A stretch of DNA of 64,000 nucleotides, taken from the NCBI RefSeq assembly GCF_900105255.1, contig NZ_LT629763.1:3249001-3313000 (forward strand), in the 5' to 3' direction. Made by a program: the position numbers and the translations under genes. This document shows positions 1 to 64,000 of this stretch, piece after piece (position 1 is the stretch's first letter; each line of letters opens with the position of its first letter). This stretch comes from Halopseudomonas sabulinigri (GTDB lineage Bacteria > Pseudomonadota > Gammaproteobacteria > Pseudomonadales > Pseudomonadaceae). The notes beneath the pieces were generated by a model, which did no database searches, was not told the origin of the DNA, and saw nothing but the letters and a program-made list of their open reading frames with translations.

Positions 1-583
1 CGTATGCTCCACCTGCCGTGCATGACCCCATGACCACAGCGATCTGGGGAATGCCTTGGGCACTCATGTTGGCTTGGTTGAAAAAGATGCGGCCGAAGTG
101 CTCACGATCAGGAAATACCTCATCCTGGCGCGGGAGGTTGGCGCCGCCCGAGTCGACCAGATAAATGCAGGGGAGGCGGTTTTGTTGTGCTATGGCCTGT
201 GCTCTTAGGTGTTTCTTTACGCTAAGGGGATAGTAGGAGCCGCCTTTCACGGTCGCGTCGTTGGCGACGATCATGCACTCAACCCCTTCAACCCGACCAA
301 TGCCCGCAATTATCCCTGCTGCCGGCACCTGTTCCCCGTAGACCTCATGGGCGGCGAGCTGACCGATTTCGAGAAATGGTGAGCCTTGGTCCAGTAGGGC
401 GTCAACGCGCTGCCTAGGTAGCAGCTTGCCGCGAGAAAGATGCCGAGCTTGAGCCGCTGGGCCACCGCCTTCTGCTACTTTTCCTAGCAACTCCCGCAGA
501 TTACCCACGAGCTCCTGCATCGCTGCCACATTGGTGCTGAACTCCGGCGAGCGAGTGTTGACCTGGCTTTTAAGTGAACTCAT
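1..583 (-). CDS. liuB: Methylcrotonyl-CoA carboxylase beta subunit (carboxyltransferase), 3' end outside window
   Basis: The first 194 residues are present, starting at ATG 583-581 and running off the left edge. The carboxyltransferase transfers CO2 from carboxybiotin to 3-methylcrotonyl-CoA in leucine degradation. Visible family signatures are the N-terminal [15 protein letters not shown], the [18 protein letters not shown] segment and the [19 protein letters not shown] stretch typical of the MccB/LiuB branch. It follows liuA on the same strand after about 55 nt, the order found in Pseudomonas liu operons. I see no anomaly in the visible part. A geranyl-CoA carboxylase (AtuC) is the alternative, but the liuA neighbour favours LiuB. 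Confidence 0.9.
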
Positions 584-637
584 GCCGGCGCTCCTTGGGT
601 TGCAAGCCGGCTTCTGAAGGTCGGGACGCGTACCTGT

Positions 638-1819
638 TTAACGTGTTTCATTGAACAGCTCCCGGCCAATCAACATACGGCGGACCTCGCTGGTACCGGC
701 ACCGATTTCATAGAGTTTGGCGTCACGCCACAGGCGACCTGCCGGGTATTCGTTGATATAGCCGTTACCGCCAAGAATCTGGATTGCCTCGCCAGCCATC
801 CAGGTCGCTTTTTCGGCGGTATACAGGATCACCCCGGCACAGTCCTTGCGCACCTGCCGTACATGTCCACTGCCCATGGCGTCTAGGTGCTTGCCGACGC
901 TGTACTGATAGGCGCGGCAGGCTTGCAGGGTGGTATACATATCTGCAACTTTGCCCTGAATGAGCTGAAATTCGCCGATGCTTTGTCCGAACTGTTTTCG
1001 GTCGTGGATGTAAGGCGTGACGATGTCCATCGCTGCTTGCATCAGGCCCAGTGGGCCACCGCTGAGCACCGCGCGCTCGTAGTCAAGGCCACTCATGAGT
1101 ACGCGGGCACCTTCACCAACGCCGCCCAGAATGTTCTCTTCCGGAACTTCAACATTGTCGAAAACCAGTTCGCCGGTGTGTGATCCGCGCATGCCAAGCT
1201 TGTCCAGCTTCTGCGCAACGGAGAAACCGGGAGTGTCCGTTTCGAGGATGAAGGCCGTCATGCCCTTGGCGCCGGCAGCAACATCAGTTTTGGCGTAGAC
1301 CACCAGAACGTCGCAGTCTGGACCGTTGGTGATCCACATCTTGGTGCCGTTGAGGATGTAGCGGTCGCCCTGCTTGTCGGCACGCAGCTTCATACTGACG
1401 ACGTCAGAACCGGCGTTTGGTTCGCTCATTGCCAAAGCGCCGATATGCTCCCCCGATACCAGCTTGGGTAGAAACTTGGCTTTTTGTGCTTGGCTACCAT
1501 TGCGGTGGATCTGGTTTACGCAGAGGTTTGAATGAGCACCATAGGACAGTCCGATACCACCAGCTGCCCGGGAAATTTCTTCCATGGCAATCATGTGTGC
1601 GAGGTAGCCCATTCCGGAGCCACCGTACTCTTCGGCCACGGTTAGACCTAGCAGACCCATGTCGCCGAACTTGCGCCACAAGTCCATGGGGAACTCATCA
1701 GTGCGGTCTGCCTCGGCCGCACGGGGCGCGATTTCCTTGCCAGCAAAACCAGCGACTGATTCGCGCAGCATGTCTATTTCTTCGCCGAGGAAAAAGTCCA
1801 ATCCAGGTATTGCACTCAT
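638..1819 (-). CDS. liuA: Isovaleryl-CoA dehydrogenase
   Basis: A 393-residue acyl-CoA dehydrogenase that would oxidise isovaleryl-CoA to 3-methylcrotonyl-CoA with FAD. The catalytic Glu sits at residue 248 in [15 protein letters not shown], the position used by isovaleryl-CoA dehydrogenases rather than the C-terminal Glu of MCAD. The FAD/substrate motif [11 protein letters not shown] is near residue 130 and the C-terminal [12 protein letters not shown] is intact. The start is backed by a strong AAAGGAG ribosome site. It lies 26 nt after the indolepyruvate oxidoreductase stop and before liuB, so the three are probably co-transcribed. Short branched acyl groups released from an isopropyl-bearing ring could also enter here, but that is speculation. 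Confidence 0.93.
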
Positions 1820-1845
1820 ACGTTTATCTCCTTTTGTTATTGGCG

Positions 1846-4800
1846 TTACAGCTGAGTGACGTTGATGCGCTCTGCTGGCTCTTGTGTCGTGGCGTCACGG
1901 AATAGCGCTTGGTGCTCTCCTCGCCATTGTTTTAGAAGGTTCTCGCGTTGTTTTTCGGCCTGCGCTAGGAAGCGTTCTTTCACAGGGCCGTAGCCGCGTA
2001 CGATGTCGGGAAGGCTCGCGAGCTGGATGGCAATCGGCAACTTGTCGCTGTCGAGTGATTCCAGGATTTGATCGAGAAGCTGTTCGTAGCTTTCCAGCCA
2101 TTGCCGCTCGAGCTTGCGTTCTGCGGTGTAGCCAAATGGATCCAGAACCGAATTGCGGAGGAACTTCATCCGAGCGAGGAGTTTAAAACCAGTTAGCATC
2201 CATGGGCCGTAGCTGCGCTTTTTAGGCTCTTTCCCGGGCTTGGCACTATTGAGCACAGGTGGCGCCAGGTGAAACTTGAGTTTGTAGTCACCCTCAAAAC
2301 TGTCCTGTACTTTTTTGATGAAGTCGCCATTGGTATAAAGACGAGCTACTTCATACTCATCCTTGATTGCCAATACTTTGTAGTAGTTGCGGGCGACGGC
2401 GTCAGCCAAGGCACCGGTATTACCAGAAATGGCCGATTCAGCGCTCTGGAATTGTTGCACTCGGGCGCGATAGCGTGCTGCAAGATTGGCATCCTGATAC
2501 TCGGTGAGGGCAGCGACGCGTTTATGAATAACCTCTTCAGTAGTCTGTGACAACGCTTCGGCTGGGCGCTTGCCCTGGCTGTCGATCATTCCTTGAACGC
2601 GCACGGGATCCACCGCAGTACGGCGCCCCCAGGTGAAGGCCTTGAGGTTGAACTCGACGGCCGTGCCATTCAGTTCAATAGCGGCTATCAGCGCTTCAGC
2701 GCCAACCGGCAACCAGCCTTTCTGATAGGCAAAACCGAGCATGAAGGTGTTGGTCGCGATGGAGTCGCCCATCAGCGCCGTGGCTATTTTGCTGGCATCC
2801 ACGAAAATGGCGTGGTCGTTGCCGACAGCTTCTGCAATTTGTGCAGACATACCTTGTGTGCGAAATTTGGGGTCAGGGTGCGCCTGCAGATCGCCACTCT
2901 CCGCTTGCATTGCGAAAGTACGAACAAACTCGCTGGTGATGCTTTCTTCCGAGTTGACCAACGCATGAGTGTGCCCATGCCGCAACTTGGCCAGGGTCTC
3001 GTGATTGGCACTTACCACCAGGTCGCAGCCGAGCAGCAAGCTGGTTTCTCCTTCGGCTATACGCGGTGCATGCAGTTGGGACTGGTCAGCTGCGATGCGG
3101 ATATGCGACCAGACCGCACCACCTTTTTGGGCCATGCCGGCCATGTCCAGGTTGAGCGTACCTTTGTTCTCCATGAAGGCGGCCATGCCGAGCAGGGCAC
3201 CAATTGTTACAACACCGGTACCACCTACGCCGGTCACTAGAATGCTGTAAGGCTGATCGAGCGCCACTGTGTTAGGCGTGGTCAGATTCCAGTCGTCAAC
3301 CGCTTGGTCGGTAAGCGCTTTGGCTTTACGTAGCGAGCCACCTTCGATGGTGACGAAGCTTGGGCAGAAGCCGGAGAGGCATGAAAAATCCTTGTTGCAT
3401 GATGACTGGTCAATGCTGCGTTTCTGACCAAACTCGGTATTCACCGTCACCACGGACATGCAGTTCGACTTACTGCTGCAGTCGCCACAGCCTTCGCAAA
3501 CTGCCTGGTTGATCATTACCCGCCGTGCCGGATCGGGAAACTGGCCCCGCTTGCGGCGTCTGCGCTTTTCGGCCGCGCAGGTCTGATCGTAAATGATGGC
3601 TGAGACGCCGGGATACTCTCGAAGTTGAGTCTGCAGCTCCTCCATTTTCTCTCGGTGCAACACCGGTACGCCGGGAGCGAGTCCTTGAATTGCCTTGTAC
3701 TTCTCGGGCTCGTCAGTCACCACAGCAATGCGCTTGACGCCCTCCGCAGCGAGCTGCTGAGAGATTTGCGGTACTGTCAGAGTGCCGTCCACGGGCTGGC
3801 CGCCGGTCATGGCAACAGCATCGTTGTAAAGAATCTTGTAGGTAATCGGCACATTCGCTGCAACTGCAGCGCGAATCGCTAAGGTACCGGAGTGAAAATA
3901 GGTGCCATCCCCAAGGTTGGCAAACACGTGTTTGGTCTTGGTGAAGGGGGCCTGCCCAATCCACGCGACACCCTCGCCACCCATCTGGCTGAAAGTCTGG
4001 GTTTGGGGGTAGATCCAAGCAGCCATGTAGTGGCAGCCAATACCGGCAAGGGCGCGACTGCCTTCGGGCACCTTGGTCGAAATATTGTGCGGGCAGCCGG
4101 AGCAGTAATGCGGCACTCGGTCCATCAACGAGCCCAGTACGCTCTTGGTGGTGAGCTGCGCCTCTAGATCATCTAGATGCAGTTGCAGGGAGGTGTCTGC
4201 ATGCAGACGAAGAATTCGTTTAGCCAGCGCGCGCGCAATGTGCGCTGGTGTCAGGTCGTTGATCGCCGGCAGTAGCCAATCGGTGTGCGGCATAGTCCAC
4301 TCACCTTTGTCGTCAAACTTGCCGACGATGCGCGGACGTACGTCCTCCCGCCAGTTGTAGAGTTCCTCCTTCATTTGGTACTCGATCATGTGGCGCTTTT
4401 CTTCAACCACCACAATTTCTTCAAGACCTTCGGCAAAGTGCCTGACGCCGTCAGCTTCAAGCGGCCAGACCATGCCGACCTTGTAAACGCGCAAGCCAAT
4501 CTCCTGCGCTTTGGCATCGTCAATACCAAGCATGTTCAGAGCCTGACAAACGTCCAGGTAGGATTTGCCCGCCGTGATAATGCCGATACGCGCCTTGGGC
4601 GAGTCCATGACCACGCGGTCAATGCGGTTGGCCTTGGCATAAGCGAGCGCGGCGTAAAGTTTGTGTTCGAGCAGTCGCTGCTCTTGAGCAAGCGGTGGGT
4701 CTGGCCAACGGATGTTCAGGCCGCCCTCGGGGATGTCGAAATCAGGAATTACGCTTTCCACACGAAAGGGGTCAATATCGACAATGGCAGCGCTTTCTAC

Positions 4801-5412
4801 AGTGTCCGCTACTGCCTTAAGTGCTACCCAGCAACCGGAATAGCGTGACATGGCCCAGCCATGGATACCGTAGTCCAGATACTCCTGCACCCCCGACGGT
4901 GCCAGTACGGGCATCATCACTGCCTTGAAAATGTGCTCGGTCTGGTGCGGGAGTGATGAAGAGCGGGCACCGTGATCATCGCCGGCAACTGCAAGCACTC
5001 CACCGAATTGCGAGGTACCGGCAGCGTTTGCATGTCGGAATACATCACCGGAGCGATCAACACCGGGACCTTTCCCGTACCACATGCCGAAAACGCCGTC
5101 GTAGGTTGCCCCTTCAAAGATGTTTACCTGCTGCGTTCCCCAGATGGCGGTAGCAGCTAGCTCCTCGTTGACGCCAGGTTGAAAGTGAGTGCTGCCTTTT
5201 TCCAGATACTTACGTGCGCGCCATAAAGCTTGGTCCAGACCGCCGAGAGGGGAGCCGCGGTAGCCGGAAATAAAGCCAGCGGTGTTCAACCCGCTGGCCT
5301 GATCGCGCTGCTTCTGCATTAGCGGAAGCCGAACCAGCGCTTGAATACCAGTCATCAACTGCAGACCGCTATTCTCTGTGTACTTGTCATCCAGCGAGAT
5401 AGATTTGCCCAT
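1846..5412 (-). CDS. Fused indolepyruvate/2-oxoacid ferredoxin oxidoreductase
   Basis: A 1188-residue protein with the alpha (thiamine diphosphate) and gamma domains of 2-oxoacid:ferredoxin oxidoreductases fused in one chain. Known relatives oxidatively decarboxylate arylpyruvates or branched-chain 2-oxoacids to acyl-CoA with ferredoxin as acceptor. The N-terminal half contains the pyrimidine-binding domain ([18 protein letters not shown]) and the ThDP-binding segment around [12 protein letters not shown]. The middle has a Cys-rich Fe-S stretch ([13 protein letters not shown]). The gamma domain begins near [19 protein letters not shown]. Length is normal for the fused proteobacterial form. 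It is divergent from a LysR gene and upstream of liuA-liuB, which suggests it supplies branched acyl-CoA to that pathway. Confidence 0.9.
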
Positions 5413-5540
5413 GGCTACTCACACCTTTTTATTCTGATATTGGGTATCGCAGCGCGCGCAATACACGATGGGCTGGAGTATATGAATCGGGTTTGGTATC
5501 GTAAATTATTAAAAATTGCTGTCAGGTATCTGAAAAATTT

Positions 5541-6449
5541 ATGTCTAGGTCCGATATTTCCATGCGCCAATTGCGCTATTTCGTGGCGGCGTCTGAGACC
5601 GGTCAGTTCTCGCAGGCCGCGGCTGCAGTTCATGTTTCGCAGTCCGCCGTGACCACTGCAGTGATGCAGCTGGAGCAGCGACTGGGCGTGAAACTTTTCG
5701 AGCGCTTGCCGAACGGAGTAAGCCTGACGGCGGAAGGAAACAAGTTCTTTCAGCATGCTCGCCACATTCTGGATACGCTGCAGGATGCGATCAGCGAGCC
5801 ATTTTTCATGAGTCACTCGGTATCCGGTGTTGTTCGCGTTGGCGCCTCCTACACGGTGCTTGGTTACTTCCTGCCCAACCTGCTTGCGCGCTTCAAGCGC
5901 AGTTACCCCGATGTGGAAATCGATTTGATCGACATGGACAGGGTCAGTATCGAGAGCTCGGTCAGACAAGGAGAGCTTGATGTAGGTTTGACGGTTGTTT
6001 CGAACGCGACCGACTTGTCCGGTCTGGATGCCAGCGTGCTGATACGCTCGCGTCGTCAGTTGTGGCTGGCGTCCGGCCATCCGCTCATGGGGCTGGCGTC
6101 GATCACCTTGAAGGACGTTGCTGAGCATGCCTACATCCTGCCCACCGTCGATGAGGGGGAGGAGTCGGTTCAGCGCTATTGGCAAGCGCAGGGGCTGGAG
6201 CCGAAGATCGCATTTCGAACCTCCTCCGTGGAGTCCTTGCGTGGTCTGGTGGCGCACGGGTTTGGTGTGACCGTGTTGTCGGACATGCTGTACCGAGCCT
6301 GGTCGCTTGAGGGCCGCAAAATTGAGGTGCGTCCTTTGAATGACGCTGTGCCCTCGATGGAGTTGGGCTTGATTTGGGCGCAAGGCCGAGAAATGAGCGA
6401 GCCAGGCAGCGCTTTTCAACAGTTCATGATTCATGCCTGTGGCTCGTGA
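5541..6449 (+). CDS. LysR-family transcriptional regulator
   Basis: A 302-residue LysR protein. The N-terminal winged helix-turn-helix is clear (MRQLRYFVAASETGQFSQAA, then VSQSAVTTAVMQLEQRLG), followed by a periplasmic-binding-like effector domain from about residue 90. It is divergent from the indolepyruvate oxidoreductase-liu operon across 128 nt, the usual arrangement for a LysR activator of the adjacent operon. The start used is ATG 5541; an internal ATG at 5562 (MRQ) is an alternative and neither has an obvious ribosome site. The effector cannot be read from sequence. Confidence 0.85.
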   Translation: MSRSDISMRQLRYFVAASETGQFSQAAAAVHVSQSAVTTAVMQLEQRLGVKLFERLPNGVSLTAEGNKFFQHARHILDTLQDAISEPFFMSHSVSGVVRVGASYTVLGYFLPNLLARFKRSYPDVEIDLIDMDRVSIESSVRQGELDVGLTVVSNATDLSGLDASVLIRSRRQLWLASGHPLMGLASITLKDVAEHAYILPTVDEGEESVQRYWQAQGLEPKIAFRTSSVESLRGLVAHGFGVTVLSDMLYRAWSLEGRKIEVRPLNDAVPSMELGLIWAQGREMSEPGSAFQQFMIHACGS

Positions 6450-6499
6450 GTGAGCCTGGCATAGGAACAGACGCTGTCGCAGGGAGCCTGGCGAATTCA

Positions 6500-7351
6500 T
6501 TAAATGCTGCTCTGCATCTCGCGCCGTTGGCGAATGCTCTCTGCAAAGTCGCGCTTGAGTGTGGGGTAGTAGGCTATTTGACCGCCCATCCCTCCCGCGA
6601 TGTCGATCGATGCACCGCTGATGAAACTGGCGTATTCGCTTGCCAGAAACAGAACCATCCCCGTTACGTCCTCGGGCTTGCCGTAACGGCCCGCCGGGAC
6701 CACTTTCATTACCATGGCATCGAATTCCTGCCGAGTAACGCCGTCACCCATTTCTTTGAAGTGGCGGTCCCATTGACCAGTGTCGATCCAGCCCATATTC
6801 AATGTGTTAACCAGAATATTGTCTTTCGGTAGCGACATGCCTAGGGAGCGTGAAAGGGCGATACAGGAGGCTCTATTGATGACCGATGGGATGCCTTCGG
6901 GAGTAGGTATGGTTCCGGCCAAAGCGTTGATTTCTATAATGCGCCCCCAGCGCTGCTTGCGCATGTGAGGCACAACCGCCTGGGTAAATCTAAAGTGGCC
7001 CATTTGCAGCACGTTAGCGTGTTCAAGAATGTCCTCGGGTGTGAGGGTGTCCAGGTTGCCGCCTTTCCCTTGGCCGGCGTTGTTGACCAGTACGTCAACG
7101 CCGCCCCAGGCTTCGGCTACCTCAGCAACAAAGGTACGCACGTTATGACTGTCAGTAACATCAACGGCGCGTGCTATGACTGCGTCCGCGCGCTCGGCTA
7201 GAGCTTCTCCTACCTTTGCGATGTCTGCGAAATTTCGCGAGCAGATGGCTACCTTCGCCCCATCGTTGGCGAAGGCGGTAGCTATCGCTCTGCCAATGCC
7301 GCGTGACGCACCAGTCACGATGACACGCTTGCCCTTTAAGTCGATATTCAT
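6500..7351 (-). CDS. SDR-family protein with a degenerate catalytic tetrad
   Basis: A 283-residue short-chain dehydrogenase fold protein. The nucleotide-binding motif TGASRGIG (residues 14-21) and the NNAG motif are intact. The catalytic region is not canonical. By alignment to the usual S...YxxxK pattern, the Ser position reads Ala in EINALAG and the YxxxK positions read SVINR. CDD describes an SDR subgroup (BKR-like, cd05344) lacking the canonical tetrad, and this may belong there or near it. It lies alone between the LysR gene (convergent) and a 430-nt promoter region shared with the DUF1302 operon. Substrate unknown. Confidence 0.8.
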   Translation of the reverse strand: MNIDLKGKRVIVTGASRGIGRAIATAFANDGAKVAICSRNFADIAKVGEALAERADAVIARAVDVTDSHNVRTFVAEVAEAWGGVDVLVNNAGQGKGGNLDTLTPEDILEHANVLQMGHFRFTQAVVPHMRKQRWGRIIEINALAGTIPTPEGIPSVINRASCIALSRSLGMSLPKDNILVNTLNMGWIDTGQWDRHFKEMGDGVTRQEFDAMVMKVVPAGRYGKPEDVTGMVLFLASEYASFISGASIDIAGGMGGQIAYYPTLKRDFAESIRQRREMQSSI

Positions 7352-7471
7352 ACATTTTCCTCGGTTATTGTTTTTTCAGGATGTTTCATCTGTAACTAGC
7401 GCTATAGCCCGTTCTACAAGGCATAAACGCCTTTTTTGCCGATTTTGCTGATAAGGGTATTGCAAAAAGTA

Positions 7472-7505
7472 AAACATAAATTGAACAAAGTATAAATTTA
7501 TGTTT
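7472..7505. promoter_or_regulatory. Inverted repeat, perfect 11-bp arms
   Basis: AAACATAAATT at 7472-7482 pairs perfectly with AATTTATGTTT at 7495-7505 across a 12-nt spacer. It lies 120 nt upstream of the SDR start. The size suits a regulator site. It is not followed by a U-tract, so it is less likely to be a terminator. Confidence 0.5.
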
Positions 7506-7590
7506 AATTTTGGTTGTATAAGGTTCGCAGCCAGAAGGACGGGCACGCGGCGGTGCCGGTAACAGCTCTGAGCAAAGTGACAATGCATTG

Positions 7591-7620
7591 GATTTAAAAT
7601 CTATATACAGAATTTAAATC
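7591..7620. promoter_or_regulatory. 30-bp palindromic operator, TCT-N6-AGA class (site S1)
   Basis: GATTTAAAATCT (7591-7602), ATATAC, AGAATTTAAATC (7609-7620). The 12-bp arms match at 11 of 12 positions. The core ATCT-N6-AGAA is in the same register as palindromes at 31357, 37983 and 49075. It is about 160 nt upstream of the DUF1302 gene and likely regulates that operon. Confidence 0.55.
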
Positions 7621-7781
7621 TTGATATGGAATTATCTGAAGCGCTCCGCTAGGATAGCGAGACGCTGGTTTAGAGGCACTAGGCGAATGTCACTGTTTTT
7701 AGGCGGCTTTGTCAGAGTGTTACGTCAGGCCAGTAATCGGATGATTTCTATAAGTCACTGAAAATAAAAACAAAAGGAATA

Positions 7782-9449
7782 ATGATGAACACTATCGACA
7801 ATACTGGTCACATGAATGCGGCGCGCAGCGCCTTGGCTATTGCCGTTCTGATCGCCAGTGGCGGCGCCTCTGCGATGCAGATAGATCTGGGTAACCCAGA
7901 TATTCGGATGCGTTGGGATAACACTGTTCGCTACAACCTCGGCATCCGGGCGGAAAGCCAGGACAGCGCGATCATGAACAACCCTAATTTCGACGAGTCT
8001 GATGGCAAGTTTGACCGTGGTGATATCGTCACCAATCGTCTTGACCTGCTGACAGAGGTTGACTTGGCCTACAAGTGGCACTTTGGTGCGAGGGTCAGTG
8101 CCGCCGGCTGGTATGACGATGCCTACAGTGACCGGTCGGTCGATAGCAATGTGCCTGGTTATTCCACCAGCTATAACAATGATAAATACAGCTCCGAAGT
8201 AGAGCGTTACGTCTATGGTCCTTCTGGCGAAATTCTCGATGCCTTCGTGTGGGCTAACTTTGATGTCGGCCAGGTACCGGTGAACGTGAAGGTCGGTCGG
8301 CACACCCAGTATTGGGGGGAGGGCCTGCTGTTTGGTGCTCACGCGATTTCCTATTCGCAGGCTCCTACTGACGCGGTTAAGGCGGTAACCAGTCCAGGGA
8401 TTGAGACCAAGGAGGTCTTTTTGCCGATTGGTCAGGTATCTGCTAAAGCTCAGTTGACCAATGCACTCTCCGTTTCTGCACAGTATTTCTATGAGTGGGA
8501 TCACACTCGCTTCCCCTATGGTGGTACCTATTTTGGTGCTGCTGACCCCTTCTTCGAGGGGCCCGACCGTTTGCCTGCGGCGCCGGGGTTCAACCTACAA
8601 CACGCCGATTCGAAATTTGGTCGCGACTCTGCTAACTGGGGTGTGATGGCCCGCTACGACCTGCAAAGCGTAGGCGCCACGCTGGGTGCCTATTACCGCG
8701 AATTCGACGACTATCAGGCTTGGCTGTCGCCGCAAATCGATATGGCAACCGGCCAGTATCGGTTGGTTTATCCGCGAGGCGTGAAGTTGGTTGGCTTGAG
8801 CTATGCGGGTAACGTTGGCTCGGCCTCCATTGGCGCAGAGGTGTCTTACCGCAAAGGCGGCGCACTTAACGCGACTGGCGTCAGCAACGTGGATGATGAA
8901 GGTCCTCGCGGTAACACCTACCATGCATTGGTAAACGCTGTTTACGGTGTGCCTCGTTTTTGGCTAGCCGAAAGTTCGACGCTGGTTGCCGAGCTGGTAT
9001 ACAGCCACCTGGATAAGGTGACCGAACATGAAGAGTTGTATAAGGGTGAAGGCACCGCCGCCTGTAGAGATCTGCGCAGTGGTGGCGAGGGCGATAAGTC
9101 CGACGGCTGCTCTACTCGTAATTACATGGCGGCGGCAGTGAACTATACCCCCCAGTATTTGGCGATTTTGCCGTCGTGGGATCTGTCTGTGCCTTTGACC
9201 GTGAACTACGGTATTTCTGGTAACGCGGCTAACGCCGGCGGTGGGTCGGAGGGTGCAGTGTCATGGTCGGTCGGCGCCAAGATGACCTACCAGCAACAGC
9301 ACGAATTCAGCTTGCGTTATGCAGATACGATGGCTCAGGAGAAAAACACTATCAACCCGGTCAACGGCCAGACCATGGTAAATGGTAACGGTGCTGTTGG
9401 TGGTACTGACCGTGGTTGGTTGTCGCTCACCTATAAGACATCGTTTTAA
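7782..9449 (+). CDS. DUF1302 family outer-membrane beta-barrel-like protein
   Basis: A 555-residue exported protein. A hydrophobic signal segment (about residues 16-32, ending GGASA) precedes a mature region rich in alternating aromatic residues and Gly/Asn/Tyr. The C-terminus is LSLTYKTSF, a terminal Phe as in many outer-membrane barrels. It belongs by appearance to the DUF1302 family, often encoded next to DUF1329 proteins in clusters for hydrophobic substrates such as terpenoids and steroids. It is the first gene of a seven-gene operon with DUF1329, YCF48-like and MMPL genes, suggesting a trans-envelope system. The exact role (uptake or export) is not established. Confidence 0.85.
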   Translation: MMNTIDNTGHMNAARSALAIAVLIASGGASAMQIDLGNPDIRMRWDNTVRYNLGIRAESQDSAIMNNPNFDESDGKFDRGDIVTNRLDLLTEVDLAYKWHFGARVSAAGWYDDAYSDRSVDSNVPGYSTSYNNDKYSSEVERYVYGPSGEILDAFVWANFDVGQVPVNVKVGRHTQYWGEGLLFGAHAISYSQAPTDAVKAVTSPGIETKEVFLPIGQVSAKAQLTNALSVSAQYFYEWDHTRFPYGGTYFGAADPFFEGPDRLPAAPGFNLQHADSKFGRDSANWGVMARYDLQSVGATLGAYYREFDDYQAWLSPQIDMATGQYRLVYPRGVKLVGLSYAGNVGSASIGAEVSYRKGGALNATGVSNVDDEGPRGNTYHALVNAVYGVPRFWLAESSTLVAELVYSHLDKVTEHEELYKGEGTAACRDLRSGGEGDKSDGCSTRNYMAAAVNYTPQYLAILPSWDLSVPLTVNYGISGNAANAGGGSEGAVSWSVGAKMTYQQQHEFSLRYADTMAQEKNTINPVNGQTMVNGNGAVGGTDRGWLSLTYKTSF

Positions 9450-9497
9450 TAGAGCAGTACTGGCTCCCAGTTAATAAACACAAGAACGGAGATTATT

Positions 9498-10862
9498 ATG
9501 AGATATGCACTCGCTTTCAGCCTGGCTTTAAGTGGTATTTCAGCCAATGCGGTAGCAGCAGTTCCTTCCGAGGAGGCTGCCCAGCTCGGTAAAACACTTA
9601 CCTTGTTTGGAGCTGAACAAGCCGGCAATGAGGCGGGTACTATCCCTCCCTATGAAGGGGGGCTCCGGACCGCCCCTGCCGGTTTTGAACCCGGCAGCGG
9701 CTACTGGGTGAATCCGTACAAGGATGAAGAGCCGCTGTTCCGCATCGACAGCAGTAACTATCAGGAGCATGCAGATAAGCTGAGTGCCGGTCAGTTGGAG
9801 CTGTTGAAGCGTAACCCCGATTATTATCTGGATATCTTTCCAAGTCATCGTACCGCCGCGCTACCACAGGATGTGCTGGATGCTACGGTCCGTAATGCAA
9901 CTACCTGTGAAACGCTGAACAACGGCCTGACGTTGTCGCCTGAATGCCGTGGTGGCGTTCCATTCCCGATCCCTAAGACCGGCCATGAGGTCATGTGGAA
10001 CCAACAGGTTCGTTACAACGACGGTAAATACGGCACTACCACCAGTTCATCCAACAGCTGGTTGGTGGCGTCGAACGGGTCTGTAACCAAGGCATCAGAA
10101 CAGGCTACTTTTGTTGAGCGTCCCTATTATCAGGATGATGTAGAGGGTCGCGATCCGCAAATGTATTCCCGCGTTTACTCGGTCACCAAGGAACCGGCGC
10201 GCCGAGCAGGCGAGCTTACCGGGTATATGGACTACCTTGACCCTACCCAGCAGCCCCGACGCGCCTGGAGCTACACGCCTGGTCAGCGCCGCGTCAAGTT
10301 GGCCCCTGAGTTTGCCTACGACACGCCAGTTGCCAGTATGGGCGGTCTGGAATTGTTCGATGAGCTTTTCATGTTCTCAGGTATGCAGGACCGCTTCGAG
10401 TTCAAGCTGGTCGGCAAAAAAGAGATGTACATCCCGTATAACAGCTATGAGCTGTATTTCGACTGTGATCCAAAAACTCAACTGATGGAAAACCACGTTA
10501 ATCCCGAGTGCGAGCGTTGGGAGCTGCACCGTGTATGGGTCGTTGAGGCCACCCTCAAGGAAGACCGTCGGCATGTTTACAGCAAACGCACCTACTATCT
10601 TGATGAGGATACCTTTGGTGCGGGGCTTTACGATGCCTGGGATCAAAGCGGCCAACTCTATCGTTCGATGATGCTGGGCGGCGTACAGTTTTACGACCAC
10701 GACATTCCCTACATCGTAAAACACTCTATCTACGACTTTAACAAGGGTATGTACGGGCTGATCAATGATGCGCTCAGCGGCGGTTACAAAGTGCTGGACG
10801 CACCGCGCTCCGAACGTGATTTGAACCCAGAAGCAGTGGTGGCACGCGAAACCACCCGGTAA
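9498..10862 (+). CDS. DUF1329 family exported protein (copy 1)
   Basis: A 454-residue secreted protein with a signal peptide (residues 1-20, cut after NAVAA). It resembles the DUF1329 family, which has an outer-membrane lipoprotein-sorting LolB-like fold. Characteristic segments are IPPYEGGLRTAPAGFEPG, RRAWSYTPGQRRVKLAPEF and the C-terminal YDAWDQSGQLYRSMMLGG. A close paralogue (452 residues) is encoded at 20561-21919 on the other strand. The gene follows DUF1302 by 48 nt with an upstream ACGGAG ribosome site. It probably handles a hydrophobic compound or lipid in the periplasm; the substrate is unknown. Confidence 0.88.
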   Translation: MRYALAFSLALSGISANAVAAVPSEEAAQLGKTLTLFGAEQAGNEAGTIPPYEGGLRTAPAGFEPGSGYWVNPYKDEEPLFRIDSSNYQEHADKLSAGQLELLKRNPDYYLDIFPSHRTAALPQDVLDATVRNATTCETLNNGLTLSPECRGGVPFPIPKTGHEVMWNQQVRYNDGKYGTTTSSSNSWLVASNGSVTKASEQATFVERPYYQDDVEGRDPQMYSRVYSVTKEPARRAGELTGYMDYLDPTQQPRRAWSYTPGQRRVKLAPEFAYDTPVASMGGLELFDELFMFSGMQDRFEFKLVGKKEMYIPYNSYELYFDCDPKTQLMENHVNPECERWELHRVWVVEATLKEDRRHVYSKRTYYLDEDTFGAGLYDAWDQSGQLYRSMMLGGVQFYDHDIPYIVKHSIYDFNKGMYGLINDALSGGYKVLDAPRSERDLNPEAVVARETTR

Positions 10863-10875
10863 TTACACCAGTTTG

Positions 10876-10898
10876 GCGCCACCGACGATGGGTGGCGC
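10876..10898 (+). terminator. Possible hairpin after DUF1329
   Basis: GCGCCACC (10876-10883) pairs with GGTGGCGC (10891-10898) across a 7-nt loop. Only a weak U-run follows, so partial termination or mRNA processing inside the operon is more likely than full termination. Confidence 0.35.
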
Positions 10899-10974
10899 TT
10901 GCGTGTTGGACCGTGACAGGCGATGTAATCGCAGTACTCGGCGTTTTGAGCGAGCTGCGTAGAGGATAAAAACA

Positions 10975-12135
10975 ATGACTTTGATCGACCTGATGAGAGG
11001 GTGCCTGCCATGCAGGTTCCCGCGGCTGCTGATGTGCCTGTTTTATGCTGGCTCCATTGCTTCCTATTCAGTTGCCATCTCAGCGATGGCGGCGGAATCG
11101 GAGGCGGTTGAGTCGGACAAGACGGTGTTGTTCGATCCGCTCAGCAATGCCGGTGCCAACCAGTTGATACCACAATCCCAACCGACGCTGAGTGTTGCCC
11201 GAGCGGGTAGCCGGCTTGTCGGTGTAGGACTGCGCGGGTTGATCATGCTGTCCAATGATGAGGGTGAATCCTGGCAGCAAGTTGTTAGCCCGGTGGGTAG
11301 TGATCTTGTGCAGGTTCGCTTTCGTGATGACCAACATGGATGGATCGTTGGCCATGACTCGGTTTTTCTGGCCACGGAGGATGGCGGACAAACGTGGTCC
11401 GTAGTGCTGGATGGCCGTAGTCTCCTGACTTTGCTGAAAAACTACTACTCCAGTGCTAATGAGCTGGAAGAGTTCGAATCTGAAAGCATGCTACGTGAAT
11501 TCGAGCTGGCGATGAGTACCTCGTCCGACCCCTACGTGATGGCTACACCTTTCCTGGATGCCTACATCAATGCACAAGGTGAAGGTTATGTCGTAGGCGC
11601 TTTCGGGATGATCCTTCGTACGACCGATAACGGTCTTCACTGGGTGCCCTGGATAGAGCGGACAGATAACGACCGGCGGATGCATCTATATTCCGTGAGC
11701 ATGTCGGGCGCGGAAACCTTTATCAGTGGTGAGCAGGGGCTGGTAATGCGTCTGGACGATGAGGCGCAGCGCTTTATTAGAACGCCTACGCCTTATACAG
11801 GGACCTTTTTTGGCGTTCAGGCTTCGGCTGACGCGGTTCTGGTCTATGGGCTGCGGGGCAACCTCTACGCGAGTAAGGACCAGGGTGAAACCTGGACCAA
11901 GGTGGAGACTGGCCAGGAATCTTCCATTGTGCAAAGCCTGCCTCTGAGCAAGGGCAGGTCCCTGCTGATCAGTCAACGGGGCGGAGTCATGCAGATAGAC
12001 ACCAAGACACTGGAGCTCACGCAACTGGCTGGTGATTACCGAGGCACGGTTTTCTCCGCTGCGCTACTTAACTCACCGGATCAGTTGCTGCTGGCTCAGT
12101 TTTCCGGCGTGCGTACCACGCAACTCAAGCCTTAA
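10975..12135 (+). CDS. YCF48/BNR-repeat beta-propeller protein, exported
   Basis: A 386-residue protein with an N-terminal hydrophobic export segment (about residues 18-41). BNR/sialidase-like repeats follow, seen as SNDEGESW, ATEDGGQTW, TTDNGLHW and SKDQGETW, each a strand of a beta-propeller. It resembles YCF48 (photosystem II stability/HCF136-like) proteins, which in non-photosynthetic proteobacteria are often encoded between DUF1329 and MMPL transporter genes. It is probably a periplasmic accessory protein of the adjacent MMPL transporter. No catalytic residues were recognised. Confidence 0.85.
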   Translation: MTLIDLMRGCLPCRFPRLLMCLFYAGSIASYSVAISAMAAESEAVESDKTVLFDPLSNAGANQLIPQSQPTLSVARAGSRLVGVGLRGLIMLSNDEGESWQQVVSPVGSDLVQVRFRDDQHGWIVGHDSVFLATEDGGQTWSVVLDGRSLLTLLKNYYSSANELEEFESESMLREFELAMSTSSDPYVMATPFLDAYINAQGEGYVVGAFGMILRTTDNGLHWVPWIERTDNDRRMHLYSVSMSGAETFISGEQGLVMRLDDEAQRFIRTPTPYTGTFFGVQASADAVLVYGLRGNLYASKDQGETWTKVETGQESSIVQSLPLSKGRSLLISQRGGVMQIDTKTLELTQLAGDYRGTVFSAALLNSPDQLLLAQFSGVRTTQLKP

Positions 12136-12256
12136 TTTAACGTGCGATCGACGCTGGTTAGCTGCTTGCGTGGCTGACCCGGATAGCAATAGTCAGGTTG
12201 GCGAGGTGGAAGGGCATGCATAGCGTGTCGCTACGCGTCGATCCTCGGAGATAGAG

Positions 12257-14776
12257 ATGGTCAATCAGAATAATACTAATGGGATGCCAGTCGTCCAAAA
12301 TGTTGAGGATTTCGACAAGAAGTCTGGCGGTCTGTTTGAGCGCTTAATTTTCAGTCACCGAGTCCTGGTTATTCTGTGCTGTCTGGCTGCTACGCTGGTG
12401 CTTGGTTTTTTTGCATCGCGCATTGAGGTGAATGCCAGCTTTGAGCGGATGATTCCGGTCAATAATCCCTATATTCAAAATTATCTGGATCACAAGACCG
12501 AGCTGCCAGGGCTGGGCAACAGCATTCGCGTTGTCGTTGAGAACAAGAACGGAGATATCTACGACCCTGAATACCTGGAGGTGCTTCGCCAAGTGAACGA
12601 CACCCTGTACTTGATACCGGGTGTCGACCGCTCCTGGATGAGGTCGCTCTGGATGCCCATTGTGCGCTGGCGGGAAGTGACCGAGGATGGCATCAGCGGC
12701 GGGGCCGTGATGCCGGCCAACTATGATGGCAGCGAAAGCAGTATACAGGCGCTGCGCCGGAATATTTCGCGCGCCGCTATATCCGGCAGTCTGGTTGCCA
12801 ACGACGGTCAGTCCAGCATGATTGTTGCGCCACTGCAGGATACCAATCCGCAAACGGGGGAGCCGCTGCATTACGGCGATTTTTCCGATCAGCTGGAACA
12901 GAAAATCCGTGCCTACGAAAGTGACTCCATTGGCATCCACATTGTTGGCTTCAGCAAGCTTGTTGGGGATCTGATCGATGGATTGAAAGTAGTGATGCTG
13001 TTCTTCGCCATATCGGTGGTGATCGCATCAATATTTGTCTACCTGTACACCCACTGCTTACGCAGCACGCTGTTGCTGGTGGGAATTGCGGTAACCGGTG
13101 TGATCTGGCTTTTGGGGTTAATGCAGATACTCGGTTACGAACTCGACCCTTACTCGATATTGGTACCCTTCCTGATTTTTGCGATTGGCCTATCGCACGG
13201 CACGCAAAAAATGAATGGCATCCTGCAGGACATCGGCCGCGGCACTCACAAGTATGTCGCTGCGCGCTACACCTTCCGACGTCTTTTTCTGACCGGGCTC
13301 ACCGCGTTGCTGACTAATATTGTCGGTTTTGCAGTACTGGCAATTATCGACATTCCGGTAATCCGCGACCTGGCGTTGACCACCAGTATTGGTGTCGCGG
13401 TCCTGATCTTTACCAAGCTTATTCTTATTCCGGTTGCGCTCTCTTACATTGGAGTGAGTAAGAAAGCGGCGCAAATTGCCATCGATAAAGACCAGGCTGG
13501 ACAGGCCAACAAGAACTGGTTGGGCAGAGTATGGCAAAGGCTGGATTACTTTACCGAGCGAAAATGGGCTCTGATGGCAATCAGTGCTTCTGTTCTCGTC
13601 ACGGCAATCAGCACAGTCTTGATGATGGATTTACAGATTGGGGATCTCGACCCGGGCGCACCGGAGTTGCGCCCGGACTCGCGCTATAACCAAGACAATG
13701 CCTATATAACCTCTCACTATGGACTTTCCAGTGATCAGTTTGCGGTGATCATGAAAACTGGCGTGGACGGCTGCCGCTTTTACCGGCCGTTGCAGACTAT
13801 GGATCAGTTGGCATGGAAGCTTAGACAGACCGAGGGTGTGCAGACCACAAGTTCATTGGCAGACACTGTTCGTGTTGTGTCCTCAGGCATGGCTGAAGGC
13901 AGCGCAAAGTGGCTGACCATCAGTCGTGACCAGGCGATCACCAATGCCTCGGTCGATGCAGCCATGATTTCATCACCTGGCATCACCAATCAGAACTGCT
14001 CAGTAACGCCGTTGGTAGCTTACTTGGCAGACCACAAGGCCGAGACGCTTAACCGTGTGATGGGTGTGGTAGAAGACTTTGCTGCACAGTACAACACTGC
14101 GCCGGATGCCGAGCGTCCGGTAGAGTTTTTGCTTGCAGCCGGCAATGCGGGTATCGAGGCGGCAACCAACATCGAAGTAGAGAAGGGCATTATTACCATG
14201 TACTTCGCGGTATATGGAGCAACTGCGCTGCTTTGCCTGCTCACTTTCAGAAGTATCCGTGCCACCATCGTTGCACTTATTCCCCTGATCATGACGACGA
14301 TTATCTGCAAGGCGCTGATGGTCGTGCTTGGTATTGGGCTGAAGGTGGCGACCCTGCCAGTGATAGCCGTTGGTGTTGGGGTCGGGGTGGATTACGCGCT
14401 TTATTTATTGAGTGTGCAGGTGGCTGTGCAGGAGCGGGGTGAAAGCCTGGCGGTAGCTTATCGCAGGTCACTCGACTTTACCGGGCGTGTAGTTGCGCTT
14501 ATTGGCCTGACCATGGCTGCCGGCGTAATAACCTGGGCTTGGTCTCCTATCAAGTTTCAGGCTGACATGGGCATCCTGCTGACCTTTATGTTCCTCTGGA
14601 ACATGCTCGGTGCGTTGATTTTGATTCCAGCCCTATCGCACTTTCTGCTCAACCCAAAGCAAAGCTCAGATGGCCAAGGCGATAACTCAGAGGAGGCAAA
14701 CGTCTCGCTATCCTCTGGTCAAGTGCGCCATGCGACCGCGTCATCTTACAAGCGTGAAGAGGTAGCAAGTTTTTGA
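12257..14776 (+). CDS. MMPL/RND superfamily transporter
   Basis: An 839-residue inner-membrane protein. One TM helix near residues 31-52 is followed by a large periplasmic domain (about 53-225), then five or more TM helices (about 230-390). A second repeat has a TM near 440, a second periplasmic domain and C-terminal helices (about 640-810). The segment AVGVGVGVDYALYLLSVQ carries the acidic residue typical of MMPL/RND proton pathways. Members move lipids and hydrophobic compounds. The start ATG 12257 has a GGAG ribosome site. Operon context with DUF1302, DUF1329 and YCF48 genes suggests one trans-envelope system. Confidence 0.9.
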   Translation: MVNQNNTNGMPVVQNVEDFDKKSGGLFERLIFSHRVLVILCCLAATLVLGFFASRIEVNASFERMIPVNNPYIQNYLDHKTELPGLGNSIRVVVENKNGDIYDPEYLEVLRQVNDTLYLIPGVDRSWMRSLWMPIVRWREVTEDGISGGAVMPANYDGSESSIQALRRNISRAAISGSLVANDGQSSMIVAPLQDTNPQTGEPLHYGDFSDQLEQKIRAYESDSIGIHIVGFSKLVGDLIDGLKVVMLFFAISVVIASIFVYLYTHCLRSTLLLVGIAVTGVIWLLGLMQILGYELDPYSILVPFLIFAIGLSHGTQKMNGILQDIGRGTHKYVAARYTFRRLFLTGLTALLTNIVGFAVLAIIDIPVIRDLALTTSIGVAVLIFTKLILIPVALSYIGVSKKAAQIAIDKDQAGQANKNWLGRVWQRLDYFTERKWALMAISASVLVTAISTVLMMDLQIGDLDPGAPELRPDSRYNQDNAYITSHYGLSSDQFAVIMKTGVDGCRFYRPLQTMDQLAWKLRQTEGVQTTSSLADTVRVVSSGMAEGSAKWLTISRDQAITNASVDAAMISSPGITNQNCSVTPLVAYLADHKAETLNRVMGVVEDFAAQYNTAPDAERPVEFLLAAGNAGIEAATNIEVEKGIITMYFAVYGATALLCLLTFRSIRATIVALIPLIMTTIICKALMVVLGIGLKVATLPVIAVGVGVGVDYALYLLSVQVAVQERGESLAVAYRRSLDFTGRVVALIGLTMAAGVITWAWSPIKFQADMGILLTFMFLWNMLGALILIPALSHFLLNPKQSSDGQGDNSEEANVSLSSGQVRHATASSYKREEVASF

Positions 14777-14865
14777 AGTACCAGCTGGGTGGCGTTTGAA
14801 GTCACCGCCTTGAATTGAATGGCCGCCGTTGTTTCGGCTGGCAAGAACGACAGACGGAGAAGAGT

Positions 14866-15831
14866 ATGTTTGAGCTTTTGATGAGTGCCGACATGATGGT
14901 GCCGGACCCCGATGGTATGACCGAGTTGCTGGTCGACAAGTTGGGCATATATAAACACGAGCGCTGGCGCCAGGCTTTTGATGATCACCCATACATTGCT
15001 CATTTTCTCCGGGTGCACAAGTCTCTTGCGGTGTCCCCGACGCGGGTTGAGCCGCAATGGCATCTTGATCGCCCGAACCCAGGCGATCCGATGTTTCATG
15101 ATTTCCTGGAAAGTCTGAAAGCGTTTCAAGGCAAACACAGACCGATGCTGACGCACTCTATCGTGCTTGCGTTGCATGGTGACAAGTTTGATGCGCTGGT
15201 CAGCAAGCTCATGCGTCGAGGCTTGCCATTTCGCATGGCTCAGCGCACGCCTGACATGCCCTTTGACCGGCTATGGTTGGGAGCGACCCCGGAAAAGCCC
15301 ATTTATGATCCTATAGTAGATGGCGGGTTGTGTATCGAGATAATGCCGGTGGAGCCGCTTCAAATGCCGCCAGAGACTTTCGCACAGCCGCCGGTACAAC
15401 CGCGTGATGTAAAGCCGGGTGACATGGTCCGGGTTTCAGCAAGAGGGTACTTGGTACGCGATCTGAACGAGACGCTGCGCCGTGTCTCAACAAATCTTGA
15501 TTGGGAGCCGAGTGGCCCTGTCGAGACCATTCAGAGCGAGGGTTACCGTCGCGCTCGTATGGGCTTTACCCTGCCCAATAGCGCCACTTTGGACTTGATC
15601 GAGGCAACCCGGTGGGACAGCGAAGCAGGCTTGTACCTGAACAGCTGGGGGCCAGGACCTTACTACATTCGTATTGCAGTCAACGATCTAGCAGCTAAGG
15701 CAGAGGATCTGCGAGCTCGCGGTACCAAGTTCACCTGGATTGAGGCCAGCGACGCCGTAGCCGGCAAGGCACTCATTCGCGTCGATCCAAACGATCTAAA
15801 TGGTCAGCTGTTTGAGTTTGAGGAGTGCTGA
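14866..15831 (+). CDS. VOC (glyoxalase/bleomycin-resistance) superfamily protein
   Basis: 321 residues from ATG 14866, chosen over an upstream in-frame ATG at 14815 because GGAGAAGAG lies just before it. The length fits two VOC modules. The N-terminal FELLMSADMMVPDPDGMTELL and the C-terminal NDLAAKAEDLRARGTKF...DPNDLNGQLFEFEE resemble vicinal-oxygen-chelate folds. I did not find an unambiguous His/His/Glu metal set, so dioxygenase activity is not claimed. It ends 1 nt before the enoyl-CoA hydratase start, so translation is probably coupled. It may act on a CoA thioester or ring intermediate. Confidence 0.7.
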   Translation: MFELLMSADMMVPDPDGMTELLVDKLGIYKHERWRQAFDDHPYIAHFLRVHKSLAVSPTRVEPQWHLDRPNPGDPMFHDFLESLKAFQGKHRPMLTHSIVLALHGDKFDALVSKLMRRGLPFRMAQRTPDMPFDRLWLGATPEKPIYDPIVDGGLCIEIMPVEPLQMPPETFAQPPVQPRDVKPGDMVRVSARGYLVRDLNETLRRVSTNLDWEPSGPVETIQSEGYRRARMGFTLPNSATLDLIEATRWDSEAGLYLNSWGPGPYYIRIAVNDLAAKAEDLRARGTKFTWIEASDAVAGKALIRVDPNDLNGQLFEFEEC

Positions 15832-15832
15832 T

Positions 15833-16648
15833 ATGAGTGTTGACGTAGAAGCCACGGCGGTCGCGATCAACGGCGCGGTCAAGGTTGTTCGTGATGGCGC
15901 GGTTGGCTGGGTCATCCTGACCAGGCCTGGCCAGATCAATGCGATTAACGATGATATCCGTCAGGGAGTACCTGCCGCGCTGGCTTTGCTGGAAGGTGAC
16001 TGCGCGGTGCGTGCTATCGCCATTCGCGGTGAAGGTGAACGGGGTTTTTGCGCTGGAGCGGACATCAAAGAGAAGCGCGGCTTTGAGACATCGCTTGATG
16101 TGCGCAAACGCATTGAGTTATCGAGCTGGATCGACTCTCTCGATCGAGTCAGCAAACCGGTGATAGTGGCCATTCACGGCTATTGTATGGGCGGCGGCCT
16201 GGAGTTCGCCTTGGCTGCGGATATCCGCGTTGCTGCACCCGACGCCATCCTCGCGTTGCCCGAAACCGGCCTCGGTCTGATTCCAGGTGGTGGGGGAACA
16301 CAGCGGCTTAGCCGGGTTGTTTCACCAGGCCATGCAGTGGACATGCTTTTGACTGGCGACCGCCTGGACGCCGCAAAGGCCTTGAGTATCGGGTTGGTAT
16401 CCAGAGTCTCCTTGAGCAGCGACAGCTTGCTTGATGAGGTGAGTGCACTAGCGCATAAGATCGCCGCAAAGCCGCCAATGGCATCGGCCTTTGTCAAGCG
16501 AGCTGCTCGCGCATCCCTGGAAATGGAGCTTGGTGCCGGGCTTAGCCTGGAGCGCGACCTGTTTTCTTTGTTGGCGACCACAAAAGACGCTAAGGAGGCT
16601 GCGCTTGCATTTAGCGAGCGGCGTCAGCCTGTTTTTACCGGTGAGTGA
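15833..16648 (+). CDS. Enoyl-CoA hydratase/isomerase (crotonase) family
   Basis: 271 residues from ATG 15833, which sits one base after the stop of the VOC gene with GAGGAG upstream; an in-frame upstream start at 15800 lacks support. The oxyanion-hole motif GFCAGADIK is near residue 70. GGGLEFALAADIRVA and LPETGLGLIPGGGGTQRLSR follow. The first catalytic Glu position is kept (PET). The second appears as Asp in HAVDMLLTGD, so hydratase activity is likely but not certain. It would hydrate an enoyl-CoA during ring or side-chain degradation. Confidence 0.85.
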   Translation: MSVDVEATAVAINGAVKVVRDGAVGWVILTRPGQINAINDDIRQGVPAALALLEGDCAVRAIAIRGEGERGFCAGADIKEKRGFETSLDVRKRIELSSWIDSLDRVSKPVIVAIHGYCMGGGLEFALAADIRVAAPDAILALPETGLGLIPGGGGTQRLSRVVSPGHAVDMLLTGDRLDAAKALSIGLVSRVSLSSDSLLDEVSALAHKIAAKPPMASAFVKRAARASLEMELGAGLSLERDLFSLLATTKDAKEAALAFSERRQPVFTGE

Positions 16649-16676
16649 TACTGACCTTAAAGTACGGAGTTACAAG

Positions 16677-17507
16677 ATGACGACGGGAAAACTTGATGGG
16701 CGCGTAGCGATAGTCACCGGTGCTGGCGGTGGTCTGGGCGCGGAATGTGCGCGAGTGCTGGCGGCGCATGGTGCCAGTCTGGCGATTGTGGATATCAATG
16801 AAGCCGCTGCCGCGCGCGTGGCAACGGAGATTGAGGCGTCTGGCGGCTCGGCGATGAGCGTCGCGACCGATGTCTCATCCGAGGAAAGTGTTGAGGCGAT
16901 GGTCAGCGCGGTCATGGAGCGATTCGGCCGTATCGATGTACTGCACAACAATGCTGCAGTGCTTGACGTCGCCCAGCGTCAGAATGATCGAGACATCTGC
17001 AACCTGGACATTGCTGCGTGGGATCGTGCCATTGCTGTCAACCTGCGCGGTTCGGTGCTATGTACCAAGCACGTCGTACCAGTGATGCTGAAACAGGGAA
17101 AGGGCTCGGTGATTTTTGCGACCTCTGGTCTGGGCGCTCAGGGTGACCTTTCGCTAACGGGTTATGCCTGTTCCAAGGCGGCGTTGAACATGATGCCCAA
17201 ACTGGTCGCGGCGCAGTATGGGAAGCAGGGGGTTCGGGGCAACGCGGTACAGATCGGGCTCGCGCCGGCAGAAAACGCACATTCGTCCATGCCGAAAGAG
17301 CTGCTGGATATTCTGCGGGATAATCACATGACTCCTGAACTCGGCACGCCAAGACAAATTGCCGACGTGGTTGCCTTTCTTGCCAGTGATGAATCGTCTT
17401 TTGTTACGGGCACAACGTTAGTCGCTGATGGCGGCTTTTCTAGCCATACGCCGTCGCTGGTGGCGATGCAGGCGTTTTTCAGTCAGTCCGACCGTAAGGG
17501 CATGTAA
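16677..17507 (+). CDS. SDR-family oxidoreductase
   Basis: 276 residues from ATG 16677 (upstream ACGGAG); an ORF extending to 16491 overlaps the hydratase and is not the real start. Complete classical SDR: TGAGGGLG nucleotide motif, NNAA, Ser in FATSGLG and YACSK for YxxxK. Probably an NAD-dependent alcohol dehydrogenase acting on a hydroxyacyl or ring hydroxyl group. Last gene of the seven-gene operon, converging on a TetR gene with only 19 nt between stops. Confidence 0.85.
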   Translation: MTTGKLDGRVAIVTGAGGGLGAECARVLAAHGASLAIVDINEAAAARVATEIEASGGSAMSVATDVSSEESVEAMVSAVMERFGRIDVLHNNAAVLDVAQRQNDRDICNLDIAAWDRAIAVNLRGSVLCTKHVVPVMLKQGKGSVIFATSGLGAQGDLSLTGYACSKAALNMMPKLVAAQYGKQGVRGNAVQIGLAPAENAHSSMPKELLDILRDNHMTPELGTPRQIADVVAFLASDESSFVTGTTLVADGGFSSHTPSLVAMQAFFSQSDRKGM

Positions 17508-17526
17508 ACCTTGTAAAGGGTTTGTT

Positions 17527-18204
17527 TTAGCAAGGTTTGATAATTGCGGCGAGAATGAAATTCGCCGCATGCTCTCGCCAAATTTTCATACCCTCTACGG
17601 ACCTGGTATCGAAACCCACCAGAACCGAGAGGGTGTAGTGGTTGGTAAAGCCGCCAGACATCAATAGCGCTGATGTGGCTAGCAGAAAACGGGCATCTAC
17701 ATCCGCACGGAAAATTCCGTCAGATATCCCACGCTGCAGTAGCGAGGCAAACTTGGCTTTTAGCGCCGGCGATTGACCGGAGAAACTGTTGACCTGATCG
17801 TCGTGAGCTGACTCATGATAGCGGATACCTTCCAGCGCCAATGAGCCAAGTAGTGGGTCGTTCATGTACTGCTCAAAGGTGCAGTCGAGCAGCGTCAAGA
17901 GGGCCTGTTGTGGCGGTAGGTGTTCTACATTCAGTGCGACGAGCTCATCCATTATTTGCCGTGACGAGTCATCCAGCACTGTTGTAAATAGGGATTCCTT
18001 GGAGCCGTAGTAATGGTAAACCAGCTGCTTGGTTACTCCTGCCTGCCGCGCTATATCCTCCATTCGCGCCCCGGCCAGACCTTTTTGGGCAAAGATCTTC
18101 TTGGCCGCTGAAAGCAGACGCTCAAGGGTATCCCGCTTGCTGGGTTCGGCGCGAGTCGAGAAAGACTGGAGGTCATCAGTAGGCATGTCACACTCTTGAT
18201 ACAT
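17527..18204 (-). CDS. TetR-family transcriptional regulator
   Basis: 225 residues. The N-terminal TetR helix-turn-helix is clear (ARMEDIARQAGVTKQLVYHYYGSKESLF, residues about 46-73), followed by an all-helical ligand domain resembling FadR/AcrR-type repressors. It is divergent from the SDR at 18301, whose promoter it likely controls along with its own. An alternative start is ATG at 18186. The ligand is unknown; a CoA thioester or diterpenoid would fit the context. Confidence 0.85.
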   Translation of the reverse strand: MYQECDMPTDDLQSFSTRAEPSKRDTLERLLSAAKKIFAQKGLAGARMEDIARQAGVTKQLVYHYYGSKESLFTTVLDDSSRQIMDELVALNVEHLPPQQALLTLLDCTFEQYMNDPLLGSLALEGIRYHESAHDDQVNSFSGQSPALKAKFASLLQRGISDGIFRADVDARFLLATSALLMSGGFTNHYTLSVLVGFDTRSVEGMKIWREHAANFILAAIIKPC

Positions 18205-18300
18205 GACGCTTTTGGGTAATCAGGATAAAGCATTGCACGCGCACTGGGCACCCTGAAATCTAGCGCTTTGCTGGTCGAGAAAAGCAACGGGAGTATAACG

Positions 18301-19080
18301 ATGGAAACAGGGCTTCAAGGGCGCAAAGCGCTAATTTGTGCTTCCTCCCGCGGGCTTGGTTTTGCCTGTGCGCAGGCGCTCGCACTTGAAGGTTGCGCCA
18401 TAGTGATCAATGGTCGTGATGAGGCATCCCTAGCGTGCGCTGCCAGGCAAATTGCGCAGATCACAGGCGTAAGGCCGTTGCAGGTGGTGGCTGACATTGC
18501 CACCGAAGAGGGGCGAGAAAAACTCGCCGAACCGCTGGCCAGTGCGGATATCCTGGTGACCAACAATGGTGGTCCCCCACCGGGCGACATGGCTGATTGG
18601 GACAACGCACGCTGGCATGCTGCCCTCGAAGCAAACATGTTGTCTGCGGTGTCGCTTATTCAAGACGTTGTTCCGGGCATGCGCTCGCGCAAGTTTGGTC
18701 GGATTATCAATATCACCTCCGCAATGGTGAAGACTCCACGCTTGGCCATGGGACTGTCAACGGCTGCCCGTGCCGGGCTTACCGCGTTCTCCAAGGCGCT
18801 CGCTGCGGAGGTAGTCCGGGACAATGTGACGATCAACAACCTGCTGCCGGAAAGGATTGAGACAGACCGTCTGCGCTACATGACAGACAAATTGGCGAAG
18901 CATAAGGGGATTAGTTTGGCGCAGGCGCGTGAGGAGATGCTTCGCCCCATTCCTGCGGGTCGTTTTGGTCGGCCCGAAGAGCTTGCCGCGGCCTGCATTT
19001 TTCTTTGCTCGCAGCAGGCAGGCTATATAACAGGACAGAACTTGCAACTAGATGGTGGCGCCTATTCGGGGCTGATCTGA
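18301..19080 (+). CDS. SDR-like protein of the BKR-like subgroup, non-canonical catalytic residues
   Basis: 259 residues from ATG 18301 (GGGAG eight nt upstream; the ORF extends to 18268). The segment TNNGGPPPGDM and nucleotide motif CASSRGLG are typical of the BKR-like SDR subgroup (CDD cd05344), described as lacking a full tetrad. Here the catalytic Ser is present (NITSAM), but the YxxxK positions read STAAR. It may be a reductase with altered chemistry or a non-catalytic binder. It is the only plus-strand gene between TetR and the minus-strand hydrolase group. Confidence 0.78.
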   Translation: METGLQGRKALICASSRGLGFACAQALALEGCAIVINGRDEASLACAARQIAQITGVRPLQVVADIATEEGREKLAEPLASADILVTNNGGPPPGDMADWDNARWHAALEANMLSAVSLIQDVVPGMRSRKFGRIINITSAMVKTPRLAMGLSTAARAGLTAFSKALAAEVVRDNVTINNLLPERIETDRLRYMTDKLAKHKGISLAQAREEMLRPIPAGRFGRPEELAAACIFLCSQQAGYITGQNLQLDGGAYSGLI

Positions 19081-19084
19081 TAGG

Positions 19085-19489
19085 TCATCGAGACGACAGC
19101 GTCTTCCAGTTAGCAGGGGGGACTTCGTGCGGTGCAAAGTCCAACTCGACTTCTACTCCATTCGGGTCGTAAAAGAAAATCTGCCATGTAAGGGTGCCGG
19201 GGCTACGTATGATGCGAAAGGTTACTTGGTGCTTTTGGAGGGACCCCAAGGTCCTGATCAAATCAATGGCGGAAAAAGCCATGTGATCTAGAACGCCACG
19301 GCGTGGAACGGGCATTTCTTTAACCTCGATAACATGCAGCACCGGCTCATCCTTTAAATATAGCCAAATCCCGGGGACCGGGAAATCCGGTCGTTGCCCT
19401 ACCCGGAGTCCAAGCAGGTCAGTATAAAAACGACGCGTTAACTCAAGCTGATCGGTTACGATCGTGAAATGATCCATGCTAGTGATCAT
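19085..19489 (-). CDS. Single-domain VOC protein with intact metal ligands
   Basis: 134 residues. Candidate metal ligands are His in MDHFTIV (residue 6-7), His in VLDHMAF (about 88) and Glu in GVEVELDF near the C-terminus. The GLRVGQRPDF and FFYDPNGVEVELDF segments are typical of VOC metalloenzymes (glyoxalase, epimerase, dioxygenase). Possible starts include the second Met (MDHF). It is grouped with an alpha/beta hydrolase and a DUF1329 gene on the minus strand; substrate unknown. Confidence 0.75.
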   Translation of the reverse strand: MITSMDHFTIVTDQLELTRRFYTDLLGLRVGQRPDFPVPGIWLYLKDEPVLHVIEVKEMPVPRRGVLDHMAFSAIDLIRTLGSLQKHQVTFRIIRSPGTLTWQIFFYDPNGVEVELDFAPHEVPPANWKTLSSR

Positions 19490-19535
19490 GCCAGAAGCTC
19501 TCTCTGTGTTCTGCAGGTGGGGGGGAGTCGGAGCC

Positions 19536-20501
19536 CTAGACTTTATCGCTGGATCTGGAGTTTATTTTGGAGCTTAAAGACAGGGGAAGCTGGCCTGTTT
19601 TAGTCCATTCGGCGATCCCTTCCCAGAGATCAGACCGTGCGTTTGCAAAGTTGTGCAAGTGAGCATTACCGGCAACACATAAGAGTGTCTTGTCGCACGC
19701 ATTGGAAAAAAATTCAGGTTCCTTCTCTGGTGAAGGACTGACATCAACTTCACCGTATGCCAGCAATACCGGACAGAAAATGTTGGCGGCACTGGCGACA
19801 ACCACGTTTGGAGTGAGTGCTGCGGTGGCCAGAGTGACGGGTGTCAGGCTCGAGTGCTGGTTATCGACAGTTATTACAGCGTCAGCAACATCTGGCAGGT
19901 GGAAAAGAGCGCGCATCTGCGATCGATCCGTGGGTATGTAGCCGCTGGGGGGTAGTGCCGCCTTCATCGCTTCTACTTCGGCACCGGCCAGTTCTAGAGG
20001 CAGGTTGCTCCAGCCAGCGACGATAAGGCGATCAAAGCTCTTGTAATGAGCTTGCTGATAGGTGACCAGCATACCGCCCATGGAGTGGCCCAAGCCGGCG
20101 ACTGTCAGGCTTGTTGATTCTGCCAACGTGCCCCACTGGTTCGACCTTAAGGCTTGAACACACTGTTGAGTGGCAAGGTGATTGGCTTCTGCAATCATAT
20201 TCAATGTCAGCTTGGATTCGGGCTCAGGCCTGCTGCTTTCACCCATGCCTAGATTGTCGAGCGCTAGAACTAGGTAGCCTCTATCGGTCATAAACTCGGC
20301 AAAGCTGTAACTCGGGTCAAGGTATGGCGGATGGAAGTAGCTGCGTGAGCAGCTGCCGCCATGCAGGCAAACAACAAGGGTCAGTGTCGCTGGTAGGTTG
20401 TCGCCAAACTTGTCCGGCAGGAACAGAGAGCCGCATAGGTCAACTTTGGATATGAAGGGGGTAAGGTGAGTTACGTCCCAGGATAGATTGATCGTTCGCA
20501 T
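19536..20501 (-). CDS. Alpha/beta hydrolase
   Basis: 321 residues with an alpha/beta hydrolase fold: oxyanion-side HGGSCSRSYF near residue 48 and nucleophile elbow GHSMGG near residue 168. Acid and His candidates are in the C-terminal third (AYGEVDVSPSPE and NAHLHNFANARSD). No signal peptide is seen, so it is probably cytoplasmic. It sits downstream of DUF1329 copy 2 and upstream of the small VOC gene. Likely an esterase, C-C bond hydrolase or CoA thioesterase; the sequence alone does not decide. Confidence 0.8.
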   Translation of the reverse strand: MRTINLSWDVTHLTPFISKVDLCGSLFLPDKFGDNLPATLTLVVCLHGGSCSRSYFHPPYLDPSYSFAEFMTDRGYLVLALDNLGMGESSRPEPESKLTLNMIAEANHLATQQCVQALRSNQWGTLAESTSLTVAGLGHSMGGMLVTYQQAHYKSFDRLIVAGWSNLPLELAGAEVEAMKAALPPSGYIPTDRSQMRALFHLPDVADAVITVDNQHSSLTPVTLATAALTPNVVVASAANIFCPVLLAYGEVDVSPSPEKEPEFFSNACDKTLLCVAGNAHLHNFANARSDLWEGIAEWTKTGQLPLSLSSKINSRSSDKV

Positions 20502-20519
20502 CCGTTACACCTTAGCAAT

Positions 20520-20546
20520 TCCCCTTGGCCGCGAAGCTCAAGGGGA
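20520..20546 (-). terminator. Intergenic hairpin between DUF1329 copy 2 and the hydrolase
   Basis: TCCCCTTG (20520-20527) pairs with CAAGGGGA (20539-20546) across an 11-nt loop in the 59-nt gap. No U-tract follows on the minus strand, so it may stabilise or attenuate rather than terminate. Confidence 0.35.
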
Positions 20547-20560
20547 TTGGTGAGTTGGTT

Positions 20561-21919
20561 TTAGCGTTGAGATTCGCGCATCACGATGGCTTCGGGGTTT
20601 AGCTCACGTTCAGTGCGAGCTTCGGTGAGAACCTGATAGCCGCCATCCATCCCGTCGTTGACGATGCCGTACATGCCTTTATTAAAGTCGTACATGGCGT
20701 GCTTCACGACGTAGGGGATGTCGTGGTCATAGAACTGGACACCTCCAAGCATCATCGAGCGATACAGCTGGCCGTTCTGATCCCAGGCATCGTACAGGCC
20801 GGCACCATAGGTATCTTCATCGAGATAGTAGGTGCGCTTGCTGTAAACGTGACGCATACCTGGTTTCAAGGTTGCTTCAACCTCCCATACACGGTGCAGC
20901 TCCCAGCGCTCGCATTCGGGGTTTACATGAGAGGTGCGGAACTGGTCCTCACAATCGAAGTAGAACTTGTAGGTGTTGTATGGAATCAGCATCTCTTTGC
21001 GCCCAACAAGCTTGAAATCAAACCTATCCTGCACGCCTGAGAACATGAATAGTTCGTCGAACAGCTCCAAGCCGCCCATGCTTCCCACCGGAGTGTCGTA
21101 ATTGAACTCGGGGGCGAGTTTGATGCGCCGCTGTCCAGGGGTGTAGCTCCAGGCGCGGCGCGGCTTGTCGGTCGGATCGATAAAGTCCATCAGGCCAGTG
21201 AGCTCTCCCGCTTTGCGTGCGGGTTGCTTGGTCAGCGAGTAAACACGGTAAAAAAGATCCTCCGGCCGGCCTGGTACGTCTGTCTGGTAGTAAGGGCGCT
21301 CAACGAACGTAGCTTGGTTGGCAGACTGGGTTACTGACCCGTTTCTATCAACGACCCAGGTGTTGGACGAAGAGGTGGTGGTACCAAACTTGCCGTCGTT
21401 ATAACGCACGAGCAGGTTCCAGATTACTTCATTGCCTGTCTGGGGGATCGGAAAGGGTAAACCGCCACGACAATTTGGCTCAATCGCCAAGCCGTCCTTC
21501 AGGGTATTGCAGGTAGTTGCGTTACGCACCGTTGCGTCCAGCACTTCCTGCGGGTAGGCAGCAGATCTGTGGCTGGGGTAAATGTCCATGTAGTAATCGG
21601 GGTTGCGCTTCAATACCTCTATCTGCCCCGCGCTAAGCAGGTGCTCGTGCTCGCTTAGATTGGCCGCAGTTATTCGATACAGGGGTTTGTCCGCAGCATA
21701 GGGGTCTTTCCAAAACCCTGTACCTGGCTCGAATCCCGGGGGGGAGGTTCGCAGCCCCCCCTCATAGGCCGGAATGCTGCCATCGGCGTTCGCGGCCTGA
21801 ATAGCGCCCAATGGTGTGAGGGTATCGCCGATAGCGCTGGCTTCATCCGGGCTCACTGCGGCCAGAGATGTGGCGGACAGGCCGCCAACTAGCAATCCAA
21901 TAGCAATTTTCAGTTTCAT
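20561..21919 (-). CDS. DUF1329 family exported protein (copy 2)
   Basis: 452 residues with signal peptide (about 1-20, MKLKIAIGLLVGGLSATSLAA). It closely parallels the 454-residue DUF1329 protein at 9498-10862: the same IPAYEGGLRTSPPGFEPG, NATTCNTL, RRAWSYTPGQRRIKLAPEF and RSMMLGGVQFYDHDIPY blocks. The two copies lie in opposite orientation about 10 kb apart. This one heads a minus-strand unit with a hydrolase and a VOC protein and lacks its own DUF1302 partner. Function presumed to be periplasmic handling of a hydrophobic molecule. Confidence 0.88.
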   Translation of the reverse strand: MKLKIAIGLLVGGLSATSLAAVSPDEASAIGDTLTPLGAIQAANADGSIPAYEGGLRTSPPGFEPGTGFWKDPYAADKPLYRITAANLSEHEHLLSAGQIEVLKRNPDYYMDIYPSHRSAAYPQEVLDATVRNATTCNTLKDGLAIEPNCRGGLPFPIPQTGNEVIWNLLVRYNDGKFGTTTSSSNTWVVDRNGSVTQSANQATFVERPYYQTDVPGRPEDLFYRVYSLTKQPARKAGELTGLMDFIDPTDKPRRAWSYTPGQRRIKLAPEFNYDTPVGSMGGLELFDELFMFSGVQDRFDFKLVGRKEMLIPYNTYKFYFDCEDQFRTSHVNPECERWELHRVWEVEATLKPGMRHVYSKRTYYLDEDTYGAGLYDAWDQNGQLYRSMMLGGVQFYDHDIPYVVKHAMYDFNKGMYGIVNDGMDGGYQVLTEARTERELNPEAIVMRESQR

Positions 21920-22237
21920 GATCTTTCTCCGTTTTTGTTTTTATAAAGAGAGCGCGAAAAATCGCTGTCCGGCACTGCTGCCAGGCAACGAGTTCGAGGT
22001 TAGGTAGTAGAACAATGAAGGCGCGGGACGTGCATCCCGATTTCCCTGCGCAGGAACGCCTTCCGGCAGGCAGAGCTGACCGGAACCGGCTTCACCCTGG
22101 ATGTAAACCAGAGATGCTTTCACTTTATTTCCTTTTATTTTTATTTTTCAAAGGCTTTCATCGTGCTCCCAGCCCAGCCTGGATGGGCTGTACAGCCGAA
22201 TCTGATTGCCTGCCTAAGACCCTAGCAGAGCATTGAA

Positions 22238-22280
22238 AATAATTCCACATGTAGATTGAAATTCTACAATTGGAATTATT
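22238..22280. promoter_or_regulatory. 43-bp dyad symmetry, candidate operator
   Basis: Outer arms AATAATTCCA (22238-22247) and TGGAATTATT (22271-22280) are perfectly complementary. Inner arms TGTAGA (22250-22255) and TCTACA (22263-22268) are also perfect and concentric, so 17 of 21 pairs match. Two nested sites are typical of TetR-like or GntR-like operators. Confidence 0.5.
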
Positions 22281-22337
22281 CTGTCAGGATGCTTGAAGCG
22301 AGAGGAAGGGTTGTTTTGCTCTTTGCTCGCACGTCAG

Positions 22338-22384
22338 GGCGCTGGTTATCCGTTTTACGCTCGGTAAAACGGATAACCAGCGCC
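22338..22384. repeat. Perfect 21-bp inverted repeat with 5-nt loop
   Basis: The arm at 22338-22358 begins GGCGCTGGTTATCC. It is exactly complementary to the arm at 22364-22384, with loop GCTCG. No T-run follows, so it is not a standard intrinsic terminator. It may be a structured leader, a small RNA hairpin or the remnant of a mobile palindrome. Confidence 0.6.
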
Positions 22385-22555
22385 TCCGGTTCTTTCTTGT
22401 TACGTTCCCGATTGCCGTATACAGCGGACGGCGAATATTCATGCGTGGTGATGCCAGTGGGTATCGGACGCATTTTTTATTGGGCGTAGCAAGGACTCTG
22501 TCGGCAGGTGTTTGGTAGAGGAAAATCTGAGTCAGCCCAGTAGGGAGATACTTTA

Positions 22556-24145
22556 ATGAATAACAAAAATACCGATTTCGACGTGATTGTCGTGGGCGGG
22601 GGAAGCAATGGCCTTTCAGCGGGTTGCTATCTCGGCCTTGAGGGCAAGCGTGTTCTTGTTCTAGAGGCGTTGGACAAGGTGGGTGGGATGGCGTCGTCCG
22701 GCTATCTCATCCCTGAGGCGCCGGAGCACCTGGTGCATCCTTGTGCGCTCGACATGATGTCGATGCGCGTGCACTCCCATGTACCGGAGGAGCTAGGCTT
22801 GGCCGACCACGGCTTTGACTCTATCGAGTTGTCGCCGGGTTATGTCTATTTACACCCCGATGGAAGCTCGTTGATCTTTTGGCGAGATCGGCAAAAAACA
22901 GCAGATGAAATTCGTCGGTATAGCCACAAGGATGCTGCTGCATTTCTTGAGTTCATGGATGTTATCGACATGTTCATGGATATAGCCCTGCCTATGATGC
23001 GGGTAGATCCCGCGCGGTTCAACTTGACAAGTAAGCTTAAAGTTCTAGGCGTGGCGCTGAAGAACCGGCGCCTTAAGCCTGAACTCATGGCGCTGATGAC
23101 AGGGTCCGCTCATCAGGCTGCCAAGGAACGTTTCGAGCACCCGGTGACCATTTCCGCGATGTGCGCGCTGACGGGACTGGCAGGTGATATTCGGGCTGAT
23201 GGCGGCGGTATCTACTATGCGCTACTTGGGTTTCTGCACCGCTTTGGCGTGGGACGGGTCAGGGGAGGTATGCAGCAATTGAGTAACGCAATGTGCTCGC
23301 GTCTCGAGGAGCTGGGTGGCAAGGTGATTACGTCTGCCACTGTGACTGAAATCATCTCTTCGCAGGGCAAAATCGAAGGCGTTCGACTTGCTGATGGGCG
23401 CACTTTCACTGCGCCCGCGGTGATAGCAGGTTGTCACCCCAAGGTAGCGCTGGAAATGGTAACCCCGGGCGAAATGCCTGCTCACCTGCTCACGCGGGTA
23501 GCCATGGCTCCTGCCAACGCGAAGGGCTCGGGCCCACTGAAAGTGGATGTCGCGCTTGACGGTTTGTTGTCGGTTCCACGCTATGAGGCCATCCGCGGCG
23601 ACGGAATTGATTTACGCAAGACGGTCCTGTTGATCGGTACGGAAGACGCAGTACTTGAAAGCTTCGCCGCCTGTGAGCGTGGCGAAGTCCCCAGGTACCC
23701 CTACATTACGCTTGCGGTCCCTAGTGCGGCGGATCCGACTCAAGCGCCCGCCGGCCAGGACATCGTATATGTCTATCCGCCAGTCATGCCTGTCAACCCC
23801 AGTGCAGGCTGGGATGCGCTAAGGGAGACTGTGGCGGACCAGGTGTTGCGCCAATTGGCTGACTACGTGGATGGCATCGATGGTCATGTCATTGGCCGCC
23901 GTATCGAGGCAGCACCGGACTTCACAGAACGGCTAAATACAGTGAATGGCTGTGTAGTCCATATCGACACCACCACCATGCGTTCGAGCACTATGCGGCC
24001 TGCCTATGGGCTGGGTGGCGATACTCTCCCGGTTTCCGGGCTGTATCTGGGTAGCGCAGGCAGCCACCCGGGCGGCGGAGTCAATGGTATGGCCGGCAAG
24101 CTTGCAGCCAAGCGGGTGTCCACGTTTTTGTCGAAGAATTCCTAA
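22556..24145 (+). CDS. Phytoene-desaturase-like FAD oxidoreductase
   Basis: 529 residues. The N-terminal Rossmann FAD motif VIVVGGGSNGLSAGCYLGLEGKRVLVLEA (about residues 10-38) is that of the phytoene desaturase/amine-oxidase flavoprotein superfamily. The C-terminal FAD motif is LYLGSAGSHPGGGVNGMAGKLAA. Relatives introduce double bonds or oxidise alicyclic rings. No carotenoid genes (crtB, crtE) are nearby. It heads an operon with a P450 (75 nt downstream), an unknown protein and a SnoaL-like protein, so a role in desaturating or aromatising a terpenoid ring is plausible. Start ATG 22556 has an AGGGAG site. Confidence 0.82.
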   Translation: MNNKNTDFDVIVVGGGSNGLSAGCYLGLEGKRVLVLEALDKVGGMASSGYLIPEAPEHLVHPCALDMMSMRVHSHVPEELGLADHGFDSIELSPGYVYLHPDGSSLIFWRDRQKTADEIRRYSHKDAAAFLEFMDVIDMFMDIALPMMRVDPARFNLTSKLKVLGVALKNRRLKPELMALMTGSAHQAAKERFEHPVTISAMCALTGLAGDIRADGGGIYYALLGFLHRFGVGRVRGGMQQLSNAMCSRLEELGGKVITSATVTEIISSQGKIEGVRLADGRTFTAPAVIAGCHPKVALEMVTPGEMPAHLLTRVAMAPANAKGSGPLKVDVALDGLLSVPRYEAIRGDGIDLRKTVLLIGTEDAVLESFAACERGEVPRYPYITLAVPSAADPTQAPAGQDIVYVYPPVMPVNPSAGWDALRETVADQVLRQLADYVDGIDGHVIGRRIEAAPDFTERLNTVNGCVVHIDTTTMRSSTMRPAYGLGGDTLPVSGLYLGSAGSHPGGGVNGMAGKLAAKRVSTFLSKNS

Positions 24146-24220
24146 GTCGCCTGTATCGCTTACCCGCGATTACAAGCGTGACTATAACAAAAGACCTGAA
24201 GGTCACAGGGAGAACCATTA

Positions 24221-25498
24221 ATGTCAGCGGAAATGAACGAGCTTGATATCGAGCAGGCTTATCACGCGGTTTCAGATACCTATCTTGGCTCAGCAGTCGA
24301 TATCCACGGGCTGTGCAGGGATAAGCGGATTAACGACCCAGTTATGCGTGGCGACTTCGTAGATAGTTACCTGGGGGTGCCAACCAATGCTGGTGCCAAG
24401 GCGGCCAAGTGCGTTGTCACGCTGTTCAAGCACAAAGACGTGATGGCGGTGCTGCGCGACGCAGAAACCTTCACCAGCGGTTTTATTGCCGAAGGGCTGG
24501 GCGCGTTCTTCGACGGTTTGATTGTGTTAGCCATGGACGGTGAACAGCATCGTCGTACACGGGCCCTGTTGCAGCCAGTGTTCATGCCGGAAACGGTCAA
24601 CAAGTGGCGACCGGAAATCGACAGGGTCATTCGGGAAGAGTTTCTGCTGCCAATGCAGGCAGACAAGAAAGCCAACCTGATGGATTTCGGGTTGTATTTC
24701 CCCATCCGTGAGATGTACGCGCTGATGGGCTTTCCAAGCGACGACCCAGATAAATTCAAACAATACGCTACTTGGGCTCTCGCGCTGGTGGCCGCCAACC
24801 AGATCGATCCGGAGAAAGCGCGTATCTATGGTGCCTTTGCCGGTAAAGCGGTTAAGAACCTGTATGACGCGATAATGCAAATTGTGGTGACAAAACGGGC
24901 TGCTGGCGCAAAGGGCGATGACTTGATCAGTCGAATGATCAACGCTGAATATGAAGGCCGTGCGCTGGATAACCATGAGGTAACTACTTTCGTGCGCTCT
25001 TTGTTACCCGCCGCTGGAGAAACAACCACGCGCACCTTCAGTTCGATCATGACACTGTTGCTTGAGCGGCCAGAGCTGCTGGAACGAGTGAAAAGAGATC
25101 GGGGTTTGATTGGCAAGTTGATCGACGAAACTGTGCGTTATGAGCCTGTAGCAACTTTCAAGGTTCGCCAGGCTTCGAGAGACGTCGAGGTGGGTGGCGT
25201 TCTGGTTCCCAAGGGGGGCTTGGTTCAGTGCATGGTGATATCCGCCAACCGAGACGAAGATGTCTTCGACAACGCAGATCAGTTTGATATTGATCGAAAG
25301 GTGAAGCCTTCCTTCGGCTTCGGCTGGGGGGCGCACATGTGCATCGGTCAGTTTGTTGCCAAGGTCGAAATCAATTGCGCGATCAACGCAATTCTGGATC
25401 TGTTTCCAAACATCCGATTGGACCCAAGTATGCCTGCGCCTGTCATCGCAGGGGCTCAACTGCGAGGTGCGAAATCCATTCATGTGATTTGGGATTGA
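24221..25498 (+). CDS. Cytochrome P450 (copy 1)
   Basis: 425 residues, soluble bacterial P450. The I-helix motif AGETT is at 265-269, ExxR at 303-306 (ETVR), and the haem-binding loop FGWGAHMCIG has its Cys ligand at 374. It is highly similar to the second P450 at 54346-55620, sharing TSGFIAEGLGAFFDGLI, VTTFVRSLLPAAGETTTRTF and CIGQFVAK. P450s of the CYP226 family (DitQ, TdtD) hydroxylate abietane diterpenoids in Pseudomonas; I suspect this family but have not checked. Electrons probably come from the 2Fe-2S ferredoxin and reductase at 28.4-30.0 kb. Confidence 0.93.
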   Translation: MSAEMNELDIEQAYHAVSDTYLGSAVDIHGLCRDKRINDPVMRGDFVDSYLGVPTNAGAKAAKCVVTLFKHKDVMAVLRDAETFTSGFIAEGLGAFFDGLIVLAMDGEQHRRTRALLQPVFMPETVNKWRPEIDRVIREEFLLPMQADKKANLMDFGLYFPIREMYALMGFPSDDPDKFKQYATWALALVAANQIDPEKARIYGAFAGKAVKNLYDAIMQIVVTKRAAGAKGDDLISRMINAEYEGRALDNHEVTTFVRSLLPAAGETTTRTFSSIMTLLLERPELLERVKRDRGLIGKLIDETVRYEPVATFKVRQASRDVEVGGVLVPKGGLVQCMVISANRDEDVFDNADQFDIDRKVKPSFGFGWGAHMCIGQFVAKVEINCAINAILDLFPNIRLDPSMPAPVIAGAQLRGAKSIHVIWD

Positions 25499-25524
25499 TG
25501 CAACCTTAGCGGAGGAATACCAGT

Positions 25525-26556
25525 ATGAAATCTTACAAAAACATCCCCGAGCGTGGCGACTTTGTTTACCAGCAGCTAGTTGGCCCATGCAAAACCACTG
25601 GGCCGGCGTTGAATGAAACACGCTCATTCTTCGGCCTGTTGCTGAGCAAGAGCATGCCTTTTGGCTCTGTACGTGATGATGAGGGGCACATCTACTCATT
25701 TGTTCGCTCGGTAATGGCCCCTACAGGTACGCCCAACCCGACGCGGTTTTTTTATCAGTCTACGCGGATTGACGGCCAGCATATTCGTATGGATACCGAG
25801 CGAATGGCAAAGCAGGCGTTGACGCCAATGCCAACGCAGACACTGGATGGGGATACGGTGCGCTGGACCAGCCTACCCGGAGAAGAGGGCAACCCCTGGT
25901 TACTGGAAGCCTCTGCTGAGCATATCAAGTGGGTGGAAGAGGGGCTGTATGAGCTGCAGGGGAAGCCGGTTGGCTGCGGTATGCAATGGTATTTGCCTGG
26001 CGTTGAGTGGGGCACATTTTATGTCTCGCAACTGTGGAGCCTTTCCGGCGTGTGCGAAGGACGGGAAGTGAAAGGCCTGATGGCACTGGACCAAGTGTAT
26101 ATGGCAGAAGGTGGAGCCATTCATTTCAAGAAAGACTTGGTGGTAAACAACAAAATGCACGTCATCTGGTGGTCTTTTGCCACGGTATACAAGGACGGTA
26201 CATTCGACTCGGGATCATTCATGGTCGGCCATGACAACCTTGGTTACGCCATCTTCAACAATGAGAAAGGCGAGGTGCGTACTACCACCGATATCGAGGG
26301 CGTGGCAGTGCATAAGGACGGCAGTTACTTTCTGGACCATGCGCGAATTGTTTTGGACGGCAGTGAAGAGTGGGAGTTTCTGCCGGACGAAAAGGGTGAA
26401 ATGGCGGACTTTGTTGGCGGCTTTCCAATTACAGCCCAGCAGGAAGGTCGCTGGCGCAGAGTAGGGGATACACGCGAACCGGACCACTGGCTGGCGTGGG
26501 GAGAGTCCGATCGCCGTAATGGGTCAGCGCGTAACGTGCGCGGTGCGGATCTATGA
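25525..26556 (+). CDS. Uncharacterised protein in the P450 operon
   Basis: 343 residues, starting at ATG 25525 after a strong GGAGGAA site. No signal peptide or TM helix is evident. It is rich in Trp, Gly and Tyr with long alternating beta-like stretches (WYLPGVEWGTFYVSQLWSLSG, then MHVIWWSFATVYKDGTFDSG). This hints at a lipocalin or AttH/CrtC-like beta fold, but I do not recognise the family with confidence. It sits between the P450 and a SnoaL-like gene in the same operon and probably binds or converts the same substrate. Confidence 0.75.
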   Translation: MKSYKNIPERGDFVYQQLVGPCKTTGPALNETRSFFGLLLSKSMPFGSVRDDEGHIYSFVRSVMAPTGTPNPTRFFYQSTRIDGQHIRMDTERMAKQALTPMPTQTLDGDTVRWTSLPGEEGNPWLLEASAEHIKWVEEGLYELQGKPVGCGMQWYLPGVEWGTFYVSQLWSLSGVCEGREVKGLMALDQVYMAEGGAIHFKKDLVVNNKMHVIWWSFATVYKDGTFDSGSFMVGHDNLGYAIFNNEKGEVRTTTDIEGVAVHKDGSYFLDHARIVLDGSEEWEFLPDEKGEMADFVGGFPITAQQEGRWRRVGDTREPDHWLAWGESDRRNGSARNVRGADL

Positions 26557-26605
26557 CAGTCTCAATCGCCCGACTGTTCGAGGGCATAAACAGGAGCGGA
26601 ATGTG

Positions 26606-26959
26606 ATGCCAGGCTTAAACCAAAAAGACATAGACGCCTTTTTACACGGCCAAATCGCCTGTTGGAACTCAGGTAACCGTGAAGGCTTCTTCGAGCATTA
26701 TCGGCAGGTTGCCCCAAAGGGCTTGAGCATTGAGTACGTTGGGCGCCCGGAGACGGATGGCTGGCCTGTACTTGAAGCTATGTGGGACCAGCAAAATAGC
26801 CGCTTTTCGGTGGAGGTAGAAGTGAGTATTCTCGGCCCGAATGAAGCAGCCTGTCACCATCGCAATGTGATGCGGGACGGCAGTGGCTCAATTGAGACGA
26901 TCGAGCTGTACCGGTTCGAGGCAGATACAATGAGCGTGCGTTATTTTATCAAACAATAG
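26606..26959 (+). CDS. SnoaL/NTF2-like protein
   Basis: 117 residues from ATG 26606 with AGGAGCGG upstream; an ORF opening at 26519 overlaps the previous gene and is not preferred. The small alpha+beta fold (FLHGQIACWNSGNREGFFEHY...GWPVLEAMWDQQ) resembles SnoaL/NTF2-like isomerases and lyases, including ketosteroid-isomerase-type folds. Catalytic residues were not assigned. Last gene of the flavoprotein-P450 operon, followed by a strong terminator. A cyclase or isomerase role on the P450 product is possible. Confidence 0.72.
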   Translation: MPGLNQKDIDAFLHGQIACWNSGNREGFFEHYRQVAPKGLSIEYVGRPETDGWPVLEAMWDQQNSRFSVEVEVSILGPNEAACHHRNVMRDGSGSIETIELYRFEADTMSVRYFIKQ

Positions 26960-26979
26960 TGTTTGCTCTACTGAGCCAC

Positions 26980-27009
26980 AAAAAACCGCTGCCTTGGCAG
27001 CGGTTTTTT
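26980..27009. terminator. Bidirectional intrinsic terminator
   Basis: AAAAAACCGCTGCC, loop TT, GGCAGCGGTTTTTT: a perfect stem with an A-tract on one side and a T-tract on the other. It separates the convergent SnoaL-like gene and the minus-strand MFS gene. Confidence 0.92.
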
Positions 27010-27038
27010 GTGGGCCATACTCACGCTAGGGCGAAGCT

Positions 27039-28268
27039 TCAACTTTCGCCAAATTGCTCGGTGATTTGACCGGGCGCGTTTGGCTGGCTGATACGATGCA
27101 ATAGCAAACTGGCGGCGCTGAGGCCAAGCATTACAGTGATAACCGGCAATGCAGTTGGGCTCATCCACAGGCTGACGATGCCCACGGCCAAAGTGCCGAA
27201 CAAGAACTGTATGAACCCAATGACTGATGAGGCAGAGCCGGCGCGGTGGCCCTGACTTGCCATTGCCAAGGCTACCGCGTTGGGTGTCAACAGGCCCATG
27301 GAGGTCATGTAGATAAAAAAGCACAGCATAAGCTGCGACAGGTTGATAGTGCCTGCCCAAATGGACAGCGTCGCCATTAGGGTTGCGATTGCTGGCGCAA
27401 GAAGCACATATTTGAGCAAAGTGGCAGGGCCATAGCGAGCGACCAGTTTCGCGTTCAGTTGTGAACCAAAAATCATGCCAAAAGCGTTGAGGCCGAAGAA
27501 CCAGCCAAAGTGGTTAGGTTCGATACCATAGAGGTCGATGATGATCTTGGGGGATCCGGATACATACGCGAACATCCCGCCAAAAGGTAACGCACCTACC
27601 AGGACAAACCGCATAAACTTCCAGTCACAGGCCAGGCTCAGGTATTGATTGAATGCGGAACGTAGTTTCGGCTTGCTGCCGTTGCCGAGACTCGGTGAGG
27701 TTTCCCGCATGCAAAAATGGACACCCAGCAGCAGCGCCAGTCCACAGGCAGCCAGGGTCATGAAAATACCGCGCCAGCCGACTACCAGCAGCAAAGCTCC
27801 GCCTGCAAGCGGTGCCAGAATAGGCCCGAGGCCCAACATCAACATTAGCATCGAAAAGGCTCTCGCGGCCTGTACAGTGGAGGTTCGGTCGCGGATGACT
27901 GCCCTGCTGATGACTACGCCAGCTCCCCCGCCCAGCGCCTGGCAAAAGCGTGCGGCGGTCAGCGTTGTCAGATCCGTTGCGAAGGCACAGCCAATTGATG
28001 CGATGAAGAATAAGGTTAACCCTGCATAGAGCGGTGGCTTGCGGCCGTAGAGGTCGCTGAGCGGGCCGTAGAGCAACTGCCCAAATGCCATTCCCAGAAG
28101 AAATACGGCCAAGGTGATTTGCACCTCTGACGAGCTGACTTGCAGTTGGCTCGCAATTACCGGAAAGGCTGGCAAGTAAAGGTCGACGGAGAGCGGCGAA
28201 AGGGCCGTCAGCATGGCGAGTAAAAATAGCCAGCCGGGAAGCAGCGGTATCTTCTCAGGAAGCGTCAT
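27039..28268 (-). CDS. MFS drug-resistance-type transporter (Bcr/CflA-like)
   Basis: 409 residues, about 12 TM helices. The N-terminal segment LSPLSVDLYLPAFPVIASQLQVS and the loop LYGPLSDLYGRKPPL (MFS motif A between TM2 and TM3) are typical of the Bcr/CflA branch of 12-TM drug:H+ antiporters. ARFCQALGGGAGVVISRAVIRD fits the TM4 region. It may export toxic hydrophobic intermediates or the diterpenoid itself. It is isolated from the upstream ferredoxin reductase by a terminator at 28379-28416 and so is probably transcribed separately. Confidence 0.85.
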   Translation of the reverse strand: MTLPEKIPLLPGWLFLLAMLTALSPLSVDLYLPAFPVIASQLQVSSSEVQITLAVFLLGMAFGQLLYGPLSDLYGRKPPLYAGLTLFFIASIGCAFATDLTTLTAARFCQALGGGAGVVISRAVIRDRTSTVQAARAFSMLMLMLGLGPILAPLAGGALLLVVGWRGIFMTLAACGLALLLGVHFCMRETSPSLGNGSKPKLRSAFNQYLSLACDWKFMRFVLVGALPFGGMFAYVSGSPKIIIDLYGIEPNHFGWFFGLNAFGMIFGSQLNAKLVARYGPATLLKYVLLAPAIATLMATLSIWAGTINLSQLMLCFFIYMTSMGLLTPNAVALAMASQGHRAGSASSVIGFIQFLFGTLAVGIVSLWMSPTALPVITVMLGLSAASLLLHRISQPNAPGQITEQFGES

Positions 28269-28378
28269 AGCGGAGAGTCCTATCGAATGACACGTGCAAG
28301 CGGCGTTCAGTCAGGCGCCGTGTCGGTTTCAAGAGTGGGTATTGTTTTTTGCTAGCGAGACAGCTGGTGGGTGACGCT

Positions 28379-28416
28379 AAAAAAGCCCCCTCAAGCCCAG
28401 CAGGCTATCGGGGGCT
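28379..28416 (-). terminator. Intrinsic terminator after the ferredoxin reductase gene
   Basis: Read on the minus strand, AGCCCCC (28416-28410) pairs with GGGGGCT (28390-28384), followed by a run of T (complement of the A-run 28379-28384). It ends the ferredoxin/reductase transcript. Confidence 0.75.
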
Positions 28417-28430
28417 ACACGATCAACTTG

Positions 28431-29666
28431 TTATGTACGGTGTGCTATTTCCCAGGCTTTGAGATCGAAGCCCGGGGTGCGAGCCTCACTGATGGTGAGT
28501 TCGGCTGGACGAGAAAGCAGTTTCTTCCCGGCCATGTGATCACTTGGCCGGTTGCAGGACTCAACCGCAACCAGGTGATCCTTGCGGAAGCAGAGCACGG
28601 AAAACTGTTGCGAACTCGGGTCGCCTAACGTGACGGTGGTGTCGAAGCCGGTAGACAAACCAACGATCTGCAGCTTGAGATTCCCCTGATCGGTCCAGAA
28701 CCAAGGCGTGGCGATGAACGGCGACGGTTTCCCGAGCAGCCTTGCTGCAACGCTACGGGCCTGATCCATAGCGTTGGGCACGGATTCTATGCGGGTGTGT
28801 TCGCCGTTGTTGTGTATGCACGGGAAGCATGCCACATCGCCAATAGCGGAAATATGAGGGTCGTTGGTTAAGAGGTTGGCATCGACCTTAATACCATTGT
28901 CAATCTCAAGGCCAGCCTCGGCTGCCAAGGTGATGTTCGGGATGATGCCGATGCCATACACCACCAGGTCGGCCGGTAACTCTTCGCCGTTCTCTTTCAC
29001 CACGCCGGTTACTTTTCCGTTGGCATGGGTTATTCGGCTGACGCCTTGATTGAAGTGAAATTTTACCCCCCAGCCTTGGTGCGCATCGAGGAACAATGCC
29101 GACATTTCATGGGAGATTGCGCGCGCCATGAGGCGGTCGCCGCGGTCAACCAGTTGGACTGATTTTCCCAGTGCCGCAGCGACAGCGGCAAACTCCAGTC
29201 CGATAAATCCGCAGCCCACTACAACTACGTTACTCGCCGCGCTCATTCGGGGGGAGAGCGCATCGGCATCAGCCAGGGTTTTTATTCCATACACCCCTTC
29301 AACATCATCCCCGGGGATGGATAACAACCTGTTGTGACCGCCCGTGGCAAGAACCAAATGATCGTAATCAACGCTGTTGCCATTGGCCAGCACCACATTT
29401 TGGTTCTGGCGGTCTATCTCGACCGCACGCGTATGCAGCAGCTGGATATTCTGTTCACTGAGAAAGGTGGCCGGGCGAAATGCCAAATTGTCCGCCTTTA
29501 TCTTGCCCAGCAGGTAGGCTTTTGATAGTGGCGGGCGCTGGTAAGGCAGGCCGGGCTCATCGCCTATAAGAGTGAGGGCTCCGGTGTACCCGCCTTGTCG
29601 CAGAGAAGCTGCGACCTGAAAGCCGGCCTGGCCTGCGCCGACAATCACTACTGAAGAAATCGACAT
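28431..29666 (-). CDS. FAD-dependent ferredoxin reductase (putidaredoxin reductase type)
   Basis: 411 residues. FAD motif VIVGAGQAGFQVAASLRQGG at about 7-26, NAD motif VVVGCGFIGLEFAAVAAALG near residue 147, and the C-terminal FAD-binding Asp in ISAIGDVACFP. This is the rhodocoxin/putidaredoxin reductase family, passing electrons from NADH to a 2Fe-2S ferredoxin. It lies 15 nt after the 2Fe-2S ferredoxin stop, so the pair is co-transcribed and likely serves the two P450s. It could also supply the DitA oxygenase, whose own reductase is not otherwise apparent here. Confidence 0.92.
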   Translation of the reverse strand: MSISSVVIVGAGQAGFQVAASLRQGGYTGALTLIGDEPGLPYQRPPLSKAYLLGKIKADNLAFRPATFLSEQNIQLLHTRAVEIDRQNQNVVLANGNSVDYDHLVLATGGHNRLLSIPGDDVEGVYGIKTLADADALSPRMSAASNVVVVGCGFIGLEFAAVAAALGKSVQLVDRGDRLMARAISHEMSALFLDAHQGWGVKFHFNQGVSRITHANGKVTGVVKENGEELPADLVVYGIGIIPNITLAAEAGLEIDNGIKVDANLLTNDPHISAIGDVACFPCIHNNGEHTRIESVPNAMDQARSVAARLLGKPSPFIATPWFWTDQGNLKLQIVGLSTGFDTTVTLGDPSSQQFSVLCFRKDHLVAVESCNRPSDHMAGKKLLSRPAELTISEARTPGFDLKAWEIAHRT

Positions 29667-29681
29667 GTTTGCTCTCGCTGC

Positions 29682-30002
29682 TCAGTATTGGGATTCTGGG
29701 AGCCGCAGGATCATCCCTTCCATATTGGCGCTCACCGTCAGTTGGCAGGTGAGCCGGCTATTTGCCTGACGCTCGCTTGCATACTCAAGCATGTCCGACT
29801 CTGACTCCTGTAGCTCTGGCATGCCCGATAGCCAAGCATCATCCACAAACGCATGGCAGGTAGCGCAACTGCAGGCACCGCCGCAGTCGCCTTGAATACC
29901 GGGAACCATGGCAGCCAGCGCCGCCTGCATAACAGACTGTCCTATCTCAGCGTTTACTTGATGCTCTGTGCCATTGTGTTCAATGAGCGTGATGGTGGGC
30001 AT
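29682..30002 (-). CDS. 2Fe-2S ferredoxin (putidaredoxin/adrenodoxin type)
   Basis: 106 residues. The cluster Cys residues are C40, C46, C49 and C86 (C-x5-C-x2-C...C), in the segment GDCGGACSCATCHAFVDDAW. Acidic residues follow (ELQESESDMLEYA), as in P450 partner ferredoxins. It shuttles electrons from the downstream reductase to a class I P450. It follows the MFS gene at 30030 by 27 nt on the same strand, so the three may form one unit. Confidence 0.93.
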   Translation of the reverse strand: MPTITLIEHNGTEHQVNAEIGQSVMQAALAAMVPGIQGDCGGACSCATCHAFVDDAWLSGMPELQESESDMLEYASERQANSRLTCQLTVSANMEGMILRLPESQY

Positions 30003-30029
30003 GAGTGCTCTCCTGTTATTTTTTTGCAG

Positions 30030-31316
30030 TTATCGGGAAACAGCCCCGGTAGTCCTGAAGTTGGGTGCGCGACCCAGTGTGAGAATTAATAAGGGGCCGA
30101 GGACAGTACAGACTACGCTGTAAATCAGCATCGATGAGTAGGAGCCTGTTGCGCTCAGAAATGCTGCAAATAGCAAGGGCGCTAGTGCTGCGGCGACGGT
30201 ATTCAGCCCTTGATGAACGCCAAACAGGCGCCCGTACTCTTTCATGCCGAAATAACGGGCGACTAGAAAAGCGGCAATATCAAACTCGGCACCTGCACCG
30301 AAACCCACTAGTACAGCGGCAAATGCCATCAGCCAAAAGTCAGTGCTTTCGCCGAGAAACAGTAGGCAGCCAACGGCCGGCAAGGATAGGCTGATGGCGG
30401 ACACCAGCGGCGGCCATACACGGTCCAGCAGATACCCGATAAGTATCCGGCCGGCCGTCAGTGATACACCAAAGCAGCCAAATATCAGGCCTGCGTTCTC
30501 TGCCGAAATACCCTTGTCACGAAGCATGGGAACAGTGCTGGTAACCAATCCGACGATGGCAGAGATCACTAGGCTCAACGCGAGATTGCAGATCCAGAAC
30601 TTTCTGGATGCCAAACCCTCAGCAAATGTAAGGCCCGGCAATTGATTCGTATCCAGACGGCCCGCCTTTTCTTCTGCGCTTACCTTCAAGCCTTGCGGCA
30701 GAGAAAACCAAAAAAGCGTTATCGGTAACAGCACCGCCAAGTTCAGCAGGGCGAGAATGACGAAGGCTGCGCGCCAGTCCCATAAGCCGATACCCCAGGA
30801 CATTAGAGGTGGAACCACAGCAGCAGTGAGGCCGGTACCTGAAAGTCCGATGGCGAGCGCGAGACCGCGATTCTTGTCAAACCACATGTTCAAGAGCTGG
30901 GTCCAGGTGACCGCGAGACAGCCCATGCCCAACAAGGGGAGTAGTGCGAAGGCTAGATAGAGAGTCCAAATAGAGCCGCCGATCTGTGTGGTCGCCAGGT
31001 ACCCGAAAGCAATGGCTACAAGCGAGATGATAGTAACGCGCTTCATGCCGAAACGGAGGTTGAACCAGCCGACCAATTGCAGCGATATAACCGCGCTGCC
31101 GAACAAGAACGTAATAGCCGCTTGCAGTGCTCCACGCTCCCAGCCAAAGGCTTCTTGAAGAGGGATGACCAGGGTGCCGAAGCCATATAGAAGAGACGCA
31201 TTGATACTGATGGCGATGCCGATTAACGAAAGAATCAAGACTCGCCATCCGCTGCGGAACTCCGCTAGATCAATCGCTGCTTCGCTGTTGGGTGCATGCA
31301 TGGGACGGCCTTTCAT
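30030..31316 (-). CDS. MFS transporter (monocarboxylate/OxlT-like)
   Basis: 428 residues with 12 predicted TM helices. The opening FRSGWRVLILSLIGIAISINASLLYGFGTLVIPLQEAFGW and the GLALAIGLSGTGLTAAVVPPLMS segment fit the MFS oxalate/monocarboxylate branch. It probably imports a carboxylic acid such as a resin acid. It is the first gene of the minus-strand unit with the ferredoxin and reductase. A palindromic TTCT-N6-AGAA site lies about 40 nt upstream of its start. A second start, MHAP at 31301, is possible. Confidence 0.82.
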   Translation of the reverse strand: MKGRPMHAPNSEAAIDLAEFRSGWRVLILSLIGIAISINASLLYGFGTLVIPLQEAFGWERGALQAAITFLFGSAVISLQLVGWFNLRFGMKRVTIISLVAIAFGYLATTQIGGSIWTLYLAFALLPLLGMGCLAVTWTQLLNMWFDKNRGLALAIGLSGTGLTAAVVPPLMSWGIGLWDWRAAFVILALLNLAVLLPITLFWFSLPQGLKVSAEEKAGRLDTNQLPGLTFAEGLASRKFWICNLALSLVISAIVGLVTSTVPMLRDKGISAENAGLIFGCFGVSLTAGRILIGYLLDRVWPPLVSAISLSLPAVGCLLFLGESTDFWLMAFAAVLVGFGAGAEFDIAAFLVARYFGMKEYGRLFGVHQGLNTVAAALAPLLFAAFLSATGSYSSMLIYSVVCTVLGPLLILTLGRAPNFRTTGAVSR

Positions 31317-31356
31317 TGTTTTTATGAGTGCTGCTTAAGAAAATTCTGAGTTTTTG

Positions 31357-31370
31357 TTCTGTATACAGAA
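31357..31370. promoter_or_regulatory. Perfect palindrome TTCTGTATACAGAA (site S2)
   Basis: A 14-bp perfect palindrome in the 155-nt region between the divergent MFS and chemoreceptor genes. Its TTCT-N6-AGAA core matches palindromes at 7591, 37983 and 49075. Confidence 0.6.
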
Positions 31371-31471
31371 GATGTTGCTGATGTCAGAATATTTGATCTG
31401 GTCTGCGATGTCTATCCGATCATTGTGAGATTTGAACACAAAAACAATAAGTGACTAAAGGAAAACGTTGT

Positions 31472-33121
31472 ATGCGATGGCTCAGTAGCTTTTCCATGGG
31501 TGCCAAGCTCCTTTTTGCTCCTGCCCTCATTGTGGTTTTACTCATTGCTGTCTCTGCGATTGCGTACGACGGTCTCGCCCGTCAGCAGGGTGTGCTGCGT
31601 GAGGTCGAAGAGGTTCGCTTCCACCAGTACCAGCGCGCACTAGAAATCGCGGCGGCTTCTCAGGCGGCTATGGTGGGTTCCTACGCGGCGGTGGTTCAGT
31701 TGATCCAGACCGAAGGCAACGCGTCGCAGGAGGAAATGCAGTTTTATGTAGAGGATATGCGCGCCAGTGTTCATGACATGAGTACTGGAATCGAGCGTGG
31801 TATGGCTGACAGTGGGGCGTTTAGTGAAGAAGAGCAGACGCTTTACCAAACCATGGGCGAGCAGGCCAAGGTCTTTGCGCAAGGAGTCGACGATCTGGCT
31901 GAAGCGGCGTTGACCTCACCTTACCAGGCGCCCTCATTGTTGGGTTATGTGCGTGCGGATTATACCCGTCTGCAAGGCCTGCTTTCTCGCATGCTTGTAC
32001 TCCAGGAAGAGTTGTCTGCGCAGGCTTTTGCTACAGCAAACATGACAGCTGCATCGGTGACCAGGGCGCTTGCGATCGCCGTTGTTATTGCCATTGTCTT
32101 GGCTCTGCTGGTTGGGTTGTTGATGCGCTATCAGGTGCTGCGCTCCATCAAAGCCATCGAGCGAGCGGCGGTGAAGCTCAAGGATGGCGACCTGACTCAT
32201 AGAGTGGAAGTGATAGGACGTGATGAAATCGCACAGACAGCGGTGGCTTTCAATGCGCTGATTACCAGTTTGCAGACGGCTGTAGAGCAGGTTAAGCGTG
32301 TTGCCGACTCTGTGGGAGCCTCGGCAGAGGAGTTGGTGGTTACTTCCAACCATGTCGCCGTTGGTGCAAATGAACAGGCCAGTGCCGCCGTTCAAGCATC
32401 GTCCACTGTCGAGCAGATGAGCCAGGGCATCGAATCTATTTCCTCCCACGCGGAAGGTTTGCGCAATTCGGCAGCGGATAGTTTGAAAGGCGCGGAAGAG
32501 GGGCGGTTCGCACTCAATCGGTTGCTTGATGAGATTCTGCGAGTCAGGCAAGCATTCCATGCGATTACGGCCTCGGTAGGGGACTTTGTCGCCAGCACCA
32601 CCGCCATTACTGACAGTATCAACCGGGTCAAGGAGCTTTCGGCACAAACGAATTTGCTGGCGCTCAATGCGGCGATAGAGGCAGCGCGTGCAGGGGAGAG
32701 CGGTCGTGGATTCAGCGTGGTGGCTGATGAAGTAAGGAATCTAGCCCAGCGCTCTGCGGTCGCGGCCAACTCGATTAATGAGCTGACGGGGGCACTGGAA
32801 GGGCAGTCTGCCAGCGTTAGTGTGGTTCTGGGCGAGGGTGCTTCTGCCCTTGATAGCAGTCAGGAGTTACTAGAAGAGCTGGAAAAGGTGCTGCTGGAAG
32901 CCGCGCGACTGGTGGGTGCCTCGAGCACCGGCGTCAGTGAGATTGCCGCTGCGGTGCAGGTCCAGAATGAGGGTAGCAAGGAAATTTCCCTGGGTATTGA
33001 GCGTATCGCGAAGATGGCTGAGGAGGGGGACCAGATTTCGCACCAGGTCTCCGCTTCTGTTGCTTCACTGCGCGTGATCGCAGAAGAACTTGCTCTATCA
33101 GTGAGGCACTTCAGAACCTGA
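31472..33121 (+). CDS. Methyl-accepting chemotaxis protein
   Basis: 549 residues from ATG 31472 (AAAGGA site; an upstream GTG at 31451 is less likely). TM1 is near residues 10-32, then a periplasmic helical (4HB-like) sensor domain, and TM2 near 190-213. HAMP follows ([19 protein letters not shown]...), then a long signalling coiled coil whose tip contains [35 protein letters not shown]. No C-terminal methyltransferase-docking pentapeptide is seen. Its position beside the dit core suggests sensing of the substrate or an intermediate. Confidence 0.92.
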
Positions 33122-33305
33122 CGGCCGAAAAAACCAGTTGTTTGGTCTGGGTAGTGAGTGCGCGGCAAAAGTTGCACATTAATTTCATGGTTCGTCTATT
33201 CAATGTATTTAACTGTATTTGTTTGAAAATAAAGGATTAATTTTACGTATTTTGCGGAGGTTAAGCGATTTTTTAGGCTTTTTTACTAATGGTAAAACTC
33301 AAAAA

Positions 33306-33335
33306 TTTACAAAAAAGAAAAAATTGTTCATTATT
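33306..33335 (+). promoter_or_regulatory. A-tract promoter element, copy 1 (upstream of ditA3)
   Basis: The 30-nt stretch reads TTTACA, then AAAAAA, then TTGTTC, and aligns without gaps to three further copies (40479, 42345, 45389). It ends 32 nt before the ditA3 start. It is the most divergent copy. In BKME-9 the IclR regulator DitR is reported to activate ditA3, so this is a candidate DitR site or shared promoter. Confidence 0.4.
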
Positions 33336-33367
33336 TGTCTTCGCTGAGCCTGACAAGAGGAAAAAAT

Positions 33368-33589
33368 ATGAGTTCAGATAAGGTTATTTTTCGCGCTGTG
33401 GCGGATCGTGGCCGCTGCTGTGGCTATGGTTTGTGTGCTTCCATTTGCCCAGAAGTATACAAATTGGACGGTGATGGGTTGGTTTACTTCGACGACGACA
33501 AAGTCCCGCCGGAGTTGGAAGAAGCGGCCCGAGAAGGCGCAGAAGCTTGTCCTGCCGAGGCAATCTGGTTGGAAGAAATCCAGAGCTAA
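33368..33589 (+). CDS. ditA3: 3Fe-4S/4Fe-4S-type ferredoxin of the ring-hydroxylating dioxygenase
   Basis: 73 residues from ATG 33368 (AAGAGGAAA site). Cys17, Cys23, Cys27 and Cys61-Pro62 form a ferredoxin cluster. The second Cys of a classical CxxCxxCxxxCP is replaced by Tyr20, giving a CxxYxxC variant as in the 3Fe-4S ferredoxins of P450 systems; Cys18 is an extra. DitA3 of Pseudomonas abietaniphila is reported as an unusual non-Rieske ferredoxin encoded about 9 kb from ditA1A2, and here the gap to ditA1 is 8.8 kb. It likely delivers electrons to DitA; serving a P450 is the alternative. Confidence 0.82.
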   Translation: MSSDKVIFRAVADRGRCCGYGLCASICPEVYKLDGDGLVYFDDDKVPPELEEAAREGAEACPAEAIWLEEIQS

Positions 33590-33624
33590 CAACCGCTCAC
33601 CTGAATACCAAGGAGCCAAGCATT

Positions 33625-34383
33625 ATGAAACGCCTTGAAGGGAAGGTCGTATTGATCAGCGGTACTGGCGGCGGGCAGGGCCGGGTAGCTGCGCTGAGGT
33701 TTGCACGTGAAGGCGCTATCGTCGTTGGTTGTGACACAAACAGTGAGGAGCACGCAAAGACCGCTCAATTGATGGAAGCGGAGGGTTATTCACTGCATGG
33801 CAGTGCGCCAATCGATCTGGGCGACCACGAGCAAGTGCGCGGTTGGGTGGAAAGTGCGGTTGCCGCTCACGGCAAGATCGACGTCCTTTACAACAACGCT
33901 TCGGCAGCGCGTTTCGCTCCAGTGCAGGACATGAGTATAGAAGACTGGCATTTCACCATCCGCAACGAGGTCGACCTTATTTTCTATGCAACCAAGTATG
34001 CATGGAACCACTTGGCCAAGCAGAAAGGCGTGATTATCAACGTGTCTTCAACCGCGGCCTGGGGCGGATCTAAAGTGGCGGGTATCTCCGCCCATTCTGC
34101 GGCTAAGGGTGCAGTGGTGTCTTTCACTCGTCAGATCGCTGTGGAAGGTGCGCCCTTGGGCATTCGAGCCGTCAGTCTCAGCCCTGGATTTATTGCCACC
34201 CCGGGAACGGCGGCTTTCATGGAAAACCCTCAGGCCAGAGCTGCACTGCTTGATGGTGTGCTGATGGATCGCCCTGGTGAGCCGGAAGAGGTTGTCGCAA
34301 TGGCTCTGTTTATTGCCTCGGAAGAAGCATCCTTCATCACCGGGTCAGATATCGTTATTGACGGTGGTTTGCTGGCAATCTGA
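33625..34383 (+). CDS. SDR, probable dihydrodiol dehydrogenase (DitB-like), Tyr replaced by His
   Basis: 252 residues from ATG 33625 (AAGGAG site); the ORF start at 33547 overlaps the ferredoxin and is not used. Nucleotide motif SGTGGGQG (about 12-19), NNAS and Ser in NVSSTAAW are present. The YxxxK positions read HSAAK, so the catalytic Tyr appears to be His. By position it corresponds to DitB in BKME-9, expected to oxidise the cis-dihydrodiol made by DitA to a catechol. The His substitution makes that assignment worth testing. It follows ditA3 by 35 nt. Confidence 0.75.
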   Translation: MKRLEGKVVLISGTGGGQGRVAALRFAREGAIVVGCDTNSEEHAKTAQLMEAEGYSLHGSAPIDLGDHEQVRGWVESAVAAHGKIDVLYNNASAARFAPVQDMSIEDWHFTIRNEVDLIFYATKYAWNHLAKQKGVIINVSSTAAWGGSKVAGISAHSAAKGAVVSFTRQIAVEGAPLGIRAVSLSPGFIATPGTAAFMENPQARAALLDGVLMDRPGEPEEVVAMALFIASEEASFITGSDIVIDGGLLAI

Positions 34384-34448
34384 TCAGTCAATCGCGCTAT
34401 GCGATAACCATTACGATCGCTGTCGACACAAAACATGAGGTAAAGAGC

Positions 34449-35390
34449 ATGGATATTATTGGCATTGGCTATCTGGGCTTTGAAGCTACGGACTTGGATG
34501 CATGGCGTGACTATGGTCCGTCAGTGATGGGTTTCGGGATGGGCAAAAATCCTGATAGCGATCCCGATTCGGTTTATTTTCGTATAGATGACCGGCGTCA
34601 TCGCTTTGCCTTTCACCCAGGTGATGTGGACCGTCTGGCCTATATTGGCTGGGAAGCGAAAGGTCGTATGGAGTACAAGCAAGCCTTGGCGCGTTTCCGT
34701 GAGGAAGGGGTCGATTTTGAAGTTGGCGATCAGGCGCTGTGTGAAATGCGCGGCGTCAAAGAGTTAATTCGATTTTTTGATCCAGTCGGGTTTCAGCACG
34801 AATTATTCTATGGACAAAAGTGGACGCCGGACTCCTTTGTGGCTGGTCGGCGACATGGTGGGTTCCTCGCCAACCACCGGGGGTTGGGTCATGTCGTGTT
34901 AATGGCCCCTGAGTACTCTGATGAGTTGGAGCACTTTCTTATCAATATCATGGGCTTTCATTGGTACGGATCTGGCGCAGGCAAGGGGCGCACGGGCTTT
35001 TTCCGTTCCAAACTGAACACTTACACCAGCCATGACATTGCGTATGGTCACGCGCCGGGCCGTATGGGAATACAGCACATTGGTTTATTCGTAAGCAGTA
35101 TTAGGGATGTAGGTGAAACCTACGATCTCGTCAAAAAGCGTGAGCTGCCAATGATGATGACGCTGGGGCAACATGCGCAAGATCCCCATGTATCTTTCTA
35201 CCACTTCACGCCGTCAGGTTTTGCTTTTGAGTGCATAGGCGAGATTGAGCCGTGGCACGATGATGGCTTTGAGCTAAATCCTGAGGTGATGAGTGTTTGG
35301 GGGCATGAAATTGTAGGCCCGATACTTGGGCCAAGTGTCAAAACACCTGAAGAGGTTCGTGATCCGGCTTTTAGCCAGAAGAAAGGCTAA
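34449..35390 (+). CDS. ditC: Type I extradiol ring-cleavage dioxygenase
   Basis: 313 residues, two VOC modules. Iron ligands H148 (GLGHVVL), H210 (GIQHIGLF) and E261 (FAFECIG) match the 2-His-1-carboxylate set of BphC-type enzymes. H195, H242 and Y251 match the second-sphere catalytic residues. It should meta-cleave a catechol. In the dit pathway that is 7-oxo-11,12-dihydroxydehydroabietic acid. HsaC-like steroid enzymes are relatives, but steroid genes (KstD, KshA) are not seen. It lies between the SDR and an FAH-family gene. Confidence 0.9.
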   Translation: MDIIGIGYLGFEATDLDAWRDYGPSVMGFGMGKNPDSDPDSVYFRIDDRRHRFAFHPGDVDRLAYIGWEAKGRMEYKQALARFREEGVDFEVGDQALCEMRGVKELIRFFDPVGFQHELFYGQKWTPDSFVAGRRHGGFLANHRGLGHVVLMAPEYSDELEHFLINIMGFHWYGSGAGKGRTGFFRSKLNTYTSHDIAYGHAPGRMGIQHIGLFVSSIRDVGETYDLVKKRELPMMMTLGQHAQDPHVSFYHFTPSGFAFECIGEIEPWHDDGFELNPEVMSVWGHEIVGPILGPSVKTPEEVRDPAFSQKKG

Positions 35391-35395
35391 GCCGC

Positions 35396-36286
35396 TTGCA
35401 TCTCGCTCGTATTCAAGACCTGTACGGGCGTACCGGCTGGGCCTCACTCGACCTTGAGACAGGACAGGCTTGGTGGATACTTGGATGTTTTACCGATTGG
35501 GCTGAGAAGCTGACGCGGTGCCAAGCCAGAGCGCCCGCGGTCGATGAGATGCCTGTTCAACCAGGAGGCTATACGCTTTTGGCGCCTGCTGAATCAGGAG
35601 CTCGCGTTTTTGGCGTAGGCCTGAATTACCGGACGCATCTTGAGCGACTTGGTAGTTCTGAACCACCTCATCCGCTGTCTTATATCAAACCCGAGTCCGC
35701 ACTGGTGCCGCATCTGGGTGAAATTCTTTATCCCGCGGTGACACAAGAGCTTGACTACGAAATAGAACTGGTCGCGGTAGTGGGTAGGCCGCTTGAGGAT
35801 GAAGCAAGCGCGGTGTCATGTCTATTGGGTTACACCATTGGCAATGATGTGAGTGCGCGAGACGCAGGCAGGGCGCTGGGGAGACTGGATCTTTTTACTC
35901 AAAAAGCGCTGGATCAGACAACACCTCTCGGCCCCTGGTTAACCTTGAGAGCCGAGGCTGGTGGGGATAGGCAGCCGGAACTGGACATGCAGCTCTCAGT
36001 AAATGGTGAAGTCCGGCAGCGGGACAACACAAGAGAGATGATTTTTCCCCTGGCCGAGGTGCTGAATTACCTGGATGCCCGTGTGAAGCTGCGTGCGGGA
36101 GATGTTGTTTTTACCGGCTCTACCCATGGGGTAGGTCTGGAATCCGGTAGTTTTCTTCAACCGGGAGACCGAATCGAGGCAACGATTCAGGGTATAGGCA
36201 CGCTAATAAACCAGGTCGGTCCACGCAGGCAATTAGCCTCGCCCAGGCGTCAGGGTCGCTTGGGGTTGCCCTCAGATCGTGGGTGA
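35396..36286 (+). CDS. FAH-family hydrolase/hydratase (DitD-like)
   Basis: 296 residues with TTG start at 35396, five nt after the ditC stop, with AAAGG upstream. Metal-site segments QELDYEIELVAVVG and YTIGNDVSARDAGRA are those of fumarylacetoacetate hydrolase-fold enzymes (fumarylpyruvate hydrolase, 2-hydroxyhepta-2,4-dienedioate isomerase or hydratase). It probably acts directly after meta cleavage, on the dienoate or its product. It is one of three FAH-fold genes in the window. Position matches DitD of BKME-9 as I recall the cluster. Confidence 0.85.
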   Translation: MHLARIQDLYGRTGWASLDLETGQAWWILGCFTDWAEKLTRCQARAPAVDEMPVQPGGYTLLAPAESGARVFGVGLNYRTHLERLGSSEPPHPLSYIKPESALVPHLGEILYPAVTQELDYEIELVAVVGRPLEDEASAVSCLLGYTIGNDVSARDAGRALGRLDLFTQKALDQTTPLGPWLTLRAEAGGDRQPELDMQLSVNGEVRQRDNTREMIFPLAEVLNYLDARVKLRAGDVVFTGSTHGVGLESGSFLQPGDRIEATIQGIGTLINQVGPRRQLASPRRQGRLGLPSDRG

Positions 36287-36334
36287 AAAAAATCGCGTGT
36301 TTGTAAATGTCGTGCTGCGTCCTGAGGGGTTGGT

Positions 36335-37930
36335 GTGATCAATCGGAAGTCTCCCTGGTACCCGCTGACGCTAGCAAGGTTTCGGCCCTTCTGGACTGCA
36401 GGAGCGGTAACCAATCTCGCAATCTGGATGCAGACGGTGGGGGCTGCCTGGATCATGGCGGGCTTATCGGATAGCGCCTGGATGGTCTCTCTAGTGCAGA
36501 CCGCAATTACCTTGCCGGTATTCTTGTGCGGCTTGCCAGGAGGGGTGATTGCAGATCTTGTAGATCGGCGTCGATGGCTCCTTTTTACTCAATCATTGAT
36601 GCTATTTGCGGCTTTCAGTCTATTTGCTCTTATGGTGTCAGGGTATTTGACGCCTTGGGCGCTACTTGGTTTGACCTTTTTGCTCGGCATTGGCAGCGCC
36701 CTTAATATGCCGGCTTGGATGGCTGCGACTTTAACTCTGATTCCCCGCGATGTGGTTCCCTCTGCGGTCGCCTTGAATGCGGTGTCAACCAATGTGGCCA
36801 GGGCGGTAGGGCCTGCGATTGCAGGGCTGTTGATTGCGGCGGTTGGGCAGTCGGCTGTGTTTTTCGTTATTGCCTTGTGCTTCTTTGGTGTAACGCTCTT
36901 TTTGCTGCGTTGGCAGGAGCAGCAACCGGTTGTCACCTTGCCTCCGGAGACCTTGTTCGGCGGAATGCGCAGTGGCCTGCGATATATACGCCACTCGCGA
37001 GAGTTGACCAGCTCGCTCACCCAGGTATTCGTATTCACCAGTTGTGCTAGTTCGCTTTGGGCTCTCTTGCCTTTAATAGCGAAGGAGCGTCTCTCAATGG
37101 CGGCCGATGGATACGGTTTGTTGATGGGCGCGTTGGGTTTGGGCGCTGTTTTGGCTGCGCTCAATTTGCCGCGGCTTTATCGTGATTTTGCGCTGCGTAA
37201 ACTGATAGCTGGCGGGGTGGCGTTTTTTGCGTTAGCTACGGCTGGAGCAGCACTGCTGGAATCGGTTTGGACGGTATGGCCAGTTTTGGTGGCGGCAGGT
37301 ATGGCCTGGATGGCAGTGAATGCCACAGCCTCAACGATCGTCCAGACTTGTGCTGCCGATTGGGTGCGCGCGCGGGTGGCCTCCGTTTACCTGTTGATGT
37401 ATATGGGGGCGATGGCACTTGGTGGCTTCTTGTGGGGTGTTGTCGCGGAGGTTGCCGGCCTGCAGATGAGCCTACTGGTTTCCTCCGTCGCGATGCTAGC
37501 AGGGCTGTGGGTAACCCGACGGGGTGTCTTCGTGTTGGGCAGTGAAGCAGACTATCGAGTCATTGCGCAGGCGGACAAGGTGATGGTCGCAACCGCGGTG
37601 GCGCATTCGGATGGTCCGGTTTCAGTAGAGACTGTCTATCGTGCGATCCCTTCGGTGCGTGCTGACTTCCTCCGTATCGCCTACGCGGTTGGTAAGTCAC
37701 GTCGCCGTAACGGTGCCAGAAACTGGCGCCTGTATCGCGATTTGGCTGATCCGGATCGCTATGTGGAGCGTTTCATTGTCGAATCCTGGTTGGACTATCT
37801 TCGTCAACGCGAACGAGTGACGCGGGCAGATCGGCAGATAGAGCTCGGGCTGAGCGGTTATATTGACCCTGGAGTGGTGTCGACCCGGCGCTATATCTCC
37901 CAGAGTGCGCAGGACACTTCGGATAAGTGA
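36335..37930 (+). CDS. ditE: MFS permease with C-terminal extension
   Basis: 531 residues from GTG 36335 (TGAGGGG site). The first 400 residues hold about 11-12 TM helices in the EntS-like MFS_3 pattern (LARFRPFWTAGAVTNLAIWMQTVGAAWIM; GGVIADLVDRRRWLLFTQ is motif A). A soluble C-terminal domain of about 130 residues follows and ends with LGLSGYIDPGVVSTRRYIS. In BKME-9 a permease gene, ditE, lies between ditC/ditD and ditR, as here. Likely transports the resin acid or an intermediate. Confidence 0.82.
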   Translation: MINRKSPWYPLTLARFRPFWTAGAVTNLAIWMQTVGAAWIMAGLSDSAWMVSLVQTAITLPVFLCGLPGGVIADLVDRRRWLLFTQSLMLFAAFSLFALMVSGYLTPWALLGLTFLLGIGSALNMPAWMAATLTLIPRDVVPSAVALNAVSTNVARAVGPAIAGLLIAAVGQSAVFFVIALCFFGVTLFLLRWQEQQPVVTLPPETLFGGMRSGLRYIRHSRELTSSLTQVFVFTSCASSLWALLPLIAKERLSMAADGYGLLMGALGLGAVLAALNLPRLYRDFALRKLIAGGVAFFALATAGAALLESVWTVWPVLVAAGMAWMAVNATASTIVQTCAADWVRARVASVYLLMYMGAMALGGFLWGVVAEVAGLQMSLLVSSVAMLAGLWVTRRGVFVLGSEADYRVIAQADKVMVATAVAHSDGPVSVETVYRAIPSVRADFLRIAYAVGKSRRRNGARNWRLYRDLADPDRYVERFIVESWLDYLRQRERVTRADRQIELGLSGYIDPGVVSTRRYISQSAQDTSDK

Positions 37931-37982
37931 CTTGGCTTGATTCTGGGCAAAGTTTTCCAGTTAAAGGCGTATTCAAAAATCA

Positions 37983-38000
37983 TATTCTTGATATAGAATA
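37983..38000. promoter_or_regulatory. 18-bp palindrome upstream of ditR (site S3)
   Basis: TATTCT-TGATAT-AGAATA, perfect 6-bp arms around N6, 59 nt before the ditR start. It shares the TTCT-N6-AGAA core with three other sites. Autoregulation by DitR is one reading. Confidence 0.55.
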
Positions 38001-38059
38001 AATTGTTGGGCTGCATAGAGTGCGGCTCATAATTTAGTTAGCTCAGGGAATATGATCAG

Positions 38060-38833
38060 ATGCCAGCAGACGTCGCCCAGGGAAATGCCCCGGTAACCGT
38101 TAAACCCGTTGTTAATGCCATACGTATATTGCGGCTCTTGAGTCAGGCGGGTGGGCCTGAGCGCGCGGTGGACATTGCGCGGCAGCTGGATATCAACCCT
38201 AGCACCTGTTTCAATATTCTGCGCACGCTGGCGGCGGAAGACATGGTTGAGTTCAATGCTATGTCCAAGCGATATTCTGCTGGGCTGGGTTTGGCTAGGC
38301 TCGTGGAGCAGTTTGTTACTCAAGGTCAGAAGATTCAGTTGGCCAAGCCGTTGCTCGAGAGCTTTGCTGCCAAGGTCCGCGTAACGGTAACGCTCTGGCG
38401 ACGTATCGGTAATGATCGCATCGTTATTGTCAGCTCCGCGGCCTGCCCGACGGACGTGCGAATCGATATGAGTGAGGGGCAGCGCCTGCCCATAATGATG
38501 GGCGCGAGCGGAAGACTTTTCGCCTCGCAGCTAGATTTGGAGTCCGAGAGCTCGCGGGAGATTTTCGAGAAAATACGCTGGGGAGCACCGTTGTCTTACG
38601 ACGATTACAAAAAGCAGGTCAGCGATGCCTCGCAACGCGGCTGGGCGCTGGATGATGGCTATTTCTCTATAGGTATCCTTGCAGTCGCAGCTCCAGTATT
38701 TTCGCCGAGTAATAGTATCGAGTTTACTGTTTCGGCGGTGATGTTCCGTGGGCAGCGTGATGAGGCCGGTATTGCCGAACTTGGCAGCATGTTGGGAGGC
38801 CTGTGTAGTGAGCTGGAGTCTGTCCTTTTCTAG
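38060..38833 (+). CDS. ditR: IclR-family transcriptional regulator
   Basis: 257 residues. N-terminal winged helix-turn-helix (AIRILRLLSQAGGPERAVDIARQLDINPSTCFNILRTLAAEDMV, about 17-60), then an IclR effector domain (residues about 85-250). In P. abietaniphila ditR is reported as an IclR-type, inducer-dependent activator of ditA3. It sits between the permease gene and the convergent thiolase-fold gene, as in that cluster. Its own promoter carries a palindrome (37983). The inducer would be a diterpenoid acid. Confidence 0.88.
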   Translation: MPADVAQGNAPVTVKPVVNAIRILRLLSQAGGPERAVDIARQLDINPSTCFNILRTLAAEDMVEFNAMSKRYSAGLGLARLVEQFVTQGQKIQLAKPLLESFAAKVRVTVTLWRRIGNDRIVIVSSAACPTDVRIDMSEGQRLPIMMGASGRLFASQLDLESESSREIFEKIRWGAPLSYDDYKKQVSDASQRGWALDDGYFSIGILAVAAPVFSPSNSIEFTVSAVMFRGQRDEAGIAELGSMLGGLCSELESVLF

Positions 38834-38844
38834 GCTTTCATGAG

Positions 38845-40035
38845 TCACTCTTTTACCAGTAGTAGGCTGCCACCGAGCGGGCCACCGCCGGCGGCAGTGA
38901 CAGCGACCTGATGGTCTGCAATCTGTCGCTCTCCCGCCTTTCCCCATAATTGCAGACAGGCCTCATGCAAGTAGCCGAGCCCGTGGGTACGCCCTCCTGA
39001 GAGTTGTCCGCCGTTAGTATTGAGCGGCAGCTGGCCGGTAAGCGAAATCCGTTGCCCCCCCTCGATGAAGTTACCACTTTCTCCTCGTGGGCATAGTCCA
39101 AGAGCTTCAAGCCAGATCATGGTCAAAATGGAGAAGCCGTCATATAGCTGTGCAGACTTCACGTCCTTGGGTTTTAGGTCTGTGCGGCTCCACATCATTT
39201 TACTCACATCGAATGCTGCGCCCTCAGTGAGTGATATTTGGTCCCATGACCAAGGCTGGTTCAGCGCGGCACCTATTGCCTCGATACGAATGGGAGGGTT
39301 TTTTGTATCCCGGGCAGCGTCCTTGTGAGAAAGAATAATTGCAGTGGAGGCGTCACAGTGTACGTCGCAGTCAAACATGCGTAAGGGCGATGAAATCATC
39401 CTTGATTGCATGTAGTCGTCCATGCTCATGGGCGAGCGATAAACCGCTTTTGGATTCAGCTGCGCATGCTTGCGACAGGTCAATGCTATCTGTGCAAGCT
39501 GCTCCGGCTTAGTTCCGTACTCATGGAAATGGCGCTGGGCATATATCGCCATCAAGTTCACTGCAGATAGGACGTTGAAGGGGGTATACCACTGCCAGGC
39601 AAAGCTGCTGTCGCGTCCAGCAGTCTTGTTGGTGAGCGCCGAAGCCTGCTTATTTATGAGGCGCGAGGATGACTCGGTGATAGTTCGAAATACCAACACG
39701 TGTTTGCATAGGCCGCTCGCAATGGCCATCGCCCCGTTGATGACGCCGGCAAGTGGCCCGGGTCCTTCGTAGCCGCCACCAAACCAGTTTACTTCCAAAC
39801 CTAACGCGTTCTTTAGGGCGTTGGGGCCGACGGGTGAGAAGCTGTCGCCATTGTTGTTGTCACCCGGCCAGCAGGCGATACCGTCGATATCGCTGCGCTC
39901 AAGGCCTGCATCAGCTATTGCCTGCAGGCAAGCATCCACTGTCAGGCGCATTCCCGACAGTTGGGAAGGGCGCCCCACCTCCGATTGGCCGATCCCGGTG
40001 ATCGCGACCTCTTTCTCATAGAGTCTGGTCGACAT
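38845..40035 (-). CDS. Thiolase-fold protein, probable aldol-lyase type (DitF-like)
   Basis: 396 residues with thiolase/SCP-x superfamily features (VAITGIGQSEVGR at the N-terminus, GGGPLGGSLLLVKE at the C-terminus). The usual nucleophilic Cys near residue 90 is missing; the region reads GGGYEGPGPLAG. A His in GGRTHGLGYLHEA is retained. Thiolase-like proteins without the Cys, paired with a DUF35 protein, act as retro-aldolases in steroid side-chain degradation (Ltp2-ChsH2). The DUF35 gene lies 2 nt upstream on the same strand. It probably cleaves a C-C bond of a CoA thioester. Confidence 0.83.
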   Translation of the reverse strand: MSTRLYEKEVAITGIGQSEVGRPSQLSGMRLTVDACLQAIADAGLERSDIDGIACWPGDNNNGDSFSPVGPNALKNALGLEVNWFGGGYEGPGPLAGVINGAMAIASGLCKHVLVFRTITESSSRLINKQASALTNKTAGRDSSFAWQWYTPFNVLSAVNLMAIYAQRHFHEYGTKPEQLAQIALTCRKHAQLNPKAVYRSPMSMDDYMQSRMISSPLRMFDCDVHCDASTAIILSHKDAARDTKNPPIRIEAIGAALNQPWSWDQISLTEGAAFDVSKMMWSRTDLKPKDVKSAQLYDGFSILTMIWLEALGLCPRGESGNFIEGGQRISLTGQLPLNTNGGQLSGGRTHGLGYLHEACLQLWGKAGERQIADHQVAVTAAGGGPLGGSLLLVKE

Positions 40036-40037
40036 AC

Positions 40038-40430
40038 TTAGTCCTTAATAAAGAGCGGAATCCAGACATCTTCTTGCTGCTCGAAAACAACTCTCAGCGG
40101 CATGCCGATATAGACCTGCTCAACAGGCTCTTCAACGTTGCTGAGAAAACGCAGCCCGGTTTGTTCTGGCAGTTCGACAATCGCTATCGCAAAGGGCGCG
40201 GCTAGGTTTGGAGTCCAGGGTTGGTAATTGATCGTAAAACTTACGACTGTCGCCTTCCCGGACACCTCTTTAGGGCGGACTGAAAGGCTTGCGCATTTTG
40301 GACAGACAGGCCCGGGAGGGTGAAAGTATCTGGTGCAGTCTTCGCACCAATGCATAAACAGGCGGCCCTGCTCCCCTCCTTGCCAGAAAGCGCGATTGTC
40401 TGCGGTCAGTGCGGGCAGCTTCCTGTGCAT
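40038..40430 (-). CDS. DUF35/OB-fold zinc-ribbon partner of the thiolase-fold protein
   Basis: 130 residues from ATG 40430, with AGGAA upstream; the longer ORF (to 40574) would overlap the divergent SDR start. The rubredoxin-like zinc ribbon CEDC...CPKC (CEDCTRYFHPPGPVCPKC) is followed by an OB fold (VSFTINYQPWTPNLAAPFAIAIVEL). DUF35 proteins bind acyl-CoA and are obligate partners of thiolase-fold lyases. It is first in the two-gene minus unit and shares a 135-nt promoter region with the SDR at 40566. Confidence 0.85.
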   Translation of the reverse strand: MHRKLPALTADNRAFWQGGEQGRLFMHWCEDCTRYFHPPGPVCPKCASLSVRPKEVSGKATVVSFTINYQPWTPNLAAPFAIAIVELPEQTGLRFLSNVEEPVEQVYIGMPLRVVFEQQEDVWIPLFIKD

Positions 40431-40478
40431 CTCGGTTGGTTCCTGAGTAATTACGGCGATGTAGCAAAGCGTATCATT

Positions 40479-40508
40479 TGTACATATATAAAAAAAGTGT
40501 TCTAATTT
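40479..40508. promoter_or_regulatory. A-tract promoter element, copy 2
   Basis: Begins TGTACATATATA, continues with an A7 tract and GTGTTC. It aligns ungapped with 42345, 45389 and 33306. It lies between the divergent DUF35/thiolase and SDR units, 57 nt before the SDR start, and could serve both directions. Confidence 0.5.
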
Positions 40509-40565
40509 TTCTATGTGGCTGCCAATTAGGCCACCAATAACAATTAACAAGAGGAGAGCTGGAGC

Positions 40566-41267
40566 ATGGCGCACCTATTAAAAGGCCGCTCGGTCGTGGT
40601 TACCGGGGGGTTCGGCATATTGGGCAGGGCTCTTGCAGTCTACCTTCTAGAGCAGGGTGCCCGAGTGGCTGCCTTAGACTTGAGCGCTGTCCCCGTAGAT
40701 CTTCAGGCGAGTGAAGACTTTCTTCCGCTGGGAGGTGTAGACCTGACCGACCCGGTGTCCGCGGGGGATGCTATGACCCAGGTGTCGAGTGCGTTTGGCC
40801 ATATAGACTCGCTGGTCAACGTCGCTGGTGGTTTTGCTTGGGAACCCTTTGAAACCGGCGCTCTGGAAACCTGGGATCGGATGTATCAGATGAATGTCCG
40901 AACGACCGTTACTGCCACGCATGCAGCTCTTCCCCATTTGCTTACATCGGCTGATGGTCGGGTGGTCAGCATCAGCGCGGTCGCTGCCGGTAAGGCAGGT
41001 TTGGGGGTTTCAGCATACGCTGCTGCCAAGGCTGGTGTGTCTCGATTCACCGAGTCTCTAGCTGAAGAGTTGAAGACGCGTAGCGTTACGGTGAACGCGG
41101 TTATGCCGAGCATTATTGATACCCCCACTAATAGAGCTGATATGCCTGATGAGGATTTCTCAAGTTGGGTGGCTCCAAGTTCTCTAGCCGCAGTTATCGG
41201 GTTTCTCCTATCGGATCAGGCGGCAGTCATTACCGGTGCCTGCCTCCCTGTGACCGGCAAGGTCTAG
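40566..41267 (+). CDS. SDR-family dehydrogenase (DitG-like)
   Basis: 233 residues with an AGGAGAG site upstream. Canonical active site: nucleotide motif VTGGFGILG (about 12-20), NVAG, Ser in SISAVAAG and YAAAK. The opening is typical of classical SDRs. It is followed after 30 nt by the FAH-like gene at 41298. In the BKME-9 cluster an SDR called DitG occupies about this place, but I am unsure of the name. Probably oxidises or reduces a ring hydroxyl/ketone of a diterpenoid or an acyl-CoA intermediate. Confidence 0.82.
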   Translation: MAHLLKGRSVVVTGGFGILGRALAVYLLEQGARVAALDLSAVPVDLQASEDFLPLGGVDLTDPVSAGDAMTQVSSAFGHIDSLVNVAGGFAWEPFETGALETWDRMYQMNVRTTVTATHAALPHLLTSADGRVVSISAVAAGKAGLGVSAYAAAKAGVSRFTESLAEELKTRSVTVNAVMPSIIDTPTNRADMPDEDFSSWVAPSSLAAVIGFLLSDQAAVITGACLPVTGKV

Positions 41268-41297
41268 TTTCCAGACAACAATAAAAGGAAAGCTCCC

Positions 41298-42284
41298 ATG
41301 AGATTGGTTACCTTCGTGAATAGTGCGGGCCTGGAACTGCCAGGTGCATTGCTCGACAGCGATCAGGTGGTACTTGATCTTCAAGCGGCGCATCGTGAAT
41401 GCAAAGGTGGTGCCTCGCCAGCGTTGCAGAGTGTCTTGAGTTTGGCCGAGTCGGGTGACGCCGGCTTTGAGTTGGCACGCAGTGTAGTGGCTAAAGCGCC
41501 TGCTTCTGCGGTTGTTGCGCGGGATCAAGTACGTCTGCGAGCGCCAATCCAGCCCCCTCCACAGATGCGCGACTTTTCCTGCTTTGAGCTGCACCTGCAG
41601 CAATGTTTTGCCGCTGCCAGAAAGGGCCGTGCGATGCGGGCAGCTGACCCGGAAGCGGCACTGCGTGAGATGGATACCAGCGCAGATGACTCCGTCCTTA
41701 AAACCTTCAACCGTCAACCTATTTACTACAAGTGCAACCGCTTTGCGGTAGCGGGTATGGACGATGAGTTTCAGTGGCCATCGTACAGCAAGCTTTTGGA
41801 TTTTGAGCTGGAGTTCGGTTGCTACATGGGCAAGCGAGGCAAAGACATAACGCGTGATCAGGCGCGGAGCTTCATCTTCGGTTACACCATTTTTAACGAC
41901 ATCAGCGCGCGCGACGCCCAAGGTCGCGAGATGGGCGGGATGTTGGGGCCGGCGAAGGGCAAGGATTTCGATACTGCGAATGTGATGGGTCCGTGCCTGG
42001 TGACGGCCGATGAGCTTGGTGATCCCTACGATCTGAATATGATTGCCAGGGTGAATGGCGAGGAGTGGGGGCGAGGTAACACGAGAGATATGCGCTGGCA
42101 GTTCGAAGATGTAATTGCTCATGTGTCGCAGTCGGAAACCTTGTATCCAGGGGAATTCCTGGGATCAGGGACTGTGGGTAATGGTTGTGGTTTGGAACAG
42201 CTGCGCTATCTCAAGCGAGGGGATGTGGTGGAGCTTGAGGTGGACGGTATTGGTGTATTACGTACACAGGTCGGACAAAAGTGA
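41298..42284 (+). CDS. FAH-family isomerase/hydrolase (DitH-like)
   Basis: 328 residues, AAAGGAAAG site upstream. FAH fold: residues about 175-215 (LDFELEFGCYMGKRGKD) contain the metal-binding acidic residues, and FGYTIFNDISARDAQGREMGG is the signature segment. An N-terminal lid domain of roughly 90 residues is typical of the longer FAH proteins. DitH of BKME-9 was described as similar to isomerase/decarboxylases of the 2-hydroxyhepta-2,4-diene-1,7-dioate type. It precedes ditA1 by 135 nt. Confidence 0.83.
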   Translation: MRLVTFVNSAGLELPGALLDSDQVVLDLQAAHRECKGGASPALQSVLSLAESGDAGFELARSVVAKAPASAVVARDQVRLRAPIQPPPQMRDFSCFELHLQQCFAAARKGRAMRAADPEAALREMDTSADDSVLKTFNRQPIYYKCNRFAVAGMDDEFQWPSYSKLLDFELEFGCYMGKRGKDITRDQARSFIFGYTIFNDISARDAQGREMGGMLGPAKGKDFDTANVMGPCLVTADELGDPYDLNMIARVNGEEWGRGNTRDMRWQFEDVIAHVSQSETLYPGEFLGSGTVGNGCGLEQLRYLKRGDVVELEVDGIGVLRTQVGQK

Positions 42285-42344
42285 TCACTCAGGGCGTATG
42301 GGAGTGGCTGAAAACCCGAGATACATAATTATCCTTACATTTTA

Positions 42345-42374
42345 TGTACATTTATTAAAAATTTGTTTATATTT
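42345..42374 (+). promoter_or_regulatory. A-tract promoter element, copy 3 (upstream of ditA1)
   Basis: Begins TGTACATTTATT, continues AAAAATTTGTTT. It aligns ungapped with 40479 and 45389 and ends 45 nt before the ditA1 start. A small palindrome TACAT-TTT-ATGTA (42336-42348) overlaps its left edge. Confidence 0.5.
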
Positions 42375-42419
42375 TTCCCGACTGCAGCCGGCATCATTTC
42401 AAATACCCTGGAGGCGAGC

Positions 42420-43817
42420 ATGCTAACAAAAACAAGCGCAGTGCTTTCTGATGGCACTAAGATATCCGACCTGATTTATCCTGATACTCGTGAAGTTCAG
42501 ATGCGCGTACTGTCCGATCCCGAGATCTATGAGCTGGAGATGGAGAAGATCTTCGGCAAGACGTGGGTCATGCTGGGCCACGAATCCGAGATTCCTAACT
42601 CTGGTGACTTTATCGTTCGAGATATGGGATCCGACTCAGTTATCGTTGCGCGTGACAAGGCTGGTGAGGTTCACGTGACGTTGAACGTTTGCCCTCACCG
42701 CGGCATGCGTGTAGCTCTGACTGACTGCGGTAATACCCAAATCCACAAGTGCATTTATCACGGCTGGGCCTTCCGTACCAATGGTGACTTTGTCGGCTCA
42801 CCAGTAGAGCGTGAGTGCATGCACGGGAAGCTACTTGAGAAGTCTGAACTAGGCCTGAAAAAGGCGCGTTCGGTTCTGTACGGCGGCTTGATATTTGCGA
42901 CTTGGAACATCGAGGGCCCTTCTTTTGAAGAGTTTCTTGGTGATGCCAAGTGGTATTACGACATGCTCTTCCTGAGAAGCGACAAAGGTATGGAAGTGCT
43001 CGGGCCACCGCAACGGTTCATTGTCAATGCAAACTGGAAGACCGCAGGCGAGCAGTCAGCGGCAGATGGTTTTCATACGCTGACATTGCATCGTTGGCTG
43101 GGTGAGGTGGGTAACTACTCAAAGAAAGGTGAGGATGAGGGTGAGGGCGCAGACCTGAGCCCGGAAATGATCGGGGTTGAAGTAAGTTCGCCCCATGGTC
43201 ACGCATTGCGTTGTATTGATCTCGCTCGCAAGATCCGCCGTCTAACAGGTCTTAATCCGGATGAGCTTAGTGTTCAGGAGAAGCTTAAAGCGCTGCCTCC
43301 GGCAGGCATGACTCAGGATATGATTGATCAGCTTGCCAATAATTTGTCCGAAGATCAGCTGAAGGTTCTGACCTCTATGCCGCCCCAGGTCGGCGGTATG
43401 TTCCCTAACATTCTGTTCGGTTTCGTCTACATCCCGCAGCCTGATGGTTCTGTAGTGGGATCCATGACGATGCATACCTACATTCCGCGCGGACCAAATA
43501 AGCTTGAATTCTGCAACTGGATTTTTGCCGAGAAGGATGCACCGGCAGAGCTGCGGGAAAAAATGTTGAAACAGACAATTCAGCTGTTTGGCACTTCCGG
43601 CATGGTAGAGCAAGACGACTCTGACACCTGGCCGCACATGACGCTTTCCGCGAAAGGTGCAATGGGCAAGCATATGACGCTGAAGTATCAGGCGATGTTT
43701 GAAACAGGGGCCCCGGAAGGCTGGCCAGGGCCGGGCATTGTGAACGAAGGTTTCACCAAAGACGACACCCAGTGGCATTGGTGGTTGTATTGGAACGAAT
43801 TGATGAACGCGGAATAA
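42420..43817 (+). CDS. ditA1: Aromatic-ring-hydroxylating dioxygenase, alpha subunit
   Basis: 465 residues from ATG 42420 with GGAGG upstream; the longer ORF from 42363 starts inside the promoter element. Rieske ligands are C91, H93, C111 and H114. The mononuclear iron site has D216-x2-H219-x4-H224 and a C-terminal acidic ligand near D399/D400 (EQDDSDTW). It is partnered by the beta subunit 33 nt downstream. DitA hydroxylates 7-oxodehydroabietic acid in P. abietaniphila. The 8.8-kb separation from its ferredoxin matches that system. No dedicated Rieske ferredoxin or reductase gene lies beside it. Confidence 0.9.
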   Translation: MLTKTSAVLSDGTKISDLIYPDTREVQMRVLSDPEIYELEMEKIFGKTWVMLGHESEIPNSGDFIVRDMGSDSVIVARDKAGEVHVTLNVCPHRGMRVALTDCGNTQIHKCIYHGWAFRTNGDFVGSPVERECMHGKLLEKSELGLKKARSVLYGGLIFATWNIEGPSFEEFLGDAKWYYDMLFLRSDKGMEVLGPPQRFIVNANWKTAGEQSAADGFHTLTLHRWLGEVGNYSKKGEDEGEGADLSPEMIGVEVSSPHGHALRCIDLARKIRRLTGLNPDELSVQEKLKALPPAGMTQDMIDQLANNLSEDQLKVLTSMPPQVGGMFPNILFGFVYIPQPDGSVVGSMTMHTYIPRGPNKLEFCNWIFAEKDAPAELREKMLKQTIQLFGTSGMVEQDDSDTWPHMTLSAKGAMGKHMTLKYQAMFETGAPEGWPGPGIVNEGFTKDDTQWHWWLYWNELMNAE

Positions 43818-43850
43818 CCTTCTCCATATCAATAAAAATAGGAGTCTCTT

Positions 43851-44411
43851 ATGCAGCATGCTGAAGAAAAGAGCCTAGATATCAGTCAGGGACCATACGT
43901 GCCCGTTGGTTCAGCTGAGTACAGTGCCGTTGTAACTTTCTTGTATGAGGAGGCCGCACTTCTGGATCAGTTACGCTTGAACGAGTGGGGGGATCGGCTG
44001 GCGACTGACCTCGTGTATACCGCGCCCCTGCGTCACACTCGACTGGGTGTTGATCACGCACAGAGTTTTGTACGCAGCGTTCAGCATTTTCACGATGACT
44101 ACCGCTCTGTGATGGGGCGTATCTTGCGCCTGTCCGGCAAGAGTGCATGGGCCGAAGACCCGCCGTCGCGCACTCGACGCCTAGTCACCAACGTTCTGGT
44201 TCGTGAAACTGAAAATCCCGACGAGCTGGACGTGACGAGCTACGTGCTGATGACACGCAGTCGCTTTAGTGAGCACCATGTTGACATCATCAGCTTCGAA
44301 CGGAGAGATGTTCTGCGTAAGCAGGCGGATGGCGGATTCAAGCTCGCAAAACGAGAGGCGATCCTGGACCAATCAGTACTGGGTACAGCAAACCTCGCAG
44401 TGTTTTTGTAG
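43851..44411 (+). CDS. ditA2: Aromatic-ring-hydroxylating dioxygenase, beta subunit
   Basis: 186 residues, NTF2/SnoaL-like fold of ring-hydroxylating beta subunits. Seen in YSAVVTFLYEEAALLDQLRLNEWGDRLATDLVYTAPLR, VLVRETENPDELDVTSYVLMTRSR and the C-terminal KLAKREAILDQSVLGTANLAVFL. Together with the alpha subunit it would form the A3B3 oxygenase. It has a strong AATAGGAGTC start region and is followed by a terminator at 44458, ending the ditA1A2 transcript. Confidence 0.9.
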   Translation: MQHAEEKSLDISQGPYVPVGSAEYSAVVTFLYEEAALLDQLRLNEWGDRLATDLVYTAPLRHTRLGVDHAQSFVRSVQHFHDDYRSVMGRILRLSGKSAWAEDPPSRTRRLVTNVLVRETENPDELDVTSYVLMTRSRFSEHHVDIISFERRDVLRKQADGGFKLAKREAILDQSVLGTANLAVFL

Positions 44412-44457
44412 TAAGAGTTGGGCTTTGGTTGTGGTCAGCAATCAAATGCCATGCGGG

Positions 44458-44488
44458 AAAAAGCCTGCCATTTGGCGGGCTTTTTTTT
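44458..44488. terminator. Intrinsic terminator after ditA2, likely bidirectional
   Basis: AAAAAGCCTGCC, loop ATTT, GGCGGGCTTTTTTTT, one T-G wobble in the stem. It also suits the minus-strand gene ending at 44591. Confidence 0.88.
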
Positions 44489-44590
44489 GCCTAGTTGCTC
44501 GATGTTGGTGGGGTTTTCAGTGCGGTACTTCGGCTTGTCGGCCTAATGTTCAGCCTATTCTTGACCGGATTGATGGTTAGTTGGCAGGGG

Positions 44591-45325
44591 TTAGCTGGCA
44601 TGATCACCGTTAAGCCAAGCCTGATCTGTTGCGCATAAGAGCTCTTGTTGAGAACCAAAGTCGAGCGTTGAGCCAACCATCCTTCGCGCATGTTTAGCCC
44701 TTATCGGTTGCTGCGCGTAACATAAGCCGGTTTCTGCTGCGTGTTCATTGGCATCAAGATCGTACTCTCTTCCGCGAGAGATGGTGGTACAGCGACGGAG
44801 GATCAGCGCCGCTTCGGCTTCTTCAGTTGACAGCGTTCGAATAGCCCAGCCAGCCATGCCGTGGTTGAGGTCTATTCCGGCATATGGAGGGGGAGCGGTT
44901 ATCTGAGTGCCTTGGGTCTTCCAGGCAAGATAAAGCTCGCCATTGCGCCATAGGCTGGGGCTGGTTGCGCCCAATAATCGTTGGGGAACTGCAATCTCAT
45001 AGTGTCGATGCTCTATGTTGGCCGCTGCAGCAGCGATTGCAAGGCCAGCTAAGTCCAGCAAATGCGTGCATTGAAGTTTGGCGTCAGTTTGCCGGTTCAC
45101 GCTGTGTGCGATGTCAGATAGTGGCATCCCTAGTAGCCCACGCAGCTGGTTGGCCGCAGATGGGCAAGCGTCGTAGGGGAAGCGAACCGCCCAGCCATTA
45201 ATATCAGTCAGAATCTCGGAATTATGTCTGATGCTTACCCTGAAGTGATGAAAATCATCCTCAAGAGCGGCCCTGACTTCATGGTCGTTTTGAGCCTGGA
45301 TTACTATGCGCCGCCTGAAAAGCAT
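44591..45325 (-). CDS. DUF2889-like protein
   Basis: 244 residues, no signal peptide. Features recall DUF2889: a basic N-terminus, H-rich LEDDFHHFRVSIRHN, a CP motif in RFPYDACPSAANQLRGL, and the segment QCTHLLDLAGLAIAAAA. The DUF2889 assignment is from memory. Proteins of this family often occur in aromatic and steroid catabolic clusters, but their function is unknown to me. It is a lone minus-strand gene between the ditA1A2 terminator and the SDR at 45431, with its promoter overlapping that of the SDR. Confidence 0.75.
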   Translation of the reverse strand: MLFRRRIVIQAQNDHEVRAALEDDFHHFRVSIRHNSEILTDINGWAVRFPYDACPSAANQLRGLLGMPLSDIAHSVNRQTDAKLQCTHLLDLAGLAIAAAAANIEHRHYEIAVPQRLLGATSPSLWRNGELYLAWKTQGTQITAPPPYAGIDLNHGMAGWAIRTLSTEEAEAALILRRCTTISRGREYDLDANEHAAETGLCYAQQPIRAKHARRMVGSTLDFGSQQELLCATDQAWLNGDHAS

Positions 45326-45388
45326 ATTGATCTCACATTCTAGGTAGCAGGGAAATTGAGTGGAACTCTAGGTTATCGTGTAATAATA

Positions 45389-45418
45389 TGAACATTAACA
45401 AAAAAAGTGTTTATTAAA
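45389..45418 (+). promoter_or_regulatory. A-tract promoter element, copy 4
   Basis: Begins TGAACATTAACA, then an A-tract and GTGTTTATT, aligned ungapped with 40479 and 42345. It lies just 12 nt before the SDR start, so it may include the -10 region or an operator rather than a distant activator site. Confidence 0.5.
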
Positions 45419-45430
45419 AAGGCTGACGAT

Positions 45431-46231
45431 ATGGAACTGCTCAAGAATAAAGTTGCCCTGATCACCGGTTCTGGTGGCGGTATCGGCGAAGGTGTCGCAC
45501 GTTACTTCGTTAAGCAGGGCGCTAGTGTTGTAGTCTCTGAGCTAAATGAAGAGCTCGGAGAGCGGGTGGCTGCAGACCTGCGCGCGCTTGGCGGTAATGC
45601 TGTTTTTGTTAAAACGGACGTGTCCAGCAAGGCCAGCATAGGAAACGCTATCGAAGCTGCGGCCAGGGAGTTTGGCGGCTTGGATGTGTTGGTAAATAAT
45701 GCCTTTGCTCCCACGCCAAATGTCCTGTTTGAAGAAAAAACAGATGAAATGCTCGAGCAGACCCTGGGTACCACCGTCTGGGCTGCTTGGTGGGCAATGC
45801 GCGAAGCAATGCCTCTGATGAAAAAGCGTGGCGGCGGGTCAATTATCAACTTTTATTCAATTGATACTGAAATAGGTGCATGGCTGCATGCGGATTACAA
45901 TACAGCCAAATCCGCCATTTTGGGCCTGACTCGCAGCGCTGCGTCTGAGTGGGGGCGATTCAACATCCGGGTAAATGCAATAGCTCCTACCGCTATGGGG
46001 GCAACCTTTCACAAGTTGGCCGCTGAACGCCCCGGTTTTGCCGAGATGTCGGCCTCGATGCGACCTTTGGGGCGCTGCGGTGAACCGGAGGATGATATTG
46101 GGCCTGTGGTTGCTTTCCTCGCGTCAGAGATGGCCCGGTTCGTTACCGGAGAGGCGCTGCACGTTGATGGTGGCCTGCACTTGCCGGGATATAATTCGCG
46201 CCCGGCCAATGTACTGCCGAGAGAATATTAA
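45431..46231 (+). CDS. SDR-family dehydrogenase (DitI-like)
   Basis: 266 residues from ATG 45431; a GTG at 45407 lies inside the conserved promoter element and is not preferred. Canonical active site: TGSGGGIG (about 12-19), NNAF, Ser in NFYSIDTE, YNTAK. It is alone on the plus strand, downstream of the DUF2889-like gene and convergent with the CoA ligase. In P. abietaniphila DitI is reported to be a dehydrogenase linked to the 7-hydroxy/7-oxo step. Whether this is that enzyme is an inference from order. Confidence 0.83.
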   Translation: MELLKNKVALITGSGGGIGEGVARYFVKQGASVVVSELNEELGERVAADLRALGGNAVFVKTDVSSKASIGNAIEAAAREFGGLDVLVNNAFAPTPNVLFEEKTDEMLEQTLGTTVWAAWWAMREAMPLMKKRGGGSIINFYSIDTEIGAWLHADYNTAKSAILGLTRSAASEWGRFNIRVNAIAPTAMGATFHKLAAERPGFAEMSASMRPLGRCGEPEDDIGPVVAFLASEMARFVTGEALHVDGGLHLPGYNSRPANVLPREY

Positions 46232-46246
46232 CGCCTAACAGCTTCA

Positions 46247-46288
46247 GGTTTAACCCGCATGCCTGCTTGGCAGGATGCGGGTTAAACC
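46247..46288. terminator. Long inverted repeat between convergent genes
   Basis: GGTTTAACCCGCAT (46247-46260) is exactly repeated in reverse complement at 46275-46288. The inner pair CCTGC/GCAGG extends the stem, with one bulged G. It separates the SDR and the CoA ligase. No U-run follows, but the stem is strong. Confidence 0.6.
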
Positions 46289-46293
46289 ACCTC

Positions 46294-47925
46294 TTAACGT
46301 TTCTTGACTGTTATGTCGGTGTCTTCCAAATCCCAGGTTGCAGCTGTTTTCCCTTCGTCCCGCAGTTGATATTTGAGTACCCTGCCTTGGGGGTTTTTTG
46401 GCAAGTCTGTACGGAACTCGATGTAGCGAGGTAGTGCGTAGTAGGGAACGGAATCCGTAGCCCACTGGAAAAGGTCTTCCTCTTTGAGGGAGGCATTTTC
46501 ATGCAGGATTGCAGTTACTTTAACGTCATCCTCGCCTTTGTCTGACAGCACAGCATGTACTGCTACTTCAGCGATGGCAGGGTGCACGGCGAAGGCAGAC
46601 TCCATTTCAAAACTGGAAATGTTTTCCCCTCTGCGGCGCAGGTAGTCTTTCTTGCGATCAACAAAAAAGAAAAAACCATCCTCGTCGAACTTGCCGATAT
46701 CGCCAGTGTGATACCACATGTTCTTCATGACTTTCAGCGTTTCTTCGGGACGGCGCCAGTACCCCTGGAACATGATGTCTGGCCGCAGAGGGCGGACTAC
46801 GATCTCTCCGGCCTGGTTGGCTGGCAGCTCGAAATCATTTTCATCAACAATGCGCACGTCAAAGTCGGGGATGCGCTTGCCGGAGGAGCCTGGTTTTGCG
46901 TACTCCCCGGCGGCCAGCGTAGTCACTACGCAGGCTTCGGTCAGGCCGTAGCCGTTACCCCCGACCAGAGGAGTGCCGAAACGAGATCGCCAGATCGATT
47001 TAGTTTCCTCCGTGTAGGGATTCCCGCGTGCTGTATGGATTTGTCCAAAACAGCGCTTCATTGCTTCATTGTCTGGAGCCTGGGCGAGCAACCCACCCAT
47101 GCCGCCAAGAATGGATGCGATGGTGGCGCCGCTGCGCTCCACTTCCGGCCAGAAATTGGAGACCGAAAAGCGCGGAAGAATTGCCGCTCTCGCGCCCACC
47201 AGCATCGTGGCTATGATAGTCACGCAGAGCGCATTCATGTGAAATAAGGGTAGGGGCGTGATTGTTACGTCGGTTTCTGAAACAGGGCCCGCGCGCAGCT
47301 GTAGTCGAGCAAGGTTGCACATGAAGTTATAGCTGATCATGCAGCCCTTTGAAGGCCCTGTGGTCCCTGAAGTGTAGATGAGGCAGGCAAGGTCGGAAGC
47401 GGCTGGTCTAAACTCAATTGGGCTGTCGTTCTCGCCACGGTGCTGGTCGAGAGGGGCAACGGGAACGGCGCACTCGCCGCTGGTGTTGAGTGCTCCTCTA
47501 ACCAGGATTTGCTTAAGTGAAGTAAGCTGACTGCTGATAGCAGACACGCGCTCCAGATAAGCCTGCTCGCAGATGAGTAGAGGAGTGTCAGCATCGGCAA
47601 TTTGATGTCGCAGAAACTCACCGCGTAGTGCGGTATTAATCGGCACGCTAACAGCACCAAGTTTGTTTACCGCAAGCCAGCAGACGACGGCGTCTACGTT
47701 GTTATCCAGCATGCTGACGACGGTCTCACCTGGCTTAACACCTAGGGTGGCGAAAGAGTGAGCTAGCTTGGTAGAAAGTAAATCAATATCTCTATAAGTG
47801 TGCAATTCTCCGCTGAAATCGAGAAATACCCGGTCTGGATGGCTTGCTACTGCCCGGTCTAGTGCAGCGATGACAGTGTCTTGATCTCCGACATACCATG
47901 TATCAGGATTGCCAGTACCGCTCAT
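46294..47925 (-). CDS. Acyl-CoA ligase (DitJ-like)
   Basis: 543 residues, AMP-forming ligase. P-loop motif LIYTSGTTGPSKGC (182-195), GNGYGLTEA motif, YHTGDIGKFDEDGF and a C-terminal domain with KDYLRRRGENISSFE. The start is confirmed by an AAAGGAGATGAG site. It would activate a carboxylic acid of a diterpenoid or a ring-cleavage fragment to its CoA ester before beta-oxidation. BKME-9 has a CoA ligase, DitJ, at the end of its sequenced cluster. It is divergent from TetR at 48107. Confidence 0.88.
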   Translation of the reverse strand: MSGTGNPDTWYVGDQDTVIAALDRAVASHPDRVFLDFSGELHTYRDIDLLSTKLAHSFATLGVKPGETVVSMLDNNVDAVVCWLAVNKLGAVSVPINTALRGEFLRHQIADADTPLLICEQAYLERVSAISSQLTSLKQILVRGALNTSGECAVPVAPLDQHRGENDSPIEFRPAASDLACLIYTSGTTGPSKGCMISYNFMCNLARLQLRAGPVSETDVTITPLPLFHMNALCVTIIATMLVGARAAILPRFSVSNFWPEVERSGATIASILGGMGGLLAQAPDNEAMKRCFGQIHTARGNPYTEETKSIWRSRFGTPLVGGNGYGLTEACVVTTLAAGEYAKPGSSGKRIPDFDVRIVDENDFELPANQAGEIVVRPLRPDIMFQGYWRRPEETLKVMKNMWYHTGDIGKFDEDGFFFFVDRKKDYLRRRGENISSFEMESAFAVHPAIAEVAVHAVLSDKGEDDVKVTAILHENASLKEEDLFQWATDSVPYYALPRYIEFRTDLPKNPQGRVLKYQLRDEGKTAATWDLEDTDITVKKR

Positions 47926-47983
47926 GACTCATCTCCTTTCAGTGCGGCTCAACATGCGAGCCTGACGCTATTATTTTTGATAG

Positions 47984-47996
47984 AGAATTGAATTCT
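47984..47996. promoter_or_regulatory. Palindrome AGAATT-G-AATTCT in the ligase/TetR promoter region
   Basis: Perfect 13-bp odd palindrome 59 nt before the CoA ligase start and 110 nt before the TetR start. A candidate operator for the neighbouring TetR protein. Confidence 0.45.
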
Positions 47997-48106
47997 ACAT
48001 TGTATTTTTTGACCTGTCTCTACTGAGAGTTGAACAGAAAGTACTGAATGTGACTATATGTCGTGGTAGTATTGCTCTAATGAATGTTTTAAAGGGAGCT
48101 TGAGTG

Positions 48107-48808
48107 ATGTTGGAAGAGTTTGAGGGAGGTAAGGCTGTAGAGGCTAAGGTGAGCGCCGTGAAAGGTAAGGCCGCTATGGGAGGCCGCAACGCACCAGCCG
48201 GCTCGAAGGCTCGGGCGGTTAAACCTAATCGACGCTCTGAAGAAACCATCAACGAAATACTTCAGGCTACTGAAGAGGTGGTTTTGAGCTCGGGTGCTGA
48301 CCGTATTTCCATTTTGGACGTATGCAAAATTGCGGGCGTTTCGCGCGGAACCTTCTATCGCTATTTTTCATCCCAAGAAGATCTTCTGGATACTTTTTCA
48401 AGGCACAAGCGAGATAGTTTCCATCAGGTTCTGGTTAGCACCATAAGCGTAGTGGAGGATCCAGAGGCACGTTTGAACGCGCTGATCGCTTTTATCGACG
48501 ACTATCTTGAGGAGAGTCGTGCTCAGCGTCTGCTGCGCGTTGCGCCCGAATACGCACTGGGCTTCTTTCGGCGTATTTTTCATGACTCCATATTGCGGTT
48601 TCAGGACACCTTGGACGTGGTGTTTGATGACTGGGATGCGAAGTTGGGTGTGAAGCTGGATCGAGAACTGATCTGCGAGATGATTATCAGATACGTTCTG
48701 AGTGAAATCCTGGTTCCGGAAACCTCCGGGCGCAGGTTGTTGCCGGCGCGTGTGCGGCGCCTGGTGGCGTCGTTGACTATGGGGTCAACCTCAAGAACGC
48801 GACGTTAG
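48107..48808 (+). CDS. TetR-family transcriptional regulator
   Basis: 233 residues from ATG 48107 (AAAGGGAG site; a GTG at 48104 is adjacent). After a basic N-terminal tail (residues about 1-45), the TetR helix-turn-helix ADRISILDVCKIAGVSRGTFYRYFSSQEDLLDTF is clear near residues 64-97. The C-terminal ligand domain is helical and unassigned. It is divergent from the CoA ligase. The long Lys/Ala/Gly-rich N-terminal tail is unusual for a TetR protein and may contact DNA. Likely controls the adjacent operons in response to a pathway CoA ester. Confidence 0.85.
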   Translation: MLEEFEGGKAVEAKVSAVKGKAAMGGRNAPAGSKARAVKPNRRSEETINEILQATEEVVLSSGADRISILDVCKIAGVSRGTFYRYFSSQEDLLDTFSRHKRDSFHQVLVSTISVVEDPEARLNALIAFIDDYLEESRAQRLLRVAPEYALGFFRRIFHDSILRFQDTLDVVFDDWDAKLGVKLDRELICEMIIRYVLSEILVPETSGRRLLPARVRRLVASLTMGSTSRTRR

Positions 48809-49133
48809 GGTCGAGTTCATCTATTTCTTGCATGGTGCCGGGACGCTTTGTGTCTTGGCATGCTCCCTCAGCCGCTTCCTGTGGGCTCTGTGTGGTCCTT
48901 AATTGACCTACCCTGAAGCCAGGGTTCCAGTAGTTCCTTCCGCATAAGTTCTTATTGCTATTTTGCGTGTTCGCCTGATCGAGTGTGGCGCTCTGGAAGA
49001 CCTGTGCGCGGAAAAAATAATTTGAACAGTTTTGCAGTATTTGATCATTTTGTATTATGCTTTAGCGTATGAGCAAATTCTGTATTGAGAATTTAATGGC
49101 TCAGCTAACTAAAACAAAATCGAGGTCCAAAAC
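48809..49133. other. 325-nt intergenic region upstream of the amidohydrolase operon
   Basis: No gene was recognised. The AT-rich right part (49020-49110) likely holds the promoter and contains the palindrome at 49075-49094. The left part shows no convincing terminator. Confidence 0.6.
49075..49094. promoter_or_regulatory. 20-bp palindrome AAATTCT-N6-AGAATTT (site S4)
   Basis: AAATTCT, GTATTG, AGAATTT: perfect 7-bp arms, ending 39 nt before the amidohydrolase start. It is the best match to the shared core with sites S1 to S3. Confidence 0.6.
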
Positions 49134-50210
49134 ATGCTGATTGATCTTCACGCGCACGCTCCCCATCCTGAGTATTACGACCAGCACCCTCACTGGGGTC
49201 CAGCGTTTGAATTACAGCCTGATGGCGACATCAAACTGCGCGTTGGCGAATGGATTTTGTCGCTCGGCGCTCCTGAGCGTAAGGCTGCCTTGCGCGAGGC
49301 TCATGCACGTGGCGAGACGCTTCAGGTGGCTGAGTACATGGCCAAGTGGGCTGACCCGAAGCATCGCTTAGCTGGCATGGATGCCGCTGGTCAGAATGCC
49401 CAGGTTCTGTCTGTTCCCAGCCACTGCTACATGTATTGGGCTGAGCCCGAGTTTTGTGTGCCTTTCGCCCAAAAGGTGAATGATTCCTTGGCCAAATACT
49501 GCTCTGGTGCACCTGATCGCTTGATGTTCTGGGCGCACGCGCCTCTGAATGTACCGGTTGAGGCCGCAAAGGAAATTCGCCGAGCGTGCACGGAGCTGGG
49601 GGCGAAGGGGTTGGTCGCTGGGGGTTCTAATTTTGGCGGACTGGAGTTTGACTCTCCTGAGATGGATCCGGTGTGGGAAGCATTGTGCGACCTCGATTTG
49701 CCCATGTTTGTGCACGGTTACAATCAATCTGTGACTTGGGGCAAAGACGCAAATACAGATCGCTATGAGACCACAGCCATTGTCGGTATGAATTACGACG
49801 AGTCCAAGTGCTTCTGGTACATGATCAACGGTGGTGTGTTTGATCGCTTCCCCAACCTGAAGGTTTACATCACCCACGGCGGTGGCTTTGTTCCGTACCA
49901 ATTGGGTCGCATGGCACAAACTAATCCCAATCTGGATACCTATCACAACAAAAAGCCCTTCCTCTCTTATCTACGCAATTTCTACTTTGATGTGGAGCTG
50001 CATGAAGTGCCAATGCGCCAGGCAATGGTTGAGGTTATCGGTGCTGATCGCGTTCTCTATGGCTCCAACTTCGGTGGCAGCGACGCTGTGCGTCACGACC
50101 TGACGAGCGACTTGAAGCTGTCGCAAGAGGATATGGATCGTATCCGGTGGAAGAATGCCTGCGAGTTGCTGCATCTCGATCCCGCCAAGATCGGAAAGGT
50201 GGGTGCGTAA
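49134..50210 (+). CDS. Amidohydrolase-2 (ACMSD-like) family protein
   Basis: 358 residues. HxH at H6/H8 (LIDLHAHAP), His194 (MFVHGYN) and His248 (YITHGGG) match the metal ligands of ACMSD-type amidohydrolases. The conserved Asp of the GxDxP-type motif appears as Asn312 in YGSNFGGSD. Relatives are decarboxylases and hydrolases acting on ring-cleavage products. Its stop overlaps the next FAH gene (TAATG), so the two are translationally coupled. It starts an operon running to the glutathione peroxidase gene and lies behind palindrome S4. Confidence 0.82.
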   Translation: MLIDLHAHAPHPEYYDQHPHWGPAFELQPDGDIKLRVGEWILSLGAPERKAALREAHARGETLQVAEYMAKWADPKHRLAGMDAAGQNAQVLSVPSHCYMYWAEPEFCVPFAQKVNDSLAKYCSGAPDRLMFWAHAPLNVPVEAAKEIRRACTELGAKGLVAGGSNFGGLEFDSPEMDPVWEALCDLDLPMFVHGYNQSVTWGKDANTDRYETTAIVGMNYDESKCFWYMINGGVFDRFPNLKVYITHGGGFVPYQLGRMAQTNPNLDTYHNKKPFLSYLRNFYFDVELHEVPMRQAMVEVIGADRVLYGSNFGGSDAVRHDLTSDLKLSQEDMDRIRWKNACELLHLDPAKIGKVGA

Positions 50211-51061
50211 TGAGGCTGGCACGCTGCGCTCGCCATGGGGGAGCACCTTTCTGGGGGGTGGTTGATCTCGAGCATGGCGAGGTAAGTCCGATCTTGGGGC
50301 TGTTCACTGAGTGGGCTCCCAGGGTTACCGCAGGGGAGGGTATCAGTGCATTGAAACTGGCACACCGCCCCGTGCCCTTGGCGGATGTCGTACTGCTGCC
50401 ACCCATCGATCCGGTAAATCGTGTGGTGGTGGCTGGTGCCAACTACACCAAGCATCTGAAGGAAGACTTTGGCCTGGAAGCGCCCTCGCAACCCGTGGCC
50501 TTCCTCAAGGCTTACGGGGCGCTTATCGGCGCAAGCGATTCAATCCGCTTTCCTCCGCTGACTGATGAGCTCGACCACGAGGTTGAGCTTGTGGCTGTAA
50601 TTGGTCGAAACGAGGTAGATCCGCAGGACCCGTTAGCAAGTGTTCTGGGTTATACGGTTGGCAATGATGTCAGCGCCCGGGACCTACAGCGCAGCGGTCC
50701 CAAGGGTATCGGGATGGATCTTTTTGCTGCCAAAAGCCAGGACCGTACGACCGGGGTTGGGCCTTGGATAGTAACCCGTGACGAGTTTCCAGCGGGTTCT
50801 CCACGTTTGCGTTTGACCTTGTCTGTCAATGGGGAGTTGCGCCAGGACGGACATACTTCAGACATGACTTGGGATGTCGGTGAGCTGGTGGCGTTTGTGG
50901 CGGCCAGATCCAGCTTTGCCTGCGGAGATATTCTCTTTACCGGATCTCCGGCCGGGGTAGGTATGGGCACCGGCAAGTTTCTGAAGTCAGGCGACGTCGT
51001 TGAAGCGACGGTCGAAGGTATCGGTACGTTACGTAACGTCGTAAGTGAAAAATACAGCTGA
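50210..51061 (+). CDS. FAH-family hydrolase/hydratase
   Basis: 283 residues from ATG 50210, overlapping the amidohydrolase stop by one base. FAH signatures ELDHEVELVAVIGRN, GYTVGNDVSARDLQRSG and FTGSPAGVGMGTGKFLKSGD are intact. It is more similar to fumarylpyruvate/2-oxo-hepta-ene-dioate hydratase proteins than the longer gene at 41298. Probably processes an oxo-dienoate after a second round of ring degradation. Confidence 0.87.
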   Translation: MRLARCARHGGAPFWGVVDLEHGEVSPILGLFTEWAPRVTAGEGISALKLAHRPVPLADVVLLPPIDPVNRVVVAGANYTKHLKEDFGLEAPSQPVAFLKAYGALIGASDSIRFPPLTDELDHEVELVAVIGRNEVDPQDPLASVLGYTVGNDVSARDLQRSGPKGIGMDLFAAKSQDRTTGVGPWIVTRDEFPAGSPRLRLTLSVNGELRQDGHTSDMTWDVGELVAFVAARSSFACGDILFTGSPAGVGMGTGKFLKSGDVVEATVEGIGTLRNVVSEKYS

Positions 51062-51075
51062 AAGGGGCTTTCGCA

Positions 51076-51978
51076 ATGAATGCTGAAAACAAAGGCAAAG
51101 TAGTAGTAGTGGGTGCCGGACTGATGGGAACCGGAATTGCCCACGCATTTGCTAGTTCCGGGTTTGAAACGGTCCTGGTTGATACGAACTCAGACTCGCT
51201 GAAACGCGCTTACGCCGGTATCGAGAAAATCCTTGGTGATGGTGTCCGTCTGGGGAAGGTGGAAGAGCTGGTTGCGCAGCAGTCAATGGCGCGCTTGAGC
51301 ACAAACGGAGATTTACGCCAAGCTGCAGCGGGCGCAGCACTGCTGATCGAGACTGTTTCAGAGCAGCTCGCGGTTAAGAAAGCTGTCGTGACTGAAGCAG
51401 CGGCAATGATGGCGGACGATGCCATCATTGCTAGTAACACTTCAGCATTGAGTGTGACAGAGATTGCAGCAGTGGTTCCTTGTCCAGAACGCTTTATCGG
51501 AATGCACTTTTTCAACCCTGTTCACAAGATGAAGTTGGTCGAGCTGGTGCGGGGACTGGCCACCAGAGATGAGACCGTCGCCAGGGCGCGCGATTTATGT
51601 GCAGCTATCAATAAAACTGCGATTGTGGTCAATGAGTCTCCTGGCCTTACCACAAGCCGGATGTCTGCTCTGCTTGGCAACGAAGCCATGTACATGCTGC
51701 AGGAGGGCACGGCCAGCGCCGAGGATATCGATACCGCATTGCGGATGGGCTTCAATCACCCTATGGGACCGCTTGAACTTGGCGATCTGACAGGCTGGGA
51801 CACGCGCCTGTCGGTCCTGCGCTACCTGCACTCGACGCTTGGTGAGAAGTTTCGGCCGTGCCCACTCATCATCAAAATGGTAGCCGCTGGGCGTTTGGGC
51901 AGGAAGACAGGTCATGGAGTCTACCGATATGAGGATGGCAAGCCAGTCGCCGGTTCGGGCTTGAAGGCGGGCTTCTGA
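51076..51978 (+). CDS. 3-hydroxyacyl-CoA dehydrogenase
   Basis: 300 residues. NAD motif VVVGAGLMGTGIAHAFASSGFETVLVD (about 9-35), SNTSALSVTEIA, and the catalytic His-containing segment ERFIGMHFFNPVHKMKLVELVRG near residue 138. The C-terminal domain NHPMGPLELGDLTGWDTRLSVL is standard. It oxidises 3-hydroxyacyl-CoA to 3-oxoacyl-CoA, feeding the thiolase encoded directly downstream; the genes overlap by one base (TGATG). Confidence 0.92.
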   Translation: MNAENKGKVVVVGAGLMGTGIAHAFASSGFETVLVDTNSDSLKRAYAGIEKILGDGVRLGKVEELVAQQSMARLSTNGDLRQAAAGAALLIETVSEQLAVKKAVVTEAAAMMADDAIIASNTSALSVTEIAAVVPCPERFIGMHFFNPVHKMKLVELVRGLATRDETVARARDLCAAINKTAIVVNESPGLTTSRMSALLGNEAMYMLQEGTASAEDIDTALRMGFNHPMGPLELGDLTGWDTRLSVLRYLHSTLGEKFRPCPLIIKMVAAGRLGRKTGHGVYRYEDGKPVAGSGLKAGF

Positions 51979-53159
51979 TGAATGACAACGATATCGTCAT
52001 TGTCGAAGCTGTGCGCACACCGGTGGGTCGCTTTCGCGGCTCGCTCGCGGGCGTGCGTGCTGATCATATGGGGGCATTAGTACTCAACGCTTTGCTCGAT
52101 CGAACCGGTATCTCGGCGGACCAGGTGAGCGATGTGGTATTTGGCTGTGTGACGCAAATTGGTGAGCAGTCAGCAAACATCGCGCGAACGGCATTATTGA
52201 GCGCAGGGTGGCCGTCATCCGTGCCGGGCATGACTATTGATCGCAAATGCGGTTCTGGTGAGGCGGCAGTTCACGTGGCTGTGGGCGCCATTGCATCCGG
52301 AGCTGCGCAGATCATGGTTGCCGGCGGGTCTGAAAACATGAGTCGAGTGCCGATGGGCAGCAACCGTGACCTGCACGGCGAAGCCTTTGGCTGGCAAGCC
52401 TTGGAGCGCTATGAGCTTACATCGCAAGGTGAGGCTTCTGAGCGCATGGTAGACAAATGGGCGCTGACGCGCGAAGAGCTGGACGCTTTTGCGTTACAGA
52501 GCCACAGTCGTGCGGCTGCGGCTGCGGACGCGGGGTACTTCGAGCGCGAGATTGTCCCTGTACCGATTGCAGATTATTGCGAAAAAGACTTTGACGGGGA
52601 CAGGGGCGTATTCGGTAAGGACGAAACCATCCGTCGCGACACCTCGGCCGAAAAGCTTGCGACGCTGAAGACGAGTTTTCGCCCTGAGAATGGTCGAATC
52701 ACAGCCGGTAATTCTTCACAGATATCGGATGGTGCTGCGGCCTTGATGCTGATGAAGGCAAGTACCGCTAAATCCTTGGGGCTGAAGCCCAGGGCTAAAA
52801 TTCGTTCCATCGTTACCGTCGGCGCTGATCCGACACTGATGCTGACCGGACCCATTGCTGCGACCCAATCACTGCTGACCAAAACAGGTCTGACGCTCAG
52901 TGATATTGACCTATTTGAAGTTAATGAGGCTTTCGCCTCTGTGCCGCTGGCGTGGCTTCAGGAAATAGGTGCCGCGCCTGACAGGTTGAATGTGAACGGT
53001 GGCGCCATCGCGTTGGGGCACCCGCTAGGCGCTAGCGGCGCCCGGATAATGACATCGATGCTGCACGAGCTAGAGCGACGTGGTGCCAGATTCGGTTTGC
53101 AAGCAATCTGCTGTGCTGGCGGTCTAGGTACGGCGACATTGCTGGAGCGGTGCGATTGA
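51978..53159 (+). CDS. Acetyl-CoA acyltransferase (thiolase)
   Basis: 393 residues with a complete thiolase active site: nucleophile Cys in DRKCGSGEAAVH (near residue 88), NVNGGAIALGHPLGASGARI with the catalytic His, and CCAGGLGTA with the second Cys. It thiolyses 3-oxoacyl-CoA. It is coupled to the hydroxyacyl-CoA dehydrogenase (overlap ATGA) and to the AhpD-like gene. Unlike the thiolase-fold protein at 38845, it is clearly catalytic. Confidence 0.93.
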   Translation: MNDNDIVIVEAVRTPVGRFRGSLAGVRADHMGALVLNALLDRTGISADQVSDVVFGCVTQIGEQSANIARTALLSAGWPSSVPGMTIDRKCGSGEAAVHVAVGAIASGAAQIMVAGGSENMSRVPMGSNRDLHGEAFGWQALERYELTSQGEASERMVDKWALTREELDAFALQSHSRAAAAADAGYFEREIVPVPIADYCEKDFDGDRGVFGKDETIRRDTSAEKLATLKTSFRPENGRITAGNSSQISDGAAALMLMKASTAKSLGLKPRAKIRSIVTVGADPTLMLTGPIAATQSLLTKTGLTLSDIDLFEVNEAFASVPLAWLQEIGAAPDRLNVNGGAIALGHPLGASGARIMTSMLHELERRGARFGLQAICCAGGLGTATLLERCD

Positions 53160-53662
53160 TGTCCCGGATCCAGCCGGTACCTCTGGAACAGCTGCCGGCT
53201 TCATTGGCTGGTTTGCTGCAGAAGGGCGTGAGTTCTGGAGTTCTGAGTTCGACTGTGCCGCTTCAAGTATGGGCGAATAGCCCCTCTCATGCGCAAGGCT
53301 GGCTGGCTTTGCTTGATCTATTCCACAGTGACAGCAGTCTCCCCGAACGATTGCGGGAGTTGGTGCGGCTTAAAATTGCCGGGATTACCAATTGCCGGGC
53401 GTGCCAGGTTGCTCGCAAGAGCGACCAGGTAAGTGAAGAAGAGGTGGCTTGTTTGAGCGCCGATGATGATCGATTTTCTGCCGGCGAGCAGGCTGCAATA
53501 AGGTTTGCGCAGTTGTTTGCCTCTGACTATACGGCGATTGATGAAGGTCATTTTGCAGCGCTACGCCAGCACTTTTCTTTAGAGCAGCTCACCGAGCTGA
53601 ATATGTACTGCGCCTTGATGCTGGCAGGCGGTCGTATGACCTTCGTGCAGCAGGCCTACTGA
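53159..53662 (+). CDS. AhpD/carboxymuconolactone decarboxylase-like protein
   Basis: 167 residues from ATG 53159, overlapping the thiolase stop; a GTG at 53150 is possible. The CxxC motif in GITNCRACQVARKSD resembles AhpD-like proteins, though the usual His after it is replaced. Helical fold suggested by RLRELVRLKIAG and ALRQHFSLEQLTELNMYCALMLAGG. Function could be peroxide/thiol chemistry or a decarboxylase; the glutathione peroxidase next door favours the former. Confidence 0.78.
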   Translation: MSRIQPVPLEQLPASLAGLLQKGVSSGVLSSTVPLQVWANSPSHAQGWLALLDLFHSDSSLPERLRELVRLKIAGITNCRACQVARKSDQVSEEEVACLSADDDRFSAGEQAAIRFAQLFASDYTAIDEGHFAALRQHFSLEQLTELNMYCALMLAGGRMTFVQQAY

Positions 53663-53671
53663 GGTAATCAT

Positions 53672-54211
53672 ATGAACGAACAGCTGCAAGATATCCCCCT
53701 CATTACGATTGATGGGAAAGAAGTGTCGCTCAAGGACTATGCGGGCAAGGTCATTCTCATTGTTAACGTTGCATCCAAGTGCGGACTGACTCCCCAGTAC
53801 AGCAGCCTTGAGAGGTTTTATCGGCATCACGCCGAGGAAGGCTTGGTAGTGCTGGGGTTCCCTGCTAATGACTTCAGGGAGCAGGAGCCAGGTACTGATC
53901 AGCAGATCGCTGATTTCTGTAAGACCGAATACGAGGTTACTTTCCCACTGTTTTCCAAAATTGCGGTTAGCGGGCCCCACCAGCACCCACTGTACACCGC
54001 GTTAATCAGCGCCAAGCCATCTACTGTGGGTGAGGGAAGCATGAGGCAGCGCCTGCAGGATTATGGTATTGCCGTGAACCCGGAGCCTGAAGTGTTGTGG
54101 AACTTCGAGAAATTTTTGATCAGTAGAGAGGGGGAGGTGGTTGGTCGCTTCGCGCCGGATATGGACATCACCGATACTCGGATTCAAGAGGCAATTCGGG
54201 CATTGCTTTGA
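53672..54211 (+). CDS. Glutathione peroxidase-family protein
   Basis: 179 residues with the peroxidatic Cys in VNVASKCGLTPQYSSLE (Cys in place of selenocysteine), the GFPANDFREQEPGTDQQIADFC motif and a Trp in EVLWNFEKFL. Reduces hydrogen or organic peroxides. It is last in the amidohydrolase-thiolase operon, probably protecting against peroxide from oxygenase activity. The AhpD-like neighbour supports a redox role. Confidence 0.9.
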   Translation: MNEQLQDIPLITIDGKEVSLKDYAGKVILIVNVASKCGLTPQYSSLERFYRHHAEEGLVVLGFPANDFREQEPGTDQQIADFCKTEYEVTFPLFSKIAVSGPHQHPLYTALISAKPSTVGEGSMRQRLQDYGIAVNPEPEVLWNFEKFLISREGEVVGRFAPDMDITDTRIQEAIRALL

Positions 54212-54345
54212 GCTGGTTATTTTGTTGATCAAAATGTGTAAAACAGTTCAAAAACTAATTTGGGTGTCATAATCTTTAAAAGAAGACAGCGGGCACAATA
54301 CATTTTCAGTCCGCCGCCACAAACAATAATCAAGAGGTAAGCGAT

Positions 54346-55620
54346 ATGTCCGAAGCGGCCAAGAGTGACCTTGAAAAAGTATTTGCCGATGTCGCCAGTA
54401 ACTACCAGGGCTCTGACATCGATCTACATGCAACCTACGCGAAGATGCGTGCGGAAACCCCTGTGCTGGAAGCCAACTTCATGGAGCAGTTGGGCGTGCC
54501 CTCCATCGCTGGCGTCGACCCTAACCGCCCTTGTTACACGTTGTTTAAATACGATGACGTGATGAAAGTCATGCGTGATAGCGCGCAATTTACCAGCGGC
54601 TTCATTGCTGAGGGGCTCGGTGCCTTTTTTGATGGTCTTATTCTCACGGCTATGGATGGTGATCTGCACAAAAGCATGCGCAACCTGCTACAGCCGGTCT
54701 TTCTGCCTGAAACTGTAAACCGCTGGAAAGAGCAGCGTATCGATAGGGTAATACGCGAAGAGTTCATCAAGCCGATGCTGCCGAACAAAAGCGCTGATTT
54801 GATGGATTTTGCGCTGTATTTCCCCATTCGGGTCATTTACTCATTGATTGGTTTCCCGGAAGACAAGCCCGAGAAGATAAAGCAGTATGCCGCATGGGCC
54901 TTGGCGATTCTCGCTGGGCCGCAAGTGGATCCCGCCAAGGCAGAAGCCGCTAAGAAAGCTGCGATGGAGGCTGTGGTGGCGCTGTACGATGCTATCAAAG
55001 AAGTTGTGGTACAGCGCAGAGCAGAAGGCGCAGAGGGTGACGATCTCATTAGTCGTTTGATTCGAGCTGAGTACGAGGGTAGGTCCTTGGACGATCATGA
55101 GGTAACCACCTTTGTACGCTCCCTGCTCCCGGCGGCGGGTGAAACAACTACGCGTACTTTCGGCACCTTGATGGTTCAGTTGTTGGAAAATCCGGACGTA
55201 CTTGAACGTGTTCGCGCTGATCGTGGTCTGGTTAACAAAGCCATCGACGAATCTATACGATACGAGCCAGTGGCTACGTTCAAAGTTCGACAGGCTGCTG
55301 ACGCTACCGAGATAAGAGGTGTTCAGATACCCAAGGGTGCAATGGTTTCTTGCATTGTCAGTTCGGCTAACCGGGATGAGGAGGCGTTCGTCAATGCTGA
55401 CAAATTCGATATTGATCGCAAGCCTCGTCCCTCGTTTGGGTTTGGTTTCGGCCCGCATATGTGCATTGGTCAATTTGTTGCTAAAACCGAGATCAATTGC
55501 GCCCTGAATGCGATCCTGGATCTTATGCCTAATCTTCGCCTCGACCCCTCAAAGCCTGCTCCGAAAATCACTGGAGCACAGTTGCGTGGGCCCCACGAGC
55601 TGCATGTTTTGTGGGATTGA
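54346..55620 (+). CDS. Cytochrome P450 (copy 2)
   Basis: 424 residues. AGETT in the I helix (about 264-268), ExxR in DESIRYEP (302-305) and haem loop FGFGPHMCIGQF with Cys373. A close paralogue of the P450 at 24221, without a neighbouring ferredoxin. CYP226-like P450s (DitQ, TdtD) oxidise abietanes at C7; either copy could be the orthologue. It is preceded by a 134-nt promoter region and followed by a strong terminator, so probably monocistronic. Confidence 0.93.
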   Translation: MSEAAKSDLEKVFADVASNYQGSDIDLHATYAKMRAETPVLEANFMEQLGVPSIAGVDPNRPCYTLFKYDDVMKVMRDSAQFTSGFIAEGLGAFFDGLILTAMDGDLHKSMRNLLQPVFLPETVNRWKEQRIDRVIREEFIKPMLPNKSADLMDFALYFPIRVIYSLIGFPEDKPEKIKQYAAWALAILAGPQVDPAKAEAAKKAAMEAVVALYDAIKEVVVQRRAEGAEGDDLISRLIRAEYEGRSLDDHEVTTFVRSLLPAAGETTTRTFGTLMVQLLENPDVLERVRADRGLVNKAIDESIRYEPVATFKVRQAADATEIRGVQIPKGAMVSCIVSSANRDEEAFVNADKFDIDRKPRPSFGFGFGPHMCIGQFVAKTEINCALNAILDLMPNLRLDPSKPAPKITGAQLRGPHELHVLWD

Positions 55621-55652
55621 TATGCTCTAGTGGGTGATTCCCCTTGTACAAA

Positions 55653-55687
55653 AGCGCGTTGCATGAAAATGCATCGCGCTTTTTTTT
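55653..55687 (+). terminator. Intrinsic terminator after P450 copy 2
   Basis: AGCGCGTTGCAT, loop GAAA, ATGCATCGCGCT with one T-T mismatch, followed by seven T. Confidence 0.92.
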
Positions 55688-55768
55688 GAACATTTTTAAT
55701 GTTTGCTACCTAGGTATAAAAATTCATTTAAAAACAATAATTTGTGTTTTTTCATGAAATTTAAAACA

Positions 55769-55780
55769 TTCACATGTGAA
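55769..55780. promoter_or_regulatory. Palindrome TTCACATGTGAA
   Basis: A perfect 12-bp palindrome 87 nt before the amidohydrolase start, in a very AT-rich promoter region. It does not match the TTCT-N6-AGAA class, so it may be a different regulator site. Confidence 0.4.
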
Positions 55781-55867
55781 CAGAATCAAAAAATATGTTT
55801 AAATTAACCCCTGTGTGATCTATCATCATCAAACAATCACAATCCGCGAAAAGCGAAGGGGAACATA

Positions 55868-57175
55868 ATGAATCTGGACGACCTCATTCTCGTTAGTGTT
55901 GACGACCACGCGATCGAGCCGCCGGATGCGTTCAAGCATCATATGCCGGAGAAGTTCAAGGGCCGCGAGCCCCATGTTGAAAAGCGCGGCGATCGGGATG
56001 TATGGATTTTCGAAGATGAAGCTACTGGTTATATGGGGCTTAATTCGGTCGTAGGCCGGCCCAAAGAAGAGTACGGCATGGAGCCGTTGGGCTATGACCA
56101 GATGCGCCGCGGAACTTGGGATGTGGCTGCTCGCGTAGATGATATGAACGCCAATGGCGTACTCGGTTCGCTGTGCTTCCCGACCTTTCCTGGTTTTGCT
56201 GGCCAGCGCTTTCAGGCCCACTCCAATCGCGAGATCGCTCTGGCTGCTATCCGCGCTTATAACGACTGGCACCTATACGACTGGTGCAACGCCGCGCCTG
56301 GTCGTTTCATCCCGCTGATGCTGGTGCCTTTTTGGGACATGCCCGCAGCTGTGGCTGAAGTAAAGCGCTTGTCAGCCCAAGGTGTACATGCGTTGTCTTT
56401 CTCTGATAACCCAGCGCGTCTTGGGTATCCTTCAATCCACGATGATTACTGGGATCCGCTGTGGAAAGCCTGTTCTGACAACAACGTCGTGATCTGCTGT
56501 CACATTGGTTCTGGCGGTAAAGCGGAGCACGCCTCTGACTTGTCCCCTATCGACGCCTGGATCACCACTATGCCGATTTCCATTGCCAATGCGGCTGCGG
56601 ACTGGATTTGGGCGCCGATGTGGAAGAAGTATCCGAATCTGCGTATGGCTCTCTCGGAAGGTAGCATTGGCTGGGTTCCATACTTGTTGGAGCGTGCGAA
56701 CTTCACCCATCGTCACCATAACGCCTGGACCAACGCGGACTTCGGCGGAAAAATGCCGAGCGATATCTTCTTCAAGCACTTCGTCACCTGCTTCATTGAA
56801 GATAACTTTGGCCTGCAGAACCTGCACTTCATGAACGAAGACATGGTTACCTGGGAAAGCGATTACCCGCACTCAGATTGCACCTGGCCACACTCTCCCG
56901 AAACTACTTGGGAAGGTCTGAAGCACCTGACCAAGGAGCAGATCGACAAGGTCACGCACCTCAACGCTATGCGTCAGTTCTCCTACGATCCATTTTCTAT
57001 CATGAAGCGCGAGGATTGCACCGTTGCAGCGTTGCGCGCCAAGGCGGCGCATGTGAGTACCGAGCCGGCTCTGGGTCTTGGTGGGGCAGAAGTCACTCGC
57101 AAAGACGGTAAGCCCGTGACTTCTGGCGATATCAACGCCATGTTCGAGACCGCGGACGCAAAGACCGCAATCTGA
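55868..57175 (+). CDS. Amidohydrolase-2 family protein
   Basis: 435 residues. N-terminal VSVDDHAIEPPDAF is the form of the metal motif found in many catabolic amidohydrolase-2 proteins (D-x-H rather than HxH). His in CCHIGSGG, Asp in WESDYPHSD, and the C-terminal tail are standard. Similar proteins are common in steroid and terpenoid clusters and are presumed to hydrolyse or decarboxylate a ring-opened intermediate. It lies upstream of the acyl-CoA dehydrogenase group. Confidence 0.85.
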   Translation: MNLDDLILVSVDDHAIEPPDAFKHHMPEKFKGREPHVEKRGDRDVWIFEDEATGYMGLNSVVGRPKEEYGMEPLGYDQMRRGTWDVAARVDDMNANGVLGSLCFPTFPGFAGQRFQAHSNREIALAAIRAYNDWHLYDWCNAAPGRFIPLMLVPFWDMPAAVAEVKRLSAQGVHALSFSDNPARLGYPSIHDDYWDPLWKACSDNNVVICCHIGSGGKAEHASDLSPIDAWITTMPISIANAAADWIWAPMWKKYPNLRMALSEGSIGWVPYLLERANFTHRHHNAWTNADFGGKMPSDIFFKHFVTCFIEDNFGLQNLHFMNEDMVTWESDYPHSDCTWPHSPETTWEGLKHLTKEQIDKVTHLNAMRQFSYDPFSIMKREDCTVAALRAKAAHVSTEPALGLGGAEVTRKDGKPVTSGDINAMFETADAKTAI

Positions 57176-57195
57176 TTTGCTCAGGCAATGCACAG

Positions 57196-57216
57196 TGCTC
57201 CCTTACATAGGGAGCA
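57196..57216 (+). terminator. Short hairpin between amidohydrolase and acyl-CoA dehydrogenase
   Basis: TGCTCCCT and AGGGAGCA form an 8-bp stem with a 5-nt loop, followed by only two or three T. Weak terminator or processing site. Confidence 0.4.
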
Positions 57217-57278
57217 TTTGAGTGCCACTGAACGAAATGACTTTTGTCGATTTTTGAATTATTCAGGATGCCTCGGAA

Positions 57279-58430
57279 ATGAGTATTTCAGAGTTTAGCT
57301 ACAGCGCTATTCCTGCCGACGCCGAGCAATTGCGTGCGCAAGTGCGTGCTTTTCTGTCAGACGTATTGCACGACTACCCAGAGGAAAAGCGTGCCTACTC
57401 TTGGATGGGCTTTGACGCAGAGTTCAGCCGTCTGTTAGGGGAAAAGGGTTGGTTGGGAATGGCACTGCCAAAGCAGTACGGTGGCGCAGAAGCATCTCCC
57501 TTTTCCCGCTATGTCATTATCGAAGAGCTGTTGGCTGCCGGGGCTCCGGTGTCTGCACACTGGATTGCAGACCGGCAAAGTGCGCCCCTTATTTTACGCT
57601 TTGGCACCGAAGCTCAGCGTAAAAAGTATCTGCCCCCTATTTGCCGTGGCGAGAGCTACTTCTGTATTGGCATGAGTGAACCTAACTCCGGCTCTGACTT
57701 AGCCTCCATCCGTACTACTGCCGTGCGTAATGCTGGTGGCTGGGTTTTGAATGGGCAGAAAGTATGGACCACCAATGCTCAGCACTCGCATTACATGATC
57801 GCTTTGGTGCGTACCGGCGATAAGGAAACCTCTGGACGTCATGGCGGGATGTCACAGTTCATTGTCGATCTGCGTACTCCTGGCATCACTATCAGACCGA
57901 TCGCGGACTTGGCTGGTGGCGAACACTTCAATGAGGTGTTTTTTGACAACGCCCAGCTTGAGGAGGGTGCCCTGATTGGCGAAGAGGGTCGGGGATGGGA
58001 TCAGGTGACAGCAGAGCTAGCTTTCGAGCGGAGTGGCCCTGAGCGATTTCTTAGCAGTATCGCGGTAATGCACACCGCCATCGATGCTATCGGGCGCCAG
58101 CCTGATGCGCTGCAAGCACGTGAAATAGGCAAGATTACAGCTCGTCTCTTAACACTTAGAAACATGTCGCTGGGGGTTACTCGACAGTTGAGTGAGGGCA
58201 AAAACCCTGCGTGGGCGGCTTCGTGTGTCAAGGACCTGGGCAACGTACTTGAGCAGGAATTGCCCGAGATATTGCAGGGTGTGGTTGATGAGCAGCCGCA
58301 GGTTGTTGGGGGTTCAGCACACGCGAAAGTGCTGGCATACCTTACGCAAATGGCACCTTCTTTCTCTTTGCGCGGGGGAACTCGAGAGATTCTCCGCGGG
58401 ATTATTGCACGTGGACTGGGGCTTCGATAA
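57279..58430 (+). CDS. Acyl-CoA dehydrogenase, catalytic subunit of a heteromeric pair
   Basis: 383 residues. FAD motif IGMSEPNSGSDLASIR (about 130-145), WTTN motif, and Glu250 in AELAFERSG at the isovaleryl-type catalytic position. The usual C-terminal Glu position is Gly (SLRGGTREIL). It overlaps the next gene, a second, degenerate acyl-CoA dehydrogenase, by one base. In mycobacterial and proteobacterial steroid degradation such pairs form alpha2beta2 FadE enzymes acting on ring-bearing acyl-CoA. That is the likely role here. Confidence 0.88.
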   Translation: MSISEFSYSAIPADAEQLRAQVRAFLSDVLHDYPEEKRAYSWMGFDAEFSRLLGEKGWLGMALPKQYGGAEASPFSRYVIIEELLAAGAPVSAHWIADRQSAPLILRFGTEAQRKKYLPPICRGESYFCIGMSEPNSGSDLASIRTTAVRNAGGWVLNGQKVWTTNAQHSHYMIALVRTGDKETSGRHGGMSQFIVDLRTPGITIRPIADLAGGEHFNEVFFDNAQLEEGALIGEEGRGWDQVTAELAFERSGPERFLSSIAVMHTAIDAIGRQPDALQAREIGKITARLLTLRNMSLGVTRQLSEGKNPAWAASCVKDLGNVLEQELPEILQGVVDEQPQVVGGSAHAKVLAYLTQMAPSFSLRGGTREILRGIIARGLGLR

Positions 58431-59491
58431 TGCGCGAACTTTTTGAATCGACTATTGAGCGACTGCTGTCTGATTTGTGCACGCCCGACCTGGTTCACGA
58501 AGCCGAGTCTGGAGAGTGGCCGGCTGCCCTGTGGCGAGCATTGGAGGATAACGGATTTCCTTTGGCAGGAGCTCCGGAAGTAGCTGGAGGTGCAGACGCG
58601 AGTTGGGCGGATCTGTATGTGATCATTCGAGCGCTAGGCCGATTTGCCGCCCCAGTGCCATTGGCTGAGATGATCATCGGCAACTGGTTACTGGAGCAGG
58701 CTGGACTCGGCGCACGCAGCGATATTCTGAGCTTAGCGAGCGAAACGAGTTTGACCATTGGCGAAGGCCGCGTTTCGGGAGAACTGGCTCAAGTGCCTTG
58801 GGGGCGATTTGCGGATTCGGTAGTGGCACTAGCCGGCGACAATGCAGGGCAAACCCATGTGGTACTGCTGGATGTCGCCACGGCTGAACGGGTTAGGCAG
58901 GGCACCAACATCGCAGGTGAGGCTCGTGATCACCTCAGCTTCAGCGCCGCCGCCGTCGCAATGTCCGCCGTATTGCCGACCCATCTGGCTGACGACGTCT
59001 TGCTGGCGGCAGGAGCCATGGCGCGTTCTGCGCAAATAGCTGGTGCCATAAACGCGTTATTGGAGATGACAGCCAGCTATGCAGGTGAGCGCAAACAATT
59101 TGGCAAACCAATCGCAGCCTTTCAGGCAATCCAGCAACAGTTGGCGGTCCTGGCAGAGCAGGCTGCAGCGGCCAACGTCGCTGCAGAAGCCGCCTTTGCG
59201 GGTGCTGATCAACGCCTGCCTATGTTCAGTGTGGCAGCGGCAAAAGTTTCTGCCTCGGAGGCAGCCAGCCAAGCTGCCGCTATCGGCCACTCAGTGCACG
59301 GCGCCATTGGCTTTACGCAGGAGTACGCTCTGCACACGTTAACCCGACGGCTCTGGAGTTGGCGTAGCGAGTTTGGCTCAAGCACATTCTGGAGCAAGGC
59401 ACTAGGCGAGCATGTGTGCGCTGCTGGTTCAGCAGACTTCTGGCCAATGCTTACCAACCCCGAATTACAAGATCTTTCCACTACACAATAA
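58430..59491 (+). CDS. Acyl-CoA dehydrogenase-like partner subunit, non-catalytic
   Basis: 353 residues, start ATG 58430 overlapping the preceding stop (TAATG). The acyl-CoA dehydrogenase fold is recognisable from YAGERKQFGKPIAAFQAIQQQLA and HGAIGFTQEYALHTLTRRLW. The middle beta domain is short and no catalytic Glu is found. Partner subunits in heteromeric FadE enzymes look like this. Co-translation with the 57279 gene supports a complex. Confidence 0.85.
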   Translation: MRELFESTIERLLSDLCTPDLVHEAESGEWPAALWRALEDNGFPLAGAPEVAGGADASWADLYVIIRALGRFAAPVPLAEMIIGNWLLEQAGLGARSDILSLASETSLTIGEGRVSGELAQVPWGRFADSVVALAGDNAGQTHVVLLDVATAERVRQGTNIAGEARDHLSFSAAAVAMSAVLPTHLADDVLLAAGAMARSAQIAGAINALLEMTASYAGERKQFGKPIAAFQAIQQQLAVLAEQAAAANVAAEAAFAGADQRLPMFSVAAAKVSASEAASQAAAIGHSVHGAIGFTQEYALHTLTRRLWSWRSEFGSSTFWSKALGEHVCAAGSADFWPMLTNPELQDLSTTQ

Positions 59492-59506
59492 TAAGGAGCC
59501 GCACCC

Positions 59507-60307
59507 ATGGGTAATTTTTTGCAGCTGGAGCGTCGCGGCGGCGTAGTCATCGTCCGTATGGATCGTCCGGATACGCGCAACGCGTTATCCGAGCCGTCGC
59601 AAATGCAGGAGTTCGTTGACCTGTGCGCGCAGATGCGCGCAGACGCTAGCGTTAAGGTCATTGTACTTACCGGTAACGGCAAATCATTTTGCGCCGGCGG
59701 AAACATCAAGGATATGCAAGCGCGCGACGGCATTTTTGCCGGCTCTCCATACGAACTGAGAAACACCTACCGCGATGGTATTCAGCGTATTCCAACAGCG
59801 CTCTACGACCTGGATATCCCTATTATCGCGGCCGTTAACGGAGCTGCGATTGGCGCTGGGCTTGATTTGGCGTGCATGTGTGATATCCGCATCGCTAGTA
59901 CCAAAGCCGTTTTTGCCGAGAGCTTTGTCAAGCTGGGAATCGTGCCCGGTGACGGTGGCGCCTGGCTGCTGCCGCGCATAATTGGCATCCCCAAAGCCAG
60001 CCTGATGGCTTTTACTGGTGACACGATTGACGCGGAGAAAGCACTCGAGTGGGGGCTAGTAGAGCAACTGTGTGATCCGCAAGAGCTTGAGACGCAAGCG
60101 GTGGCTTTGGCAGAGCGTATCGCCGCGAACCCGGGTCACGCTTTGCGGCTGTGCAAGCGGCTTCTGCGTGAAGGCCAGCATATGCGCCTGGACTCCTTGC
60201 TTGAGTTGTCGGCCGCCTATCAGTCGCTGGCTCACCATACTGAAGATCATCAGGAGGCCGTGGCGGCCTTTGTTGACAAGCGTACGCCCGAATACAAAGA
60301 CCGATAA
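59507..60307 (+). CDS. Enoyl-CoA hydratase/isomerase (crotonase) family
   Basis: 266 residues. Oxyanion-hole segment GNGKSFCAGGNIKDM (about 64-78), GAAIGAGLDLACMCDIRIAS, then KLGIVPGDGGAWLLPRIIG. Neither canonical hydratase Glu is present; an Asp sits in PGDGG, as in some crotonases with other reactions. It may be a hydrolase, isomerase or ring-opening enzyme. It follows the acyl-CoA dehydrogenase pair by 15 nt. Confidence 0.82.
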   Translation: MGNFLQLERRGGVVIVRMDRPDTRNALSEPSQMQEFVDLCAQMRADASVKVIVLTGNGKSFCAGGNIKDMQARDGIFAGSPYELRNTYRDGIQRIPTALYDLDIPIIAAVNGAAIGAGLDLACMCDIRIASTKAVFAESFVKLGIVPGDGGAWLLPRIIGIPKASLMAFTGDTIDAEKALEWGLVEQLCDPQELETQAVALAERIAANPGHALRLCKRLLREGQHMRLDSLLELSAAYQSLAHHTEDHQEAVAAFVDKRTPEYKDR

Positions 60308-60335
60308 ACGCCAACTTGAGGGAGGACTCGTCACG

Positions 60336-61460
60336 ATGCGTAGCGTATTCCGTGAAGACCACAATATGTTTAGAGAGCAGGCCCGTCGCTTTATTGAGCG
60401 GGAGATCAGCCCGAATCTGCATGAATGGGAAAAAAACGGCATCGTACCCAAGGAAGTCTGGTTGAAAGCCGGAGAAATGGGGCTACTGTGCTCCACAGTG
60501 CCTGAAGAGTACGGCGGTGCGGGCGGCGACTTTGGGCACTCTGCGGTCATGATCGAAGAGCTGGCTCGCGTTAATGCAACCGCTGTGGGCTTTACCACTC
60601 ATTCTGAAATCGTTGCTCCATATATCGTGGCGTATGGCACTGAAGAGCAAAAGCACAAGTGGCTGCCCAAGATGGTGTCCGGTGAGATCATTGGCGTTAT
60701 CGCTATGAGTGAGCCAGGCATCGGCAGCGATCTACGCTCGATGCGCACTTCCGTGCGCCAGGACGGTGACGAGTATGTGGTATCCGGCCAAAAGACCTTT
60801 ATCACCAACGGTGGTAACGCAGACCTAGTAGTAACTGCGACCAAGCTGGATCCAAAGGGCAAGGATCTAACCCTGATCTGCATTGAGACAGATCGTCCGG
60901 GCTTTTCCAAGGGCAAGCTCCTAGACAAGATTGGTTTAAAAGGGCAAGACACCGCTGAGCTGTTTTTTGACGAAGTCCGTGTGCCTACGTCGAATCGGCT
61001 GGGTGAGGAAAATAAGGGCTTCAAGTACCTTACGCATCAGCTTGCGTGGGAACGGCTCATCATAGGCCTTCGTGCTGCCCAGTCTGTATCTACGCTGCTC
61101 GAAGAGACAATCGAGTACACGCGTGAGCGAAAGGTGTTCGGTAATCCGGTATTCGAGTTCCAGAACACGCGTTTCAAGCTGGCAGAGGTCAAGGCGCAGG
61201 CTACCATGCTGCGGGTTTTTATTGACGATTGCTTGCAGAAAGTAATGAGTGGAGAGCTCGCACCAGATGTTGCTGCAATGGCAAAACTCATGGGCTCTGA
61301 GCTTCAAGGCAAGCTGCTTGATGAGCTACTGCAGCTTCATGGCGGCTATGGCTTCATGAGCGAGTACAAGATCGGTCGGGCCTGGGTAGATGCTCGGGTA
61401 GCGCGGATTTATGGTGGTACATCCGAAATCATGAAAGAGATTATTAGCAGAAATCTCTAA
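60336..61460 (+). CDS. Acyl-CoA dehydrogenase
   Basis: 374 residues from ATG 60336 (GGGAGGA site); the ORF extends to 60072 inside the crotonase and is not the real start. FAD motif IAMSEPGIGSDLRSM and a Glu in LAWERLIIG at the isovaleryl/long-chain catalytic position; C-terminal ARIYGGTSEIMKEII. A self-sufficient homotetrameric enzyme is likely, unlike the paired genes upstream. Oxidises an acyl-CoA of the degradation pathway. Confidence 0.9.
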   Translation: MRSVFREDHNMFREQARRFIEREISPNLHEWEKNGIVPKEVWLKAGEMGLLCSTVPEEYGGAGGDFGHSAVMIEELARVNATAVGFTTHSEIVAPYIVAYGTEEQKHKWLPKMVSGEIIGVIAMSEPGIGSDLRSMRTSVRQDGDEYVVSGQKTFITNGGNADLVVTATKLDPKGKDLTLICIETDRPGFSKGKLLDKIGLKGQDTAELFFDEVRVPTSNRLGEENKGFKYLTHQLAWERLIIGLRAAQSVSTLLEETIEYTRERKVFGNPVFEFQNTRFKLAEVKAQATMLRVFIDDCLQKVMSGELAPDVAAMAKLMGSELQGKLLDELLQLHGGYGFMSEYKIGRAWVDARVARIYGGTSEIMKEIISRNL

Positions 61461-61501
61461 CTTAAGGGTGCTCGTAAAACAATAACAAGAGGGTCCAGGC
61501 T

Positions 61502-62365
61502 ATGTGGCTTGCATGTCGAAATGTATTTATTTTCATGGCGTTGTTCTATATAGCAAACGCCTTTGCCCAAGGTATTCCAGAAGAGCAGTACTCTCAGGAA
61601 GAGGCTAGTGCAAAGCGTCTGTTAAACGAGGCTATCGACTACTACAAAAGGCACGGCGACGAAGCCATGGCCGCATTCAGCCGTCAGGGACGCTTTGTCC
61701 AGGATGACCTCTATGTCTATGTGATCAACACGGACGGGGTCATGCTGGCCAGCGGAGGTCCCTCTGCAAACCTCATAGGACGAGATGTTGGAGCTGCTCT
61801 CAACGATGATCTTAACAAGGCTTTGAAAGAAGCCCTGTCACTCCCTGAAACCGGAGAGATGCACGCGGCAGACTACCGCTGGATGAATTGGGCTGACGGT
61901 CGTGAAGAGCGCAAACGAGTGCTGTTCCAGCGAGTGGATGACAAGGTGTTTTCGGTTGGCTATTACCTGCCTCGGTCTAGCCGTGAAGAGGCCAAGTTAT
62001 TTCTTGATCGCGTTGCTGCAGCAGTCGCGGACAGTCCGGAAGAAACCTTCGAGCGGATCAACGGACTGGACGCGGAGTTCCAGAGAGATGATCTCTACGC
62101 CTTCGTTGTCGATATAGATACCGAACGCTTCGTTGCGCATGGTTATAACCTGCGTCTGGTCCGTAGCGATTTTAGGAAAATCCATTCGGCGGATGAGCAC
62201 CCTATCGGCAAGCAGATACTGCAGGCGGTAGAGCAAGCTGATCAAGGTACTGTGTCTTATGTGTGGCCAAATCCCGTTACCCGGAAGAATGAGCAGAAGA
62301 TAACGATGTTTCGCAGAGTAGGGCACTACATCGTGCTGGTTGGTTATTACGAAGACCCGCGATGA
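61502..62365 (+). CDS. Exported protein with two Cache-like domains
   Basis: 287 residues. Signal peptide at about 1-23 (FIFMALFYIANAFAQ). Two similar domains follow: residues about 35-150 (RFVQDDLYVYVINTDGVMLASGGPSANLIGRDV) and about 165-285 (EFQRDDLYAFVVDIDTERFVAHGYNLRLVRSDF). Both resemble Cache/single-Cache sensor modules, which normally belong to chemoreceptors or kinases. There is no TM or output domain. It may be a periplasmic ligand-binding partner. It is transcribed toward folM. Confidence 0.8.
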   Translation: MWLACRNVFIFMALFYIANAFAQGIPEEQYSQEEASAKRLLNEAIDYYKRHGDEAMAAFSRQGRFVQDDLYVYVINTDGVMLASGGPSANLIGRDVGAALNDDLNKALKEALSLPETGEMHAADYRWMNWADGREERKRVLFQRVDDKVFSVGYYLPRSSREEAKLFLDRVAAAVADSPEETFERINGLDAEFQRDDLYAFVVDIDTERFVAHGYNLRLVRSDFRKIHSADEHPIGKQILQAVEQADQGTVSYVWPNPVTRKNEQKITMFRRVGHYIVLVGYYEDPR

Positions 62366-62379
62366 AGGCAGGGTAAACC

Positions 62380-63111
62380 TTGGGCATGCTTGATAAAGAA
62401 GAAACATCTAAAGAGACTGTTTTAATCACCGGCGCAGGGCAGAGAGTGGGCTTGCATTGCGCTCAGCGGTTGGTCGCTGATGGTTATCAGGTCGTAATCA
62501 CCTGTCGCAGGTTCCGGCCTGAGTGGAAGGTCAACCCCCTGAAAGGCATTGCGGTGATGCTTGCAGACTTCTCGTCAGAGCAGGGTATCAATGCCTTCAT
62601 CCGGGTATTACAAGAAAGGGCGCATTCGTTGCGCGCAATCATTCATAACGCTTCTACGTGGATTGATGACGACCTTGTCGATGGTCCTGCCTTCCAGCGG
62701 CTATGCATGGTACACATGCAGGCTCCATATATGATCAACATGGCCTGTGCGAGTCTTTTTTCCGCCGACACTGTGGCTGACATCATTCACATCACTGACC
62801 ACGATGCGCTCAACGGAGCGGATGATCACATTGCCTACTTGGCGACCAAGGCAGGACTGGAAAATCTGACCCGCTCGTTTGCCATGCATCTGGCCCCAAG
62901 CATTAAGGTCAACAGCATCGCGCCTGCGCTGATCATGTTCAATGACGGCGACAGTGAAGAGCAGCAGGCGAAGTTGCTTGCACGTTCCGCACTAGGTCTT
63001 GAGCCAGGACCGGAGGTCGTTTATCAAGCAGTAAAATACGTGATGAACAACCCTTACATCACCGGAACCTGTCTAGACCTGAATGGCGGCGGAACGCTGA
63101 AATTTGCATAA
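62380..63111 (+). CDS. folM: Dihydromonapterin/dihydrofolate reductase (SDR)
   Basis: 243 residues from TTG 62380; ATG 62386 is the alternative, with an AGGG seven nt before the TTG. TGAGQRVG (about 18-25), HNAS, YLATK and the C-terminal NPYITGTCLDLNGGGTLKF resemble FolM. It reduces dihydromonapterin or dihydrofolate. The pairing folM-folE is as in Pseudomonas (PA3437-PA3438 type). It is 11 nt before folE. Confidence 0.85.
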   Translation: MGMLDKEETSKETVLITGAGQRVGLHCAQRLVADGYQVVITCRRFRPEWKVNPLKGIAVMLADFSSEQGINAFIRVLQERAHSLRAIIHNASTWIDDDLVDGPAFQRLCMVHMQAPYMINMACASLFSADTVADIIHITDHDALNGADDHIAYLATKAGLENLTRSFAMHLAPSIKVNSIAPALIMFNDGDSEEQQAKLLARSALGLEPGPEVVYQAVKYVMNNPYITGTCLDLNGGGTLKFA

Positions 63112-63122
63112 GAGAGTAGCCC

Positions 63123-63683
63123 ATGAATATTGAAAAGCTAACCCGTCATTACGCTAACATTATTGAAGAGCTGGATGAAAACCCCACGCGGGACGGATTA
63201 AAAAACACGCCGGAGCGAGCAGCAAAAGCGATGCAGTTCTTGTGCAGAGGCTACGAGCAATCTCTGGATGAACTTGTTAATAATGCGCTTTTTGAGTCAG
63301 ATAACGATGAAATGGTCATCGTGAAAGATATAGAACTTTATTCCTTGTGTGAACATCACATGCTGCCGTTTATTGGTAAAGCGCATGTTGCTTATATACC
63401 AACAGGTAAGGTGGTTGGGTTGTCAAAGATTGCTAGGATCGTGGATATGTTTGCACGTCGCCTGCAGATACAGGAGAATTTGACGCGCCAGATAGCGGAA
63501 GCGATTCAAACAGTTACCAATGCAGAAGGTGTAGCCGTAGTTATAGAGGCTAAACATATGTGTATGATGATGAGAGGCGTGGAAAAACAAAACTCAACAA
63601 TGTATAGCTCGGTAATGTTGGGCGCTTTCAGGGAATCAGGGAATACGCGTCAGGAGTTTCTGCAGTTGATTGGCCGCCACTGA
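63123..63683 (+). CDS. folE: GTP cyclohydrolase I
   Basis: 186 residues. Zinc and active-site motifs [20 protein letters not shown] (Cys/His ligands) and [17 protein letters not shown] are intact. Converts GTP to dihydroneopterin triphosphate, the first step of folate/pterin synthesis. Folate gene folX, which often follows in Pseudomonas, is not found; a minus-strand SDR ends 48 nt downstream. Confidence 0.97.
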
Positions 63684-63722
63684 TGTTAAATGCGTATGGC
63701 TGTTTTCAACAGCGCGGCCAAT
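63669..63722. terminator. Hairpins between folE and the convergent SDR
   Basis: ATTGGCCGC (63669-63677) pairs with GCGGCCAAT (63714-63722), and inside lies a perfect GCTGTT-TTC-AACAGC hairpin (63699-63713). The outer arm overlaps the folE stop codon. Plausible convergent terminator; no strong U-run. Confidence 0.4.
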
Positions 63723-63731
63723 TTGTATTAC

Positions 63732-64000
63732 TTAGCCGTTGTCAGTAGAGCGGGACAAATTTTCCCAGCTCTGCAGCTCGGCCCCCAATGTAGCCAAGCG
63801 GCTGTTAGCCATGTTGATAGCGTCCGACCCGGCAAGAAAGCGCGGCGGCGCCTCCGCATCTTTGCTTAGAGTCAGTAATGCCTGAGCAAGCTTGTCCGGA
63901 CCTCCCTTTTGCTGGTGATTGTTGGCGTTGGAGGCAGCGACAATTTTTTCAGAAAAAGCACTGTAGTCTTCTATACCCTGGTCTGCGAAGTGCGCCGAGC
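63732..64000 (-). CDS. SDR C-terminal part, 5' end outside window
   Basis: Only the last 88 residues are visible, ending with stop TTA at 63732-63734. The segment GGPDKLAQALLTLSKDAEAPPRFLAGSDAINMANSRL resembles the C-terminus of SDR proteins of the type that ends with a substrate-lid helix. Family assignment is tentative. Confidence 0.5.
   Translation of the reverse strand, partial: SAHFADQGIEDYSAFSEKIVAASNANNHQQKGGPDKLAQALLTLSKDAEAPPRFLAGSDAINMANSRLATLGAELQSWENLSRSTDNG

Follow-up and report, generated by a model that had tools for sequence, protein, structure and literature searches.

A CrtI-type flavoprotein of a dit gene cluster as a candidate ring C aromatase in abietane catabolism

The phytoene-desaturase-like flavoprotein encoded within the 64,000-nucleotide stretch of Halopseudomonas sabulinigri DNA analysed here (the window) very probably belongs to the abietane degradation pathway. 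Whether it is a CrtI-type desaturase that was recruited to abietane catabolism and aromatises ring C of 7-oxo-palustric acid is a question on which we place the chances as even, and its position, a common control site and its fold make it the best candidate gene to test for the aromatisation step. The gene is the first of a four-gene operon (22556–26959), listed here with the repeat that follows it:

22556–24145, forward strand: CrtI/CrtO-like FAD flavoprotein, candidate C-ring desaturase or aromatase (ORF, NCBIfam and Pfam matches, AF2 model and co-occurrence with DitA1)
24221–25498, forward strand: CYP226A-type cytochrome P450, assigned as DitU-type from gene order and a tree
25525–26556, forward strand: protein predicted to adopt the two-domain lipocalin fold of AttH/CrtC, possible hydratase, lyase or isomerase (AF2 model and VIA)
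26606–26959, forward strand: small conserved protein of about 117 aa, NTF2/SnoaL-like by eye only (its homologues start near 26606)
26976–27013, no strand: 18-bp symmetrical inverted repeat flanked by convergent genes, putative operon terminator acting in both directions

The flavoprotein ORF begins with an ATG start, encodes 529 aa and has exactly the ends given in the preliminary description, whose designation of the product as phytoene-desaturase-like is also upheld by its FAD motifs and by the CrtI-type fold of its model. The N-terminal dinucleotide-binding motif VGGGSNG is located at residue 13, and GSAGSHPGGGVNG at residue 499 is a C-terminal motif of the CrtI type. The top NCBIfam profile is that of the beta-carotene ketolase CrtO, which aligns from end to end but scores 228 bits where the cut-off is 1000, and the crtI_fam profile gives 128 bits, under its cut-off of 238. 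Amine-oxidase and FAD families of Pfam also match, and Amino_oxidase (PF01593) exceeds its cut-off. The closed 4.03-Mb genome encodes one copy. About 80 proteins of other genomes are 57–99% identical to it, so this is not a chance ORF, and its nearest named relatives are from Halopseudomonas.

The AF2 model of the flavoprotein (pLDDT 83, low near the FAD-binding C-terminus), like the other structure predictions, was made from alignments built without plasmid-collection rows. Its best match is the gamma-carotenoid desaturase 4rep (VIA Z 34.2, rmsd 2.8, 466 residues), below which further CrtI-type and amine-oxidase-type flavoproteins are found. The predicted fold is that of a CrtI-type FAD desaturase, a type of protein that also includes isomerases and ketolases. 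With the phytoene and gamma-carotenoid desaturases of this type (4dgk, 4rep) the protein shares a near-full-length fold, the FAD motifs and, as proposed here, the dehydrogenation of an isoprenoid, but structural alignments give 14–20% identity and the gene is located in a catabolic dit cluster. The positions corresponding to the proposed catalytic residues D149 and R148/R152 of PaCRTI fall within a weakly aligned, gapped region of the flavoprotein alignment; D149 is the proposed catalytic base of CrtI (PMC3382138).

The CrtO and CrtI profiles, as the top family-level matches, might suggest that the gene serves carotenoid synthesis or is a passenger with no link to abietanes. This is very improbable, as the protein remains under every carotenoid family cut-off and occurs with DitA1 in 36 of 36 genomes. 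No carotenoid pathway was found in the genome, and a carotenoid role was rejected on the grounds that a genome-wide search returned no gene of the phytoene/squalene-synthase family (PF00494). The earlier statement that the gene does not lie with carotenoid genes is correct to this extent, but it missed the AttH/CrtC fold predicted for the third gene of the operon.

The P450 gene on the same strand begins 75 bp 3' of the flavoprotein gene and is followed by the 343-aa gene and the small gene, in agreement with the earlier claim that flavoprotein and P450 are co-operonic. A divergent TetR gene stands between the two in many other genomes, so the operon link is lineage-specific while the neighbourhood is not. 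The 343-aa product has no Pfam matches. Its AF2 model (pLDDT 75) matches AttH (2ich, VIA Z 17.0), 25-phosphosteroid lyase (16.9) and kievitone hydratase (14.8), far above the lower rows (Z < 8), and it also resembles pericyclases. The same AttH structure served as template for the modelling of the CrtC hydratase (PMC4717167). The predicted folds of the flavoprotein and its AttH-like neighbour resemble a pairing of desaturase with hydratase or lyase, though a common fold is no proof of function. The ORF of the small fourth gene reaches upstream to 26519, its homologues begin near 26606, and a Pfam search of its product gave nothing.

This composition suggests a second route to an aromatic ring, in which the DitU-type P450 would hydroxylate the substrate and the AttH/CrtC-fold protein would eliminate water, leaving a side task to the flavoprotein. 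Such a route is consistent with the likeness of the AttH-like model to the lyase, the hydratase and the pericyclases and with the standing of its gene as the most constant neighbour of the flavoprotein gene, which it adjoins at two loci (L051 and L086) with no P450 homologue intervening. It is nevertheless improbable, because a conserved flavoprotein of desaturase fold would be left without a job and a lipocalin-fold protein by itself has no redox chemistry.

The genes that identify the surroundings of the operon are listed below.

34449–35390, forward strand: DitC-type extradiol dioxygenase (homology and cluster comparison)
42363–44411, forward strand: DitA1A2-type ring-hydroxylating dioxygenase, alpha and beta (homology to reference genomes)
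46294–54211, no single strand: ditJ-ditP-like block (order as in BKME-9 and LB400)
54346–55620, forward strand: second CYP226A-type P450, DitQ-type by gene order, with a tree

Sequence comparison identifies the window as a true abietane (dit) gene cluster that holds both the CYP226A-type P450s and the extradiol dioxygenase. It is near-collinear with 442–497 kb of a P. abietaniphila BKME-9 contig and shares its genes, rearranged, with 597–680 kb of chromosome 3 of P. xenovorans LB400, a region that fits the published 80-kb abietane cluster (PMC6210171). The DitA1A2-type dioxygenase is 67–90% identical across the reference genomes (BKME-9 86%, LB400 74%). A DitA1-like dioxygenase and CYP226A-type P450s are present in all 14 flavoprotein-bearing reference genomes, a set that was picked for the flavoprotein. 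The flavoprotein itself is encoded in the BKME-9 (60%) and LB400 (70%; chromosome 3, 661092–662675) clusters, which match the window in their genes and gene order but differ in operon structure and in the position of the palindrome described below. In BKME-9 its gene falls outside the stretch matched to named dit genes and was presumably omitted from the published 19-gene dit set. This BKME-9 flavoprotein (L068, 10001–11581) and those of three further loci (L070, L078 and L086) are only about 60% identical to that of the window and form a separate tree group, while their neighbours show as much similarity as in other Pseudomonas; from the sequences, the gene looks to have been replaced in this lineage.

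The ditJ-ditP-like block encodes a CoA ligase, a TetR protein, an amidohydrolase, an FAH protein, a 3-hydroxyacyl-CoA dehydrogenase, a thiolase and a carboxymuconolactone-decarboxylase-like protein, and the gene order from ligase to P450 is common to the window, BKME-9 and LB400. An extra glutathione-peroxidase-like gene (53672–54211) precedes the DitQ-type P450 in the window, and no such gene is found there in BKME-9 or LB400. The P450s of the window were labelled by the ditJ-ditQ naming, which we take to follow gene order. The BKME-9 block from ligase to P450 has eight genes, which equals the number of letters from ditJ to ditQ, and the P450 at 54346 was therefore assigned as DitQ-type. The P450 adjacent to the flavoprotein is 63% identical to it and was assigned as DitU-type because LB400 has exactly two such P450s. 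The P450 tree places the two groups apart, with the LB400 copy clustering with that of the window. Gene order, tree, elimination and gene naming together indicate that the operon P450 is probably the orthologue of DitU rather than of DitQ.

Several other genes of the window are worth recording. A DUF2889 protein (44591–45325, reverse strand) is encoded between the DitA2-type gene and the next SDR gene, and occupies the same place in P. resinovorans. Consecutive DUF1302, DUF1329, YCF48-like and MMPL-family genes (7782–14776) look like machinery that exports or imports hydrophobic compounds, and a second DUF1329 gene (20561–21919) is 71% identical to the one in that run. A chemotaxis receptor (31451–33121) and a Cache-domain protein (61502–62365), inside or beside the cluster, may be involved in resin-acid sensing.

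Upstream of the operon are two features that may control it.

17527–18204, reverse strand: TetR-family regulator, candidate palindrome reader (in most Pseudomonas its homologue and the DitU-type P450 are divergently oriented)
22338–22384, no strand: perfect 21-bp inverted repeat with a 5-nt spacer (47 bp), putative TetR operator, 184 bp 5' of the flavoprotein gene

The conserved core of the palindrome, CCGTTTTACgctcgGTAAAACGG, lies at 22350–22372 inside the inverted repeat. A matrix trained on P450-upstream sites only gave one match in the window, 184 bp before the flavoprotein gene (score 22.3), and two matches in 0.96 Mb of shuffled sequence. As a pattern with at most one mismatch the palindrome has one site in the 4.03-Mb genome, before the flavoprotein gene, and with one mismatch it has one site in the LB400 genome, before the DitU-type P450. 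The DitU-type P450 is preceded by the palindrome in both LB400 and Pseudomonas, where the gap between the divergent TetR and P450 genes carries it as TCGTTTGAC-N5-GTCAAACGA. This strict Pseudomonas form was not found in the window at three mismatches, and the form present there is degenerate. In some beta-proteobacteria and two Pseudomonas the flavoprotein and DitU-type P450 genes are each preceded by a palindrome, and in Azospirillum and on a Caulobacter plasmid it stands 5' of the AttH-like gene and the flavoprotein gene. LB400 and BKME-9 have it at the P450 only, with none before the flavoprotein gene. The TetR regulator may bind this palindrome.

An imperfect inverted repeat, AATAATTCCACATGTAGA / TCTACAATTGGAATTATT, is located at 22238–22280 in the same intergenic region and may be a site that serves the divergent DUF1329 gene. 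On the plasmid of Caulobacter sp. FWC26 (L015, 10899–13563), the AttH-like gene (65%) lies 74 bp before the flavoprotein gene (40%) with the palindrome upstream, and neither a P450 nor a dioxygenase is annotated nearby.

Co-occurrence was examined through a DitA1 search (E <= 1e-200) that covered 398 genomes each of Pseudomonadaceae and Burkholderiaceae. The 36 positive genomes were picked by DitA1 alone and include LB400 and the genome of the window itself; all 36 encode the flavoprotein with an identity of at least 60%, and all 36 have DitU-type P450 matches. A wider Burkholderiales sample added no further DitA1 genomes. Nine flavoprotein orthologues (at least 80% identity) came from 148 genomes of the family sampled without selection, and each of them lies in a DitA1-positive genome. 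Within the fetched flanks of 84 flavoprotein loci, the DitU-type P450 lies within 10 kb in 74 and the AttH/CrtC-fold gene does so in 78, counts that are not independent because many loci come from close relatives. Two loci in Pelomonas and Rubrivivax (L065 and L091) have the DitU-type P450 and the flavoprotein in dit clusters, and no DitQ-type P450 was found in either genome. As every DitA1 genome has both the flavoprotein and the DitU-type P450, co-occurrence does not separate a role for abietic acid only from a common one, and it also fits a step shared by all abietanes.

Such a shared step would be catalysed by a desaturase acting elsewhere, on ring A or B or on a ring-cleavage product, for all abietanes including dehydroabietic acid. 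This is rather unlikely, though it would account for the flavoprotein in all tested DitA1-positive genomes and for LB400, where the gene has a divergent promoter region with SDR and extradiol genes and no palindrome. It also draws on a second flavoprotein, about 29–30% identical. In all nine genomes that carry a pair of DitA1-type dioxygenases (G070, G156, G173, G183, G225, G241, G251, G347 and G553) its gene lies no more than a few kb from the second of these, and in P. resinovorans (L170, 38130–44105, on G151:C14), where it is 31% identical to that of the window, it belongs to a single run of genes together with an extradiol dioxygenase, an amidohydrolase and a DitA-type dioxygenase. The second set suggests that CrtI-like flavoproteins are generally paired with DitA-type dioxygenases, and it is also consistent with a step after ring cleavage. 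Action elsewhere fits poorly with the steady neighbours of the flavoprotein gene, which are the DitU-type P450 and the gene of AttH/CrtC fold, and with the palindrome, otherwise a feature of the DitU-type P450, that stands before the gene in the window and related genomes.

The aromatisation of 7-oxo-palustric acid to 7-oxo-dehydroabietic acid is an inferred step of the published pathway (PMC6891630). That non-aromatic abietanes are aromatised before dioxygenation by an enzyme without a name, as had been stated beforehand, agrees with the literature: PMC6891630 and PMC13063091 name no enzyme for the step, a ditQ mutant still breaks down non-aromatic acids (PMC6891630), and DitQ and DitA alone are reported with defined steps in resin-acid breakdown by BKME-9 (PMC13063091). 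The literature was also searched for phytoene-type genes linked to the breakdown of resin acids, and none turned up.

In the proposed mechanism the DitU-type P450 and a dehydrogenase would oxidise C7 of non-aromatic abietanes to the ketone. From the resulting 7-oxo-palustric acid the flavoprotein would then take two hydrogens at C11–C12, the hydride passing to FAD and the proton to a base, and ring C would become aromatic. The product, 7-oxodehydroabietic acid, would be the substrate of the DitA dioxygenase, and the reduced FAD would be reoxidised by O2 or a quinone, both of which are acceptors of CrtI (PMC3382138). The substrate, regiochemistry and electron acceptor in this scheme are those we infer. 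The earlier proposal of a C-ring aromatase is partly supported by the dit cluster, the desaturase fold, the adjacent DitU-type P450 and the palindrome, but its choice of abietic or palustric acid as substrate gives way to 7-oxo-palustric acid as the likeliest. The idea is strengthened by the operon, the complete co-occurrence with DitA1, the two genomes that keep the gene with the DitU-type P450 but have no DitQ-type P450, the second flavoprotein and dioxygenase set, and the lack of a phytoene-synthase family gene in the genome. Somewhat more tentatively, and at a little below even chances, the flavoprotein, the DitU-type P450 and the AttH/CrtC-fold protein may form one regulated module that aromatises ring C and is conserved wherever DitA1 was found here.

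A redox-neutral role is also conceivable, in which the flavoprotein would interconvert abietic, neoabietic, levopimaric and palustric acids like CrtISO or anaerobic CrtI, with aromatisation spontaneous or elsewhere. CrtI isomerises carotenes without oxygen (PMC3382138), and the double bonds of abietic acid must shift to give a palustric-type diene (PMC6891630). A flavin isomerase is not required, however, because the published epoxide rearrangement already leads to 7-oxo-palustric acid (PMC6891630), and we regard this role as quite improbable.

Precedent for desaturation of ring C by the flavoprotein is found in CrtU, the beta-ring desaturase of isorenieratene synthesis, which is likewise a flavoprotein desaturase that aromatises a terpenoid ring. 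CrtU groups with CrtP and CrtQ and not with CrtI (PMC2889829), and is likened to the window flavoprotein by description only. The Delta24-steroid desaturase of Sterolibacterium denitrificans also performs flavin-dependent desaturation of an isoprenoid in catabolism; it was rejected as a relative, being a two-subunit enzyme with covalent FMN that is unrelated to phytoene desaturases (PMC11061730).

A single named candidate gene, which the best-studied strains carry, can now be put forward for the aromatisation of resin acids, along with a predicted partner protein and a putative control site. Non-aromatic resin acids make up the bulk of fresh conifer resin. If the proposal is true, the CrtI fold would gain the catabolic aromatisation of a tricyclic diterpenoid, and the enzyme would be a tool for rosin conversion.

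Follow-up and report, generated by a model that had tools for sequence, protein, structure and literature searches.

A predicted dit-type cluster for abietane resin-acid catabolism on a Halopseudomonas chromosome, with candidate routes for opening ring A and releasing the isopropyl arm

Does this Halopseudomonas chromosome carry a whole dit cluster for abietane resin acids, and what might its genes say about the steps beyond the known ones? Resin acids are toxic, abundant in conifers and a pollutant of pulp mills, and the upper dit pathway is already known. A 2026 paper describes most of the 19 dit genes as functionally uncharacterised and states that, before that work, the ring-C dihydrodiol (compound 4) was the furthest product identified (PMC13063091). 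Here we analysed a stretch of 64,000 nucleotides (the window), in which the region at 33306-47925, judging by orthology, very probably forms the core of a dit cluster that looks complete. Clusters of this kind are already known; what is added here are hypotheses for ring-A opening and for the fate of the isopropyl arm.

Gene content of the core cluster

Core genes were called from open reading frames and Pfam/NCBIfam matches, with start codons picked by eye against homologues. An initial annotation had proposed a set of 13 dit genes arranged as in strain BKME-9. Every one of these genes was found, in the order stated, and no core reading frame is interrupted. The BKME-9 cluster was compared through Pseudomonas abietaniphila ATCC 700689, which we take to be the same strain, and the two loci matched gene for gene.

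The series opens on the plus strand (identities are to P. abietaniphila) with ditA3, a ferredoxin of the 4Fe-4S single-cluster family (33368-33589; Fer4_15/Fer4_13; 68%), followed by the SDR dehydrogenase gene ditB (about 33625-34383; Pfam; 77%); ditC, encoding a BphC-type extradiol ring-cleavage dioxygenase (34449-35390; BphC_D1 and Glyoxalase; 76%); ditD of the FAH family (35396-36286; PF01557; 57%); the MFS transporter gene ditE (36335-37930; MFS_3; 58%); and ditR for an IclR regulator (38060-38833; IclR; 71%). On the minus strand lie ditF (38845-40035), whose thiolase-fold product is closest to the Ltp2 aldolase by PDB and Foldseek matches, and the gene for its DUF35/ChsH2-type zinc-ribbon OB-fold partner (40038-40430; OB_ChsH2_C, zf-ChsH2). 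The plus strand resumes with the SDR gene ditG (40566-41267; Pfam; 62%), ditH of the FAH family (41298-42284; PF01557), with an L-2,4-diketo-3-deoxyrhamnonate hydrolase as best PDB match, ditA1 for the Rieske oxygenase alpha subunit (about 42420-43817; PF00355/PF00848) and ditA2 for the beta subunit (43851-44411; PF00866; 75%). A DUF2889 gene (44591-45325, minus strand; PF11136), the SDR gene ditI (45407-46231, plus strand; Pfam; 77%) and ditJ for an AMP-forming CoA ligase (46294-47925, minus strand; PF00501/PF13193; 78%) complete the core. The earlier gene list thus stands for its 13 members, but it had overlooked the DUF35 gene beside ditF and the DUF2889 gene.

The ferredoxin gene lies about 8.8 kb from the oxygenase subunit genes, as anticipated, and the same gap is seen in P. 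abietaniphila; measured in four related loci, one of them that of P. abietaniphila, the ditA3-ditA1 distance is 8,776-8,844 bp.

Identity of the oxygenase and its substrate class

DitA1 groups with dit proteins, with 86% identity to P. abietaniphila ATCC 700689 and 74% to Paraburkholderia (Burkholderia) xenovorans LB400, and the checks of DitC (76%) and DitR (71%) against P. abietaniphila gave the same picture. Across 58 genomes (the genome itself and 57 relatives), other Rieske oxygenases reached at most 37% identity to DitA1 over long stretches, apart from one 46-residue match at 39%. The incomplete genome G032 also yielded two short matches, of 74% and 91%, that resemble fragments of DitA1. 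A tree built from 38 proteins has a single branch, found in 98% of bootstrap trees, that parts 31 DitA1 rows from seven other oxygenases. By identity and by tree, the ditA1A2A3 orthologues resemble dit more than they do other Rieske dioxygenases. With at most one exception per column, the Rieske and iron-ligand residues of DitA1 are kept in an 85-row alignment, the five cysteines of DitA3 in a 55-row alignment, and H148, H210 and E261 of DitC in a 52-row alignment. The PDB matches of DitC are extradiol dioxygenases.

Could these dit-like genes degrade another polycyclic substrate, such as a steroid, a pimarane or a PAH? DitF/DUF35 and an acyl-CoA dehydrogenase pair do resemble steroid side-chain enzymes, and DitC is also similar to HsaC-type and dihydroxynaphthalene dioxygenases. 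However, DitA1, DitC, DitF and both P450s share 71-86% identity with P. abietaniphila in the same order, whereas sphingomonad DitA1 relatives, which may have other substrates, reach only 55-57% and have no ditF on the same plasmid. We therefore regard a different substrate as highly improbable and retain the abietane assignment.

Conservation across loci and genomes

Comparisons covered 84 DitA1 loci, namely the best 80 of 316 confirmed relatives and four plasmid loci. All 13 genes, with identical order and strands, recur in 38 of these 84, which excludes a chance arrangement; the DUF35 and DUF2889 genes are present in all 38, and the DUF2889 gene in 78 of the 84. In 21 loci no ditF lay in range; for 16 of these (all except L069, L076, L083, L095 and L097) the search was extended to the whole genome or record. 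There, ditF was found elsewhere in 14, with DUF35 adjoining each time, and was not found on the same plasmid in two, both sphingomonad plasmids.

The 13 core genes recur in P. abietaniphila with their order and strands, together with the ditA3-ditA1 gap, the two P450s and the majority of the flanking modules. The 80 kb compared there yielded no counterpart of a chemoreceptor, a second DUF1329 gene, g13-g15, the MFS gene g21, folM/folE or the isovaleryl-CoA dehydrogenase gene of the left-edge operon, whereas the oxidoreductase of that operon is present (74%). LB400 has most of the gene set (DitF 79%), but in a rearranged order, with ditA3-B-C about 59 kb from ditA1 and the ditE-like MFS gene (g30) not found in the stretch compared. 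On Massilia putida plasmid NZ_CP019037.1, the dit, leucine-type and flanking transport modules share one replicon; the genes are rearranged and plasmid-borne, and DitA1 is 67% identical.

Full DitA1 was present in 13 of 37 Halopseudomonas genomes, which broadens the known carrier range; titles and abstract openings of the open-access literature contained no claim connecting Halopseudomonas with resin acids or ditA1.

Flanking modules and the upper pathway

In P. abietaniphila, LB400, P. vancouverensis Dha-51 and P. resinovorans most, although not all, of the flanking modules are likewise kept around the dit cluster, which supports the suggestion that they are part of the system. To the right, on the plus strand, a TetR regulator gene (48104-48808; 72% to P. 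abietaniphila) is followed by genes for an amidohydrolase, a FAH protein, a 3-hydroxyacyl-CoA dehydrogenase, a thiolase and a CMD-like protein (49134-53662), in the same order as in P. abietaniphila and 55-78% identical; the thiolase at 51978-53159 is canonical. Next come a cytochrome P450 (54346-55620; PF00067), 80% identical to the P450 in the corresponding place in P. abietaniphila and presumably DitQ/CYP226 with a putative role in C7 oxidation, and an amidohydrolase-fold DitZ homologue (55868-57175; PDB 8uyr 'DitZ', E 4.9e-103; 6omp PtmU3, E 5.8e-30). An acyl-CoA dehydrogenase pair, an enoyl-CoA hydratase and a further acyl-CoA dehydrogenase end this side (57279-61460, plus strand); the first subunit of the pair is closest to 6wy9, the acyl-CoA dehydrogenase Tcur3483.

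To the left, the plus strand carries genes for a CrtO/CrtI-like FAD enzyme and a second P450, then g19 and g20 (22556-26959), a group kept in P. abietaniphila, LB400 and others. The product of g20 is a small protein without a family match. For g19 (25525-26556), a weak structure model (mean pLDDT 49.9, three sequences) suggests a CrtC/AttH-like beta fold. In VIA-align 2 the first 11 rows (Z 11.0 to 9.4) included CghA, kievitone hydratase, Phm7, Fsa2 and an AttH-like protein; a 25-phosphosteroid lyase came lower (Z 7.3 to 6.6), beneath an unrelated porin at 7.9, and the fold assignment is tentative. A ferredoxin reductase and a Fer2 ferredoxin (28431-30002, minus strand) possibly serve electron transfer to the P450s. 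Further left (7782-17507, plus strand), genes for DUF1302, DUF1329, YCF48-like, MMPL transporter, glyoxalase-like, enoyl-CoA hydratase and SDR proteins form a set that recurs in P. abietaniphila and, on the Massilia putida plasmid, next to DitA1. The second folM/folE copy is not exclusive to DitA1-positive genomes, since G018 and G032 likewise have folM/folE in two places; a pterin-dependent hydroxylase, considered as an explanation for these genes, was not recognised among the Pfam-scanned proteins.

By orthology with published work in P. abietaniphila and LB400, the P450s would take dehydroabietic and abietic acids towards 7-oxo-dehydroabietate, DitA (A1A2A3) would dihydroxylate C11/C12, an SDR would rearomatise the diol and DitC would cleave ring C, under regulation by DitR.

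DitF and its DUF35 partner

Pairs of thiolase-fold and DUF35 proteins include genuine thiolases and acyltransferases. DitF had been labelled a thiolase-fold protein; the fold is borne out, whereas the label needs refining, as DitF looks like an Ltp2-type aldolase. Its nearest solved sequence relative is chain A of the Ltp2-ChsH2(DUF35) retro-aldolase (PDB 6ok1_A, E 1.3e-56), and 6ok1 was also the first-ranked Foldseek match of a moderate-confidence structure model (mean pLDDT 67.8). The DUF35 protein matches its counterpart in that complex most closely (6ok1_B, E 4e-17). Its gene adjoins ditF in all 63 loci with ditF in range, among the best 80 of 316 relatives and four plasmid loci, and it carries C-x2-C-x10-C-x2-C in 64 of 64 rows, a four-cysteine zinc motif as in the Ltp2 complex. 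With the steroid side-chain aldolases Ltp2-ChsH2(DUF35) and Sal-Shy(DUF35) (PDB 6ok1, 9myr), DitF thus has in common the fold, the DUF35 partner, the catalytic tyrosine of YDxF and the lack of a thiolase cysteine.

The active site nevertheless differs from both. DitF has YDGF (residues 298-301), against YDHF or YDCY, and Arg349 at the position of Ltp2 Tyr344. Both features hold in all 80 rows compared, one from the window, 63 from loci where ditF lies in range and 16 from whole-searched loci; this set includes one gene twice (L023, L140), a 49% paralogue (L141) and many near-copies. Tyr298, corresponding to the catalytic tyrosine of YDHF (Tyr294 in Ltp2), is likewise kept in all 80, whereas the histidine of YDHF and the catalytic acid Tyr344 are absent, with Gly300 and Arg349 in their places throughout; DitF was therefore not filed as an Ltp2.

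An ordinary beta-oxidation thiolase or acyltransferase would be the obvious alternative, since the DUF35-partnered benzoylsuccinyl-CoA thiolase, archaeal acetoacetyl-CoA thiolase and PhlABC have the same fold. This is unlikely: DitF has glycine in place of the nucleophilic thiolase cysteine and tyrosine where SCP2-type thiolases have the histidine of HDCF, the latter, according to PMC12329534, also being the case at the HDxF position in Ltp2 and Sal, and a canonical thiolase is already encoded at 51978-53159. Because its catalytic residues do not fit, the thiolase reading was rejected as the leading view, and we conclude from sequence and structure model that DitF-DUF35 is probably an aldolase. 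In support of a catabolic role for the cluster, PMC13063091 reports that growth on several resin acids is lost in ditI, ditH, ditF or ditC mutants.

From gene content, C18 would receive CoA from DitJ, and the DitF-DUF35 complex would split a C-C bond of a beta-hydroxyacyl-CoA by retro-aldol cleavage. As substrate, a 5-alpha-hydroxy-7-oxo intermediate is the best candidate, and a cut in it at C4-C5 would open ring A. 5-alpha-hydroxy and 5-hydroxy-7-oxo metabolites are reported in PMC13063091 and PMC6891630; according to the former, cultures of P. abietaniphila retain the 5-hydroxy compounds 6-8, which may be end products, although compound 5 is transient. We put forward the C4-C5 cut only as a tentative possibility. 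The FAH enzymes and the acyl-CoA dehydrogenase/hydratase/dehydrogenase/thiolase set would carry out the final steps. A NahE-type hydratase-aldolase was not recognised among the Pfam-scanned proteins. Titles and abstract openings of the open-access literature claimed no retro-aldol step, nor made such claims for DitF/thiolase or DitZ.

The left-edge operon and the isopropyl arm

At the left edge of the window, a minus-strand operon of leucine-type genes, assigned by family matches, occupies 1-5412 and runs on beyond the window. It encodes a fused 2-oxoacid (indolepyruvate-type) ferredoxin oxidoreductase (1846-5412), an isovaleryl-CoA dehydrogenase-like protein (638-1819) and a carboxylase beta subunit (leftwards from position 583), and it duplicates leucine-pathway genes located elsewhere in the genome. 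These genes would fit a route in which ring-C cleavage and an aldol-type split free the isopropyl arm as 4-methyl-2-oxopentanoate, which the operon would then oxidise via isovaleryl-CoA. On gene content, we give this exit of the arm an even chance. The route does not explain 2-isopropylmalate, a metabolite reported in PMC6891630.

In cumene-type meta pathways, a distal cut releases isobutyrate. A distal cut of ring C of this kind, with the leucine-type operon as an unrelated neighbour, is somewhat unlikely here. The FAH and amidohydrolase genes could provide C-C hydrolases for it, and the stretches compared from P. abietaniphila, LB400, P. vancouverensis and P. resinovorans showed no isovaleryl-CoA dehydrogenase gene, those of the last two no oxidoreductase gene either. 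Against this, the operon is a second copy, its oxidoreductase and dehydrogenase genes occur in all 13 DitA1-positive genomes among the 37 Halopseudomonas genomes examined, and leucine-type genes of the same kind lie near dit on the Massilia plasmid. The oxidoreductase gene shares a contig with DitA1, at a distance of 37-70 kb, in 10 of the 13 genomes and lies on a separate contig in three. Titles and abstract openings of the open-access literature made no claim tying dehydroabietic acid to isovaleryl-CoA or ketoisocaproate.

Release of the arm as 4-methyl-2-oxopentanoate can be joined to the DitF proposal. DitF-DUF35 would then be a third type of thiolase-fold retro-aldolase (YDGF and arginine), distinct from Ltp2 and Sal, that opens ring A of 5-alpha-hydroxy-7-oxo-abietanoyl-CoA at C4-C5 to give a 5,7-diketone cut by FAH, and the arm would pass as 4-methyl-2-oxopentanoate to a dedicated leucine-pathway copy. 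This combination, taken jointly, is doubtful; if true, it would fill much of the gap in the lower part of the route by which bacteria degrade resin acids. The predictions for DitF-DUF35 and for the leucine-type operon make two steps, the opening of ring A and the exit of the isopropyl arm, accessible to testing.

Next to the operon, the open reading frame at 5415-6500 (minus strand) was rejected as a gene; by eye, the opposite strand encodes a LysR-type-looking protein at 5541-6449 (plus strand).

Conservation of the dit cluster

The core genes of the window, which spans positions 3,249,001–3,313,000 of a 4.03-Mb single-contig genome, were located by ORF listing combined with Pfam and NCBIfam scans. 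All 13 genes that the initial annotation had ordered from ditA3 to the CoA ligase (33306–47925) were found in that order with open frames. This is a real dit cluster and was well described: the P. abietaniphila locus carries the core genes in the same order at 54–86% identity. A DitA1-alignment scan of genome contigs confirmed 316 relatives, of which the best 80 were retained; among these, the nearest named records were Pseudomonas abyssi MT5 (100% identity) and several Halopseudomonas (88–97%), with P. abietaniphila ATCC 700689 at 86% and P. xenovorans LB400 at 74%. The nearest records place the host in Halopseudomonas. When four plasmid loci were added to these 80, all 13 core genes occurred in identical order and strand in 38 of the 84 loci, other loci being truncated by contig ends or the fetched flank, or rearranged. 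Two previously overlooked minus-strand genes, encoding DUF35 (40038–40430) and DUF2889 (44591–45325) proteins, were present in all 38 complete loci. The DitA-like separation of ferredoxin and oxygenase genes (8.8 kb) recurred at 8776–8844 bp in the four loci measured.

To address grouping with other dioxygenases, we built a maximum-likelihood tree of 38 proteins, in which one branch separated 31 DitA1 rows from 7 other Rieske oxygenases in 98% of 200 bootstrap trees; because two outgroup branches are very long, the tree is readable for this split only. The expected DitA1 residues, which we take to be Rieske and iron ligands, and the presumed His/His/Glu set of DitC were conserved, no column showing more than one exception.

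Extent of the unit

Using tblastn, we compared the window genes with the 80–100 kb surrounding the dit genes in P. abietaniphila, LB400, P. vancouverensis Dha-51 and P. resinovorans. As had been proposed, flanking modules extend past the original cluster: most of window genes g04–g12, g17–g20, g22–g24 and g26–g53 are conserved in these four reference strains, including a transport-like module (DUF1302, DUF1329, YCF48-like and MMPL), a second P450 accompanied by a CrtO/CrtI-like FAD enzyme and by two small genes, a ferredoxin with a ferredoxin reductase, and a beta-oxidation-like gene set. Gene order is mostly that of the window in the three Pseudomonas strains, although some 27 kb separates ditI from ditJ in P. 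vancouverensis, whereas it is rearranged in LB400. These matches suggest a unit of about 55–60 kb. The extended cluster was partly known before, given the 24 expected dit genes within 34.6 kb in P. abieticivorans (PMC10710418).

Within the beta-oxidation-like set, the plus-strand gene at 55868–57175 encodes a homologue of DitZ (PDB 8uyr, deposited under that name, E = 4.9e-103) and also matches PtmU3; titles and abstract openings in the open-access literature yielded no paper on a DitZ of this type. The CrtO/CrtI-like enzyme (22556–24145) is a candidate for aromatisation of 7-oxo-palustrate, for which the relevant section of PMC6891630 names no enzyme. Beside it lies g19 (25525–26556), a conserved gene for a 343-aa protein without a Pfam or NCBIfam match, the low-confidence structure model of which resembles CghA, kievitone hydratase and AttH-like folds. 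On a Massilia dit plasmid (locus L022, 6229–12278), methylcitrate-cycle genes prpB, prpC, acnD and prpF lie close to the cluster, as would be expected if propionyl-CoA were produced. Right of the cluster in locus L125 (6963–9801), a transposase-like ORF precedes tmRNA and a SmpB-like ORF (named by eye except tmRNA), possibly an integration boundary.

DitF and its DUF35 partner

The initial annotation called ditF (38845–40035, minus strand) thiolase-fold; the closest solved relative is the aldolase Ltp2. The best PDB match was 6ok1_A (Ltp2, E = 1.3e-56), above a putative thiolase, Sal and SCP2 thiolases, and 6ok1 also ranked first for the structure model (mean pLDDT 67.8), although the model has 964 matching chains with E values of 0.001 or lower. 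Directly upstream on the same strand, the overlooked DUF35 gene encodes a protein that, among solved structures, best matches the DUF35 chain of the Ltp2 complex in 6ok1. The two genes were adjacent in all 63 of the 84 loci with ditF in range; of 16 loci without ditF in range that were searched whole, 14 had it elsewhere with DUF35 beside it, and no ditF was found on two, both sphingomonad plasmids.

In HMMER alignments, DitF Tyr298 aligns with Ltp2 Tyr294, whereas the His of the Ltp2 YDHF motif is Gly300, Ltp2 Tyr344 is Arg349 and the thiolase nucleophile position is Gly (for Ltp2-type active-site roles, see PMC12329534). YDGF and the Arg occurred in all 80 DitF rows (the window, the 63 in-range loci and 16 others), which include one gene twice (L023 and L140), one 49% paralogue (L141) and many near-copies. 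DitF thus probably acts like an Ltp2-type aldolase, though by its active site it is not an Ltp2 member. This reassignment of DitF–DUF35 and the leucine-operon link described below are the new content of our analysis, and both are testable. The L141 paralogue (49–50%; Massilia plasmid, 85134–86303) carries the same YDGF/Arg motif in another catabolic region, and G018 and G031, both Halopseudomonas genomes, have homologues at 48–50%.

A possible ring A cut

The cluster carries a CoA ligase gene (ditJ). With CoA at C18, a C5 hydroxyl would sit beta to the thioester, and a C4–C5 retro-aldol cut by DitF–DUF35 would open ring A to a 5,7-diketone, a plausible target of FAH-family enzymes, and an alpha-methylacyl-CoA chain that would suit the paired acyl-CoA dehydrogenases, the first of which has as its nearest match Tcur3483, an acyl-CoA dehydrogenase with a role in steroid breakdown. 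We infer that this may be the cut made by DitF–DUF35. P. abietaniphila forms 5-alpha-hydroxy-dehydroabietate transiently, as well as 5-hydroxy-7-oxo and 5,7-dihydroxy compounds in which ring C is changed (PMC13063091), and 5-alpha-hydroxy-7-oxo-dehydroabietate builds up in strains with modified ditA1 (PMC6891630). However, compounds 6–8, likewise 5-hydroxylated, persist in P. abietaniphila culture, which counts against a C4–C5 cut (PMC13063091).

The isopropyl arm and a leucine-type operon

A minus-strand run starting at the left edge of the window encodes a fused 2-oxoacid ferredoxin oxidoreductase (1846–5412), an isovaleryl-CoA dehydrogenase-like protein (638–1819), carboxylase beta (from 583 leftwards) and enoyl-CoA hydratase, followed by carboxylase alpha, HMG-CoA lyase, a CoA-transferase pair and thiolase; names derive from matches to annotated Massilia plasmid genes, except the CoA-transferase pair, named by eye. 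Leucine-pathway genes also lie near 2.605–2.611 Mb (carboxylase alpha 71%, HMG-CoA lyase 75% and isovaleryl-CoA dehydrogenase 73% identical), so the left-edge copy is extra. A C9–C11 cut followed by a C13–C14 cut would release 4-methyl-2-oxopentanoate, the leucine keto acid, and gene content suggests that the isopropyl arm may exit in this form via the left-edge operon. This route leaves 2-isopropylmalate, a reported metabolite (PMC6891630), unaccounted for.

Among 37 genomes of the genus, the same 13 carry DitA1 (at least 89%), DitF (at least 86%) and the oxidoreductase (at least 82%), which, because the genomes share ancestry, are not 13 independent events; oxidoreductase homologues at 47% (two genomes), DitF homologues at 48–50% (two) and fragments of DitF and DitA1 from G032, an incomplete genome, were excluded. 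The dehydrogenase (at least 91%) occurs in these 13 and in G004, which is without DitA1. In ten of the 13, the oxidoreductase and DitA1 share a contig and are 37–70 kb apart; in three they are on separate contigs. Of the four reference stretches, two gave a tblastn match to the oxidoreductase, those of P. abietaniphila (74%) and LB400 (56%), and none gave one to the isovaleryl-CoA dehydrogenase. A similar oxidoreductase–dehydrogenase pair lies close to DitA1 in a Polaromonas locus (L081).

Pterin-type genes at the right end

Genes for dihydromonapterin reductase and GTP cyclohydrolase I (folM/folE, 62380–63683) lie at the cluster's right end; the Pfam-scanned proteins included no recognisable pterin-dependent enzyme. 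All 13 DitA1-positive Halopseudomonas genomes have a second folM/folE copy on the contig of DitA1; the distance between them is about 18–19 kb in 12 genomes, whereas in G025 it is about 50 kb. Both G018 and G032 also have folM/folE at two places. The Aromatoleum cluster has a folE-like gene (49%) next to it, and folE is present on the Massilia plasmid.
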